Notes under the pieces: generated by a model
Database searches by the model: none
Told to the model about the DNA's origin: nothing
Seen by the model: only the letters and a program-made list of their open reading frames with translations
Source: Streptomyces sp. PCS3-D2
GTDB taxonomy: Bacteria; Actinomycetota; Actinomycetes; Streptomycetales; Streptomycetaceae
Direction: 5' to 3'
Assembly (NCBI RefSeq): GCF_000612545.2
Contig: NZ_CP097800.1
Coordinates: 1,798,001-1,862,000, forward strand
DNA length: 64,000 nt
Made by a program: the position numbers and the translations under genes
Shown here: piece after piece, positions 1 to 64,000 of the stretch
Layout of the letters: each line of letters opens with the position of its first letter
Position numbering within the stretch: position 1 is the stretch's first letter

Positions 1-2
1 AA

Positions 3-1304
3 CGACTCACCCGGGAGACGATGCAGCTCGACGCGGAGATGAGCTCGATGATGAACGAGCGCTTCAACGTCTCCGGGGCCATGCTCGCCAAGCTCTACGG
101 ACGTTCGAAGGACGAGGTGGGCGCCTTCGCCGCCCGCGCTGGACGGGTGCGCGACATAGCCGTCAGCGGCATGGTCTACGGGCGGCTGCTCTTCATCATC
201 ATCACCGTGCTCACCTCCCTCACCACGGCCTTGGTGTACGGACTCGGGGGCTACCTCACCATCGACGGCACGCTGGCGATCGGCACGCTGGTCGCCATGG
301 TGACCTTGCTCCTGCGGCTGTACGGCCCGGTCAACCAGCTGTCGACCATGCAGGTCACAGCCATGACGGCCCTCGTCAGTTTCGACCGCGTCTTCGAGGT
401 CCTGGACCTCAAGCCACTCATCTCCGAGCGGCCCGACGCCCGGGAGCTCCCGGCGCGCGAACCGCAGGCCCCCGCACCGGACATCGAGTTCGACCGGGTG
501 AGCTTCCGGTACCCCTCCGCCGACGAGGTCTCCCTCGCCTCACTGGAGTCGATCGCGTTCCGCAAGCCCGAGCGGGGCGAGGGTGCCTTGACCCTGAGGG
601 AGTTGAGCTTCCGGGTGCCGTCGGGGAAGCTGACCGCCCTGGTCGGCCCCTCGGGTGCTGGAAAGACCACGATCAGCCACCTGGTTCCGCGGCTCTACGA
701 CCCCTCCTCGGGAGCCATCCGAATCGGTGGTCACGACGTGCGCGACCTGACCCTTCAGTCGCTGCGCGACACCGTCGGCGTGGTGACCCAGGACGCCCAC
801 ATGTTCCACGACACCGTGCGGGCCAACCTGTCGTACGCCCGGCCCGGCGCCTCCGAGCAGGAGCTGATCGACGCGTGCGTGGCCGCGCGGGTGTGGGACA
901 CCATCAGCGCCCTTCCTGAGGGCCTGGACACGGTGGTCGGCGATCGCGGCTATCGTCTCTCCGGCGGCGAGAAGCAGCGCTTCTCGCTGGCCCGGCTGCT
1001 ACTCAAGGCCCCGCCGGTCGTCGTCCTGGACGAGGCGACCGCGCACCTGGACTCCGAGTCCGAGGCTGCGGTCCAGCGCGCGCTGAAGACCACTCTGGCC
1101 GGCCGTACATCCCTGGTGATCGCGCACCGGCTGTCAACCATCCGTGAGGCCGATCAGATCCTGGTCGTCGAGGCCGGCAGCATCCGCGAGAGCGGTACGC
1201 ACGAGGAGCTGCTGGCCGCCGACGGGCTGTACGCGACGCTGTACCACACTCAGTTCGCCCAGCAGGCCGAGAGCGGCGTGGACGTCGCTTCCGAACTCCA
1301 CTGA
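3..1304 (+). CDS. ABC exporter, fused membrane/ATPase protein, 3' part (5' end outside window)
   Basis: The frame is open to the left edge, so this is the C-terminal part of a longer type I ABC exporter half-transporter. Counting from the first ATG at 21, residues 1-120 hold the end of the transmembrane domain with two hydrophobic segments (about 55-80 and 85-105). The nucleotide-binding domain follows: Walker A GPSGAGKTT at 209-217, signature LSGGEKQR at 313-320, Walker B VVVLDEAT just after, and the switch histidine in IAHRLST. Between the A-loop tyrosine (FRYPSA) and Walker A there is a loop of about 25 residues longer than in minimal ATPase domains. The substrate cannot be read from this fragment; export of the neighbouring peptide product is only a positional guess. 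The stop at 1302-1304 is followed by IS110-related DNA, so its original downstream context is broken. Confidence 0.9.
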   Translation, partial: RLTRETMQLDAEMSSMMNERFNVSGAMLAKLYGRSKDEVGAFAARAGRVRDIAVSGMVYGRLLFIIITVLTSLTTALVYGLGGYLTIDGTLAIGTLVAMVTLLLRLYGPVNQLSTMQVTAMTALVSFDRVFEVLDLKPLISERPDARELPAREPQAPAPDIEFDRVSFRYPSADEVSLASLESIAFRKPERGEGALTLRELSFRVPSGKLTALVGPSGAGKTTISHLVPRLYDPSSGAIRIGGHDVRDLTLQSLRDTVGVVTQDAHMFHDTVRANLSYARPGASEQELIDACVAARVWDTISALPEGLDTVVGDRGYRLSGGEKQRFSLARLLLKAPPVVVLDEATAHLDSESEAAVQRALKTTLAGRTSLVIAHRLSTIREADQILVVEAGSIRESGTHEELLAADGLYATLYHTQFAQQAESGVDVASELH

Positions 1305-1415
1305 CAGTGAGGATTGGCCAGGGCATCGCCTGAGGGCCTGACTCGTCCACTGACTGACGCTGTGGTTGTCCTTCACGGGAATCGTCGGCCTCTTGGGCGG
1401 TGCCGCTTGGCGTGT

Positions 1416-1493
1416 GGCCGGTCGGGCGTCTGTGACTTCATAGGAGCCCGGCCAAAGGTCCCATCACTGTCTTGTCCGTCTGCCCGACCGGCC
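1416..1493. repeat. 12-bp perfect inverted repeat at the left end of the IS110 relic
   Basis: Arms 1416-1427 and 1482-1493 (ggccggtcgggc and its exact complement) are separated by 54 nt and enclose the 8-bp word ataggagc. The repeat lies in the non-coding stretch just upstream of the transposase relic, where IS110-group elements carry a structured non-coding RNA. That role is inference; the palindrome itself is visible. Confidence 0.5.
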
Positions 1494-2616
1494 CGCGCCC
1501 TCCCATCGGTGAGCGTTGGAAGGGCAGCACACAACAGCATGGCAGCAGACCAGATAGCGGTGGTCGGTGGGATCGACACCCACGCCGATCTTCACCAGGC
1601 CGCGGTCATCGACAGCATCGGCCGGCACCTGGCCACCGAGCGGTTCGCCACCACCCCGGGACGGCTACCGCAAGCTGCTGGACTGGCTCCGCTCGCACGG
1701 CGAGGTCCTGGCCGTGGGCATCGAGGGGACCGGCGCCTACGGTGCCGAGATCGCCCGGTTCCTCACCGCCCGCGGTCTCGTCGTGGTGGAGGTGGACCGG
1801 CCCGACCGCAAGGCCCGCCGGAACAACGGCAAGTCCGATCCCATCGACGCCTACGCGGCCGCGACGGCGGTCCTGTCCGGTCGAGCCGGCGGGACGCCGA
1901 AGGCCAGAAACGGGATCGTGGAGGCCATCCGAGCCCTACGGGTGGTCCGCAAGAGCGCCGTCAAAGCCCGCACCCAGACGATCAACCAGGTCCGCACCCT
2001 GATCGTCACCGCCCCTCCCACGTCAGGGACAAGCTGCGCGGGCTGGCCACGAAAGAGCTCGTCGACACCCTTGCCCGCTCCCGCCCCACGGGTGAACCCG
2101 CCGACCCGGCCTGCGCGGTCCGCATCGCCCTGCGCCGGCTGGCCCGCCGCTACCAGACCCTGACCGAGGCGATCAGGGAAGCCGATCGGGAGATCGCACC
2201 GCTGGTCACCCAGGCCGCCCCAGACTCATCGCGCTGCCCGGCATCGGCCCCGAAACCGCAGGCCAACTGCTGGCCAGCGCCGGTGACAACCCACAACGGC
2301 TCCACTCCGAAGCCGCCTTCGCCCACCTCTGCGGAGCCGCCCCCGTCCCAGCCTCCTCCGGACGCACCAACCGCCACCGGCTCAACCGCGGAGGCGACCG
2401 GCACGCCAACAACGCACTCCACACCATCGTCCTGGTCCGCATGAACGACCAGCGCACGAAGGACTACGTCGCCCGGCGCACCGCCGAAGGCATGGTCAAG
2501 AAGGACATCGTCCGCTGCCTGAAACGGTTCGTCGCCCGCGAGGTCTACCGCCACCTACCCCGCCCGACCCAAAGCCCCGAACCGCTCCCGCAGACCGCTT
2601 GACGATCTATAGGAGC
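1440..2616 (+). mobile_element. Decayed IS110-family insertion sequence
   Basis: The element is recognised from its IS110-type (DEDD/Transposase_20) coding remnant at 1539-2602. The word ataggagc occurs at 1440-1447, upstream of the gene, and again at 2609-2616, seven bases after the stop codon. I take these as approximate ends. IS110 elements usually lack terminal inverted repeats, so the borders are tentative. It sits between an ABC exporter gene and an ABC ATPase gene, and probably pushed the exporter's terminator (2652-2688) away from its gene. Confidence 0.6.
1539..2602 (+). pseudogene. IS110-family transposase, broken by at least three frameshifts
   Basis: Translation runs through all three frames. 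From ATG 1539 the product begins MAADQIAVVGGIDTHADLH, the DEDD N-terminal motif. Near 1655-1667 it shifts +1 into a frame carrying AVGIEGTGAYG and NGKSDPIDAYAA. Near 2013-2025 it returns to the first frame (LRGLATKELVDTLARSR). Near 2218-2224 it moves to the third frame with the C-terminal motifs LIALPGIGPETAGQLL, ASSGRTNRHRLNRGGDRHAN and the stop TGA at 2600-2602. The order and content of motifs match a full IS110 transposase of about 350 residues. Three independent shifts make a functional enzyme very unlikely. Sequencing error is possible for one shift but not an attractive explanation for three. Confidence 0.85.
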
Positions 2617-2651
2617 TTCCCACCCCTCCCCCAGCGCTGCCCCCCACACCA

Positions 2652-2688
2652 GCCGCCGGCCGCCTCAGCACCACAGGCGGCCGGCGGC
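2652..2688 (+). terminator. 14-bp GC-rich hairpin, probable terminator
   Basis: Arms 2652-2665 and 2675-2688 are perfectly complementary with a 9-nt loop. There is no clear T-tract, as is common in streptomycetes. It lies downstream of the IS110 relic and 110 bp before the next gene. It may be the original terminator of the ABC exporter gene ending at 1304, now displaced by the insertion. Confidence 0.55.
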
Positions 2689-2798
2689 CGCGTTGTCGGC
2701 CGGACATCCCATTCCGCTACATCGCAAGGATGACCCCATGCCCGTATTACCTCCGTGGGCCGATGCCCCGACCCGCCCGCTCTTCATAGGTTCGTGCC

Positions 2799-3506
2799 AT
2801 GACCAGTGAGAACAGCACAGGCCAGGTCGTCGTACGGCTGGACGATGTGCGCAAGGAGTACGGGCAGTCGGTCGCCCTGGACGGCGTGTCGTTGGAGATC
2901 CGGGCCGGTGAGGCCGTGGCGGTGATGGGGCCGTCCGGCTGCGGCAAGTCCACGCTGCTCAACATGATCGCGGGACTCGACCGGCCCACCTCCGGGACGA
3001 TCAATGTGCACGGCGACGACGTGGGCAGTCTGAACGAGACGGGCCTGGCGCTGTTCCGGCGTCACCGGATCGGCATGGTTTTCCAGTTCTTCAACCTGCT
3101 CGACGACCTGTCGGCGATCGACAACGTGGCACTCGCCGCGCAGCTGACCGGCACCTCGGCCAGGGAGGCGCGCAAGCGCGCGCTGGAACTCCTCGACAAC
3201 CTCGGGGTTGCGGACCGGCGGAACAACTATCCGGCGACACTCAGCGGCGGCCAGCGCCAGCGGGTTGCGGTGGCCCGGGCGTTGATGAACCGTCCGGCCC
3301 TGCTGCTGGCGGACGAGCCGACTGGCGCCCTCGACCGGCAGAGCGGTGAGCAGGTGATGAAGCTGCTGCTCGACCTCAACCAGATGGGCCAGACGTTGCT
3401 GATCGTCACCCACGACCCGCTCCTCGCCGAGCGGTGCGCCAGCCGTCTGATCGAGTTCGAAGACGGCCGGATCGCCCGTGAGAGCGCCATGGAGCGAGCC
3501 GTATGA
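2799..3506 (+). CDS. ABC transporter ATP-binding protein, MacB/LolD type
   Basis: This 235-residue ATPase has all cassette motifs: Walker A GPSGCGKST at 44-52, Q-loop in MVFQFFNLL, signature LSGGQRQR at 148-155, Walker B LLLADEPTG right after, and switch His in IVTHD. Length and sequence are typical of the ATPases that power FtsX-like permeases (MacB/LolD/LptB-like exporter subgroup). Its stop overlaps the start of the permease gene by 4 nt (ATGA), so the two proteins are co-translated partners. The region before ATG 2799 has only a weak Shine-Dalgarno (agg about 10 nt upstream). Such pairs export peptides, lipoproteins or lipids; the actual cargo is unknown. Confidence 0.92.
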   Translation: MTSENSTGQVVVRLDDVRKEYGQSVALDGVSLEIRAGEAVAVMGPSGCGKSTLLNMIAGLDRPTSGTINVHGDDVGSLNETGLALFRRHRIGMVFQFFNLLDDLSAIDNVALAAQLTGTSAREARKRALELLDNLGVADRRNNYPATLSGGQRQRVAVARALMNRPALLLADEPTGALDRQSGEQVMKLLLDLNQMGQTLLIVTHDPLLAERCASRLIEFEDGRIARESAMERAV

Positions 3507-5839
3507 GCGCCGTATGGCAGGCCGCTTGGGCGGCCGTGAAGCGGCGCAGACTCCAGACGGTCGTGATCAGCATCGTTGTCCTGCTGTCGACCGCCACGAT
3601 GGTCATAGCGCTGGGGCTGCTGGACGCCGCCTCCAGTCCCTTCGAGCGCGCGTTCACCGAACAGCGCGGCGCGCACGCCGTCGCGGCGTTCGACACTGGC
3701 AGGGTCTCCCGAGAGCAACTGGCCGACACCGCCCGGCAGCCGGGCGTGGAAGCCGCCGCCGGACCCTTCGGGCAGACCTCGGTGAGCCTGGCTCCGGGCA
3801 GCGTCTCCTTCCTGACGGGTCCGCTCACCGTGGTCGGCCGCGCTGACCCGGACGGCCCGGTGGACAAGGTGAAGCTGTGGAGCGGCCACTGGGCCACCGC
3901 GCCCGGCGAGATCGTCGTGAACGCGACTCCCCCCGCGGTCGGCACCATGGCTCCGTTCCCCCTCGGCGAGAAGATCGTCACCCCTGACGGCACCCAGCTG
4001 TCCATCGTCGGCTACGCCTACACCCTGAGCCGGACCGCCGATGCCTGGGTCTCGCCCGCGCAGATGGAGGCCATGCATCCGACGGCCACCCAGATGCTCT
4101 ACCGCTTCGCCTCCTCGGCGACGCAGGCCGACATCGACCGCGACATGGCCGACGTCACCGCCGGGCTGCCGAAGGACTCGCTGCTGGCCGCGCAGTCCTA
4201 CCTCACGGTCAAGCAGGACATCGCCTCCGGTCCGGGGGTCTACGTTCCCTTCCTCTTGGTCTTCGGCGTCCTCGGGGTGCTCGTCGCCCTGCTGATCGTC
4301 GCCAACGTCATCAGCGGCGCGGTGGTCTCCGGGTTCCGGCACATCGGCGTTCTGAAGTCGCTGGGCTTCACCCCGCGCCAAGTGGTCTCCGTCTACCTGC
4401 TGATGGTGACGCTGCCCACGGTGCTCGGGTGCGTCGTCGGCACCGTCGGCGGCGCGCTGGCCACGAAGCCGCTGCTGACCAGCGCCTTCCAGGGCATGGG
4501 CATGGACCTGAACAGCGTGAGCCTCAACCTGTGGGTGTGCGCGGCGGCGATGGTCACGATGACCGCGGTCGTCGTCCTCGCCGCGGCCGTTCCGGCGATG
4601 CGGGCTCACCGTCTCTCCGCCGCCGAGGCGATCAGCGCGGGCAGCGCCCCGCGCCCCGGACGCGGTCTGCGGATCCAGCGCAGGCTCAGCGGAAGCCGGC
4701 TGCCCCGCTCGATCAGCCTGGGCCTGGGCCTTCCCTTCGCCCGGCCCGGCCGCAGCGCGATGACGCTGGTGGCGGTCCTCCTCGGGGTGACCACGGCCAC
4801 CTTCGCGACCGGCCTGGTCGGTACGGTCACCCAGTTCGGGAAGGCCACGACTCACGCGTCGGCCGCCCAGATCACCGTGCAGCCGGGCCAGCCGCAGTTC
4901 GGCGAGACCGCCGCGAAGCTCGACGACCAGCACGTCGAGTCGATGCTGCGCACCCTGGACGGCACCCGCCACGTGACCGTCGACGCGCACGTCCCGGTGT
5001 CCATCGTCGGTTCCGCGCAAGGCGTGGTCGCCGACTTCCTGCGGGGGGACTACTCCACCCTGGGCTTCCAGGACCAGATCGTCACCGGGCACTGGGTCGA
5101 GGGGCCCGGCGAGATCGCCGTGTCCTCCGCCTTCCTGCACAAGCGGGGGCTGGAGGTCGGCGACCAGCTCACCCTGGAGGTCGGCGGCAAGCAGACCCGG
5201 ACCACGATCGTCGGTTCGCTCATGGGCCAGCAGGAATCGCTCTACGCGGACTGGGGGACGCTGTCCCCGCTCGCTCTGGACGTCAGCCGTCTCAACTCCC
5301 GCTTCCAGTACCTGGTCCAGGTCGTCCCCGGTACCGACATCGGCCGCTTCACCTCCGCCGTAAAGTCGGCCGACGAGGGGCTCTACTCGCGCGGGAACGA
5401 GACCACGACCACGTTCACCGCGGCCGTGATCGGTCTGTCGTCGGTGCTCACCCTGATGCTCGCCGCGGTCGCGGCGATGGGTGTCTTCAACACCGTCGTC
5501 CTCAATACCCGAGAGCGCCGTCGCGACCTGGGCATGCTCCAGTCGATCGGCATGACGCCGCGACAAGTGATCGCGATGACGGTGACGTCCATGGCGGCGA
5601 TGGGAGCGATCGGCGGGCTGCTCGGCATCCCGGTGGGCGTCCTCGCCCACCGCGTGATCATGCCGATCGCGGGCAAGGCGGCCAACGTCGACCTCGCGCG
5701 GAGCACCATGGACGTGTGGCACACGCCGGTCCTGGTCATGCTGGGCTTCGCGGGCATCGTGATCGCGGTCGTGGGGGCGTACCTCCCGGCCCGTGCGACC
5801 ACCCGCCTGACGATCGCGGAGGCACTGCACAACGAGTGA
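3503..5839 (+). CDS. FtsX-like ABC transporter permease (duplicated MacB-type)
   Basis: This 778-residue inner-membrane permease has two FtsX units. Hydrophobic segments lie at about 20-42, 253-282, 300-325, 345-372, 412-435, and three near the C-terminus (around 640-770), separated by two large extracytoplasmic domains. The repeated phrase GVLKSLGFTPRQV / GMLQSIGMTPRQV in the two halves marks the coupling region typical of FtsX permeases. It overlaps the ATPase gene by 4 nt and is followed by a strong hairpin, so the two genes form a two-gene operon. Being beside an NRPS locus makes a role in peptide export or self-protection plausible, but this is inference from position. Many actinomycete genomes carry such pairs elsewhere. 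Confidence 0.9.
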   Translation: MSAVWQAAWAAVKRRRLQTVVISIVVLLSTATMVIALGLLDAASSPFERAFTEQRGAHAVAAFDTGRVSREQLADTARQPGVEAAAGPFGQTSVSLAPGSVSFLTGPLTVVGRADPDGPVDKVKLWSGHWATAPGEIVVNATPPAVGTMAPFPLGEKIVTPDGTQLSIVGYAYTLSRTADAWVSPAQMEAMHPTATQMLYRFASSATQADIDRDMADVTAGLPKDSLLAAQSYLTVKQDIASGPGVYVPFLLVFGVLGVLVALLIVANVISGAVVSGFRHIGVLKSLGFTPRQVVSVYLLMVTLPTVLGCVVGTVGGALATKPLLTSAFQGMGMDLNSVSLNLWVCAAAMVTMTAVVVLAAAVPAMRAHRLSAAEAISAGSAPRPGRGLRIQRRLSGSRLPRSISLGLGLPFARPGRSAMTLVAVLLGVTTATFATGLVGTVTQFGKATTHASAAQITVQPGQPQFGETAAKLDDQHVESMLRTLDGTRHVTVDAHVPVSIVGSAQGVVADFLRGDYSTLGFQDQIVTGHWVEGPGEIAVSSAFLHKRGLEVGDQLTLEVGGKQTRTTIVGSLMGQQESLYADWGTLSPLALDVSRLNSRFQYLVQVVPGTDIGRFTSAVKSADEGLYSRGNETTTTFTAAVIGLSSVLTLMLAAVAAMGVFNTVVLNTRERRRDLGMLQSIGMTPRQVIAMTVTSMAAMGAIGGLLGIPVGVLAHRVIMPIAGKAANVDLARSTMDVWHTPVLVMLGFAGIVIAVVGAYLPARATTRLTIAEALHNE

Positions 5840-5877
5840 CGTCCGGCCGCTCCACGACCGGATACCGGAACCTCCCG

Positions 5878-5919
5878 ACGCGCGGACGCGACGACCTGAT
5901 GGTCGTCGCGTCCGCGCGT
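5878..5919 (+). terminator. 19-bp perfect hairpin terminator
   Basis: Arms 5878-5896 and 5901-5919 are exact complements with a 4-nt loop (tgat). It sits 38 nt after the FtsX permease stop and most likely ends the ABC operon. No T-tract follows. Confidence 0.85.
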
Positions 5920-6141
5920 TCACGCATGCCTTCCAGACCTTTCGCGGCAAAGGTACGCGTGCCAGGATGACGAGATCTCTACCCCCGTCGAGGGGTTTAC
6001 CGAAAGCCGTCGATCCGGCATTTCCGCCGTCGCTCGAAAACGGCACACGGCATCGAATGCGTGGCGCTTCACGGGAAATTCATGACCGCCGCGAATTCAC
6101 GTGACCACGTACCCGCAGACAGCGGAACGAGCTGTCCGATC
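5920..6141. other. Intergenic region before the dehydratase gene; no gene seen
   Basis: No credible coding frame. The stretch is less GC-rich than its surroundings (for example around 5990-6030 and 6070-6100), as expected for a promoter region, but I cannot assign -35/-10 boxes with confidence. In-frame GTG (6061) and ATG (6082) codons exist here but lack a ribosome binding site. Confidence 0.4.
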
Positions 6142-6147
6142 AGGAGG
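6142..6147 (+). promoter_or_regulatory. Ribosome binding site that decides the dehydratase start
   Basis: A perfect aggagg lies 12 nt before GTG 6160. The two earlier in-frame starts (GTG 6061, ATG 6082) have no comparable site, so 6160 is preferred. Confidence 0.6.
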
Positions 6148-6159
6148 GAGACGGGCGCT

Positions 6160-7194
6160 GTGCGCGAGCCCGTAGGCAGCGTGGCTGCCACCGACACCAG
6201 GTCACCGAGGCTGGACCGCGGTGACATCGACGAAGCAGCGCGCCGGCTGACCGGCCGGGTGTGGAAGACCCCTGTGCTTCGCTCCGACCAGCTGGACGCG
6301 CTCTGCGGCGCGCGGCTGTGGCTCAAGACCGAGAACCTGCAGCGCGGCGGGTCCTTCAAGGTCCGGGGTGCCCTGCTGGCCCTGGAGCGGCTGGCCGCCT
6401 CGGGAAGCCGGGGCGTGATCGCGCAGAGCACCGGCAACCACGCCATCGCGGTCGCGCTCGCCGCCCGCGAGTACGCGTTGCCCACGGTCGTGGTGCTCCC
6501 CTCCGACGCCGCACCGGCCAAGATCCGCCGGATCCGGGAGGCCGGTGCCGACGTGGTGACGGCCGGGACGGTGCTCGCCGAACGGGTCGCCGTGGTGGAG
6601 GAACTGCGCGAGCTGCACGGTTACGACGTCATCGATCCGTACGAGAACCCCCATGTGGTCGCGGGACAGGGAACCGCCACGGCCGAGCTGATCGGCCAGG
6701 TCACCGCGCAAGGCGGGAAGCTGGACGCAGTGATCGTGCCCATCGGCGGCGGCAGCGCCGTCGCCGGCGCCGCTCTGGCGGCCACGGGGCAGGACGTCGC
6801 GGTGATCGGGGCCGAGCCGCGGGCCGTACCCGCCTTCACCGAGGCCCTGCGCGCCGGTCGGCCGGTGACCGTGCCCGGCGGCCCGACCATCGCCGACGGG
6901 CTGCGCCCCGACCGGATCGGCGCTCTGCCCTTCGACCTCGCGCACCGGGCGGTCAGCGGCGTCGTGACGGTGTCGGAGACCGCCATCGCCGACGCGCTGC
7001 GCGCCGCGTTCCTGCACGCGCGGCTGGTCATCGAGCCGGCCGCGGCGACCGCGCTCGCCGCGGCCCTGGAGCATGCGTCCGGACACGGCACCGACGTCGG
7101 GGTCCTGCTCAGCGGCGGCAACGTCGAACCGAGCCTGGTGACGTCACTGCTGGCGGACCACGAAGTCCCGGCCCTGCACACCGCGTCGCGCTGA
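6160..7194 (+). CDS. Threonine/serine dehydratase-like PLP enzyme
   Basis: A fold-type II PLP enzyme of 344 residues if started at GTG 6160; a start at 6061 would add 33 residues with no family counterpart. Visible landmarks: Schiff-base lysine in GGSFKVRGA (Lys67), substrate loop STGNHAIAVA at about 90-99, phosphate-binding loop GGGSA at 196-200, and the C-terminal SGGN cofactor-contact motif. There is no regulatory ACT domain, so it resembles catabolic or biosynthetic threonine dehydratases, serine dehydratases and related racemases rather than feedback-controlled biosynthetic IlvA. Family chemistry is deamination of Thr/Ser to a 2-keto acid. It converges on the NRPS locus and could supply 2-oxobutyrate or a modified amino-acid precursor, but nothing in the sequence proves a link to the peptide. 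Confidence 0.85.
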   Translation: MREPVGSVAATDTRSPRLDRGDIDEAARRLTGRVWKTPVLRSDQLDALCGARLWLKTENLQRGGSFKVRGALLALERLAASGSRGVIAQSTGNHAIAVALAAREYALPTVVVLPSDAAPAKIRRIREAGADVVTAGTVLAERVAVVEELRELHGYDVIDPYENPHVVAGQGTATAELIGQVTAQGGKLDAVIVPIGGGSAVAGAALAATGQDVAVIGAEPRAVPAFTEALRAGRPVTVPGGPTIADGLRPDRIGALPFDLAHRAVSGVVTVSETAIADALRAAFLHARLVIEPAAATALAAALEHASGHGTDVGVLLSGGNVEPSLVTSLLADHEVPALHTASR

Positions 7195-7212
7195 AGCCCG
7201 CGGCTCGTACAC

Positions 7213-7285
7213 CAAGAGATCGAGGGTGGACCGAACGCCCCGACGAAATCCTCGTCGGGGCGTTCGGTCCACCCTCGATCTCTTG
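7213..7285. terminator. 34-bp perfect hairpin between convergent genes
   Basis: Arms 7213-7246 and 7252-7285 are exactly complementary over 34 bp with a 5-nt loop (aatcc). It begins 18 nt after the dehydratase stop. Being symmetrical, it can end transcription from both sides. Confidence 0.9.
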
Positions 7286-7300
7286 CCCGCAGGGCACGGC

Positions 7301-7337
7301 GACGCGGCGGGATCCGCCGAGCGGATCCCGCCGCGTC
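7301..7337. terminator. 17-bp perfect hairpin, second of three
   Basis: Arms 7301-7317 and 7321-7337 are exact complements with a 3-nt loop (cga). It lies between the long hairpin and the end of NRPS gene D. Confidence 0.8.
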
Positions 7338-7338
7338 A

Positions 7339-7364
7339 CCCCGGGCGGCTCACGCCGCCCGGGG
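7339..7364 (-). terminator. 11-bp GC-only hairpin just after NRPS gene D
   Basis: Arms 7339-7349 and 7354-7364 (ccccgggcggc and its complement) with loop tcac. It starts 5 nt beyond the stop codon of the thioesterase-bearing synthetase. Confidence 0.75.
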
Positions 7365-7369
7365 AATCA

Positions 7370-10300
7370 TCACCCTTCCAGTCCCAGCCAGTCCGCCACG
7401 GCGGACCACACCTTGGCGAGGTTCTCCGGCTTGGCCATGTCGTAGTGCGTGCAGGGAATGCCGGCCTCGCGGATTTCCCCGCTGACATAAGGCTTCCACG
7501 CGTCGCCCGAGGTCGCTTCCTCCCGCTCTTCCCTCTCGGCCACGATCAGCAGGGCGTCACCGTCGAAGTCCCCGTGGGAATGCCGGTTCTGGATCTCACG
7601 GTGATTCAGAAGGACCTTGGCCAGGCTCCTGAATTCCTCGTCCGTGGTGGCACCGAGCGCGTGGCCCGCCTGGACCCGCACGAACTCGGCCACGGCGTCC
7701 AGCTGGTCCTCCGGCACGGCTGCGAGGTCGCCGACGGGTCCGGCGTCCGGGTCCGGCACCGCCGGGTTCTGGTCCATGAGGACGAGTGCCGCGACCTCCT
7801 GGCCCGCCGCCCGCAGCTGCACGGCGATCTCGTGGGCGGCGACCGCCCCGAAGGACCATCCCAGCAGGTGGTAGGGGCCGGAGGGCTGCACCCCGCGGAT
7901 CAGTTCGACGTACTCCGCCGCCATCTCCCGTACGGAACGGGCCGGTTCGGTGGTCCCGTCGAGTCCGCGGTCCTGGAGTCCGTACAACGGGATGTCGCCC
8001 GGCACGCACTGGGCGAGCGGCATGTAGCACCAGCTCAGGCCGCCGGCCGGGTGGATGCCGAAGAAGGGGGGCTTGCTGCCCCCGGTCCGGATCGGCAGGA
8101 GGCCGTCGAGCGCGTCGCGCACCGACGACAGGCTCATCCGCTTCATCAGCTCGCTGACGGTCGGGGCGGCGAACACGTCGCGGACCGCGACCGACACGCC
8201 CCGCTCCCGCAGCTGTTCGACCAGTCGGACCGCCATCAGGGAGTGGCCGCCCAGCGCGAAGAAGTCCTCGTCGACGCCGACCGTTTCCACACCGAGCACC
8301 TCGGCGAACGCCTCGCAGAGGCTCCCCTCAAAGGAGGTGACTGCCCGGTTGGCGGTACCGTCCGCGGCCGTGATCCCGGGGGCCGGGAGCGCCTTGCGGT
8401 CCAGCTTGCCGTTCGGCATCAGCGGCAGCCGGTCGATCGTCACCACCGCAGAAGGCACCATGTACCCGGGCATGCGGTCCTGGGCGAGGGCGCGCACCGA
8501 GCGGCCCAGCTCCCCTTCGTCGTCCTGGCCGGTGGCCGAGGACGGCACCACGTAGGCCACGAGGCGCTTGTCTCCCGGGGTGTCCTCCCGGACCACCACC
8601 ACGGCCTGTCCGACCTCCGTATGGGTGGACAGGACGGCTTCGATCTCGCCCAGCTCGACACGGAACCCGCGTACCTTGACCTGATCGTCGGAACGCCCGA
8701 CGTACTGCAGATCGCCGTCCGCCGTCCAGCGGACGACGTCGCCGGTGCGGTACATCCGCTCACCGTCGGCGCCGAACGGGCAGGCCACGAAACGCCCGGC
8801 CGTCAAACCCGGCCGTCCCAGGTATCCACGGGCGATGCCCTTGCCGGCGATGTACAGCTCACCGGCCACGCCCGGGGCCACCGGAACGAGTCCCTCGTCA
8901 AGCACGTACACCTGAGTGTTGCCGATCGGCCCGCCGATGGACGATACGTCCACCGCGTCCGGTCGCAGCACCTTGGCCGTCGACCAGGTGGTGGTCTCCG
9001 TCGGCCCGTACAGGTTCGTCAGGGTCGGCGTCCGCTCCAGCAGGGTACGGGCCAGGTCGGCGGGCAGCGCCTCCGCGCCGATCAGCGCCCGCACCCGCGT
9101 CCAGTCCACGGGGTCGTCTGCGTCGGCAACGAGGCCGCGCCACAGGCTCGGCGTCGCGTGCACCATGGTCGCTCCGGCGGAGCGGATCAGCTCCCGCAGC
9201 GCCCACGGGTCAAGCACCTGCTCCTGCGCAGCGAGCAGCAGCGTCGCGCCGCCCAGCAGCGGCAGGTAGAACTCGAAGCCCGCCATGTCACAGCCGTGCG
9301 TGCTGACGGCCAGCAGGCGGTCGCCCGCGGTCAGCGGGAAGCTGACCTGCATCGACTCCAGGAAGTTGACGATCGCCCGGTGTTCGACGAGCACGCCCTT
9401 GGGGCGTCCGGTGGATCCGGAGGTGTAGATCACCCACATGGGGTGGGCGGGCGACAGAGGGCGGGTGCGCTCGTCGTCGGCGAGTGCACCGTCCGCGTAT
9501 CCGGCCAGCTCCCGGACCAGCTCGGGGTCGTCGAGCAGGACCACCGGAACTCCGGTGTCCGCCGCGGTCTGGACGTCGAACTCCTCCAGCCGGTCCCGCA
9601 TGCCCTCGCCGGAGAGCACGCACACCGCGCCCGAATCGGCGATCACGTACGCGATGCGGTCGGCGGGATAGTTCGGATCGATCGGAAGGTAGGCGGCGCC
9701 AGCCTTGACCACGGCAAGCAGGGCCACGACCAGGTCGACAGTGCGCTCGAAGACGACTGCGACGACCGACTCGGGTCCCACTCCGTTCCCGGCCAGGTAC
9801 CGGGCCACCCGGTTGGCCCGGGCGTCCAGCTCGGCGTAGCTCAGTTCCACTCCGCCGAAGGTGAGGGCCGGCGCGTCGGGAGTGCGCGCGACCTGGGCTT
9901 CGAACAGGGCGGCGACCGTCGTGTCCGGCACCTCGGCCGCGGTGTCGTTCCACTCGGTCAGCATGCGGTGCCGCTCGTCCTCGTCCAGGACGTCCACGGC
10001 GCTGAGCCGGGTGTCCGGGGCGGCGGCCAGGGTGGCGAGGACGCGCGTCAGGCGCCGCGCGATGCGTACGACCGAATCGGGCTCGAACAGGTCCGTCGAG
10101 GCGATGACCGTGCCGCGCAGGCCCGCGGGCGCTCCCTGCGCGTCGTGCGTTTCGACCATGCTCACGTCCAGGTCGAACTTGACCACGGACGTGCTGACGG
10201 TCGGTTCGGCCGCAGCACCGGGCGCGTCGGAGGACGCTGCGGAGGGCGTACCGGCGTCGGTACGCCGCCCGGGCATGTCCAGCACCGCCTCGGCGGTGTT

Positions 10301-13300
10301 CTCCAGCAGCAGCATCACCTGGAAGAGCGGGTGGCGGGACAGCGAACGGGCCGGGGCCAGTTCCTCTACGAGCCGCTCGAACGGAACGTCCGCGTGGGCG
10401 AACGCGCCGAGTCCGGACTCCCGTACCCGCCCCAGCACCTCGCTGAAGGTCGGGTCCTGCGACAGGTCGGTGCGCAGCACGAAGGTGTTGACGAAGTAAC
10501 CGACGAGGTCGTCCAGCGCCTCGTCGTTGCGTCCGGCGATGGCCGAGCCGATCGGGATGTCGGTGCCCGCTCCGAGCCGGGACAGCAGGACCGCCAGGGC
10601 CCCGTGCAGCACCATGAACATCGTCACGCCCTCGGCACGGGCGATCTCCAGCAGCCGTGCGTGCACCTCGGCCGGGATTTCGACCGGGACGCGGTGGCCC
10701 TGGTGACCGGCGACGGCCGGACGCGCCTTGTCGGTCGGAAGCGTCAGTTCTTCCGGGATTCCGGCCAGCGCCTCGCGCCAGTATGCGACCTGGCGGGAGA
10801 TCAGGCTGTCGGGGTCCTCGCTGTCGCCCAGGATCTCGCGCTGCCAGAGCGCGTAGTCCGCGTACTGCACCGGCAGTTCGCGCCACTGCGGGGCGGCGCC
10901 CCCGGAGCGTGCGGCGTAGGCGGCGGACAGGTCGCGGGCCAGGGGCGCCCAGGACCAGCCGTCGGTGGCGATGTGGTGGATGACGACCACGAGCACGTGG
11001 TCGTCCGGGCCGGCACTGAAAAGCCATGCCTTCACCGGCACTTGGGCCGACAGATCGAAGGTGTGGCGCTGCGCTGCGGCGACCGCTTGCGCCAGGTCCT
11101 CCGGAGCGACCTCGGCCACGGTCAGGTCCCAGTCCAGGTCGGCCGGGTCCCACACCTGCTGGTAGGGCTCGCCGTCGGCGACCGGGAAGACGGTGCGCAG
11201 CACCTCGTGGCGTTCGAGCACGTCATGGAAGGCGGCGTTCAGTGCCTGTGCGTCCACCTCGCCGGACAGCCGGGCCGCGACGGGGATGTTGTAGGTGTGG
11301 CCCGGGCCCTCCAGCTTGTCGATGATCCACAGGCGGCGCTGACCGTAGGACAGGGGCGGCCGCTCGGGGCGCGTCGCGGCTTCCAACGGCGGCCGTGCCT
11401 CGCGCGCCCCGGCCAGGTGTTCGGCCAGGCCCGCGGCCGTGGGAGTGTCGAACAGGGCGCGGATCTCGACCTCGACGCCGAGTGTGGTGCGGATCCGGCT
11501 GACCAGGCGGACCGCGAGCAGCGAGTGGCCGCCCAGCTCGAAGAAGTCGTCGTCCGGGCCGACCGCGGGCAGTCCGAGGACCTCCGCGAAGGCCATGCAC
11601 AGGATCTCTTCCTGGAGGCTGGCCGCGCGGTTGCGGCCGCCGGTCAGCGCGGAGCCGTAGTGCGGGGCGGGCAGGGCCCTGCGGTCCAGCTTCCCGTTGC
11701 CTGTCAGCGGCAGCCGGTCGAGGACCACGACGGCCGAGGGCACCATGTGCTCCGGCAGCCTCTGGCCGACGAACCGCCGTATGGCAGTGGAGAGTTCGAT
11801 GTCGTCAGCGCTCTCCGGGTCGCCGGTCACCACGTAGGCCACCAGGCGCTTGTCGCCCGCGGTGTCCTCCCGGGCGATGACCACGGACTGTTCGACCATC
11901 GGGTGCGTGGCCAGGACCGACTGGACCTCGCCCGGCTCGATCCGGAAGCCGCGGATCTTCACCTGCTCGTCGGCCCGCCCGGCGAACACAAGGAGGCCGT
12001 CCGCGTTCCAGCGCGCCAGGTCACCGGTGCGGTACATCCGCTCGCCCGCCGCGCCGAAGGGGCCGGCGACGAACCGCTCGGCGGTCAGTCCGGGACGGCG
12101 CACGTAGCCACGGGCCAGGCCCGCGCCGGCGACGTACAGTTCGCCCGCCGCGCCGACCGGGACCGGCTGGAGCCGGTCGTCCAGGACGTAGAAGCGGGTG
12201 TTGGCGATCGGCGTGCCCACGGGCACCGCGTCGCCGGTCGCCATGTCGGCGGACAGGGGCGTCGTGGCCACGCCGATGGTGGTCTCCGTCGGACCGTAGT
12301 GGTTGAAGACCCCGCGGCCCTCACCGGCCGCGAGCAGCTCGCCCACCCAGGCGGCGGAGGCCGCTTCGCCACCGAGGACCAGGGAGGTGGCCGGGAGTAC
12401 GGCGCCCAGGTCTCCGGCGGATCCGAGCGCGGCCAGGTGGGAGGGCACCGCCTTGAGGTAGTCGATGCCGTGTTCGGCGAGGTAGCCGGCCACGGCGACC
12501 GGGTCGGTGACCGCGGTCTCGCCCAGGATGTGCAGTTCACCGCCGGTGGCCAGGCTCGCGAACACGACGGTGTTGCCGAGGTCGGTGGCCTGTGCCTGGA
12601 GCAGCGCGTACCGGCCGCCCGGGGTGCCGAAGCCGACCCGGCCGGGTACCGACGAAACGTAGTTGGCCAGGGAACCGTGCGTGATCGCGACGCCCTTGGG
12701 CCGGCCCGTCGAACCCGAGGTGTAGATCACGTAGGCCAGGCCCCGCGGCTCCACCGGTACGCGCGGCGGCGTGGTGGGGGCGGCGGCGAGCTGCATCCGC
12801 GCCATGGCGCCGTCCAGCGCGACCAGGCGGGACTTGCCCGCGGGGAGTTCGTCCAGGATCTCCTCGGTGGTCAGCGCGAGCACGGCCCGGCTGTCGGTCA
12901 GGATGAAGGCGACCCGGTCCGTCGGCTGCTCGGGGTCGATCGGCAGGTACGCCGCACCGGCCTTCCACACGCCGAGGATCGCCGCGATCATCTCCACGCC
13001 GCGTCCGAGGCAGAGCCCCACGAGCGACTCGGCGCCGACGCCCTGCTCGATCAGATAGTGCGCGAGCCGGTTGGCGCGGGCGTCGAGTTCGGCGTACGTC
13101 ACCTCCTCGCCGTCGCAGACCACCGCGACCGCCTCCGGAGTGGACGCGACGTGGGCTTCGAAGAGTTCGGCCACCGAGCCCGCGGGGGCTTCCGCCGCCG
13201 TGTCGTTCCACTCCACGAGCACCTGGTGGAGTTCGTCCCGGCCGAGCACCTCGACCGTGTCCAGCAGCTGGTCCGGGCCTCCGGCCATGGCGGATTCCAG

Positions 13301-16300
13301 CGCGGCGACCAGGTTCTCCACCGCGGTGCGCACCAGGCGCCCCACGGCGTCCGGGTCGCCCGGGGCGACCGAGTCCACGACGAGACCCATGCTGTCGGCG
13401 TTGTCGTCCACGGCAACGGTCAGCGGGTAGTTGTTGCGGGGGCGCATGAACAGCCTGCGGATCCCCTCGATGCCCTCGTCGCGCCCCGCCTCCGCGCCCT
13501 CGGCGGACGCCGCCGGGGTGTTGTGCCGGTAGTTGAGCAGGGAGGTGAACAGCGGCGTATCGCTGGGCACTCCACTGGCGCGCTGTGCCACGGCCAGCGG
13601 CGCGTGCTCGTGTTCCAGCAGCGCCGCGAGCTGCGCGCGCATGGCGGCGACCGCGGTCATGACGCTGACTTCGCCCACCTGCACGCGGACCGGCAGGGTG
13701 TTCATGAACAAGCCCAGCGCCCGGTCGGAGCCCGCGCCGGAGTTCATCCGGCCGAAGAGCACGGTGCCGAAGACGACGTCGTCACGGCCGCTGACCGCGG
13801 CCAGCACCCGCGCCCACGCCACGTGCAGGAGCGTCGCCGGGCTGGTGCCGAGCTTGCGCGAGACCTCGCGCACCCGGGTGTCCAGCTGCTGCCCGAAGCC
13901 CAGGTGCGCCTGGCTCAGGTCGGTGCCGTCACCGTGGACGTCCTTCATCCCGAACGGCGAGGTCGGCTCGGTGACGTCACCGAGCAGCTCGGCGAAGTGC
14001 GCGTCGTGGGCGGAGCGTTCGGCGCCGCCACGCGTCTGCGCGACGAAGTCGCGGAACGGCAGCGGCTCAGGAAGTTCCGCGGCGCGTCCGCTGAGGAAGG
14101 CCTGCAGCTCGTCGAAGACGGCCGCCAGCGTGGTGTGGTCCTGGACCATGTGGTGCATGCGCAGCAGGGCCGCCCACCGGTCGCTGTTCGGAACGGCCGC
14201 CACGTGCAGGTCGACCAGCGGGGCGCGGCGCAGGTCCATGGACGTGCCGCCGATCGCCAGCAGCTGGTCCACGAGCTCCCCGCCCTGCGGATCCAGTGTG
14301 ACCTCCGCGACCGGGAGTTCGGCGCGGCGCCACACGACCTGCACCGGTTCCCGCAGTCCTTCCCAGACCACGGCCGTGCGGTAGATGTCGTGCCGGTTCA
14401 CCAGGTGCTGCATCGCGTTCACGAACGCGTCCAGCCGGGCCCGGGAGTCGAAGTCGAGCACGGTGGGGGCCGCGTAGGTGTCGCGTCCGCTGCCCGCCAT
14501 CAGGTGGTGGAAGAGGAGGCCCTCCTGGAGCGGCGCGAGCGGGTAGACGTCGGCCACGTTGGCGGCGCCGCCCTCGACGGTCGCGACGATCCGCTCGATC
14601 TCACCGGCGTCCAGCTCCACGAGCGGCAGCATCTGCGGGGTGAGCGTGCGCGTGCCCTCGGGGATGAGGTTCGGCGGTACGGCGACCCGGTCGGCGGCGG
14701 CCGCCCTGGCGAGGCCCGCCACGGTCGGCGTCTCGAAGAGCGCCCGTACCGAGACGGAGACGCCGCGGACGCGCAGGCGTTCCACGAGCGAGACGGCCAG
14801 CAGGGAGTGTCCGCCCAGCCGGAAGAAGTCGTCGTCGACGCCGACACTCTCCAGGCCCAGGACCTCGGCGAACACCGCGCACAGGATCTCCTCCCGCGCG
14901 TTGGTCGGACCGCCGCCCGATCCCGCCGTGTACTCCGGCGCGGGCAGCGCCCGGCGGTCCAGCTTCCCGTTCACGGTCAGCGGCAGTTCGTCCAGGGTCA
15001 CGACGGCGGCCGGCACCATGTGCGACGGCAGCTGATCGGCGGCGTACGCGAGCAGGGACGCCGGCAGTGCGGCGACGGTAGCCGCGGCCGCGTCCTCGGC
15101 GGGCACGGCGTAGGCGACGAGGCGCTTGTCGCCGGGGGTGTCCTCACGGACCACGACCGCCGCCTGGCGCACCGACGCGTGGCCGGACAGCAGGGCGGCG
15201 ATCTCGCCCGGTTCGATGCGGAACCCGCGGATCTTCACCTGCTCGTCGGCCCGGCCCAGGTACTCCAGTTCGCCGTCCGCGCGCCGGCGAGCGAGGTCCC
15301 CGCTGCGGTACAGGCGTTCGCCCGGCACGAAGGGGGAGGCCACGAACCGCTCGGCGGTCACGCCGGGGCGGTTCACGTAGCCGCGGGCCAGTCCGGCACC
15401 GGCGATGTACAGCTCACCGGCGACGCCGGCCGGGGCGGGCGAGAGGCTCCCGTCGAGGACGTACAGGCGGGTGTTCGCGATCGGGCGCCCGATCGGCACC
15501 GATTGGCCGACCTCCTGGCCCGCCGTCACCTCGAAGACGCAGCATCCGACGACCGTTTCGGTCGGTCCGTACTCGTTGACCACGACCGAGTGCGGCGCGT
15601 GCTCCAGCCAGGTGCGGACATCGGCGCCCGTGAGGGCCTCGCCGCCGACGATCCAGCGCCGGGAGGCGTCGCCGAGCTGTCCGTCGGACAGCAGGCGCGC
15701 GAGCAGCGGCAGGTGTCCGGGCACGATCTTGACCAGACCGAACTCCTCGGACCGCCGGATCACCTCGGCCAGTCCCTCGGCCCCGCCGTCCCGGCTGATC
15801 ACGACCGGGGAACCGGACACCAGCGGCAGGAGCAGGCTGGTGACCGTCAGGTCGAAGGCCAGCGACGAGTGCAGCGGCGCGCCGCCCCCCTCGCCCATAC
15901 CGTAGGCCCGGATCGCCCAGGTCACGTAGTTGGTCAGTCCGCCGTGGGTGACGGCGACGCCCTTGGGGCGGCCCGTCGATCCCGAGGTGTAGATCACGTA
16001 CGCGGGGTGCGCGGACAGCACGGGATGCGCTCCGTCGGTCCCGGTCAGCGCGTCCGCGGCGAGGGCCGCGAGCCCGGCCGCCACCGTGGCGTCGTCCAGG
16101 ACGACCACCGGGGCAGCGCCGGAGCCCGCTTCGAATTCCGCCAGCCGCTCGCGCGTCGCCCCATCGGTGAGCACGCACGCCACCGTGGCGTCGTCCAGCA
16201 TGAACGCGATCCGCTCCGCCGGGTACTCGGGGTCGACCGGCAGGTAGGCGCCGCCGGCCTTCCAGACCGCCAGGACGGCCACGAGCACGTCCACGCCCCG

Positions 16301-19300
16301 CTCCAGGCACAGGCCGACCACCGCTTCGGGGCCGACGCCGAGGCCGGTCAGGTGCCGCGCCAGGCGGTTGGCCCGGGCGTCCAGCTCGCCGTACGTCAGC
16401 TCGGCGGCATCGCCGACCACGGCGAGCGCGTCGGGAGAGGCACTCACCCGTGCCTGGAACAGCTCCACCACGGTCTGGTCGGGGGTCTGCTCGGCGGTGT
16501 CGTTCCACTCACCGAGCACCCGGCGGCGCTCGGACTCGTCCAGTACCTCGATGGCCCGCAGCGGCCGGTCCTGGCCGCCTTCCCGTACGTCCTCCAGCAC
16601 CGCGACGAGGTTCTCCACGGCCGTGCGCAGCAGGGTACCCACCGCCAGGGAGTCGATCGGTGCCACCGCGTCCACGGCCAGCCCGATGTCCTCGCCGTCG
16701 TCGTCGACGGAGACGGTCAGCGGATAGTTGTTGCGCTCCTGCGAGAAGACCGCCCTGATCCCTGCGGTCCCGGCGGTCCGGGTCTCGTCCGCGGCCTCTT
16801 CGGCCGGACGGACGGTGTTGTGGCGGTAGTTGAAGAGCGAGGTGAACAGCGGTGTGTCACCGGGTACGGCGCTGGCCTGCTGGGCGAGTGCCAGCGGCGC
16901 GTGCTCGTGCGAGAGCAGCTCGGCGAGCTGACCGCGCATAGCGGCGACCGACGCCGCGGCATCGGTCCCGGCGATCTTCACGCGCACCGGCAGCGTGTTG
17001 ATGTACGGGCCCAGGGTCCGGTCGGATCCGGTACCGGCGTTCATGCGCCCGAAGAGGACGGTGCCGAAGACCACGTCGTCACGGCCGCTGACCGCGGCCA
17101 GCACCCGCGCCCACGCCACGTGCATCACGGTCGCCGGGCTCGCGCCGGACCGGCGCGAGACCTCGCGGATCCGCTGCGAGAGTTCGGGGGTGAACTGCAC
17201 CCGGGTCCGCACGACCCCGGCTCCGTCGCCGTGGGCGTCCATCAGCCCGTACGGGGCGGTCGGCTCGGTGACGTCGCCCAGCAGTCCGGCGAAGTAGCGC
17301 TCGTGTTCCGCGCGCTCGACGCCGCCGCGGGCCTGTGCGACGAAGTCGCGGAAGGGCAGCGGCTCGGGCAGCTCGTCACCGCGGCCGGCCAGGAACGCCT
17401 CGACCTCTTCGAGCAGCACCTCCAGGGCGGTGTGGTCCTGGACAATGTGGTGCACCCGCACCAGGGCCAGCCACGCGTCACCGCCCGGCTCCGCCGCCGC
17501 GTGGACGTGGATCAGCGGCGCGCGCCGCAGGTCCACGGAGGTGCCGGCCAGGGCCACCAGCTCGCTGACCGGGTCGGTACCGTCCGGGTCCAGCCGTACT
17601 TCCTCGACCGGCAGGACGGCGCGTCGCCACACCACCTGCACCGGCTCGCGCAGGCCCTCCCATACGATCGCGGTGCGCAGGATGTCGTGCCGGTCCGCCA
17701 CCTGGCGCAGGGCCTCGGTGAAGGCGTCCAGCCGCTCCCGGGTGTCGAACCTGACCACGGTCGGCAGGACGTACGCGTCCTCGCCGCCGTCGGCGAGCAG
17801 GTGGTGGAAGAGCAGACCCTCCTGGAGCGGGGCGAGGGGGTAGATGTCCGCGATGTTGGCGGCGCCGCCCTCGACGGTGGCGACGATCCGCGCGACCTCG
17901 TCGGCGGTCAGGTCCACCAGCGGCAGCATCTCCGGGGTGATCTCCCGCGCACCCTCGGGGATGGCGTTCGGCGGTACCTCGACCTGCTCGGTCCCGGCCA
18001 CCACGGCCAGGCCCGCCACGCTCGGGGTCTGGAACAGCGCCCGTACCGATACCGAGACCCCGCGCGTGCGCAGGACCTCCACCAGGCGCACCGCGAGCAG
18101 CGAATGGCCGCCCAGCGCGAAGAAGTCGTCGTCGACGCCGACGCTCTCCAGGCCCAGGACCTCGGCGAACCCGGCGCACAGGATCTCCTCCCGCACGCTG
18201 GAGGGACCACGGCCCGAACCCGTCGTGTACTCGGGCGCGGGCAGGGCCTTGCGGTCCAGCTTGCCGTTGACCGACAGCGGCAGCGCATCCAGCACCACCA
18301 CTGCCGACGGGACCATGTACTGCGGCAGGCGCTCCGCCACCCGCGTGCGCACCGCCGTCGGCAGCTCCTCGTGGTCCGCGCCCCCGGCGGGCACGACGTA
18401 GGCGACCAGGCGCTTGTCACCCGGGGTGTCCTCGCGGGCGACCACGACGGCCTGGGCCACCTCGTCGTGTCCGGCGACGACCGACTGGACCTCACCGAGC
18501 TCGATGCGGAAACCGCGCACCTTCACCTGCTCGTCGGCGCGGCCCAGGTACTCCACCTGCCCCTCGGTGTTCCAGCGCACCAGGTCACCGGTGCGGTAGA
18601 GGCGCTCGCCCGGGGCGCCGAAGGGGTCGGCCACGAACCGTTCGGCGGTCAGCCCGGGGCGGCTCAGGTAGCCGCGGGCCAGGCCCGCGCCCGTGATGTA
18701 CAGCTCGCCCGCGACACCGGGGGGGACAGGCGCCATGCGTCCGTCCAGCACGTACACCCGGGCGTTCGAGATCGGGCGGCCGATCGGCACCGCCCCCTCG
18801 ACGTCCTCGTCGGTGTACCAGGCCGTGGTGTACACGGTCGCCTCGGTCGGGCCGTAGATGTTCGCCAGCCGAACGCCCGGGAACGCGCGGCGGATGCTGC
18901 CGACCGCGTCGGCGGTGAGCGCCTCGCCCGCCAGGACCACCGTGCGCGGACGGACGTCGGGGCCCGGTCCGCCCAGGATCTGGACGAACCCCGAGGGCAC
19001 GCCGCTGACCAGGCTGACCTGCCAGGGGCCGCGGTCGCGGTCGGCGAGGGCGAGCAGGTCCGTCACGACCTCGACGGATCCGCCGGACACCAGGGGGCCG
19101 AACAGCTCGAAGACCGAGACGTCGAAGTTGAACGAGGTGGACACCAGCACCCGGGCGAAGTCGGCGCCGCCGAACTCGGCGGCCGCCCAGGTCAGCAGGG
19201 CCACCACGGACCGGTGCTCGACCACCACGCCCTTGGGGCGTCCCGTGGAGCCGGAGGTGTAGATCACGTAGGCCGGGTGGGCGGGCGTCAGCGGCGCCAC

Positions 19301-21151
19301 GCGGGCGTCCTGCGTCGGCGCGTGCGACGGCAGGCCGGCCACGACGGCTACGGTCTCGGGCGCGTCCAGCACCACGAGCTCCGGGCGTACGGACGGCAGC
19401 GCGGCGGCGGTGGCCGTGGAGGCGAGCACGACCAGGGGCGCCGCGTCGTCCAGCATGTAGGCGATGCGCTCGGCCGGGTACTCCGGGTCCACCGGCAGAT
19501 AGGCGCCGCCGGTCTTCAGGACCGCGATCAGCGCGGGCACGACGTCCGCGCCGCGCTCCAGGCACACCGCGACCATCGACTCGGGGCCGACTCCGCGGCC
19601 GATCAGGTGGTGGGCCAGCCGGTTGGCCCGCGCGTCCAGTTCGGCGTACGACAGCTCCAGGCCGTCGACCACGAGGGCGAGAGCGTCGGGGGTACGGGCA
19701 ACCTGCGCCTCGAAGAGGTCCGCGACCGTGTCGGTGTCCGACGACAGCTCCAGGGCGGTGCTGTTCCAGTCGACGAGCACCTGCCGCCGCTCACTCTCGG
19801 CCAGGACGTCGATGGTGTGCACCGGCTTCTGCGGATCGGCGGCGACGGCCTCCAGGACGCGCGTGAGCCGAAGCGCCATGTGCTCGACCGACGCCCGTTC
19901 GAAGAGGTCCGCCGCCGCGATGATCTCACCGCGCAGCCCGGCGGGCCGCCCCTCGGCGTCGAACGCCTCACCGACGCTGGTCTCGATGTCGAACTTGGCG
20001 GCGAGCCCGGCGGTCAGCGATTCGGGCTGGGCACCCGGGGCGCCCCCGGCCCGCACGCCCTGGAGGTCGAGTTCGGCCCCGGCGGTGTTCTGCATGGTGA
20101 GCATCACCTGGAACAGCGGGTGCCGGGAGAGGGAACGCGCCGGCGCGAGCTCCTCGACCAGCCGCTCGAACGGCACGTCCTGGTGAGCGAAGGCGTTCCA
20201 GCTGGCCTCCCGCACTCGCGCGAGCACATCGGCGAACGTCGGCTCGCCGGACAGGTCGGTGCGCATGACCAGGGTGTTGACGAAGAAGCCGACCAGGTCG
20301 TCGAGGGCGACGTCGGTACGGCCCGCGACCGTGGCGCCGATCGGGATGTCGGTGCCCGCGCCGAGCCGGGACAGCAGGACGGCCAGCGCGGCCTGGACCA
20401 CCATGAACATGGTCACGTCGGACTCGCGGGCGACCTCCGTCAGGCGCGCGTGCACCTCCGCGGAGACGTTCAGCCCCACCGTGTGGCCGCGGTAGCCGGC
20501 CACTGCGGGGCGGGCGTGGTCGAAGGGGAGTTCCAGCTCGTCGGGCACACCGGCCAGCGCCTCGCGCCAGTAGGAGATCTGCCGGGAGGCGACGCTGTTC
20601 GGGTCCTGGTCGTCACCGAGCAGCTCGCGCTGCCACAGCGCGTAGTCCGCGTACTGCACGGGCAGCGGCTCCCACGCGGGGGCCTGCCCCTCGCACCGTG
20701 CCGCGTACGCCACGGACAGGTCCCGGGCCAGCGGCTTCGTGGACCAGCCGTCGGTGGCGATGTGGTGGACCGTCACGACGAGGACGTGCTCGTCCGCGCC
20801 GGCCGAGAACAGCCAGGCACGGATGGGAACTTCGGCCGACAGGTCGAAGGCGTACGCCGAGGCGCGCGCCACCGCGCCTTCCAGCTCCCACGGTCCCACC
20901 TCGGCCACGGACAGCTCCCAGGCCAGCTCCTCCAGCTTCAGGATGCGCTGGTACGGCTCGCCGTCGGCGACCGCGAAGACGGTGCGCAGCACTTCGTGGC
21001 GGCCGATCACGTCACGCAGCGCCGCTCCCAGCGCCTTCCCGTCCACCTCATCGGACAGCCGCAGCACGATCGGGATGTTGTAGGTGGCGCTCGGCCCCTC
21101 CAACTGGTCGATGAACCACAACCGGCGCTGCGCGAATGACAACGGAATCAT
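7370..21151 (-). CDS. NRPS gene D: four modules and terminal thioesterase
   Basis: This 4593-residue synthetase completes and releases the peptide. Domain order: C-A-T (1-1055), E/C-A-T (1056-2154), E/C-A-T (2155-3250), C-A-T (3251-4344), TE (4345-4593). Carrier serines are 1017, 2116, 3210 and 4304. Predicted substrates are unassigned (DVFSVAIVYK), Asn, Asp and unassigned (DMFHLGLTWK). Dual-type E/C domains in modules 2 and 3 predict D configuration for residues 1 and 2 of this protein. Start ATG 21151 is set by gagga 6 nt upstream and by the C-domain motif [10 protein letters not shown] beginning at residue 4; there is no N-terminal docking extension. Unlike A/B and B/C, it is not coupled to the preceding synthetase gene: a 470-bp gap with a terminator lies between, so it probably has its own promoter. 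The stop is followed by stacked hairpins. Confidence 0.95.
7373..8119 (-). other. Terminal type I thioesterase domain
   Basis: Residues 4345-4593. Nucleophile motif GWSFG (Ser4433), Asp4460 in LMDQNPA and His4569 in CTHYDM give a complete catalytic triad. It releases the finished peptide by hydrolysis or macrocyclisation. Hydroxyl side chains in the chain (Thr, two Ser) are possible ring-closing nucleophiles, but the sequence does not show which mode is used. Confidence 0.9.
8120..11401 (-). other. D module 4: C(LCL)-A(unassigned)-T
   Basis: Condensation motif HHIATDGWS. Code DMFHLGLTWK matches no code I know well. It shares seven of ten positions with 4-hydroxyphenylglycine-type DIFHLGLLCK, so an arylglycine-like residue is one possibility. 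Carrier Ser4304 precedes the thioesterase. Confidence 0.7.
11402..14689 (-). other. D module 3: E/C-A(Asp)-T
   Basis: E/C motifs are [15 protein letters not shown] and HHMVQDHT. Code DLTKVGHIGK is the classical aspartate signature. Carrier Ser3210 is in the LGVEVEIR subclass that precedes an LCL domain, so L-Asp is expected. Confidence 0.85.
14690..17986 (-). other. D module 2: E/C-A(Asn)-T
   Basis: Starts with a T-to-E/C linker ([16 protein letters not shown]), then [15 protein letters not shown] and HHIVQDHT. Code DLTKIGEVGK fits asparagine. Carrier Ser2116. The following module has an E/C domain, so D-Asn is expected. Confidence 0.8.
17987..21151 (-). other. D module 1: C(LCL)-A(unassigned)-T
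   Basis: The condensation motif HHIATDGWS is intact. A-domain code (GrsA positions 235 to 517) read by eye is D-V-F-S-V-A-I-V-Y-K. The first five residues recall published piperazate-type codes, but the rest does not, so I leave the substrate open. Carrier Ser1017 lies in [14 protein letters not shown], the subclass that precedes E/C domains. The product residue should be D. Confidence 0.75.
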
Positions 21152-21156
21152 CAGGA

Positions 21157-21162
21157 ATCCTC
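21157..21162 (-). promoter_or_regulatory. Ribosome binding site of NRPS gene D
   Basis: gaggat on the minus strand, 6 nt before ATG 21151. Same position as the agggggatt site before genes B and C, with one extra base and two substitutions. Confidence 0.75.
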
Positions 21163-21226
21163 AATGGTTACGCATCGGCCGCAACGCCGGCCTAGCTGAC
21201 TTTTGACTTCCAAGCTGCTGTGCAAG
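21161..21226 (-). pseudogene. Detached 3' tail of an NRPS gene (relic)
   Basis: About 62 nt directly before gene D match the very end of NRPS gene A at roughly 92% (5 differences in 62 by eye). They encode the same terminal peptide, [18 protein letters not shown], which normally follows the last carrier domain. Upstream of it the sequence is unrelated to any NRPS. Instead of ending NQGDS, a one-base insertion gives NH and an early TGA. No carrier domain remains, so it cannot act as an NRPS terminus. A short frame of 98 codons (21161-21457) reads into it, but its remaining part resembles nothing I recognise. Confidence 0.75.
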
Positions 21227-21552
21227 CACGGAGAAACGATGCTCAGCCGACACGGAAAGGTCTACGGCCGGATCGTCGTGGACCCCCGGCCGATTTATCG
21301 GACCAAATATTCGAGTATGCCGAGAGAAACTACGTGCCGGGCAGCCCAGTTGGGAATGGTCTCCATCAGGCTCTTGGACCACATGTGGCCCGCATGTCGG
21401 TCCGGGATTCGCCGACCCGAATACCAAAGCGGCCGTGCTCCGTTCAACCGATATCACAGGAAGAACGTCACCCCTCCGAAGTCACTATGACCCAGGGTCC
21501 GTGCGGCGATCAAAGGTTCGTTCAACTGAGTCTCCGCGCCACTTGAACGCGG
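21227..21552. other. Gap between NRPS genes C and D; likely promoter region of gene D
   Basis: No recognisable gene on either strand; frames up to about 100 codons exist but lack family features. The stretch is visibly poorer in GC than everything around it (for example 21295-21335 and 21430-21450). It lies between the terminator of gene C and the start of gene D, so it should hold the gene D promoter. I cannot assign promoter boxes confidently. Confidence 0.5.
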
Positions 21553-21587
21553 GAAGCCGCGGCCGGGGGGGAACCGGCCGCGGCTTC
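21553..21587 (-). terminator. Terminator hairpin after NRPS gene C, in the middle of the assembly line
   Basis: Arms 21553-21566 and 21574-21587 are exactly complementary (14 bp) with a 7-nt loop, beginning 35 nt beyond the gene C stop. It implies that the A-B-C transcript ends here and that D is transcribed separately. Confidence 0.8.
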
Positions 21588-21621
21588 GGGTACTACAGGG
21601 CGGTCCAGCGCCCCTCCGTCA

Positions 21622-24600
21622 TCAGGAGTCCTCGCGGGGACGCATCGGGCGCAGCGCGGGCCGGGCCGCCTGCTGCTTTCCGAGTTCCGCCGCGAGGCCG
21701 GCGACCGTCGGCGCGTTCAGCAGGACCTTCAGCGGGACCTCCACGCCGAGCCGCGCCCGGATCAGGCTGACCAGCCGGACCGCGAGCAGCGAGTGGCCGC
21801 CCAGCTCGAAGAAGTCGTCGTCCATGCCCGCGGCGTCGACTCCCAGCACCTGTGCGAACAGCTCGCAGAGGGTCTCTTCCTGCGGGGTGGACGGCGCCCG
21901 TCCGGCACCCGTCGCCCCGGCGTACTCCGGAGCGGGCAGGGCCTTGCGGTCCAGCTTGCCGTTCTGCGTCAGCGGCAGCCGCTCCAGCGTGACGACCGCT
22001 GCGGGAACCATGTGCTCGGGCAGCCGCTGGGCGACGAACTTGCGCAGGATTCCCGCTAGTTCGAGGTCGGACGGACTGTCGCCCTCAGCCGGGACGACGT
22101 ACGCGACGAGACGGATGTCACCGGGCGTGTCCTCGCGGGCCACGACCGCGGCCTGACCCACCGACGGGTGGACCGTGAAGGCGGCCTGGACCTCGCCCGG
22201 CTCGATCCGGAAGCCCCGGACCTTCACCTGCTCGTCGGACCTTCCCAGGTACTCAAGCTGTCCGTCAACGGTCCACCGGACCTGGTCACCGGTCCGGTAC
22301 ATCCGGCCGCCCTGCTCGAACGGGCAGGCCACGAAGCGCTCGCCCGTCAGCCCCGGCCGCCGGACGTAACCCCGCGCGAGCTGGGCACCGGCGATGTACA
22401 GCTCGCCGATGACCCCGGGCACCACCGGCTGCAGCGTCCCGTCCAGGACGTAGACCCGGGTGTTGGCGTTCGGCTTGCCGATCGGCACCGATTCGCCGAT
22501 CTCCTGGCCCGCCGCGACCTCGAACACGGTGCATCCGACGACCGTCTCGGTCGGCCCGTACTCGTTGACCACCACCGAACGCGGCGCCCGCTCCAGCCAC
22601 GAGCGGACCACGGCGCCGGTCAGCGCCTCACCACCGACGATCATCTTCCGCGCCGTAGTGGACACCTGCTCCACCGTCAAGAGCTCGCTGAGCAGCGGCA
22701 GGTGGGCGGGGACCACCTTGGCCAGCCCGAACCCGCCGCCCGCGGCGACCAGCGCCGCCAGTCCCTCGGCGCCGCCCTCGGGGCTCACCACGACCGCCGA
22801 GCCGGACACCAGGGGCACCAGCACGCTGGTCACTGTCAGATCGAAGGCGAGGGACGAGTGCAGGGGCGCCCCTCCCCCGTCCTGCATGCCGTAGGCCTCC
22901 CTCGCCCAGACCACGTAGTTCGTCAGGCCGCCGTGGGTGACCGCGACGCCCTTCGGACGGCCGGTGGATCCCGACGTGTAGATCACGTAGGCCAGGCCCT
23001 GCGGCGCCACGCCGACCCCGGGCTCGGTGTCCGGGCAGGCGCCGACCATGGCTGCGACCATCGGCTCGTCCAGCGCCATGGCGCGCACCCGGCCGACGGG
23101 CAGCTCGTCGAGCACCTCCTCCTCGCTCAGCAGCAGCGCGACGCCGCCGTCCGACAGCATGAACGCGATGCGGTCCGCCGGGTACTCCGGGTCGATCGGC
23201 AGATACCCAGCCCCCGCCTTCCAGACGGCCAGGATCGCGACGGTCATCTCGACGCCGCGCCGCATGCACAGGGCCACGAGGGACTCCGGGCCCACGCCCT
23301 GGCCGACGAGGTGGTGGGCCAGCCGGTTGGCACGCGCGTCCAGTTCGGCGTACGTCACCTCGACGCTGTCGCACACCACCGCGACCGCGTCGGGCGTACG
23401 GGCCACCTGAGCCTCGAACAGTTCCGGAACCGAGGCGTCAGGCATCTCGGCCTCGGTGTCGTTCCATTCGGTGAGCACCTGGTGCCGCTCGGCCTCGCCG
23501 AGCACCCGAAGGCCGCTCAGCGGCAGGTCCGGGCCGCCGTCGAGCGCCCGCTCCAGCGCGTCCACCAGGTTCCCGGTGACCGTGCGCACGAGCCCGGCCA
23601 CCATCCGCGGGTCGATCGGGGCGACCGCGTCGACGGCCAGTCCCAGCCGGTTGCCGTCGTCGTCGATGGCGACCGAGAGGGGGTAGTTGGTGCGGTCGAC
23701 GACCTTCACCGTCCTGATCCCCTCCAGGCTCCGCGCCCCGGCCTCCTCCACAGCCCCGGCGGAGGCCCTGCCCGAACCCTGGGCGCCGTTGTGCCGGTAG
23801 TTAAACATCGAGGTGAACAGGGGGGTGTCACCGGGGACGCCGCTGGCCCGCTGGGCCACCGCGAGGGGTGCGTGCTCGTGTTCCAGCAGCGCCGCGAGCT
23901 GACCACGCATCGCGGTGACCGCCGCCAGCGCGCCCGTCGAGTCGAGCCGGGCCCGTACCGGAAGCATGTTCATGAACGGGCCGGCCACGCGGTCGGATCC
24001 GGCGCCCGCGTTCATGCGTCCGAAGAGGACGGTGCCGAAGACCACGTCGTCACGGCCGCTGACCGCGGACAGCACCCGCGCCCACGCCACGTGCATCACC
24101 GTCGCCGCACTGACACCCAGGCGACGGGCGACCTCGCGCAGCCGGTCGTTCAGCTCGTCCGGGAACGCCAGCCCGGCCCGTACCACGCCCGCGCCGTCGC
24201 CCCGCGCGTCCACGAGCCCGAACGGAGCGGTCGGCTCCGCCACATCGCCCAGCAGCTCGGCGAAGAACGACTCGTGCTCCCCGCTGCCCAGCCCGGCACG
24301 GGCCTGGGCCACGAAGTTGCGGAACGGCAGCGGGTCGGGCAGCTCGGCGCCGCGTCCGGCGAGGAACGCCTGGACCTCCTCCAGCAGCACCACCACGGCG
24401 GTGTGGTCCTGCACCATGTGGTGCGCCCGGAACAGCACCAGCCACCTGTCAGTGCCCGGCTCCGCGGCCACGTGCAGGCCGATGAGCGGTGCCCGGACCA
24501 GGTCCATGTGCGAACCGCCCAGGGCCACCAACTCGCCCACCGGGTCGGCGCCGTTCGGGTCCAGCAGGACTTCTTCGACTGGCAGGACGGCGTGTCGCCA

Positions 24601-27600
24601 CACGACCTGCACGGGCTCGCGCAGGCCCTCCCACACGATGCCGGTGCGCAGGATGTCGTGCCTGTTCACGACCTGCTGGAGCGCATCGGTGAAGGCGTCC
24701 AGCCGCTCGCGGGAGTCGAACTCCATGACCGTCGGCATGACGTAGGCGTCCTCGCCGCCGTCGGCGAGGAGGTGGTGGAAGAGCAGACCCTCCTGGAGCG
24801 GGGCCAGCGGGTAGATGTCCGCGACGTTCGCGGCGCCGCCGTCGACGGTCGCGACGATCCGCTCCACCTCATCAGCGGTCAGGTCCACCAGCGGCAGCAT
24901 CTCCGGAGTGATCTCCAGCGCACCCGCCGGGATGGCGTTCTCGGGGACCACCATCTCCCCGGTTCCGGTCACCGCGGCCAGGCCCGCCACGGTCGGCGTC
25001 TGGAACAGCGCCCGCACGGACACGGACACGCCGTGGCCGCGCAGGATCTCGACCAGGCGGATCGCCAGCAGCGAGTGACCGCCGAGTGCGAAGAAGTCGT
25101 CGTCGACGCCCACGCTCTCCAGGCCCAGGACCTCAGCGAAGGCAGCGCACAGGATCTCCTCACGGACCGTGGAGGGGCCACGGCCCGAACCCGTCGAGTA
25201 CTCGGGAGCCGGCAGCGCCTTGCGGTCCAGCTTGCCGTTCACCGACAACGGCAGCGCTTCCAGGACCACGATCGCCGACGGAACCATGAACTCCGGCAGC
25301 CGGCCGGACAGGAACACCCGAAGCCCAACGGTCAGTTCATCGGCATCCACGTCGCTTGTGGGGACGACGTAGGCGACCAGACGCTTGTCACCCGAAACGT
25401 CCTCACGCGCCACCACAGCAGCCTGCGCGACCAGCGGATGCCCGACCACAACAGCCTGGACCTCACCCGGCTCGATCCGGAAACCACGGATCTTCACCTG
25501 CTCATCAGCACGACCCAGATACTCAACCCGACCCTGCGCATCCCAACGAGCAAGATCACCCGTGCGATACAGACGCTCACCCGAACCGAACGGCGACGCA
25601 ACAAACCGCTCAGCCGTCAGACCAGCACGACCCGCATAACCACGCGCCAGCTGAACACCAGCGAGATACAGCTCACCACCCACACCCACCGGAACCGGAG
25701 AAAGACAACCGTCAAGGACATAAACCCGCGTGTTCGCGATCGGAGCACCGATCGGAACCACCGCCACGTCCTCACCAGACGGGCACTCCCAGGCCGTGAC
25801 ATCCACAGACGCCTCAGTCGGCCCGTAAAGGTTGTGCAGCTCCACACCCGAACCGAAAACCTCGAAGAAACGAGCCACCACAACCGGCGAAAGCGCCTCA
25901 CCCGAGCAGATCACCCGCCGCAGACCCGTGCACCCAGCCGCAGCCGGATCCCGCAGGAACGCCTCCAGCATCGACGGCACGAAGTGCAACGTCGACACAC
26001 CCTCCCCACACACCAGCGAAGCCACATACCCCGGATCACGATGACCACCAGGACGCGCCACAACCAACGACGCACCCTCCAGCAACGGCCAGAAGAACTC
26101 CCACACCGACACGTCAAACCCGAACGGCGTCTTCTGCAACACCCGCTCACCAGAGACCAGCCCATACCGGGACTGCATCCACCCCAGCCGGTTCACGATG
26201 CCCGCATGGGACACCACAACACCCTTCGGACGCCCCGTCGAACCCGACGTGAACAGCACATACGCCGGGTGACCCGGGAGCACCTCATCCCGCTCCGCGT
26301 CCGAGAACACACCACCAGAAACACCGGCCAGCTCCGCAACCGTCACCTCGTCATCGAGCACCACCACAGCCGTGCCCTCAGGCAGCACGCCCGCCAGCTC
26401 GGCCGAGGTCACCACACACGCCGCACCCGAATCCGCCAGCATGAACCCCACACGCTCCGACGGCAGATCAGGATCGACCGGCACATACGCGCCACCCGCC
26501 TTCACCACCGCCAACAGCGAAACCACCAGGTCGACACCGCGCTCGAGGCACACCCCGACCACGGACTCCGCACCCACACCACGGCCGATCAGCACCCGAG
26601 CCAGACGGTTCGCACGCTCATCCAACTCCGCATACGACACCTCCACACCCTCGAACACCACAGCAACCGCACCCGGAGACCGCACCACCTGAGCCTCGAA
26701 CAACCCACCCAGCGTCCCCACCGGCAACTCAACCGCCGTGTCATTCCACCCCGACACCAACTCATACCGCTCAGCAGCACTGAGCACGTCCACCGCACCC
26801 AGTCGGAGTTCCGGCTCCGCGGCCACCGCGCCCAGCACCCGAACCAGCCCCTCGACCAGACGTTCCACCGACGCCACGTCGAACAGGTCCGCCGCCGCGA
26901 CCACTGCGCCGCGCAGACCCGCCGGCACACCGCCGGGCCCGAAGGACTCCCCGACACTGAATTCGAGGTCGAACTTGGCCACCGGCACACCGGCCGATGC
27001 CCCTCCCGCCTGGACCCCGGGCAGGTCCAGGGCCGCATCCGCGTTGTTCTGGAGGGTGAGCATCACCTGGAACAGCGGGTGCCGGGCCAGGGAGCGTGTC
27101 GGGGCGAGTTCCTCGACCAGCCGCTCGAACGGCACGTCCTGGTGCGCGAAGCCCGACAGACCGGCCTCCCGCACCCGCGCCAGCAGTTCGCGGAACGTCG
27201 GGTCCCCCGACAGGTCCGCACGTAGCATCAGCGTGTTGATGAAGAAGCCGACGAGGTCGTCCAGTCCTTCGTCCATACGTCCGGCGTTCGCCGACCCGAT
27301 CGGGATGTCCGTTCCGGCGCCGAACCGCGACAGCGTGACCGCCAGCGCTGCCTGGAGCACCATGAAGACCGTCACGCCCTCGGCGTGCGCCAGCTCCACC
27401 AGCCGCGCGTGTACCTCCGCCGGGATCTCCAGGGAGATTCCGTGCCCGCGGTGGCTGGCCACCGCGGGGCGCGCGTGGTCGAAGGGCAGCGCCAGTTCCT
27501 CGGGGATCCCGGCCAGCGCTTCGCGCCAGTAGGTCATCTGCTGGGAGACGACGCTGTCCGGGTCCTGGTCGTCGCCGAGCAGTTCGCGCTGCCACATCGC

Positions 27601-30600
27601 ATAGTCCGCGTACTGCACCGGCAGCGGCTCCCACTCGGGCGCCCGCCCCTCCTGGCGCGCGGCGTACGCGGCGGAGACGTCACGGGCCAGCGGCCCCATC
27701 GACCAGGCATCGCCGGCGATGTGGTGCACGGTCACGACGAGCACGTGCTCGTCCGCGTCGGCCGAGAACAGCCAGGCTCGGATGGGCACTTCAGCCGAGA
27801 GGTCGAAGGCGTACCGCGCCGCCTCCGACACCGCGGTGTCCACGTCGGCCACCGTGGTGGAGAGGTCCACGACGTCGAGCTTCCACGGCAGGTCCGCCAG
27901 GTCCAGCACCTGCTGGTACGGCTCGCCGTCGGCGACCGCGAACACCGTGCGCAGCGCTTCGTGGCGGCCGATGACGTCCCGCAGGGCGGCGCCGAGCGCC
28001 TCGGCGTCGACCTGGCCGGCCAGGCGGAGCACCATCGGGATGTTGTAGGTCGCGCTCGGCCCCTCCAGCTGGCCGATGAACCACAGGCGGCGCTGCGCGA
28101 ACGACAGCGGCACCCGCTCGGGGCGTTCCCGGGCGGCCAGCGCGAGGCGCGCCCGGTCGGCGCCGGCGATCCTGGCCGCGAGCCGGGCCACCGTCGGCGC
28201 CTCGAACAACGCACGGAGCGGCACTTCCACGCCGAGCACCGCCCGCACGCGGCTGACCAGGCGAACGGCGAGGAGGGAGTGGCCGCCGAGGGTGAAGAAG
28301 TCGTCGTCGACGCCTACGGTGTCCACGCCCAGCACCTGGGCGAAGACGCCGCTGAGGATCTCCTCGTGGAGGGTGGAGGGGGCCCGGCCCGGGCTCACCG
28401 CGTCGCCGTAGTCGGGCGCGGGGAGGGCCTTGCGGTCCAGCTTGCCGTTCACGGTCAGGGGCAGCTCGTCCAGCACCACGACCGCGGCCGGGACCATGTA
28501 CTCCGGCAGACGCTCTGCCACGAGCGCGCGCACCGACGCCGGCAGTCCGGCATCCGCGCCGGCCGCGGGCACGACGTAGGCGACGAGTCGCTTGTCGCCG
28601 GGCGTGTCCTCACGGGCGACGACGGCGGCCTGTGCCACCTCCGGGTGCCCGGCCGCCACGGACTGCACCTCGCCCAGTTCGATGCGGAACCCGCGCAGCT
28701 TGACCTGCTCGTCGGCCCGCCCGGCAAAGGTCAGCTGGCCGTCGGTCTCCCAGCGGGCGAGGTCGCCGGTCCGGTACATCCGCGCCCCGGCGCCGGCGAA
28801 GGGGCAGGCGACGAAGCGTTCGGCGGTCAGTTCGGGGCGGCCGTGGTAGCCGCGCGTAAGCTGCGCGCCCGCCACGTACAGCTCGCCCACCACACCGGCC
28901 GCGACCGGCTGGAGCGATCCGTCGAGGACGTACAGCCGGGTGTTGGCCGTCGGTGAACCGAAGGGGACCGTCCCCTCGCGCCCGGGGTCGACCGATCCGG
29001 TGGCCACGATCACGGTGGCTTCGGTGGGTCCGTAGGTGTTGACCAGGTTCCGGCCCCGCGCCCACGCGGCCGCCAGGCCCGGTTCGATCGCCTCGGCACC
29101 GACCACCAGCGAGCCGACGCCCGCCAGGTCCCCGGGCTCCAGCACACCGAGCAGCGACGGCACCACGCTCGCGGACCGCACACCGGCCGACTCGACCAGC
29201 GCGCGCAGCAGCTTCGGCTCCGCCCGCTCAGCCGCACCGGCCACCACCAGCGAACCACCACTGCCCAGCGTCACCGCCACGTCCAGCACCGACGCGTCGA
29301 AGCTGAACGAGGCGAACTGCAGCACCCCGACACCCGGCCCGACCTCCATCAGCGGACCGAACACCGACACCAGGTTCACCAGCCCGTCATGGGTGGCCGC
29401 GACGCCCTTCGGGCGGCCGGTGGATCCCGAGGTGTAGATGACGTAGGCCAGAGCGGCCTCCGCCACGGTGGCTTCGGGCGCGGTGTCCGGCAGCGCCGCC
29501 AGTTCGGCGGCCACCCGTGGGTCGTCGAGCCGGACCACCCGGTCCGCGTCGAGCCCGTCGGCCAAGTCGCCCGCGACGTCCTGGCGCAGGACGACCGCGC
29601 GGGCCCCGCTGTCGGCGAGCATGAACGCGAGGCGCTCGACCGGGTACTCCGGGTCCAGCGGGACGTAGGCGGCCCCGGCCTTCCAGGAGGCCAGGATCGC
29701 GACGACCATGTCCAGGCCGCGCGGCAGGCACAGGCCCACCACCGACTCGGGACCCACGCCCCGGCCGACGAGGTGGTGCGCCAGCCGGTTGGCCCGCGCG
29801 TTCAGATCTCCGTACGAGAGCTCGGTGCCCTCGAAGACGACGGCGACCGCGTCCGGAGTGCGCGCCGCCCAGGTCTCGAACAGCTGCGGGATGGACGCCC
29901 GCGGCACCTCGGCCGCGGTGTCGTTCCATGCGGTGAGCACGCGCTGCCGCTCGGCCTCGTCGAGCACGGTGACCGTGGTCAGCGGCAGGTCGGGGCCGCC
30001 GTCCAGCGCCTGTTCGAGCGCCGCCACCAGGTTCCGCGTGGCGGCGGTCATCAGCGTGGCGACCGCCTCAGGATCGATCGGGGCGACCGCGTCGATGGCC
30101 AGGCCCATCCCGTTACCGCCGTCGTTGACCGCGACCGAGAGCGGGTAGTTGGTGCGCTCCCGCTGGAGCAGGGTCTGGATGCCCTGCATGTCCTCGTCGG
30201 CCTGGGCGATCTGGTCGGCTGAAGGGGCGGTGTTGTGCCGGTAGTTGAAGAGCGAGGTGAACAGGGGGGTGTCACCGGGGACGCCGCTGGCCTGCTGCGC
30301 CACCGCGAGCGGCGCGTGTTCGTGCTCCACCAGGCCGGCCAGCTGACCGCGCATCGCCGACACCGCCGCCAGCGCGCCCAGCTCGTCCACGCGCACCCGG
30401 ACGGGCAGCGTGTTGATGAACGGGCCGGGCACCCGGTCCGCCCCGGGGCCGGCGTTCATGCGTCCGAAGAGGACGGTGCCGAAGACCACGTCGTCACGGC
30501 CGCTGACCGCGGACAGCACCCGCGCCCACGCCACGTGCATCACCGTCGCCGGGCTGGCACCGAGCCGCCGGGCGACCGCGCGCAGCCGTTCGGCCAGCTC

Positions 30601-33600
30601 GTCGTCGAAACGGGAGCCCGCCCGTGCCACCTCGGCACCGACGTCCCGCACGTCCACCACACCGTACGGGGCGGTGGGCTCGTCGACGTCACCCAGCAGC
30701 TCGGCGAAGAACCGCTCGTGCTCGGACCGTTCGACCCCGGCACGCGCCTGGGCCACGAAGTTGCGGAACGGCAGCGGCTCGGACAGCTCGGCGCCGCGTC
30801 CGGCGAGCGTCGCCCGTACCTCGCCGAGCAGCATCTCCAGACCGGTGTGGTCCTGCACCATGTGGTGGACGCGGACCAGCAGCAGCCAGCGGCCGTCGGC
30901 GATGCCCGCCACGTGCAGTCCGACCAGCGGCGCAGCGCCCAGGTCCATGGACAGGCCGCCGGCCGCCAGCAACTGGTCGATGGGGTCGGCGCCGTTCGGG
31001 TCCAGCAGGACTTCTTCGACTGGCAGGACGGCGTGTCGCCACACGACCTGCACGGGCTCGCGCAGGCCCTCCCACACGATGCCGGTGCGCAGGATGTCGT
31101 GCCTGTTCACGACCTGCTGGAGCGCATCGGTGAAGGCGTCCAGCCGCTCGCGGGAGTCGAACTCCATGACCGTCGGCATGACGTAGGCGTCCTCGCCGCC
31201 GTCGGCGAGGAGGTGGTGGAAGAGCAGACCCTCCTGGAGCGGGGCCAGCGGGTAGATGTCCGCGACGTTCGCGGCGCCGCCGTCGACGGTCGCGACGATC
31301 CGCTCCACCTCATCAGCGGTCAGGTCCACCAGCGGCAGCATCTCCGGAGTGATCTCCAGCGCACCCGCCGGGATGGCGTTCTCGGGGACCACCATCTCCC
31401 CGGTTCCGGTCACCGCGGCCAGGCCCGCCACGGTCGGCGTCTGGAACAGCGCCCGCACGGACACGGACACGCCGTGGCCGCGCAGGATCTCGACCAGGCG
31501 GATCGCCAGCAGCGAGTGACCGCCGAGTGCGAAGAAGTCGTCGTCGACGCCCACGCTCTCCAGGCCCAGGACCTCAGCGAAGGCAGCGCACAGGATCTCC
31601 TCACGGACCGTGGAGGGGCCACGGCCCGAACCCGTCGAGTACTCGGGAGCCGGCAGCGCCTTGCGGTCCAGCTTGCCGTTCACCGACAACGGCAGCGCTT
31701 CCAGGACCACGATCGCCGACGGAACCATGAACTCCGGCAGCCGGCCGGACAGGAACACCCGAAGCCCAACGGTCAGTTCATCGGCATCCACGTCGCTTGT
31801 GGGGACGACGTAGGCGACCAGACGCTTGTCACCCGAAACGTCCTCACGCGCCACCACAGCAGCCTGCGCGACCAGCGGATGCCCGACCACAACAGCCTGG
31901 ACCTCACCCGGCTCGATCCGGAAACCACGGATCTTCACCTGCTCATCAGCACGACCCAGATACTCAACCCGACCCTGCGCATCCCAACGAGCAAGATCAC
32001 CCGTGCGATACAGACGCTCACCCGAACCGAACGGCGACGCAACAAACCGCTCAGCCGTCAGACCAGCACGACCCGCATAACCACGCGCCAGCTGAACACC
32101 AGCGAGATACAGCTCACCACCCACACCCACCGGAACCGGAGAAAGACAACCGTCAAGGACATAAACCCGCGTGTTCGCGATCGGAGCACCGATCGGAACC
32201 ACCGCCACGTCCTCACCAGACGGGCACTCCCAGGCCGTGACATCCACAGACGCCTCAGTCGGCCCGTAAAGGTTGTGCAGCTCCACACCCGAACCGAAAA
32301 CCTCGAAGAAACGAGCCACCACAACCGGCGAAAGCGCCTCACCCGAGCAGATCACCCGCCGCAGACCCGTGCACCCAGCCGCAGCCGGATCCCGCAGGAA
32401 CGCCTCCAGCATCGACGGCACGAAGTGCAACGTCGACACACCCTCCCCACACACCAGCGAAGCCACATACCCCGGATCACGATGACCACCAGGACGCGCC
32501 ACAACCAACGACGCACCCTCCAGCAACGGCCAGAAGAACTCCCACACCGACACGTCAAACCCGAACGGCGTCTTCTGCAACACCCGCTCACCAGAGACCA
32601 GCCCATACCGGGACTGCATCCACCCCAGCCGGTTCACGATGCCCGCATGGGACACCACAACACCCTTCGGACGCCCCGTCGAACCCGACGTGAACAGCAC
32701 ATACGCCGGGTGACCCGGGAGCACCTCATCCCGCTCCGCGTCCGAGAACACACCACCAGAAACACCGGCCAGCTCCGCAACCGTCACCTCGTCATCGAGC
32801 ACCACCACAGCCGTGCCCTCAGGCAGCACGCCCGCCAGCTCGGCCGAGGTCACCACACACGCCGCACCCGAACCCGCCAGCATGAACCCCACACGCTCCG
32901 ACGGCAGATCAGGATCGACCGGCACATACGCGCCACCCGCCTTCACCACCGCCAACAGCGAAACCACCAGGTCGACACCGCGCTCGAGGCACACCCCGAC
33001 CACGGACTCCGCACCCACACCACGGCCGATCAGCACCCGAGCCAGACGGTTCGCACGCTCATCCAACTCCGCATACGACACCTCCACACCCTCGAACACC
33101 ACAGCAACCGCACCCGGAGACCGCACCACCTGAGCCTCGAACAACCCACCCAGCGTCCCCACCGGCAACTCAACCGCCGTGTCATTCCACCCCGACACCA
33201 ACTCATACCGCTCAGCAGCACTGAGCACGTCCACCGCACCCAGTCGGAGTTCCGGCTCCGCGGCCACCGCGCCCAGCACCCGAACCAGCCCCTCGACCAG
33301 ACGTTCCACCGACGCCACGTCGAACAGGTCCGCCGCCGCGACCACTGCGCCGCGCAGACCCGCCGGCACACCGCCGGGCCCGAAGGACTCCCCGACACTG
33401 AATTCGAGGTCGAACTTGGCGGCGGACGTACCCGCCGAGACCCTGCTCGTCGGCTCAGCACCCGACAGGTCCAGGGCCGCCTCCGCGTTGTTCTGGAGGG
33501 TGAGCATCACCTGGAACAGCGGGTGACGGACCAGGGAGCGCGTCGGGGCGAGTTCCTCGACCAGCCGCTCGAACGGCACGTCCTGGTGCGCAAACGCGCT

Positions 33601-34566
33601 GATGCCCGACTTCCTTACGCGGGACAGCAGTTCGCGGAACGTCGGGTCCCCCGACAGGTCCGTGCGCATGACCAGGGTGTTGACGAACAGCCCCACCATG
33701 TCGTCGAGGGCTTCGTCGGTGCGCCCCGCGACCGCGGCACCGATGGGGATGTCCGTCCCCGCACCGAACCGCGACAGCAGCACCGCCAGGGCGGCCTGGA
33801 GGACCATGAAGGTCGTGGCGCCTTCGGCCCGGGCCAGCTCCGCGAGCCGGCCGTGAACCTCCGCCGGGATGTTCAGCGACACGGTGTGGCCCTGATAGCT
33901 GGCGACCGTGGGGCGCGCGTGGTCGAAGGGCAGCGCCAGTTCCTCGGGGATCCCGGCCAGCGCTTCGCGCCAGTAGGTCATCTGCTGGGAGACGACGCTG
34001 TCCGGGTCCTGGTCGTCGCCGAGCAGTTCGCGCTGCCACATCGCATAGTCCGCGTACTGCACCGGCAGCGGCTCCCACTCGGGCGCCCGCCCCTCCTGGC
34101 GCGCGGCGTACGCGGCGGAGACGTCACGGGCCAGCGGCCCCATCGACCAGCCGTCGGCGGCGATGTGATGGACCACCACGAGGAGCACGTGGGCGTCGGG
34201 CGCCACCGTGAACAGCCAGGCCCGGATGGGTACTTCGGAGGACAGGTCGAAGGCGTGGCTCGCCGTCTCGGCCACCGCGGCGTGCACGTTGACCGCGCCC
34301 GGCGTCGTGGACAGGTCCACGACGTCGAGCTTCCAGGTGAGGTCCGCGAGTTCCAGCACCCGCTGGTGCGGCTCACCGCCGGCGACGGTGAACACGGTGC
34401 GCAAGACCTCGTGCCGGTCCATCACGTCGCGCAGGGCGGCGTTCAGTGCCCCGCTGTCCACCTGGCCGGACAGCCGCATGGCCATGGGGATGTTGTAGGT
34501 CGGACTGGGGCCCTCGAGCTGCTCGACGAACCACAGACGGCGCTGGGCGAATGACAATGGAAACAT
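21622..34566 (-). CDS. NRPS gene C: four modules
   Basis: A 4314-residue synthetase: C-A-T (1-1056), E/C-A-T (1057-2140), C-A-T (2141-3203), E/C-A-T (3204-4314). Carrier serines are 1018, 2097, 3165 and 4259. Predicted substrates are Ser, unassigned (DALSVGTVIK), Ser and Asn. Both Ser residues should be D because E/C domains follow them. The start is ATG 34566, overlapping the gene B stop (TGATG) with aggggga 6 nt upstream. An in-frame ATG 85 codons earlier (34821) is rejected because it only adds out-of-frame gene B sequence. The protein ends in the shared tail RPALRPMR. Modules 1 and 3 share a 2438-bp, nearly identical segment. The stop again forms TGATG, but only a 9-codon frame follows it. 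Confidence 0.95.
21625..24957 (-). other. C module 4: E/C-A(Asn)-T
   Basis: E/C motifs [15 protein letters not shown] and HHMVQDHT. Code DLTKIGEVGK, asparagine. Carrier Ser4259 in the LGVEV subclass, followed by the C-terminal tail RPALRPMR. Confidence 0.8.
24542..26979. repeat. 2438-bp near-identical repeat, copy 1 (C module 3 Ser cassette)
   Basis: Matches 30983-33420 at constant offset 6441. One mismatch found by eye: t at 26432 versus c at 32873 (Asp versus Gly). It covers the end of the preceding C domain, the whole Ser A domain and carrier, and the start of the next E/C domain. Confidence 0.92.
24958..28146 (-). other. C module 3: C(LCL)-A(Ser)-T
   Basis: Condensation motif HHIAGDAWS, with Ala in place of the last Gly of HHxxxDG. 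Code DVWHISLVDK, serine. The A domain is a near-identical copy of module 1. Carrier Ser3165. D-Ser expected. Confidence 0.85.
27466..27706. repeat. About 241-bp C-domain repeat, copy 1
   Basis: Matches about 33910-34150 at offset 6444, in the C domains of C modules 3 and 1. The 3-nt change in offset relative to the Ser cassette shows it is a separate tract. Confidence 0.8.
28147..31398 (-). other. C module 2: E/C-A(unassigned)-T
   Basis: E/C motifs [15 protein letters not shown] and HHMVQDHT. Code DALSVGTVIK is not one I can assign. The code-bearing core is an exact 426-bp copy of that in the last module of gene A, so both load the same residue. Carrier Ser2097, LGVEV subclass. Confidence 0.75.
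28958..29383. repeat. 426-bp exact repeat of an A-domain core, copy in gene C
   Basis: Identical to 58041-58466 (offset 29083) by eye. It runs from just after core A5 back to just after A3, so it contains all variable specificity residues of C module 2. Confidence 0.93.
30983..33420. repeat. 2438-bp near-identical repeat, copy 2 (C module 1 Ser cassette)
   Basis: Partner of 24542-26979, in direct orientation within the same gene. Confidence 0.92.
31399..34566 (-). other. C module 1: C(LCL)-A(Ser)-T
   Basis: Condensation motif HHIAADGWS. Code DVWHISLVDK is serine-type. Carrier Ser1018 belongs to the GVSVSVR subclass. D-Ser is expected from the next E/C domain. Confidence 0.85.
33910..34150. 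repeat. About 241-bp C-domain repeat, copy 2
   Basis: Partner of 27466-27706. Confidence 0.8.
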
Positions 34567-34581
34567 CAGGAATCCCCCTGG
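34564..34581 (-). promoter_or_regulatory. Coupled stop/start and ribosome binding site, genes B/C
   Basis: The stop TGA of gene B and ATG of gene C share the A (TGATG). aggggga sits 6 nt upstream, inside the last codons of gene B. This arrangement favours translation re-initiation and stoichiometric subunits. Confidence 0.85.
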
Positions 34582-37500
34582 GTGCGCGTACGCATGGGCC
34601 GCAACGCCGGCCGCTTTGCTGACTTCTTCTTTCCGAGCTGCTGTGCGAGACCCGCGACCGTCGGCGCTTCGAACAGCGTCCCGATCCCGACCTCCACGCC
34701 CAGCGCCACCCGGATCCGGCTCACCAGCCGTACGGCCAGGAGCGAGTGCCCGCCGAGGGCGAAGAAGTCGTCGTCCACACCGACCTTCTCCAGCCCCAGC
34801 ACCTGGGCGAACGCTCCACACAGGGCCTCTTCCTCGGGGGTCGACGGACCCCGGCCGGATCCCGCCGTAACGGCGTATTCCGGTGTCGGCAGCGCCTTGC
34901 GGTCCAGCTTTCCGTTCACGGTCAACGGCAGGTAGTCCATGACCACGACGGCTGCCGGGACCATGTACCCGGGCAGGCGTTCGATCGCGAAGTGCCGGAC
35001 CGTTCCGGCAAGACCGTCACCCGCGGTCGGCTCCGCGGCGTCCGCTGCGTCCACGGGGACGACGTAGGCGACGAGCCGCTTGTCACCGGGTGTGTCCTCA
35101 CGGACGACGACCGCGGTCTGGGCGAGCTGCGGGCACGCGGCCAGGACGGCCTCGATCTCGCCGGTCTCGATCCGGAAGCCCCGGACCTTGACCTGGTCGT
35201 CAGCGCGGCCGACGAACTCCAGGTTCCCCTCCGCGTCCCACCGGACCACGTCGCCGGTGCGGTACATCCGCTCGCCCGCGTCGGCGTACGGGGAGGCCAC
35301 GAACCGGTCCGAGGTCAGCCCGGGGCGGTTCAGATAGCCCCGCGCCAGGCCGGCGCCGACCACGTACAGCTCACCCGGCACCCCGACGGGTACGGGCTTG
35401 AGCTTCCCGTCCAGGACGTACAGCCGCAGATCGGGAATCTGGCGGCCGATGGCGCTCGGGGCTCCCTCGATGGCCGCGGCCTCGTCCAGTGCCGCGTAGG
35501 TGACGTGCACGGTGGTCTCGGTGATCCCGTACATGTTCACCAGCACCGGCGCGTCCTGCGGGTGGCGGGCATACCACTCCCGCAGCCGGGACGGGTCCAG
35601 GGCCTCGCCACCGAACACCACCGTGCGCAGGGTCAGTTCCTGTCCCAGCTCCGGCTCCTGCGCCTCCGCCTGCATCAGCTGGTAGAAGGCGGACGGCGTC
35701 TGGTTGAGCACCGTCACCCGGTCGCGGACGAGCAGCCGCAGGAAGTCCTGCGGGGAACGCGACACCTCGAACGGGACGACGACCAGGCGGCCGCCGTACA
35801 GCAGGGCGCCCCACAGTTCCCAGACCGAGAAGTCGAAGGCGAAGGAGTGGAACCAAGTCCACACGTCGTCGGCTCCGAACTCGAACCAGTTCCGTGTCGC
35901 ACCGAAGAGGCGCGCCACGTTGGCGTGGGTGACGACCACGCCCTTGGGCTGTCCGGTCGACCCCGAGGTGTAGATCACGTACGCGGGGTGGGAGGCCAGC
36001 AGGCTGCCCGCCCGGTCCGCGTCCGTCAGCCCTGCGGCGTCCAGGCCGTCCAGCTCACCGGCCACGGCCGGGTCGTCCAGGGCGACCACCGCGAGGACGC
36101 GCGCGTCCTCGGGGCCGAGCAGCCGGTCGCGGGTCTCGCGGTCCGTGACCACGGTCACGGGGGTCGCGTCGCCCAGGACGAAGGCGATGCGCTCGGCCGG
36201 GTAGCTCGGGTCGATCGGCAGGTAGGCGCCGCCCGCCTTCACCACGGCGAGGAGGGAGACCACCAGGTCCACCGACCGGTCGAGGCATACGGCGACCAGG
36301 GACTCCGGTGCGACGCCGCGGGACACGAGCAGTCGCGCCAGCTGGTTCGAACGGGCGTCCAGCTCGGCGTACGTCAGCCGCGTGTCGCCGAACTGGATGG
36401 CCACAGCGTCCGGCGTCCGCTTCGCCTGCGCGTCGAACAGCGCGGGCAGCGAGTCCACGGGCACCTGCTCGGTGCCGTCGTTCCAGTCCACCAGCATCTG
36501 GTGGTGCTCGGCCTCGCCGAGTACGTCGACCGAGCTCAGCGGCTGGTCGGGGGCGCCGTCCAGGGCTTCCTCGATCGCCGTGACCAGGTTGTCCGTGGCC
36601 GTGGCGAGCAGGGCCGCGACGGCCTTGGCGTCCACCGAGGCGACGGCGTCGATGGCCAGGTCGATCTCCGTGCCGTCGTCGTCCACGGACACCGACAGCG
36701 GGTAGTTGGTCCGCTCGCGGGAGAAGACCGTACGGATCCCTTCGAGAGCGGAACCGGCTCCCTCGCCCTGCTCGGGACCGGAGTTGTGCCGGTAGTTGAA
36801 GAGCGAGGAGAAGAGAGGGGTGTCCCCCTGTACCCCGCTGGCCTGCTGGGCCAGGGCGAGCGGAGCGTGCTCGTGCTCCAGCAGACCGGCCAGCTGGTCG
36901 CGCATCGCGGACACGGCCGCCAGCGCGCCCAGTTCGTCCATCCGCACCCGGACGGGCAGCGTGTTGATGAAGGGACCCGCCACCCGGTCGGAGCCGGCGC
37001 CGGCGTTCATCCGGCCGAACAGGACGGTGCCGAACACCACGTCCTCGCGGCCGCTGACCGCGGACAGCACCCGCGCCCACGCCACGTGCATCACCGTCGC
37101 CGGGCTCGAACCGAGCCGTCGTGCGACGTCCCGCAGCCGCCCGGAGACGCCCTCCTCCAGCTGACCCAGCGCTCGCGCCACGTCCGAACCGACACCGCGC
37201 ACGTCCACCAGCCCGTACGGGGCAGTGGGCTCGTCGACATCACCCAGCAGCTCGGCGAAGAACCGCTCGTGCTCCCCGCTGTCCACACCGGCCCGGGCCT
37301 GCGCCACGAAGTCACGGAACGGCAACGGCTCGGGCAGCTCCGCACCACGCCCGGAGAGGAACGCCTGGACGTCGCCGAGGATCACCTCCATCGCGGTGTG
37401 GTCCTGGACCATGTGGTGCATGCGCAGCAGCACCAGCCAGCGGCCGTCGGCCGCTGCCGCCAGGTGCATGTGGATCAGCGGCGCCCGCCTCAGGTCCATG

Positions 37501-40500
37501 GACAGGCCGACCCGGGCCACCAGGTCACCCGCGGGATCCGTGGCGAGGGGGTCCAGCTGGACCTCCTCGACCGGGAGGACGGCGCGTCGCCACACCACCT
37601 GCACCGGCTCGCGCAGGCCCTCCCACACGATCCCGGTCCGGTAGATGTCGTGCCGGTCCACGACCTGCTGCAGCGCCTCCGTGAAGGCGTCCAGCCGCTC
37701 GCGGGACGCGAACTCCACGACCCTCGGGGTGACGTAGGCGTCCTCGCCGCCGTCGGCGAGGAGGTGGTGGAAGAGCAGACCCTCCTGGAGCGGCGCGAGC
37801 GGGTAGATGTCCGCCACGTTCGCGGCCCCGCCGTCGACGGTGGCGACGATCCGCTCCACCTCGTCGGCGGTCAGGTCCACCAGCGGCAGCATCTCCGGCG
37901 TGATGGTCGTGGTGCCCTCGGGGATGGCGTTCGCCGGTACGTCGACCTGCTCGGTCCCGGCCACCGCGGCCAGGCCCGCCACGGTCGGCGTCTGGAACAG
38001 CGCCCGTACGGACACGGACACGCCGTGGCCGCGCAGCCACTCCACCAGCCGGACGGCGAGGAGGGAGTGGCCGCCCAGCGCGAAGAAGTCGTCATCGACA
38101 CCGACGCTCTCCACGCCCAGGACCTCAGCGAAGGCAGCGCACAGGATCTCCTCACGAACCGTGGAAGGGCCACGGCCCGAACCCGTCGAGTACTCGGGAG
38201 CCGGCAGTGCCTTGACGTCCAGCTTCCCGTTGACCGTCAGCGGCAGCACGTCCAGCACCACCACCGACGACGGAACCATGTACTCCGGCAGCTGGCCGGA
38301 CAGGAACAGCCGCAGCTCATCCACGTCCACGCCCGCATCGCCAGCGGGGACGACGTAAGCGACCAGTCGCTTGTCCCCCGCCACGTCCTCACGAACCACC
38401 ACCGCGGCCTGAGCCACCATCGGATGACCCACCACCACCGACCGGACCTCACCCGGCTCAATACGGAACCCGCGGATCTTGACCTGCTCGTCGGCGCGGC
38501 CCAGGTACTCCAGCTCACCCTCAGCGGTCCACCGGACACGGTCACCCGTCCGATACATCCGCTCACCCACACCGGTGTAAGGCGAAGCAACGAACCGCTC
38601 AGCCGTCAGACCCGCACGCCCCACATACCCACGCGCCAGACCCACACCAGCCACATACAGCTCACCCACCACACCCACAGGCACCGGACGCAACGAACCG
38701 TCCAGCACGAACACCCGCGCATTGACCACCGGCCCACCGATAACCGGCACACCACCCGCGACCAACGGACCCGACATCGTCGCGCACACCGTCGTCTCCG
38801 TCGGACCATACGCATTCACCAACCGACGACCCGGCGCCCACTTCTCCACCAACTCACCAGCCAGCACCTCACCCGCCGACACCAACGTCGACACCGACGG
38901 CAAATCACCCCCACCCAGCACACCCAACACAGCCGGCGGCAACGTCACATGCGTCACCCCAAGACGCGCCACCAACTCAACCAACCCACCACCAGGCAAC
39001 AACTCACCCGCAGGCGCCACCACCAACGCGGCACCCACCGACAACGCCACCAAAATCTCAGCCGTCGCCGCATCAAAACCAACCGACGCGAACTGCAGCA
39101 CACGACTCGCACCATCCACCGCGAACCGCTCCACCTGAGCCGCAACCAGCGACCCCACACCCGAGTGCGACACCACCACACCCTTGGGCACGCCCGTCGA
39201 ACCCGACGTATAAATCACATACGCCGCCTGACCCGACACCACACCCACACCCAGAGCCGACCCCGCCAGAGACTCGATCTCCCCGGCAACCGACCCCTCA
39301 TCCACCACCACAGACGCCACACCCGCAGGCACAACCCCCACACACGACGCCTGCGTCACCACACACACCGCACCCGAATCGGCCAGAACGAACCCGACCC
39401 GCTCCGCCGGATAACCCGGATCAACCGGCAGATACACACCACCCGCCTTCGACACCGCCAGCAACGCGACCACGAACCCGACACCACGCTCCAGGCACAC
39501 ACCCACCACGGACTCCGGCCCCACACCCAGGCCGACCAGATACCGCGCCAAACGATTCGCACGCGCATCCAACTCCGCATACGACACCTCAACACCGTCA
39601 CCCACCACCGCGACAGCATCCGGAGTCCGCGCCACCTGCGCCTCGAACAACCCCGAAACCGACACCTCACCCACAACAGCAGCGGTCTCGTTCCACTCCA
39701 CCAGAACCCGACGACGCTCCACCTCACCCAGAACATCAACCGAGCTCAGCCGACGTCCCGGTTCACCGGCGACGGCCTCCAGCACGCGCGTCAGGCGCTC
39801 GGCGAACCGTGCGACAGTGCCCGCGTCGAAGAGGTCCGCGGCCGCGATCAACGCACCGCGCAGACCGGCCGGCGCGCCCTCCGCGTCGTAGGTCTCCCCC
39901 ACGCTCACGTCGAGGTCGAACTTCGCCACCGCGGTCCCCGAGGTCTCCGTGATCCCGGCTCCCCCGGCGCGCAGACCGGACAGGTCCAGGACCGCCTCGG
40001 CGTTGTTCTGCACCGCGAGCGCCACCTGGAACAGCGGGTGGCGGGACAGCGAGCGGGCCGGGGCGAGTTCCTCGACCAGCCGCTCGAACGGCACGTCCTG
40101 GTGGGCGAAGGCCGACAGCCCCGTGTCCCGGACCCGGGACAGCAGCTCGCGGAACGTCGGGTCCCCCGAGAGGTCGGTGCGCAGCACCAGCGTGTTGACG
40201 AAGAAGCCGACGAGGTCGTCGAGCGCTTCATCGGTACGGCCGGCGTTCACCGCACCGATCGGGATGTCGCTGCCGGCGCCCAGCCGGGACAGCAGCACCG
40301 CCAGCGCGGCCTGCAGCACCATGGCCATGGTCACGCCCTCGGCGCGGGCGACGGCCCGCAGCCGCTCGTGGACCTCGGCCGGCACGTCCAGGGGCACGCG
40401 GTGTCCCTGGTATCCGGCGACCGCGGGACGCGGCCGGTCGAAGGGAAGCTCCAGCTCCTCGGGAGCGCCCGCGAGCGCCCGGCTCCAGTACTCCACCTGA

Positions 40501-43500
40501 CCGGAGATGACGCTGTCGGGGTCCTGGTCGTCACCGAGCAGGTCCCGCTGCCAGAGCGCGTAGTCCGCGTACTGCACCGGCAGCGGCTGCCACTCGGGCG
40601 CCTGGCCGGCGCAGCGCGCCGCGTAGGCCACGGACACGTCGCGGGCCAGCGGTCCGGTGGACCATCCGTCGCTCGCGATGTGGTGCATGGTCACCACGAG
40701 GACCTGGTCCTGCGGCCCGGCCTGGAACAGCCAGGCCCGGATCGGCACCTCGTTCGACAGGTCGAACGCGTAGCGCGTGGCCTCGCCGATCGCGTCGGCC
40801 AGGTCTGTCGGGGCCACCTCGGCCACCTTCAGGTCCCAGGCCAGGTCGGCCGGGTCGAGGACGCGCTGGTACGGCTCGCCGTCCGCCGTCTCGAACACGG
40901 TGCGCAGGACCTCGTGGCGGGCGATCACGTCCCGCAGCGCGGCGTTCAGCGCGGCGACGTCGACCGTGCCGGAGAGCCGGACGGTGACGGGGATGTTGTA
41001 GGTCGGGCTCGGGCCTTCCAGCTGGCCGATGAACCACAGGCGGCGCTGCGCGGACGACAGCGGCACGCGCTCGGGGCGCTCGGCCGCCGTCAGCGGCACC
41101 CTGGCCCGGTCGGCCTCGTGCAGCTGGGCGGCGAGCCCGGCAACCGTGGGCGCCTCGAACAGGACCCTGATCTCGACCTCGACGCCGAGCACCACCCGGA
41201 TGCGGCTGACCAGTCGCACCGCGAGCAGGGAGTGGCCGCCCAGCTCGAAGAAGTCGTCGTCGACCCCCACCGTGGGCAGGCCGAGGACCTCAGCGAACGC
41301 GGCGCAAAGGATTTCCTCCTGAGCGGTCGACGGACCCCGGCCGGTACCCGCCGCGGCGGCGTAGTCGGGCGCGGGCAGGGCCTTGCGGTCCAGCTTGCCG
41401 TTGCTCGTGAGCGGCAGCGCGTCCAGCGTGACGAACGCCGAGGGCACCATGTGTTCGGGCAGTCGCTGAGCAGCGAACTGCTTGACGACGGAGGAGAGTT
41501 GCGCCGGGTCGTCGTCCTCGTCCACGGGCACGAGGTAGGCGATGAGGCGGGTGTCGCCGGTCGCGTCCTCCCGGGCGACGACCGCCGCCCGGTCGACCTG
41601 CGGGTGCGCGGTCAGGACGGCCTGCACCTCGCCGGGCTCGATGCGGAAGCCGCGGATCTTGACCTGGTCGTCGGCCCGGCCCAGGTACACGACCTGGCCG
41701 TCCGCCGTCCACCTGGCGAGGTCGCCGGTGCGGTACATGCGCTCGCCGGTGCCCGAGAGCGGGGAGGCGACAAACCGCTCCGCAGTCAGGTCCGGTCGGC
41801 GGACGTAGCCGCGTGCGAGCTGGACGCCCGCGATGTACAGCTCACCGATGACGCCGGGGGCCACCGGCCGCAGCGAGGCGTCGAGCACGTACAGGCGGGT
41901 GTTGGCCACGGGCCTGCCGATGGGGACCACGCCCTCGACCACCTGCTCCGCCGTCAGGCGGGTGGTCGCGACGCCGATGGTCGCCTCGGTCGGGCCGTAA
42001 TGGTTGAACACCCGGCGCTCCCCTGCCGCCTCGATGAGCTCCTTCACCCATGCGGGCGAGGCGGATTCGCCGCCGAGCACCAGCGAGCCGCCGGGCAGAA
42101 CCTTCGCCAGGCCGTCGGCGCTTCCCAGCGCCGCGAGGTGGGACGGGACCACCTTGAGGTGGTCGATGCGGTGCTCCGCCAGGTAGTCGGCGACCGCCAC
42201 CGGGTCGGTGACCGCGTCCTCTTCCAGGACGTACAGCGTGCCGCCCGAGACCAGGCTGGCGAACACGACGGTGTTGCCGAGGTCGGTGGCCTGGGCCTGG
42301 AGCAGCGCGTAGCGCCCGCCGGGTTCACCGAACCCGATCCGCTCCGGGACATTGGCGACGTAGTTGGCCAGGGAGCCGTGCGTGATCGCGACGCCCTTCG
42401 GCCTGCCCGTGGAACCGGAGGTGTAGATGACGTAGGCCAGCTCGTCCGGCGCCGCGGTGACGTCCGGCGCGGTGTCCGGGGCCATCGACAGCTGCATCGT
42501 GACCAGCGTCTCGTCCACCGCAACCGAGCGCACCTTGCCGGTGGGCAGCTCATCGAGGATGTCTTCAGTGCTGAGCAGGAGGACGGCGCGGGTGTCGGTC
42601 AGCATGAACGCGATGCGTTCGGCGGGCTGTTCGGGGTCGATCGGGAGGTAGCCCGCCCCGGCCTTCCACACCGCCAGGATCGCGGCGATGGTCTCCACCC
42701 CACGCGGCAGGCACAGACCCACCACCGACTCCGCGCCCACGCCCTGGTCCACCAGGAAGTGCGCCAGCCGGTTCGCCCGGGCGTCCAGCTCCGCGTAGGT
42801 CACCTCGACTCCGTCGAAGACGACGGCGAGGGCGTCCGGGGTCCGGGCCACCTGCGCCGCGAACAGATCCGCCACCGAACCACCGGCCACCTCGGCCGCG
42901 GTGTCGTTCCACTCCACCAGCACACGGCGACGCTCGTCCTCGCCGAGGACGTCCACCGCGCTGAGCCGCACCTGCGGCTCGGCTGTCAGGGTGTCGAGTA
43001 CGCGTGCCCAGGCGGCGGCGATCCGGCCCGCCGCCTCGGCGTCGAAGAGGTCCGCAGCGACGGTGACCGTCCCCCGGAACCCGGCGAGTGCGCCGTCGGC
43101 GTCGAACTCCTCGGCAACGAGGACGTCCAGGTCGAACTTGGCCGAGGTGTGACCGGCCGACATCCGGACGGCACGCAGGTCACCGAGGTCCAGTACGGCC
43201 TCGATGGTGTTCTGCATGGTCAGGACGACCTGGAAGAGGGGGTGACGCGCCATGGAACGGGTCGGGGCCAGTTCCTCGACCAGACGGTCGAACGGCACGT
43301 CCTGGTGCGCCACACCCGACAGTCCGGCTTCCCGGACCCGGGCGAGCACCTCGGTGAACGTCGGGTCCCCGGACACGTCGGCCCGCAGGACCACCGTGTT
43401 GATGAAGAAGCCGACGAGGTCGTCCAGGGCTACGTCGGTACGTCCGGCGTGCGCCGAGCCGATCGGGATGTCGGTGCCAGCGCCCAGTCGGGACAGCAGG

Positions 43501-46500
43501 ACCGCCAGCGCGGCCTGGAGCACCATGAAGGTGGTGACGCCCTCGGCGCGTGCCAGCTCCACCAGCCGTGCGTGCACCTCGGCCGGGATCTCCAGGGACG
43601 CGGTGTGTCCGCGGTGGGAGGCCACGGTCGGGCGGGGACGGTCGAAGGGCAGGGTCAGCTCTTCGGGGGCTCCGGCGAGCGTGCGGCGCCAGTAGTCCAC
43701 CTGGCGCGAGACCAGGCTGTTCGGGTCCTGGTCGTCGCCCAGCAGATCGCGCTGCCACAGCGCGTAGTCCGCGTACTGCACCGGCAGCGGCTCCCACCCG
43801 GGAACCGAACCCGCGCTACGGGCCCCGTACGCCACCGACAGGTCCCGGGCCAGCGGCCCGGTCGACCAGCCGTCACCCGCGACGTGGTGCACCACCACGA
43901 CGAGCACGTGCTCGTCCGGACCCACCGCGAACAGCCACGCCTGCACCGGCAGATCAACCGCCAGATCGAAGGCGTAACCCGCCGCACCGGCGACCGCCGC
44001 GTCCACATCGGCCGCGGCCACCTCGGCGACCCGCAGCTCCCACTCCAGCTCCTCCATGCCGAGGATGTGCTGGTACGGCTCACCGTCGACGACCGCGAAG
44101 ACGGTGCGCAGCACCTCGTGCCGGCCGATGACGTCCCGCAGCGCCGAGTTCAGCGACGACGCGTCCACGGCGCCCGTCAGGCGCAGGGCCATCGGGATGT
44201 TGTAGGTGGAGCTGGGGCCTTCGAGCTGCCCGATGAACCACAGGCGGCGCTGCGCGAACGACAGAGGCACCCGCTCGGGACGCTCGCCCGCCGTCAGCGC
44301 CACCCGCGCCCGGTCGGCGCCGTCGAGACGCGCCGCCAGCCGCGCCACCGTCGGCGCCTCGAACAGCGCGCGCAGCGGAACCTCGACGCCCAGCACCGCG
44401 CGCACCCGGCTGATCAGCCGCGTCGCCAGCAGCGAGTGACCGCCCAGCGCGAAGAAGTCGTCATCGACGCCCACGCTCTCAAGGCCCAGGACCTGTGCGA
44501 ACACGCCGCACAGGATCTCCTCCCGCAGGGTGACGGCCCTGCGGCCGCCGGTCGCGGCGCTGCCCTCGTAGTCGGGGGCGGGCAGCGCCCTGCGGTCGAC
44601 CTTCCCGTTCGCGGTCAGCGGCAGCGCGTCCAGCACCACCACCGCGGACGGGACCATGTACTCCGGCAGCTGTCCGGTGAGGTACTCGCGTACGGACGCC
44701 GGGAGTTCGGTGCCGTCGTGAGCGTCCGTGGACACCACGTAGGCGACGAGCCGCTGGTTCCCGGGCGCGTCCTGACGGACGATCACCGCGGCCTGCGCGA
44801 CGTCGGGGTGCGCGGCCACCGCGGCCTGCACCTCACCGGGCTCGACCCGGAAGCCGCGGACCTTGACCTGGTCGTCGGCGCGGCCGGCGAACACCAGTCG
44901 TCCTTCGATGTCCCAGCTCGCCCGGTCCCCGGTGCGGTACATGCGCTCGCCCGGCTCGAAGGGGCAGGCGACGAACCGCTCCGCCGTGAGTCCGGCGCGG
45001 CCCGAGTATCCGCGGGCCAGACCGCCACCCGAGGTGTACAGCTCACCCACGACACCGACGGGCACGGGGTTCAGCCACTCGTCCACCACGTACACACGGG
45101 TGTCGGAGACCGGGGTGCCGATCGGCACGCCCGCCTTGCCCGCCACGTCGACGGCCCGCACCTCGTGCACGGCGGTGAAGGTGGTGTTCTCCGTCGGCCC
45201 GTAGCCGTTGAGCAGGCGGACGGAGGGCAGTCGGTCCAGCACGGCGCGGCAGTGCGCGTTGGAGAGGACGTCGCCACCGGCCAGCAGCTGGTGGATGCCG
45301 CGGAGCATGTCGGGGTCCTGGTCGACCACTTCGTGGAACAGGCCGGCCGTCAGCCACAGGGTGGTGACTCGGCGGGCGGTCAGGAACTCCCTGAGTTCGG
45401 CGACGGACAGCGCACCGGCAGGTGCGACGGCCAGGACCGCTCCGTTGAGCAGGGCGCCCCAGATCTCGAAGGTCGCCGCGTCGAAGGACGCCGAGGCCAG
45501 GTGCGCGACGACGTCACCGGCGCCGAGTTCGACGTACCCGGAGTCGCGCACCAGGCGGTCGATCGCCCGGTGCGGCACGACCGTGCCCTTGGGCAGGCCG
45601 GTGGAGCCGGAGGTGTAGATGACGTAGGCACCGCTGTCCGGGAGGACGGGGGCAGAGCGTTCGTCGTCCGTGAGCGCGGCGTCAGCCAGCCCGGCGAGCG
45701 TGGCGGCCGTCTCCGCGGCGTCCAGTACGAGGTACGGGACGGGCGCGGCTCCGGTGGCCGGGGCCTGGGGCGGGAGGACAGTCGCGCCGGTGGTCACCAG
45801 CAGCGCCGGTGCCGCGTCGGCCAGCATGAACGCGATGCGCTCCGCCGGGTACGAGGGGTCGACCGGAAGGTAGGCGGCGCCCGCCTTCGTGATCGCCAGG
45901 AGGGTGATGACGGCGTCGGCGCCCCGCGGCATGGCCACGGCGACGAGCGACTCCGCGCCGACCCCCCGGTCCAGGAGCAGCCGCGCCAGCCGGTTCGCCC
46001 GGGCGTCGAGCTGCGCGTACGTCAGCTCGGTGTCCGCGGAGGTCAGCGCCACCGCGTCGGGGGTGCGGGCCACCTGTGCCTCGAAGAGTTCGGGCACGGT
46101 CGACGCCGCGGTGCGGCGGCCGGTGTCGTTGAGGTCCACCAGGACGTGGTGGCGCTCGGTCCCGTCGAGCACGTCGACGGCGGAGAGGGGGATGCTCGGG
46201 CCGCCGTTCAGTTCGTCCTTCAGCGCGGCGACCAGGTTCTCGACGGTGGTGCGCAGCAGCGCGGCGACCGCCTGGGGGTCGATCGTCTCCACCGCGTCGA
46301 CGGCCAGGCCGATGCCGTCCCCGTCGTCGTCGACGGACACCGAGAGCGGGTAGTTGGTGACTTCCCGGCCGAACACCAGCCGGATGCCCTCGACTGCGGA
46401 GCCGTCCGGCGTGGTGTCCTCGGCCTGCTCCTGCGGACGGGCGGTGTTGTGCCGGTAGTTGAACAGTGCGGTGAACAGCGGGGCGTCGCCCGGGACCCCG

Positions 46501-49500
46501 CTCGCCTGCTGCGCCAGGGCCAGCGGAGCGTGTTCGTGCTCCAGCAGTCCGGCGAGCTGGCCACGCATCGCCACGACGGCGGCCCGCGCCGTCGTGCCGT
46601 CGATGCGCACGCGCATCGGGAGGGTGTTGATGAAGGGACCCGCCACCCGGTCGGAGCCCGCCGAGGCGTTCATCCGGCCGAGCAGGACGGTGCCGAACAC
46701 CACGTCGTGCCGGCCACTGAGCGCGGCGAGCAGACGGGCCCAGGCCACGTGCATGAGCGTCGCCGGGCTGGTGCCCAGGCGGCGTGCGGCGTCGCGGATC
46801 AGGCCGTCCAGCTCCGGTGCGAATCGGAGCCGGGCGCGGACCACGCCGGAGCCGTCGCCAAGCGCGTTCAGCTCCTGGTACGGGGCGGTCGTCTCCGTGA
46901 CGTCGCCCAGCAGCTCGGAGAAGTAGCGGGTGCTGGCCTCGCGCTCGGCGCCGTTGCGGGCCTGTGCGACGAAGTCGCGGAAGGGGAGCGGCTCCGGCAG
47001 GCTGTCGGCCCGGCCGGACAGGATCGTGACGACCTCGTCGAGGACGACTTCCATGCCGGTGTGGTCCTGCACCATGTGGTGCACCCGGAACAGCGCCAGC
47101 CACTTGCCGGTGCCCGGCTCGGGGGCAAGATGCACGCGGATCAGCGGCGCGCGTCCCAGGTCCATGGCCGATCCCGCGAGCGCCACCAGGTCGGCGACGG
47201 GATCGGTGCTCCCGGAGTCCAGCAGCACCTCTTCGACCGACAGCGCGGCTCGGCGCCACACCACCTGTACGGGCTCGCGCAGGCCTTCCCACACGATCGT
47301 GGTCCGGAGGATGTCGTGACGGTCCACCACCTGCTGCAGTGCGAGCAGGTACCGGTCCAGGAGGTCCCGGGAGGCGAATTCGACCACCATCGGGGTCACA
47401 TAGGCGTCCTCGCCGCCCTCCGCCATCAGGTGGTGGAAGAGCAGTCCCTCCTGGAGCGGTGCGAGCGGGTAGACGTCGGCGACGTTGGCGGCGCCGCCGT
47501 CTACCGTGGCGACGATCCGCTCCACCTCGGCGGCCGTGAGGTCGACCAGGGGGAGCATCTCGGGAGTGATCGTTCGCGCGTCGTCCGGGATGCCGTTCGG
47601 CGGTACGACGACGAGTTCCGCGTCGGATGACGTCGCGAGGCCCGCGACGGTGGGCGTCTGGAACAGCGCGCGCACCGAGACCGGTACTCCGTGTTCCCGC
47701 AGCCGCTCCACGAGCCGGACCGCGAGCAGCGAGTGGCCGCCCAGCCCGAAGAAGTCGTCGTCGACGCCGACGCTGTCGAGACCCAGTACCTCTGCGAACG
47801 CCGCGCACATGAGTTCTTCCCGCAGGTTCGACGGGCCGCGGCCCTCGCCCTGGGCGTACTCCGGCACGGGCAGGGCCTTGCGGTCCAGCTTGCCGTTCAC
47901 CGACAGCGGCAGCACGTCCAGCACCACGACCGCCGACGGGACCATGTACTGCGGCAGCTGCTCGGCCACCCGGGCCCGTACGCCTGCCGACAGCTCGTCG
48001 TGGTCCGCGCCTTCGGCGGGCACGACGTAGGCGACCAGGCGGGGGTCACCGGAGACGTCCTCGCGGGCGATCACCGCGGCCTGCTCGACCGACGGGTGAC
48101 CGGCCACCACGGCCTGCACCTCGCCGAGCTCGATGCGGAAGCCGCGGACCTTGACCTGCTCGTCGGCGCGGCCGACGAACATCAGCCGGCCGTCCGCGTC
48201 CCAGCGGGCCAGGTCACCGGTGCGGTACATCCGCTCACTGGGCGCGCCGTGCGGGTTCGCCACGAAGCGCTCCGCGGTCAGTCCGGGGCGGCCCGCGTAA
48301 CCGCGCGCCAGTCCCTCTCCCGCCAGGTACAGCTCACCGACGACACCGGGTGCCACGGGGGCCAGGAAGGCGTCCACGACGAACGCCCGCGCGTTGCCGA
48401 TGGGCGAACCGATCGGCACCTCGCGCACTCCGGGGGCGCAGCGCCACACCGTCGCGTCCACCGTGGTCTCGGTCGGACCGTAGGTGTTGAACATCAGCCG
48501 CCCGGCGGACCAGCGGTCCACCAGCTCCGGCGAGCACGCCTCGCCACCGACTTCGAGCACGACGCCTGGCGCGATCGACCCGGGCTCCAGCCCGGCGAGC
48601 ACGGCCGGCGGCAGCGTCGCGTGGGTGATCTCCTGCTCCGCGAAGAACCGTGCGAGTTCCTGGCCCAGCCGCCGCTCGGCGGGGACCACGATCAGCGTCG
48701 CGCCCGAGGTGAGGGCCAGCGACCATTCGAGGCAGAAGTTGTCGAAGCTCAGGGACGCGAACTGAGCGACCCGGGAGTCCGGGCCCGCGCCGAACCGAGC
48801 CAATGCCGCGACCGTGTTCGCGAAGCCGGACTGGGTCACGACCACGCCCTTCGGGCGGCCCGTCGACCCGGACGTGTAGATCACGTAGGCCGGGAGCGCG
48901 AGCGCCCGCAGCCGGTCCCCGGCCGTCGACGGCCGGGCCGCCGCGTCGTCCAGCGCCTGGGCGAACTCCGCCGTGTCGACGACCACCCGCGGGGCCGAGG
49001 CGGGGACGGCCGAGACCGTGCCCGCCGCGCCGAGCACCACGGCCGGCTTGGCGTCGTCCAGCATGTAGGCGACCCGCTCGGCGGGGTAGGTGGGGTCGAT
49101 GGGCAGGTAGGCGGCGCCGGCCTTCAGGATGCCGAGCAGCGCCACCATCAGATCGACGCCGCGTTCGAGCACGACCGCGACCAGCGACTCCGCGCCGACT
49201 CCCCGCTCCACCAGGTAGCGCGCCATCCGGTCGGCCCGGGCGTCGAGTTCCGCGTACGAGACCTCCGCCCCGTCGGCCACGACCGCGACGGCGTCGGGAG
49301 TCCGGGAGACCCGCTCCTCGAACAGCTCCACCACCGTGGCGCGCGGCACCTCGGTAGCGGTGTCGTTCCACTCCACCAGCACGCGGCGGCGCTCGTCCTC
49401 GTCGAGTACGTCGACGGCGCCGATGCGGGTGCGCGGGTCGGCGGCCAGGGTCCGGAGCACCGTCCCGAGGCGTCGGCCGAGCTGCTCGACGGTGTCCGTG

Positions 49501-52500
49501 TCGAACAGGTCCGCCGCCGCGACGACCACACCACGCAGGCCCGCCGGACGGTTCTGGGCGTCGAACACCTCGCCGACGGTCACGTCCAGGTCGAACTTGG
49601 CGACCGGCGCTCCCGCGGGGACCGTCTCCGCCTCGAGACCGGAGAGGTCCAGGGCCGCGTCGGCGTTGTTCTGCACCGTGAGGGTCACCTGGAACAGCGG
49701 GTGGCGGGCGAGGGAGCGGGCCGGGGCCAGCTCCTCGACCAGACGCTCGAACGGCACGTCCTGGTGGGCGAAGGCCGCGAGAGCGGTCTCCCGCACCCGG
49801 GAGAACAAGTCGGTGAAGGTCGGGTTCCCGGACAGGTCCGTGCGCAGCACGAGAGTGTTGACGAAGAAGCCGACGAGGTCGTCGAGTGCTTCGTCGGTGC
49901 GTCCGGCGTTCGGCGCGCCGATGGAGATGTCGGTTCCGGCGCCCAGCCGGGACAGCAGCACCGCCAGCGCGGTCTGCAGCAGCATGGACATGGTCACGCC
50001 CTCGGCGCGGGCCACGTCCACGAGGCGCGCGTGCACCTCGGCCGGGATCTCCAGCGGCACGCTGTGGCCTCGGTTGCCCAGTACCGCCGGGCGGCTGTGG
50101 TCATAGGGCAGGGTCAGCTCTTCGGGGGCTCCGGCGAGCGTGCGGCGCCAGTAGTCCACCTGGCGCGAGACCAGGCTGTTCGGGTCCTGGTCGTCGCCCA
50201 GCAGATCGCGCTGCCACAGCGCGTAGTCCGCGTACTGCACCGGCAGCGGCTCCCACCCGGGAACCGAACCCGCGCTACGGGCCCCGTACGCCACCGACAG
50301 GTCCCGGGCCAGCGGCCCGGTCGACCAGCCGTCACCCGCGACGTGGTGCACCACCACGACGAGCACGTGCTCGTCCGGACCCACCGCGAACAGCCACGCC
50401 TGCACCGGCAGATCAACCGCCAGATCGAAGGCGTAACCCGCCGCACCGGCGACCGCCGCGTCCACATCGGCCGCGGCCACCTCGGCGACCCGCAGCTCCC
50501 ACTCCAGCTCCTCCATGCCGAGGATGTGCTGGTACGGCTCACCGTCGACGACCGCGAAGACGGTGCGCAGCACCTCGTGCCGGCCGATGACGTCCCGCAG
50601 CGCCGAGTTCAGCGACGACGCGTCCACGGCGCCCGTCAGGCGCAGGGCCATCGGGATGTTGTAGGTGGAGCTGGGGCCTTCGAGCTGCCCGATGAACCAC
50701 AGGCGGCGCTGCGCGAACGACAGAGGCACCCGCTCGGGACGCTCGCCCGCCGTCAGCGCCACCCGCGCCCGGTCGGCGCCGTCGAGACGCGCCGCCAGCC
50801 GCGCCACCGTCGGCGCCTCGAACAGCGCGCGCAGCGGAACCTCGACGCCCAGCACCGCGCGCACCCGGCTGATCAGCCGGACGGCGAGGAGGGAGTGGCC
50901 GCCCAGCGCGAAGAAGTCGTCATCGACGCCCACGCTCTCCAGGCCCAGGACCTCAGCGAAGGCAGCACACAGGACCTCCTCCCGCACGCTGGAGGGACCA
51001 CGACCCGAACCCGACGTGTACTCCGGCGCCGGCAGCGCCTTGACGTCCAGCTTCCCGTTGACCGTCAGCGGCAGCACATCCAGCACCACCACCGACGACG
51101 GAACCATGTACTCGGGCAGCCGCTCGGCGACGTACTCCCTCACAAACGAAGGGAGTTCGGCGTCGACTACGACACCTGTGTCATCCGCGGGGACGACGTA
51201 AGCGACCAGTCGCTTGTCCCCCGCCACGTCCTCACGAACCACCACCGCGGCCTGAGCCACCATCGGATGACCCACCACCACCGACCGGACCTCACCCGGC
51301 TCAATACGGAACCCGCGGATCTTGACCTGCTCGTCGGCGCGGCCCAGGTACTCCAGCTCACCCTCAGCGGTCCACCGGACACGGTCACCCGTCCGATACA
51401 TCCGCTCACCCACACCGGTGTAAGGCGAAGCAACGAACCGCTCAGCCGTCAGACCCGCACGCCCCACATACCCACGCGCCAGACCCACACCAGCCACATA
51501 CAGCTCACCCACCACACCCACAGGCACCGGACGCAACGAACCGTCCAGCACGAACACCCGCGCATTGACCACCGGCCCACCGATAACCGGCACACCACCC
51601 GCGACCAACGGACCCGACATCGTCGCGCACACCGTCGTCTCCGTCGGACCATACGCATTCACCAACCGACGACCCGGCGCCCACTTCTCCACCAACTCAC
51701 CAGCCAGCACCTCACCCGCCGACACCAACGTCGACACCGACGGCAAATCACCCCCACCCAGCACACCCAACACAGCCGGCGGCAACGTCACATGCGTCAC
51801 CCCAAGACGCGCCACCAACTCAACCAACCCACCACCAGGCAACAACTCACCCGCAGGCGCCACCACCAACGCGGCACCCACCGACAACGCCACCAAAATC
51901 TCAGCCGTCGCCGCATCAAAACCAACCGACGCGAACTGCAGCACACGACTCGCACCATCCACCGCGAACCGCTCCACCTGAGCCGCAACCAGCGACCCCA
52001 CACCCGAGTGCGACACCACCACACCCTTGGGCACGCCCGTCGAACCCGACGTATAAATCACATACGCCGCCTGACCCGACACCACACCCACACCCAGAGC
52101 CGACCCCGCCAGAGACTCGATCTCCCCGGCAACCGACCCCTCATCCACCACCACAGACGCCACACCCGCAGGCACAACCCCCACACACGACGCCTGCGTC
52201 ACCACACACACCGCACCCGAATCGGCCAGAACGAACCCGACCCGCTCCGCCGGATAACCCGGATCAACCGGCAGATACACACCACCCGCCTTCGACACCG
52301 CCAGCAACGCGACCACGAACCCGACACCACGCTCCAGGCACACACCCACCACGGACTCCGGCCCCACACCCAGGCCGACCAGATACCGCGCCAAACGATT
52401 CGCACGCGCATCCAACTCCGCATACGACACCTCAACACCGTCACCCACCACCGCGACAGCATCCGGAGTCCGCGCCACCTGCGCCTCGAACAACCCCGAA

Positions 52501-55500
52501 ACCGACACCTCACCCACAACAGCAGCGGTCTCGTTCCACTCCACCAGAACCCGACGACGCTCCACCTCACCCAGAACATCAACCGAGCTCAGGGGCTGGT
52601 CCGCGGCTCCGTCGAGGGCGTTCTCCAGCGCCGCGACGAGGTTGTCCGTGGCCGTGGCGAGCAGGGCCGCGACGGCCTTGGCGTCCACCGAGGCGACGGC
52701 GTCGATGGCCAGGCCGATCTCCGTGCCGTCGTCGTCCACGGACACCGACAGCGGGTAGTTGGTCCGCTCGCGGGAGAAGACCGTACGGATCCCTTCGAGA
52801 GCGGAACCGGCGCCCTCGCCCTGCTCGGGACCGGAGTTGTGCCGGTAGTTGAAGAGCGAGGAGAAGAGAGGGGTGTCCCCCTGTACGCCGCTGGCCTGCT
52901 GGGCCAGGGCGAGCGGAGCGTGCTCGTGCTCCAGCAGACCGGCCAGCTGGTCGCGCATCGCGGACACGGCCGCCAGCGCGCCCAGTTCGTCCATCCGCAC
53001 CCGGACGGGCAGCGTGTTGATGAAGGGACCCGCCACCCGGTCGGAGCCGGCGCCGGCGTTCATCCGGCCGAACAGGACGGTGCCGAAGACGACATCGTCA
53101 CGGCCGCTGACCGCGGACAGCACGCGCGCCCACGCCACGTGCATCACCGTCGCCGGGCTGGCGCCCAGTCGCCGGGCGGCCGTGCGCAGCCGTCCGGCCA
53201 GACCCGCTTCCAGCGGGGTCACCGCTCGCGCGATGTCCGAACCGACACCGCGCACGTCCACCAGCGCGTACGGGGCGGTGGGCTCGTCGACATCGCCCAG
53301 CAGCTCGGCGAAGAACCGTTCGTGCTCCCCGCTGTCCACACCGGCCCGGGCCTGCGCCACGAAGTCGCGGAACGGCAGCGGCTCGGGCAGCTCCGCACCA
53401 CGCCCGTCGAGCAGCGTCCGCACCTCGCCGAGCAGCAGCTCCATACCGGTGTGGTCGCGGACCATGTGGTGCGCCCGCACCAGGGCCCACCAGCGGCCCG
53501 AGTCCGGCTCGGTGGTGATGTGCAGGGCGATGAGCGGTGCCCGGCCCAGGTCCATGGACAGGTCGCCGGCCGCGAGCAGTTGCTCGACCGCATCGCCGCC
53601 GTCCGGGTCCAGCCGCACTTCCTCGACGGGGAGGACGGCGCGGCGGCGCACGACCTGCACCGGCTCGCGCAGGCCTTCCCACACGATCCCGGTCCGGTAG
53701 ATGTCGTGCCGGTTCAGGACCTGCTGGAGCGCGTCGGTGAAGGCGTCCAGGCGGTCGCGGGAGTCGAACTCCAGGACGGTGGGCGTGACGTAGGCGTCCT
53801 CGCCGCCGTCGGCGAGGAGGTGGTGGAAGAGCAGGCCCTCCTGGAGCGGGGCCAGCGGGTAGACGTCCGCGATGTTGGCGGCGCCGCCGTCGACGGTCGC
53901 GACGATCCGCTCCACCTCATCGGCGGTCAGGTCCACCAGCGGCAGCATCTCCGGAGTGATCTCCCGCGCGTCCGCCGGGATGGCATTCTCGGGGACCACC
54001 AGATCCTCGGTTCCGGCCACCGCGGCCAGGCCCGCCACGGTCGGCGTCTGGAACAGCGCGCGCACCGAGACGGACACTCCGCGGCCGCGGAGGGTCTCCA
54101 CCAGGCGGATGGCCAGCAGCGAGTGACCGCCCAGCGCGAAGAAGCTGTCGTCGACGCCGACGCTCTCCAGGCCGAGGATCTCGGCGAAGACCGCGCAGAG
54201 GACCTCCTCGCGGACGTTGGAGGGGCCGCGGCCCGAACTGGTCACGTACTCGGGCGCGGGCAGCGCCTTGCGGTCCAGCTTGCCGTTCGCGGTCAGCGGC
54301 AGCACGTCCAGCGCCACCACCGCCGACGGGACCATGTGGTCCGGCAGCCGCGCGGCGATGAACCGCCTTATGACGTCGGCCAGTTCGTCGGTGTTCGCGC
54401 CGTCGGCGGGGACGATGTAGGCCACGAGACGGGTGTCACCGGGGACGTCCGTGCGGGCGATCACCGCGGTCCGGGCGACCGACGGGTGCGCGGCGACGAC
54501 CGCCTGTACCTCGCCCGGCTCGATGCGGAACCCGCGGATCTTGACCTGCTCGTCGGCGCGGCCCAGGTACTCCAGCTGGCCCTCGGCGTTCCAGCGGACG
54601 CGGTCGCCGGTGCGGTACATGCGCTCGCCCGCGCCGGAGAAGGGCGCGGCCACGAACCGCTCCGCAGTCAGACCCGCACGGCCGACGTAGCCACGGGCCA
54701 GAGCGGCACCGGCGACGTACAGCTCACCGGCGATGCCCGGGGCCACCGGGGACAGCCACTGGTCGAGGACGTACAGCCGGACGTTGGGCACCGGCGAGCC
54801 GATCGGCACCACAGCGCCCGCCACCCGCTCCGGGGTCAGGCGCGTGGTGGTGACACCGATGGTGGTCTCGGTGGGGCCGTAGTGGTTGAAGACCCCACGC
54901 GCTCCGGCCGCCGCCAGCAGCTCCCGCACCCACGCGGGAGAGGCTGCCTCACCGCCGAGCACCAGGGACTTGGCGGGCATTACGGACGCCGGTCCGTCCG
55001 CGACGGCGAGGGCCGCCAGGTGCGACGGCACCGCCTTCACGTGGTCGATGGCGTGCTCGGCCAGGTATCCGGTCACCACGGCCGGGTCGGTGGCGGCGTC
55101 GTGGTCGAGGATGTGCAGCCGGCCACCGGTGGTCAGGCTCGCGAACAGCACGGTGTTGCCGAGGTCGGTGACCTGGGCCTGGAGCAGCGCGTACCGGTCC
55201 CCCGGGTTGCCGAGGCCGACCCGGCCGGGCACCGAGGAGACGTAGTTGGTCAGCGACCGGTGGGTGACGGCGACGCCCTTCGGAGTGCCCGTCGAACCGG
55301 AGGTGTAGATCACGTAGGCGAGCGCATCCGGGGACGGGTCCGTACGGGGCGCGGTGGCCTCGTACGCGTCGATCGCGGCGGCGACCTCGATCGCGTCCAG
55401 GGCGAGCGGGGCGGGGGCCTCGACGGACAGTTCACCGAGCACGGCGCGCGTGCTGAGCAGTGTCACGGCGCCGCTGTCGGCGAGCAGGAACGCGACGCGT

Positions 55501-57176
55501 TCGGCGGGCTGTTCGGAGTCGATCGGGAGGTAAGCCGCCCCGGCCTTCCACACCGCCAGGATCGCGGCGATGGTCTCCACCCCACGCGGCAGGCACAGAC
55601 CCACCACCGACTCCGCGCCCACGCCCTGGTCCACCAGGAAGCGCGCCAGCCGGTTCGCCCGGGCATCCAGCTCCGCGTACGACACCTCGGCGCCCTCGGC
55701 CACGACGGCCACGGCGTCCGGGGTCCGGGCCACCTGCGCCGCGAACAGATCCGCCACCGAACCACCGGCCACCTCGGCCGCGGTGTCGTTCCACTCCACC
55801 AGCACACGGCGACGCTCGTCCTCATCGAGGACGTCCACCGCGCTGAGCCGCACCTGCGGCTCGGCGGTGACGGTCTCCAGCACCCGGGCGAGGCGCTTGG
55901 CGAGGTCTCCCGCGGAGTCGGCTTCGAACAGGTCGGCCACGGCGGTCAGCACACCGCGCAGCCCGGCGGGGGTGCCCTGCGCGTCGAAGGTCTCCTCGAC
56001 GCTCACGTCCAGGTCGAACTTGGCGGCCGACGCGCCGGCGGCGAGTTCGTCCTCCACCGCGCTGACCCGGACACCGGGGAGTTCGAGGGTCGCGTCGGCG
56101 TTGTTCTGGAGGGTGAGCATCACCTGGAACAACGGGTGCAGCGCGAGCGAACGCGGCGGCGCCAGCTCCTCCACCAGGCGCTCGAAGGGCACCTCCTGGT
56201 GGCCGAACGCCGACAGGCCCGTTTCCCGGACGCGGGCGAGCACCTCGGTGAACTTCGGGTCGCCGGACAGGTCCGTACGCAGCACGAGGGTGTTGACGAA
56301 GAAGCCGACCAGGTCGTCCAGGGCCACATCCGTACGGCCGGCGTTCGCCGATCCGATCGGGATGTCGGTGCCCGCGCCCATCCGGGACAGCAGGACCGCC
56401 AGCGCGGCCTGGAGCACCATGAAGGTCGTGACGCCCTCGGCGCGCGCCACCTCCACCAGCCGTGCGTGCACCGCGGCCGGGATGTCCAGCGGGACCCGGT
56501 GGCCGCCGTATCCGGCCACGGCCGGACGCGGGTGGTCGTAGGAGAGTTCCAGCTCTTCCGGAGCGCCGGCCAGCGCCTCGCGCCAGTAGGCGACCTGGCG
56601 GGAGAGGACGCTGTCGGGGTCCTCGGCGTCGCCGAGGAGTTCGCGCTGCCACAGCGCGTAGTCGGCGTACTGGACCGGCAGCGGCTCCCACTCGGGCGTG
56701 CGGTCCTCGCACCGGGCGGCGTAGGCGACCGCGAGGTCCCGGGCCAGCGGCCCGGACGACCAGCCGTCGCTGGCGATGTGGTGCACCACCACGAGCAGGA
56801 CGTACTCGTCGGGCGCCACCGAGAACAGCCAGGCGCGGATCGGCACCTGCGACGACAGGTCGAACGGCTGCGCTGCGGCGCTGCTGACCGCCTCGGTCAG
56901 ACCGGCCGCCGCGTCGGCGGACACGTCGACGCATCGGAGGTTCCACTCCACGTCGGCGAGCTTCAGCACCTGCTGGTACGGCTCACCGTCGGCCACCGTG
57001 AACACCGTGCGCAGCACCTCGTGCCGGCCGATGACGTCCCGCAGGGCTGCGTCGAGCGCCCCGCTGTCCAGCGTGCCCGAGAGCCGCATGGCCATCGGAA
57101 TGTTGTACCTCGGGCTGGGGCCCTCAAGCTGCTCGATGAACCACAGACGGCGCTGCGCGAATGACAACGGAAACAT
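34566..57176 (-). CDS. NRPS gene B: seven modules
   Basis: A 7536-residue synthetase, very large even for this family. Modules: C-A-T (1-1057), E/C-A-T (1058-2138), C-A-T (2139-3187), E/C-A-T (3188-4291), C-A-T (4292-5357), C-A-T (5358-6409), E/C-A-T (6410-7536). Carrier serines are 1019, 2095, 3149, 4248, 5316, 6371 and 7478. Predicted substrates: Asp, aromatic, unassigned (DNLTEGTVDK), Val, Asp, aromatic, Thr. E/C domains in modules 2, 4 and 7 predict D residues at positions 1, 3 and 6 of this protein. ATG 57176 overlaps the gene A stop (TAATG), and aggggga lies 6 nt upstream. The stop overlaps the gene C start. The C-terminus carries RPALRPMR. Several segments are internal duplications (see repeats). 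Confidence 0.95.
34569..37949 (-). other. B module 7: E/C-A(Thr)-T
   Basis: E/C motifs [15 protein letters not shown] and HHMVQDHT. Code DFWNVGMVHK is the classical threonine signature. The A-domain core reads GITE instead of the usual GPTE. Carrier Ser7478 precedes the C-terminal tail. Confidence 0.85.
36586..37029. repeat. About 444-bp near-identical E/C-domain repeat, copy 1 (B module 7)
   Basis: Matches 52639-53082 at offset 16053 with only a few mismatches (for example t36658 region, Asp versus Gly). Confidence 0.8.
37950..41105 (-). other. B module 6: C(LCL)-A(aromatic)-T
   Basis: Condensation motif HHIASDGWS; the core-1 motif starts SSAQRRLWF rather than SFAQ. Code DAATVAAVCK; the A domain is an identical copy of module 2. 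Carrier Ser6371 in the GVSVSVR subclass. A D aromatic residue is expected. Confidence 0.75.
38344..39749. repeat. 1406-bp identical repeat, copy 1 (B module 6 aromatic A cassette)
   Basis: Matches 51187-52592 at offset 12843; no mismatch seen by eye. It begins after core A9 and ends in the C-A linker, that is, almost exactly one A domain. Confidence 0.92.
41106..44303 (-). other. B module 5: C(LCL)-A(Asp)-T
   Basis: Condensation motif HHVAGDGWS, in an N-terminal part identical to that of module 3. Code DLTKVGHIGK, aspartate. Carrier Ser5316. Confidence 0.85.
43646..44420. repeat. 775-bp identical C-domain repeat, copy 1 (B module 5)
   Basis: Matches 50105-50879 at offset 6459. It covers the carrier end and N-terminal half of the C domain. 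Confidence 0.9.
44304..47615 (-). other. B module 4: E/C-A(Val)-T
   Basis: E/C motifs [15 protein letters not shown] and HHMVQDHT. Code DAFWLGGTFK matches valine signatures. Carrier Ser4248. Confidence 0.8.
47616..50762 (-). other. B module 3: C(LCL)-A(unassigned)-T
   Basis: Condensation motif HHVAGDGWS. Code DNLTEGTVDK has acidic residues at 299 and 331, which suggests but does not prove a basic substrate such as Orn, Arg or a derivative. Carrier Ser3149, GV-VSVR subclass. D configuration expected. Confidence 0.7.
50105..50879. repeat. 775-bp identical C-domain repeat, copy 2 (B module 3)
   Basis: Partner of 43646-44420. Confidence 0.9.
51187..52592. repeat. 1406-bp identical repeat, copy 2 (B module 2 aromatic A cassette)
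   Basis: Partner of 38344-39749. Confidence 0.92.
52639..53082. repeat. About 444-bp near-identical E/C-domain repeat, copy 2 (B module 2)
   Basis: Partner of 36586-37029. Confidence 0.8.
54006..57176 (-). other. B module 1: C(LCL)-A(Asp)-T
   Basis: Condensation motif HHIASDGWS. Code DLTKVGHIGK, aspartate, within the characteristic QVTDLGNTV. Carrier Ser1019 in the GVSVSVR subclass. D-Asp expected. Confidence 0.85.
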
Positions 57177-57191
57177 TAGGAATCCCCCTGG
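57174..57191 (-). promoter_or_regulatory. Coupled stop/start and ribosome binding site, genes A/B
   Basis: Same arrangement as at B/C, with TAATG instead of TGATG. aggggga lies 6 nt before the ATG, within gene A. Confidence 0.85.
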
Positions 57192-60100
57192 TTACGCATC
57201 GGCCGCAACGCCGGCCTTGCTGACTTCTGCTTTCCAAGCTGCTGTGCGAGCCCTGCGACCGTCGGCGCGTCGAACAGCGCCCGGATCTCCACCTCGACAC
57301 CGAGAACAGCCCTGATCTGACTGACGAGCCGGACGCCGAGCAGTGAGTGGCCGCCGAGTTCGAAGAAGTCGTCGTCGACTCCCACCTCGGGCACTCCCAG
57401 CACTTCGGCGAAGACGGTGCAGAGGATTTCCTCCTGCGGCGTCGACGGCCGTCGGCCTCCTCCCGCCTTCCCGGACGCGTAGTCCGGAGCGGGCAACTTC
57501 TTGCGGTCCAACTTCCCGTTCACCGTCAGGGGGAGTGCGTCGAGCACCACCACCGCTGCCGGAACCATGTGCGCGGGCAATCTCTGAGCGACGAACTGCC
57601 GGACATCGGTGCCGAGTCCGGTCTCGCCGGCCCCCTCGTCGCCCTCGGCGGGTACGACGTAGGCAACCAGCCGCTTGTCGCCCGGGGCGTCCTCACGGAC
57701 GACCAGCGCGGCCTGGGCGACGTCCGGGTGCGCTGCTGTCGCCGCCTGCACCTCGCCCAGTTCGATGCGGAACCCGCGCAACTTGACCTGTTCATCGGCC
57801 CGCCCGGCGAAGATCAGCTGGCCGTCCGCGGTCCAGCGCGCCAGGTCACCGGTCCGGTACAGACGGGAGCCCGCAGGGCCGTACGGGTCGGCGACGAACC
57901 GTTCCGCCGTCAGCGCCGCCCGGCCCAGGTAGCCGCGGGCCAGGCCCGCGCCCGCCACGTACAGCTCGCCCACGACGCCCTGGGGCACCGGCCCCAGGCT
58001 CGGGTCGAGCACGTACATCCGCGTGTTCGCGATGGGCGAGCCGAAGGGGACCGTCCCCTCGCGCCCGGGGTCGACCGATCCGGTGGCCACGATCACGGTG
58101 GCTTCGGTGGGTCCGTAGGTGTTGACCAGGTTCCGGCCCCGCGCCCACGCGGCCGCCAGGCCCGGTTCGATCGCCTCGGCACCGACCACCAGCGAGCCGA
58201 CGCCCGCCAGGTCCCCGGGCTCCAGCACACCGAGCAGCGACGGCACCACGCTCGCGGACCGCACACCGGCCGACTCGACCAGCGCGCGCAGCAGCTTCGG
58301 CTCCGCCCGCTCAGCCGCACCGGCCACCACCAGCGAACCACCACTGCCCAGCGTCACCGCCACGTCCAGCACCGACGCGTCGAAGCTGAACGAGGCGAAC
58401 TGCAGCACCCCGACACCCGGCCCGACCTCCATCAGCGGACCGAACACCGACACCAGGTTCACCAGCGAACCGTGGGTGACGGCCACGCCCTTGGGCACGC
58501 CGGTCGACCCGGAGGTGTAGATCACGTAGGCCAGATCGGCGAGCGCGATGTCCACCTTCGGCGCGCTGCCGGGTAGTTCGGACAGCTCCGCACGGGTGCT
58601 CGCTTCGTCGACCCAGACCGCCGGGCACGTCGTGGGCAGGTCCCGCGCCGTGTCACGGTGGCCGACCACCACCCGGGCCCCGCTGTCCGTGAGCATGAAC
58701 GCGAGGCGCTCCGCCGGGTACTCCGGGTCGAGCGGCACATAGGCGCCACCGGCCTTCCACACCGCGAGGATCGCGACGACCATGTCCACGCCGCGCGGCA
58801 GGCACAGGCCCACCACCGACTCGGGACCCACGCCCCGGCCGACGAGGTGGTGCGCCAGCCGGTTGGCCCGCGCGTCCAGCTCCCCGTACGACACCTCGGT
58901 CCCTTCGAACACCACGGCCGTGCCCTCGGGGTTCCGTGTCGCGTGGCCGTGGAACAGCTCCGGCAGCGATACCGGTGCCACGTCCGCCGCGGTGTCGTTC
59001 CAGTCGGTGAGCACCTGGTGGCGCTCGTCCTCGCCGAGGATCCCGACGCCGCTCAGCCGCGTCCGCGGGTTGGCGGTCAGCGCGTCCAGGACGCGGATCC
59101 AGCGTTCCACGAGCCGTTCGCCGGATTCCCGGTCGAACAGGTCCGCGGCCACGGTCAGCAGACCGCTCAGCCCAGCCGGCGCGCCCGCGGCGTCGAAGCC
59201 CTCGGCCACGCTCACGTCCAGGTCGAACTTGGCCACCGCGGTGCCCGTGGGCACCGCCTCGGCGTGCACGCCGGGCAGGTCCAGGACCGCCTCGGCGTTG
59301 TTCTGCAGGGTGAGCATCACCTGGAACAGCGGGTGCCGGGCCAGGGAGCGCGTCGGGGCGAGTTCCTCGACCAGCCGCTCGAACGGCACGTCCTGGTGCG
59401 CGAAGCCCGACAGACCGGCCTCCCGCACCCGCTTCAGCAGCTGCCGGAACGTCGGGTCCCCGGACAGGTCCGCGCGGAGCACCAGGGTGTTGACGAAGAA
59501 CCCGACCAGATCGTCGAGGGCCTCGTCCGTACGCCCGGCGTTCGCCAGACCCATGGGGATGTCCGTGCCTCCACCGAGCCTCGACAGCAGGACCGCCATG
59601 GCGGCCTGCAGCACCATGAACACCGTCACGCCCTCGGCCCGCGCCACCTCCACCAGTCGCGCGTGCACCTCCGCCGGAATCTGCACCGGCAGTTGGTGGC
59701 CGCGGTTGCCGGCCACCGCGGGTCGCGGACGGTCGAAGGGCAGTGCCAGTTCCTCGGGCCCGCCCGCCAGCGCCTCGCGCCAGTAGGCCACCTGACGGGA
59801 CATCACACTGTCCGGGTCGCTCTCGTCGCCGAGCAGCGTGCGCTGCCACAGCGCGTAGTCGGCGTACTGGACCGGCAGCGGCTCCCACCGCGGGGCGCGG
59901 CCGTCGGTACGGGCCGTGTAGGCCACCGACACGTCGTGGGCCAGCGGACCCATCGACCAGCCGTCACCCGCGATGTGGTGCACCACCAGGACCAGCAGGT
60001 GCTCGTCCGCTCCGACCGGGAACAGCCATGCCTTGATGGGCACTTCGGTCGACAGGTCGAACGCGTAGCCGGCGGCCCGTGCCACCGCGCCGTCCGGGTC

Positions 60101-63100
60101 CGCCGGGTCGGCATCACCGGTCAGCAGCTCCCAGTCCAGTTTCTCCATGTCGAGGATGTGCTGGTGGGGCTCGCCGTCGGCCACCGCGAACACGGTGCGC
60201 AGCACCTCGTGGCGGCCGATGACGTCCCGCAGCGCCGCGTTCAGCGCGGCGACGTCCACCCGGCCCGTCAGCCGCAGGGCCACCGGGATGTTGTAGGTGG
60301 GGCTCGGGCCGTCCAGCTGGCCGAGGAACCACAGGCGGCGCTGCGCGAACGACAGCGGCACCCGCTCGGGACGCTGCTGGGCGGTCACGGCGACCCGGGC
60401 TGTGCCCTCTCCAGCCAGCCGGGCAGCCAGCCCGGCCACGGTGGGCGCGTCGAAGAGTTCCCGGATCTCCAGGTCGACCCCGAGCACCGAGCGCACCTTG
60501 CTCGCCAGTCGTACCGCGAGCAGCGAGTGGCCGCCGAGGGCGAAGAAGTCGTCGTCGACGCCGACGCTCTCCAGGCCGAGTACCTGGGCGAAGACACCGC
60601 ACAGGATCTCCTGGCGCAGGTCGCCCGGGGTGCGGCCCGAGGCCGTTTCCCCGGCCGCGAACTCCGGTACGGGCAGGGCCTTGCGGTCCAGCTTCTTGTT
60701 CACCGTCAGCGGGATCTCGTCCAGGACGACGACCGCCGAGGGAACCATGTACTCGGGCAGATGCTCGGCCGCCAGCGCGCTGACCTCGGCGGACATCCTG
60801 GCCGGCGCGGCGCCGTCGGCGAGGACGACGTAGGCGACCAGCCGGGTCTCCCCGGGGGTGTCCTCGCGGGCGATGACCGCGACCTGGGCCACCGAGGGGT
60901 GCGTGGCCACGACGTTCTCGATCTCGCCCGGCTCGATGCGGAAGCCGCGGATCTTGACCTGGTCGTCCGAGCGCCCGGCGAAGACCAGCTCGCCTTCGGG
61001 GGTCCAGCGGGCCCGGTCACCGGTCCGGTACAGGCGGGCACCGGCGGGACCGAACGGGTTGGCCACGAACCGCTCCGCGGTCAGCGCGGACCGTCCGAGG
61101 TAGCCCCGCGCCAGGCCGGCGCCGGAGACGTACATCTCGCCGTTCACGCCCACCGGGGCCGGTGCCAGGCGCTCGTCCAGCACGTACACCTGGGTGTTGA
61201 CCACGGGCGTGCCGATGGCCACTTCGGGAGCCTGCGGGTCGCAGCGCCACAGGGTGGCGTCGACCGTGGTCTCCGTCGGGCCGTAGGAGTTGAACATCGC
61301 GCGGCCCCGAGCCCAGCGCGCCATCACCTCGGGCTGGCACGCCTCGCCGGCCACGATCAGCACGGTGTCCGTGCTGATCGACGTCTCCTCGAGGGTGGCC
61401 AGGACGGCGGGCGGGAGCGTCACGTGGGTCACCCGCTCGGCGGTGAGGAACGCGGGCAGCGCGTTCCCCAGTCGGCGCTCGGGCGGGATCACCACCAGGG
61501 TGGCTCCGGACAGCAGTGCCATGAGCCATTCCCAGCCGAAGGTGTCGAAGCTCGCCGAGGCGAACTGCCCCACCCGGTGACCGGTCCCGACGCCCAGGTA
61601 GCGGATGTGGCCCGCCACCAGGCTCGACACGCCCGCGTGGGAGACCAGTACGCCCTTCGGACGGCCGGTGGATCCCGAGGTGTAGATCACGTACGCGGGG
61701 TGGGTCACCGACAGCGCGGCCCGCCGTTCCGCGTCGTCCACCTCACCGGACGGCAGCGCGCCCAAGGCCTCGGCCACCTCGGCCGAGTCGAGCACCACCA
61801 CGGTGGAGGCGGCCGACGGCGGCAGCGTGGCGGCGATGGCCCGGGTACTGAGGACCACCACCGGAGACGCGTCGTCACACATGTATGCGATGCGGTCGGC
61901 CGGGTATTCCGGGTCGATCGGCATGTAGGTGCCACCGGCCTTGAGGACACCGAGCAGCGAGACCATCAGCTCGCTGCCGCGCGCCAGGGCCACGGCGACC
62001 ACGGTCTCCGGGCCGACGCCGAGGCCGGTCAGGTATCGCGCCAGGCGGTTGGCCCGGGCGTCCAGCTCGGCGTACGTCAGCTCCTCGCCGCCGGCGACGA
62101 CGGCTACCGCGTCGGGCGTACGGGAGACGTGCGCCGCGAACAGCTCGGGCACGGTGCCGAACGGAACCTCGGCCGCCGTGTCGTTCCAGGCCTCCAGCAC
62201 CTGGTGGCGTTCGCCCTCGTCGAGCACGTCCAGCCCGCCGATCCGGGTCTGCGGGTCGACGACCAACTGACCCACCACCCGGGCCAGGCGTGCGGCCAGC
62301 CGGGCCGCGGTACCCGCGTCAAACAGGTCCGCCGCCGCGGTCACCGTGCCGCGCACACCGGCCGGGGCGCCGTCGGCCTCGAACACCTCGCCCACTATCA
62401 CGTCGAGGTCGAACTTCGCCACCGACGTACCCGCCGGAAGCATCTCGACATCGAGTCCGGGCAGGTCGAGGACGGCTCCGGCCGCGTTCTGGAGGGTGAG
62501 CATCACCTGGAAGAGCGCGTGGCGCGCCATGGAACGGCTCGGCGACAGTTCCTCGACGAGCCGCTCGAACGGCACGTCCTGGTGCGCGAACGCCGACAGG
62601 CTGGTCTCCCGCACCCGGGACAGTACCTCGCGGAACGTCGGGTCGCCCGACAGGTCCGTCCGGATCACCAGGGTGTTGATGAAGAAACCGACCAGGTCGT
62701 CGAGCGCCTCGTCCGTACGCCCGGCGATCGGCGATCCGATGGGTACGTCGGCGCCGGCGCCCATCCGGGACAGCAGCGCCGCCAGCGCGGCCTGCAGCAC
62801 CATGAACACCGTCACGCCCTCGGCCCGGGCCACCTCCACGAGGCGCGCGTGCACCTCGGCCGGGATCTCCACGGGGACGCGGTGACCGCGGTGGCTCGCC
62901 ACCGCGGGCCGCGCGTGGTCGGCGGGCAGGTCCAGCTCCTCGGGCGCGCCCTCCAGGGCTTCGCGCCAGTAGGCCACCTGCCGGGCGATCACGCTGTCCG
63001 GGTCCTGCTCGTTGCCGACCAGCTCGCGCTGCCACAGCGCGTAGTCCGCGTACTGCACCGGCAGCGGCTCCCACGTGGGGGCCAGGCCCTCGCAGCGGGC

Positions 63101-64000
63101 GGCGAACGCAGTGGAGATGTCGCGGGCCAGCGGCGCCATCGACCAGGCGTCACCGGCGATGTGATGGACCGTCACCATGAGCACGTGCTCGTCGGGGCCG
63201 GTGGCGAACAGCCACGCGCGCACCGGAGCCTCGTGCGAGAGGTCGAATCCGTATCCGGCGGCCTCGGTGATCGCGTCGGTCAGGTCGGCCGGGGCCACCT
63301 CGGTCACCGACAGGTCCCAGCCGAGGTCGTCGAGTTCCGCGACGTGCTGGTACGGCTCGCCGTCGCCGACGGGGAAGACCGTCCGCAGCACCTCGTGGCG
63401 GCCGATGACGTCCCGCAGCGCCGCGTCCAGCGCGGCGACGTCCATCCGGCCCGACAGCCGCAGGGCGACCGGGTCGTTGTAGGTGGAGCTGGGGCCTTCG
63501 AGCTGCCCGATGAACCACAGGCGGCGCTGCGCGAACGACAGAGGCACCCGCTCGGGACGCTCGCCCGCCGTCAGCGCCACCCGCGCCCGGTCGGCGCCGT
63601 CGAGACGCGCCGCCAGCCGCGCCACCGTCGGCGCCTCGAACAGCGCGCGCAGCGGAACCTCGACGCCCAGCACCGCGCGCACCCGGCTGATCAGCCGCGT
63701 CGCCAGCAGCGAGTGACCGCCCAGCGCGAAGAAGTCGTCCTCCACACCGACCCGGTCCACACCGAGCACCTGCGCGAACACCCCGCACAGGATCTCCTCC
63801 TGGAGCGTGGCCGGGCCCCGCCCGGCGCCCGCCACGGCAGTGTAGTCGGGAGCGGGCAGCGCCTTGCGGTCGAGCTTGCCGTTCGGCGTCAGCGGCAGCG
63901 CGTCCAGCACCACCACCGCGGACGGAACCATGTACGCGGGAAGGGACTCGGCCGCGACCTCCCGTACGGCGCCGCCGAGGACAGCCGCGTCGGTGTCCGG
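57176..64000 (-). CDS. NRPS gene A, C-terminal part (5' end outside window)
   Basis: The frame is open to the right edge (2274 residues visible). It begins inside the end of an A domain ([16 protein letters not shown], core A10) and carrier (Ser97 of the visible part), followed by two complete modules: C-A-T (141-1203, carrier Ser1159) and C-A-T (1204-2274, carrier Ser2219). Predicted substrates are both unassigned (DTWTIASVDK and DALSVGTVIK). Both C domains are LCL-type. The protein ends with [15 protein letters not shown], and its stop overlaps the gene B start. The ATG at 63931 is an internal methionine of core A10, not the start. Earlier modules, including the initiation module, must lie to the right of the window. 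Confidence 0.93.
57179..60391 (-). other. A last module: C(LCL)-A(unassigned)-T
   Basis: Condensation motif HHIAGDGWS. Code DALSVGTVIK, the same as C module 2, through an exact 426-bp copy of the specificity core. Followed by the C-terminal tail RPALRPMR. Confidence 0.75.
58041..58466. repeat. 426-bp exact repeat of an A-domain core, copy in gene A
   Basis: Partner of 28958-29383, in the last module of gene A. Confidence 0.93.
60392..63580 (-). other. A penultimate module: C(LCL)-A(unassigned)-T
   Basis: Condensation motif HHIAGDAWS. The C domain reads STYNDPVAL where its relatives read TYNIP. Code DTWTIASVDK: an aromatic-type pocket with an acidic residue at 331, not assignable by me. The carrier belongs to the LGVDLEIR variant. 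Confidence 0.7.
63476..63739. repeat. 264-bp third copy of the T-C junction (gene A)
   Basis: Matches 44199-44462 at offset 19277: carrier core through the first motif of the following C domain. Confidence 0.88.
63581..64000 (-). other. A partial module: end of A domain and T
   Basis: Only core A10 ([10 protein letters not shown]) and the carrier domain ([19 protein letters not shown] subclass) are visible. No substrate code can be read. Confidence 0.9.

Follow-up and report, generated by a model that had tools for sequence, protein, structure and literature searches.

Ramoplanin and enduracidin are long acylated NRPS peptides of actinomycetes that contain phenylglycines and D residues; both comprise 17 residues and are rich in Hpg. 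The calcium-dependent lipopeptides, such as daptomycin and CDA, begin with an acyl group as well, carry several Asp and comprise 10-13 residues, and Fab genes accompany CDA. A further described system is GP6738, a type V glycopeptide presented in its published account (PMC7567792) as a nonapeptide with P450 cross-links.

The stretch analysed here, denoted the window, comprises 64,000 nucleotides from Streptomyces sp. PCS3-D2. It holds 17 complete NRPS modules (M5-M21) and the end of M4, and addition of M1-M4 from the whole genome brings the line to 21 modules, distributed 6+7+4+4 over four genes on the minus strand. Judged from the sequence, these genes most likely encode a colinear line for an N-acylated 21-residue peptide. 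Module order, codes, C-domain types, the dyad described below and the genes shared with relatives are read from the sequence itself, whereas the acyl group, the targets of hydroxylation, the mode of release, the pairing of regulator and dyad and the residues at 5, 9, 18 and 21 are inferred. A preliminary description of the window had regarded a new peptide of at least 18 residues as plausible, which is supported by the colinear prediction. No characterised product for this line was found in the literature searched.

Architecture and integrity of the assembly line

The 17 complete modules and the partial one, the four same-strand genes and the single terminal thioesterase noted in that description were all recovered, and extension to the right, as it had proposed, led to the starter module M1 in g1. 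The predicted residues are given in module order.

57176..64000 in the window, continuing to 76678 outside it, minus strand: g1, a frame of 6500 aa with six modules (M1-M6), a starter C domain first, then M1-M3 Ser, M4 Gly, M5 X and M6 Dpg
34566..57176, minus strand: g2, 7536 aa, seven modules (M7-M13), Asp, Tyr-like, X, Val, Asp, Tyr-like and Thr
21622..34566, minus strand: g3, four modules (M14-M17), Ser, Dpg, Ser and Asn; the open frame reaches 34821, the likely start being 34566
7370..21151, minus strand: g4, 4593 aa, M18-M21 (X, Asn, Asp, X) and the thioesterase
7370..8134 (start approximate), minus strand: thioesterase domain with a GWSFGA motif, directly after the T domain of M21

Along g1-g4, C-A-T modules repeat in order up to a closing TE, with 21 Condensation and 21 AMP-binding Pfam matches, 21 T motifs and one TE. 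The best E values of 1.9e-99 (Condensation) and 7.1e-96 (AMP-binding) exclude chance as the source of this pattern. Motifs A3, A5 and A8 as well as the T motif were matched in 21 of 21 modules, while departures are seen in A7 of M19 (YRSGD), in A10 of M5 (NKKLD) and in the C motif HHxxxDA of M5 and M16. No stop codon occurs across the approximately 23,000 codons of g1-g4.

A one-base overlap links g1 to g2 and g2 to g3. Since g1, g2 and g3 end in C-terminal tails that hardly differ, the order of the subunits rests on gene order, the one-base overlaps, the starter C domain and the TE. Following this order, twenty further modules would extend the chain along g1-g2-g3-g4.

Condensation domain types, chain initiation and release

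The C domain that opens g1 is unlike the other 20. It is N-terminal, without a preceding A-T pair, and scores 69 and 45 bits with the profiles built for the two remaining C types, the own members of which exceed 870 bits. Relatives of this starter C domain are present in Streptomyces sp. NRRL S-37 (76%), Nonomuraea thailandensis (66%), N. zeae (65%) and NEAU-A123 (65%), and such a relative opens its frame in NRRL S-37, N. thailandensis, S. coacervatus, S. seoulensis and genomes G011 and G039. Together with the FabF-ACP-FabH genes of the cluster the domain suggests N-acylation, with a predicted transfer of an acyl group, probably derived from the local FabF-ACP-FabH, to Ser1.

Two His motifs are the mark of dual C/E domains, where D residues arise. 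Ten domains of this type form one set; both motifs were matched in nine of them, the first motif of M20 (HHLMAGSG) being missed by the pattern. These domains assign D configuration to positions 1, 2, 3, 7, 9, 12, 14, 16, 18 and 19, which would be epimerised before the next coupling. The D residues proposed earlier at positions 7, 9, 12, 14, 16, 18 and 19 agree with this assignment, but their basis is the dual C/E type and not E domains: separate E domains were rejected, as the lower-scoring Condensation matches sit between T and A. At the end of the line the TE would free the chain in linear or cyclised form. TE-type tails, 45-65% identical, also end the related lines.

Adenylation domain codes and predicted chain

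Re-reading of the A domains in the window confirmed the codes named before, i.e. three for Asp, two each for Asn and Ser, one each for Thr and Val, and two aromatic-like ones. The tenth letter K is set by rule in every code and was motif-checked for the window. Where domains are distant, codes obtained by keep-length alignment are fragile, as illustrated by a domain of genome G286 reading DAWTVAAVCK versus DAWHVAAV-K for its type. Code stems of the A domains were not found in print in the literature searched. Two pairs of A domains share a code.

57503..58981, minus strand: A domain of M6, DALSVGTVIK, predicted Dpg
28432..29898, minus strand: A domain of M15, DALSVGTVIK, predicted Dpg
51051..52499, minus strand: A domain of M8, DAATVAAVCK, Tyr-like
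38223..39656, minus strand: A domain of M12, DAATVAAVCK, Tyr-like

The predicted peptide is acyl-D-Ser-D-Ser-D-Ser-Gly-X-Dpg-D-Asp-Tyr-D-X-Val-Asp for residues 1-11, followed by D-Tyr-Thr-D-Ser-Dpg-D-Ser-Asn-D-X-D-Asn-Asp-X for residues 12-21. The residues presumed at positions 5, 9, 18 and 21 are written X; Asp is placed at 7, 11 and 20 only and Gly at 4, and aromatics account for four of the 17 assigned residues among the 21. The residue order of the preliminary description holds as far as the window allowed, amended by three Ser and a Gly ahead of it; two of its unknown residues are probably Dpg, and its two aromatic ones are Tyr-like. A plain Hpg code is absent from the 21 modules, the code of M21 sharing letters with Hpg codes. 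Searches of solved structures with the A domains of M21 and M8 returned general A-domain relatives, LgrA being the best, and settled no substrate.

Probable assignment of Dpg to residues 6 and 15

Residues 6 and 15 are probably 3,5-dihydroxyphenylglycine (Dpg), since the code of M6 and M15 matches two loci, in genomes G047 and G226, whose module order fits the GP6738 scaffold as set out in the published account (PMC7567792). The codes of G047 read, in order, DALSVGTVIK twice, DAYWWGGTFK, DVSAVGEVAK, DALSVGTVIK, DIYHLGLLCK, DALSVGTVIK and DASTVAAVCK, of which G226 shows the first seven; the Tyr code of these loci is one letter off that of M8 and M12. Compared with their Dpg A domains, M6 and M15 are identical in nine of nine letters read and 57-59% identical overall, versus at most 52% for the other A domains of the loci. 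Genes for DpgA, B, C and D are present in the cluster, each above the NCBIfam cut-off (DpgC on a partial frame), and with an aminotransferase they would supply Dpg for both positions, the aminotransferase being related to those of the GP6738-like loci.

A domains of M6 type (E up to 1e-180) occur in four of 246 genomes of the genus, two of which are without DpgA at E 1e-100, so Dpg does not follow from co-occurrence by itself; the background of DpgA is 38 of 246 genomes. M8-type A domains (E up to 1e-175) occur in six of the 246, all six with DpgA. A reading of M8 and M12 as Dpg modules from this co-occurrence was rejected, and the co-occurrence is ascribed to shared cluster ancestry, because the GP6738-like loci give DALSVGTVIK as Dpg and an M8-like code as Tyr. 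Five DpgA-positive loci (G047, G226, G191, G135 and G143) were opened from the 38 genomes; two fit GP6738, and G191 resembles glycopeptide-antibiotic (GPA) loci but has a different Dpg code.

Copied tracts and the g3-g4 junction

Between M8 and M12 a stretch of 1406 bp is identical, a 435 bp stretch of the A core is 98.9% identical between M6 and M15, and M1-M3 are recent copies. An orphan copy of an NRPS C-terminal tail, 75 bp long, is located just before g4.

21152..21621, minus strand: g3-g4 spacer, 470 bp, with the orphan NRPS C-terminal tail and a StrR-type dyad
21520..21548, no strand: StrR-type dyad, GTTCAASTG-N11-CASTTGAAC, 0 mismatches

The near-identical tracts point to recent recombination. 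Having readable break points, such module pieces are a natural record of how an assembly line was re-cut and are useful for NRPS engineering. The copied M1-M3, the nearly identical tails of g1-g3 and the rearranged g3-g4 junction with its orphan tail and own dyad would also suit an intact line that is not strictly colinear, in which modules are skipped or reused or subunits pair otherwise, and whose peptide is not the predicted 21-mer. This is unlikely in view of the one-base overlaps, the motifs kept in the modules and the line end common to NRRL S-37, N. thailandensis and genome G152 (Asp, DMFHMGL[TV]WK and a TE tail 58-65% identical).

Regulation and neighbouring genes

This cluster itself, which spans about 1780850-1885305 of its genome contig, was the source of the dyad pattern, and with at most one mismatch all six sites of the pattern in the 7.63 Mb genome lie within 1781262-1884401, approximately 103 kb around the line. 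Dyads cluster in the clusters of three relatives, too, more loosely in G152 (three of ten sites at the cluster). Only two grounds support the name StrR-like for the regulator: it is 44% identical to a gene shared by G226, G047 and G135, and the GP6738 cluster as published (PMC7567792) includes strR. The regulator would turn the cluster on via the 9-N11-9 dyad. No relatives of it were found in the stretches of S. coacervatus, G286, G143 and G191. Of six frames of the left gap scanned with Pfam, that of the regulator gave only weak HTH matches and a single weak match was the sole other hit; a ParB_N search gave no match at the cluster.

6061..7194, plus strand: PLP-dependent enzyme of threonine/serine dehydratase type, adjoining g4
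3503..5839, plus strand: FtsX/MacB-like permease
2799..3506, plus strand: ABC transporter ATPase
1..1304, plus strand, start outside the window at -621: fused ABC exporter

The PLP-dependent enzyme has relatives in NRRL S-37 (70%), G152 (73%) and G286 (68%), the fused exporter in related and GP6738-like loci (59-80% identical). Further genes of the cluster encode an MbtH protein, a CmlA-type hydroxylase and a P450, and the latter two may oxidise one or more residues; CmlA is represented by identical copies, and the stretch of G152 gave no P450 match.

Two transposase genes are located at the right edge of the cluster, and an HmaS-like gene in the window, without an adjoining FMN_dh gene, looks like a leftover. 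A silent or decayed cluster without product, which such features could indicate, is nevertheless very improbable given the uninterrupted frames, the motifs kept with few departures and the dyads gathered here and in the relatives.

Comparison with related and known systems

Related lines in Nonomuraea and other Streptomyces count 16-24 modules. The nearest named relative is an orphan cluster in the draft genome of NRRL S-37, which in addition to the starter C domain shares the TE (65%), dpgA-D and the codes and C types of M17-M21. It differs by a Gly code in the first module after the starter C domain, and its assembly is in small contigs. The orphan cluster of N. thailandensis DSM 46694 likewise has related P450 (76%), CmlA (87%), aminotransferase (70%) and TE (61%), the same last modules (Asp, DMFHMGLVWK) and the same dyad. 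In contrast to the line described here, it comprises 24 modules in five genes, one module having an A-domain stub alone, and an HmaS-type supply without DpgA in place of the Dpg genes.

In the relatives with the code DALSVGAVIK (N. thailandensis, G152 and G039) a close DpgA is absent in all three, and in N. thailandensis and G152 genes for HmaS-like, FMN_dh and aminotransferase proteins lie in a row. Tentatively, the cluster may belong to an unrecognised family of acylated actinomycete peptides, about 16-24 residues long and governed by a StrR-like regulator, in which it would form the Dpg branch, the C-terminal end being fixed in the nearest members and the remainder varied by copying of A-T-C(N-lobe), whole-A and A-core pieces from module to module. 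One phenylglycine position would have switched from Hpg to Dpg when Ala322 in the pocket became Thr or Ser and DpgA-D took the place of the HmaS-Hmo genes. The combination of DALSVGAVMK with DpgA in G286 goes against this rule for position 322. Such an Hpg/Dpg subfamily pair makes the one-residue specificity switch directly testable.

With the GP6738-like loci the cluster has in common the Dpg code and relatives of DpgA-C, the aminotransferase, MbtH, the ABC exporter and the regulator. These, and the P450, would be compatible with an unusually long GPA-type line with cross-linked aromatic residues. Contrary to GP6738, this line has 21 modules, a starter C domain and dual C/E-type domains in use. 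Its TE follows the T domain of M21 directly, in the place where a GPA would have an X domain; in the GPA-like G191 the last T and the TE motif are separated by a C-like match (362 bits). A GPA of 7-9 mainly aromatic residues is likewise at odds with four aromatics among 17 assigned residues, and we consider a GPA-type product highly improbable.

The predicted 21-mer does not belong to the calcium-dependent lipopeptides either, as Asp-X-Asp-Gly is absent from it (residue 21 being X). From ramoplanin and enduracidin, with several Hpg among their residues, it differs in residue order, in its 21 modules and in the lack of a plain Hpg code. Should the line yield the predicted peptide, its product would fall in a family of which no known member was found, and would be longer than the 17 residues of ramoplanin and enduracidin.

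Organization of the assembly line

Within the 7.63 Mb genome, which its closest named relative places probably in Streptomyces, the window lies at 1798001–1862000 on the main contig (7.51 Mb). Four NRPS genes on the minus strand run from 76678 to 7370 in window coordinates, where negative values and those above 64000 lie outside the window:

57176–76678, minus strand, g1, NRPS gene
34566–57176, minus strand, g2, NRPS gene
21622–34566, minus strand, g3, NRPS gene
7370–21151, minus strand, g4, NRPS gene

They encode 21 Condensation (C) and 21 AMP-binding (A) domains (Pfam), 21 carrier-domain (T) motifs and one thioesterase (TE) motif. The 17 complete modules of the preliminary description correspond to M5–M21 in chain order; M1–M4 are situated rightwards, beyond the window apart from the end of M4.

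The ten-residue A-domain codes were taken by eye from printed motifs and computed from alignment columns, with agreement between both; the final K of every code was supplied by rule. The names Ser, Gly, Asp, Val, Thr and Asn are presumed from classical codes.

A-domain codes of the modules, with presumed residues
M1, M2, M3: DVWHISLVDK, Ser
M4: DILQLGLIWK, Gly
M5: DTWTIASVDK
M6: DALSVGTVIK
M7: DLTKVGHIGK, Asp
M8: DAATVAAVCK
M9: DNLTEGTVDK
M10: DAFWLGGTFK, Val
M11: DLTKVGHIGK, Asp
M12: DAATVAAVCK
M13: DFWNVGMVHK, Thr
M14: DVWHISLVDK, Ser
M15: DALSVGTVIK
M16: DVWHISLVDK, Ser
M17: DLTKIGEVGK, Asn
M18: DVFSVAIVYK
M19: DLTKIGEVGK, Asn
M20: DLTKVGHIGK, Asp
M21: DMFHLGLTWK

The C domains of M2, M3, M4, M8, M10, M13, M15, M17, M19 and M20 form a distinct set, scoring 902–965 bits against their own profile and at most 83 against the other. 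They pair an HH motif early in the domain with a second motif, HHxxxDH, the hallmark of dual C/E domains; separate E domains are ruled out by their position between T and A. From these ten domains, residues 1, 2, 3, 7, 9, 12, 14, 16, 18 and 19 are predicted to be D, in agreement with the seven D positions of the preliminary description.

Repeats and probable traces of recombination

Several modules share near-identical DNA: M14 and M16 (99.75% over 2445 bp, a tract that extends from the C-A linker into the following C domain as far as about residue 140), M2 and M3 (99.3% over 2331 bp), M8 and M12 (100% over 1406 bp, A domain only), M6 and M15 (98.9% over a 435 bp A core) and T8-C9 and T10-C11 (99.5% over 783 bp). 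The A domains of M1 and M16 are 100% identical in protein sequence. Two inverted CmlA-type hydroxylase genes, identical across 1616 bp, flank the NRPS genes outside the window:

−10272 to −8657, CmlA-type copy, 1616 bp
84534–86149, CmlA-type copy, 1616 bp

An assembly error within these near-identical repeats, modules and CmlA copies alike, is possible. The g3–g4 spacer (21152–21621) holds its own dyad and a 75 bp orphan NRPS tail, which matches the end of g1 at 89% identity and the DNA directly before g4 of Streptomyces sp. NRRL S-37 at 85%. The matches of this tail indicate that the g3–g4 junction was rebuilt, the spacer being its scar.

Proposed regulation, cluster limits and accessory genes

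The dyad was first spotted in this spacer and upstream of genes in related clusters. Searching for GTTCAASTG-N11-CASTTGAAC with up to three mismatches, counted per strand and with the reversed pattern as control, gave nine sites in the own genome (control 2), eight of them at 1781262–1884401 on the contig, as are all six with at most one mismatch. Nine sites (control 1) were found in Nonomuraea thailandensis, seven at the cluster, six (control 3) in NRRL S-37, five on cluster contigs, and ten (control 3) in genome G152, three at the cluster and a 1-mismatch site elsewhere. Because the pattern was built from the window cluster itself, the search shows confinement to the cluster, not function.

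About −17150 to −16125, StrR-like regulator gene

Relatives of this regulator occur at 56–64% in NRRL S-37, N. thailandensis, G011, G152 and S. seoulensis (two), and at 44% in G226, G047 and G135. A dyad at −16738 (L001, about 3262) sits within the gene. On the grounds of the dyad sites and the regulator with its relatives, the cluster is estimated to extend from about −17150 to 87305. Two transposase genes (L006 8371–10662, window 88371–90662) lie just beyond its right end. Farther left, L008 879–17044 (about −39120 to −22960) carries GmrSD_N, AAA/DUF3696, PLD-like helicase, DEAD/MZB helicase and UvrD domain genes, which resemble a DISARM-like defence island.

The left side encodes a glycosyltransferase, an FkbM methyltransferase, an acyltransferase, hydrolases, a CmlA-type hydroxylase, an HmaS-like protein, a two-component system, FabF-ACP-FabH, ABC exporters and a PLP enzyme. 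On the right are MbtH, a P450, an Asp/Asn-hydroxylase family protein (top NCBIfam match OlsC, under cut-off), DpgC-B-A, an aminotransferase, the second CmlA-type hydroxylase and DpgD. The P450, CmlA and aminotransferase have 70–90% relatives in NRRL S-37, N. thailandensis and NEAU-A123. FabF relatives occur in NRRL S-37, G011 and S. seoulensis; the N. thailandensis stretch yielded none.

Related assembly lines

Literature searches, mainly of openly available papers and with passages of PMC10687080, PMC7567792, PMC13126170 and PMC12283262, brought up no characterised product with the predicted residue order. Among related clusters, counting only the stretches read, N. thailandensis has 24 modules (4, 6, 6, 3 and 5 per gene), one of which has an A stub, and in addition a lone C-A-T gene; G152 has 19 (5, 6, 3 and 5), of which two have an A stub, G286 at least 23 and S. 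coacervatus 16. The line of G286, a genome of the same genus as the window (L106–L110, G286:C1:800001-900000), includes a 10,802-codon open NRPS frame of 10 modules. No starter-C match was found in the G152 stretch read. The C-terminal end Asp-DMFH(L/M)GL(T/V)WK-TE is common to the window line, NRRL S-37, N. thailandensis and G152. Identity to the window's TE tail is 65% in NRRL S-37, 61% in N. thailandensis, 58% in G152, 55% in S. coacervatus, 48% in G286 and 45% in S. seoulensis.

C-stub-T modules, with A reduced to a C-terminal stub, occur in N. thailandensis (L051, about 17880–18550) and in the joined G152 stretch (frames 61760–79741 and 79480–88137). A free-standing A domain (DIWELTADDK) found near both clusters might load them in trans.

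Probable phenylglycine supply and comparison with glycopeptide loci

Right of g1, dpgC, dpgB, dpgA and dpgD each exceed the NCBIfam cut-off. DpgA is present in the window cluster, S. coacervatus, NRRL S-37 and G011 (74–83% identity in the latter three), and pocket position 322 is T or S in these four lines (DALSVGTVIK, DALSVGTVMK, DALSRGSVIK). DALSVGAVIK occurs in N. thailandensis, G152 and G039, where no close DpgA was found (best 35%, none and 31%, respectively); the first two have an HmaS-like gene, an FMN_dh (Hmo-type) gene and the aminotransferase gene side by side. In these relatives the residue may be Hpg. G286 breaks the pattern, with A322 despite DpgA (69%). The window cluster retains the HmaS-like gene, the closest strong FMN_dh match being about 630–640 kb off. 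The HmaS and Hmo labels were assigned from gene context, the HmaS-like protein scoring under the 4HPPD cut-off; it is 30–33% identical to counterparts in four of the five DpgA-bearing loci opened.

The code order of locus G047 is DALSVGTVIK, DALSVGTVIK, DAYWWGGTFK, DVSAVGEVAK, DALSVGTVIK, DIYHLGLLCK, DALSVGTVIK and DASTVAAVCK, where the stretch stops; locus G226 shows the first seven before its stretch stops. Compared with the type V glycopeptide GP6738 described in PMC7567792, this order suggests that both loci make GP6738 or a near relative. Read in this way, DALSVGTVIK would specify 3,5-dihydroxyphenylglycine (Dpg), and the code one letter off DAATVAAVCK would specify Tyr. M6 and M15 equal the GP6738-like DALSVGTVIK domains in nine of nine read letters at 57–59% identity, and M8 is closest to the Tyr domain of a GP6738-like locus (58%; runner-up 53%). 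The GPA-like locus G191, in contrast, has another code, DPYHGGTLCK, ahead of a C-like domain and TE motif.
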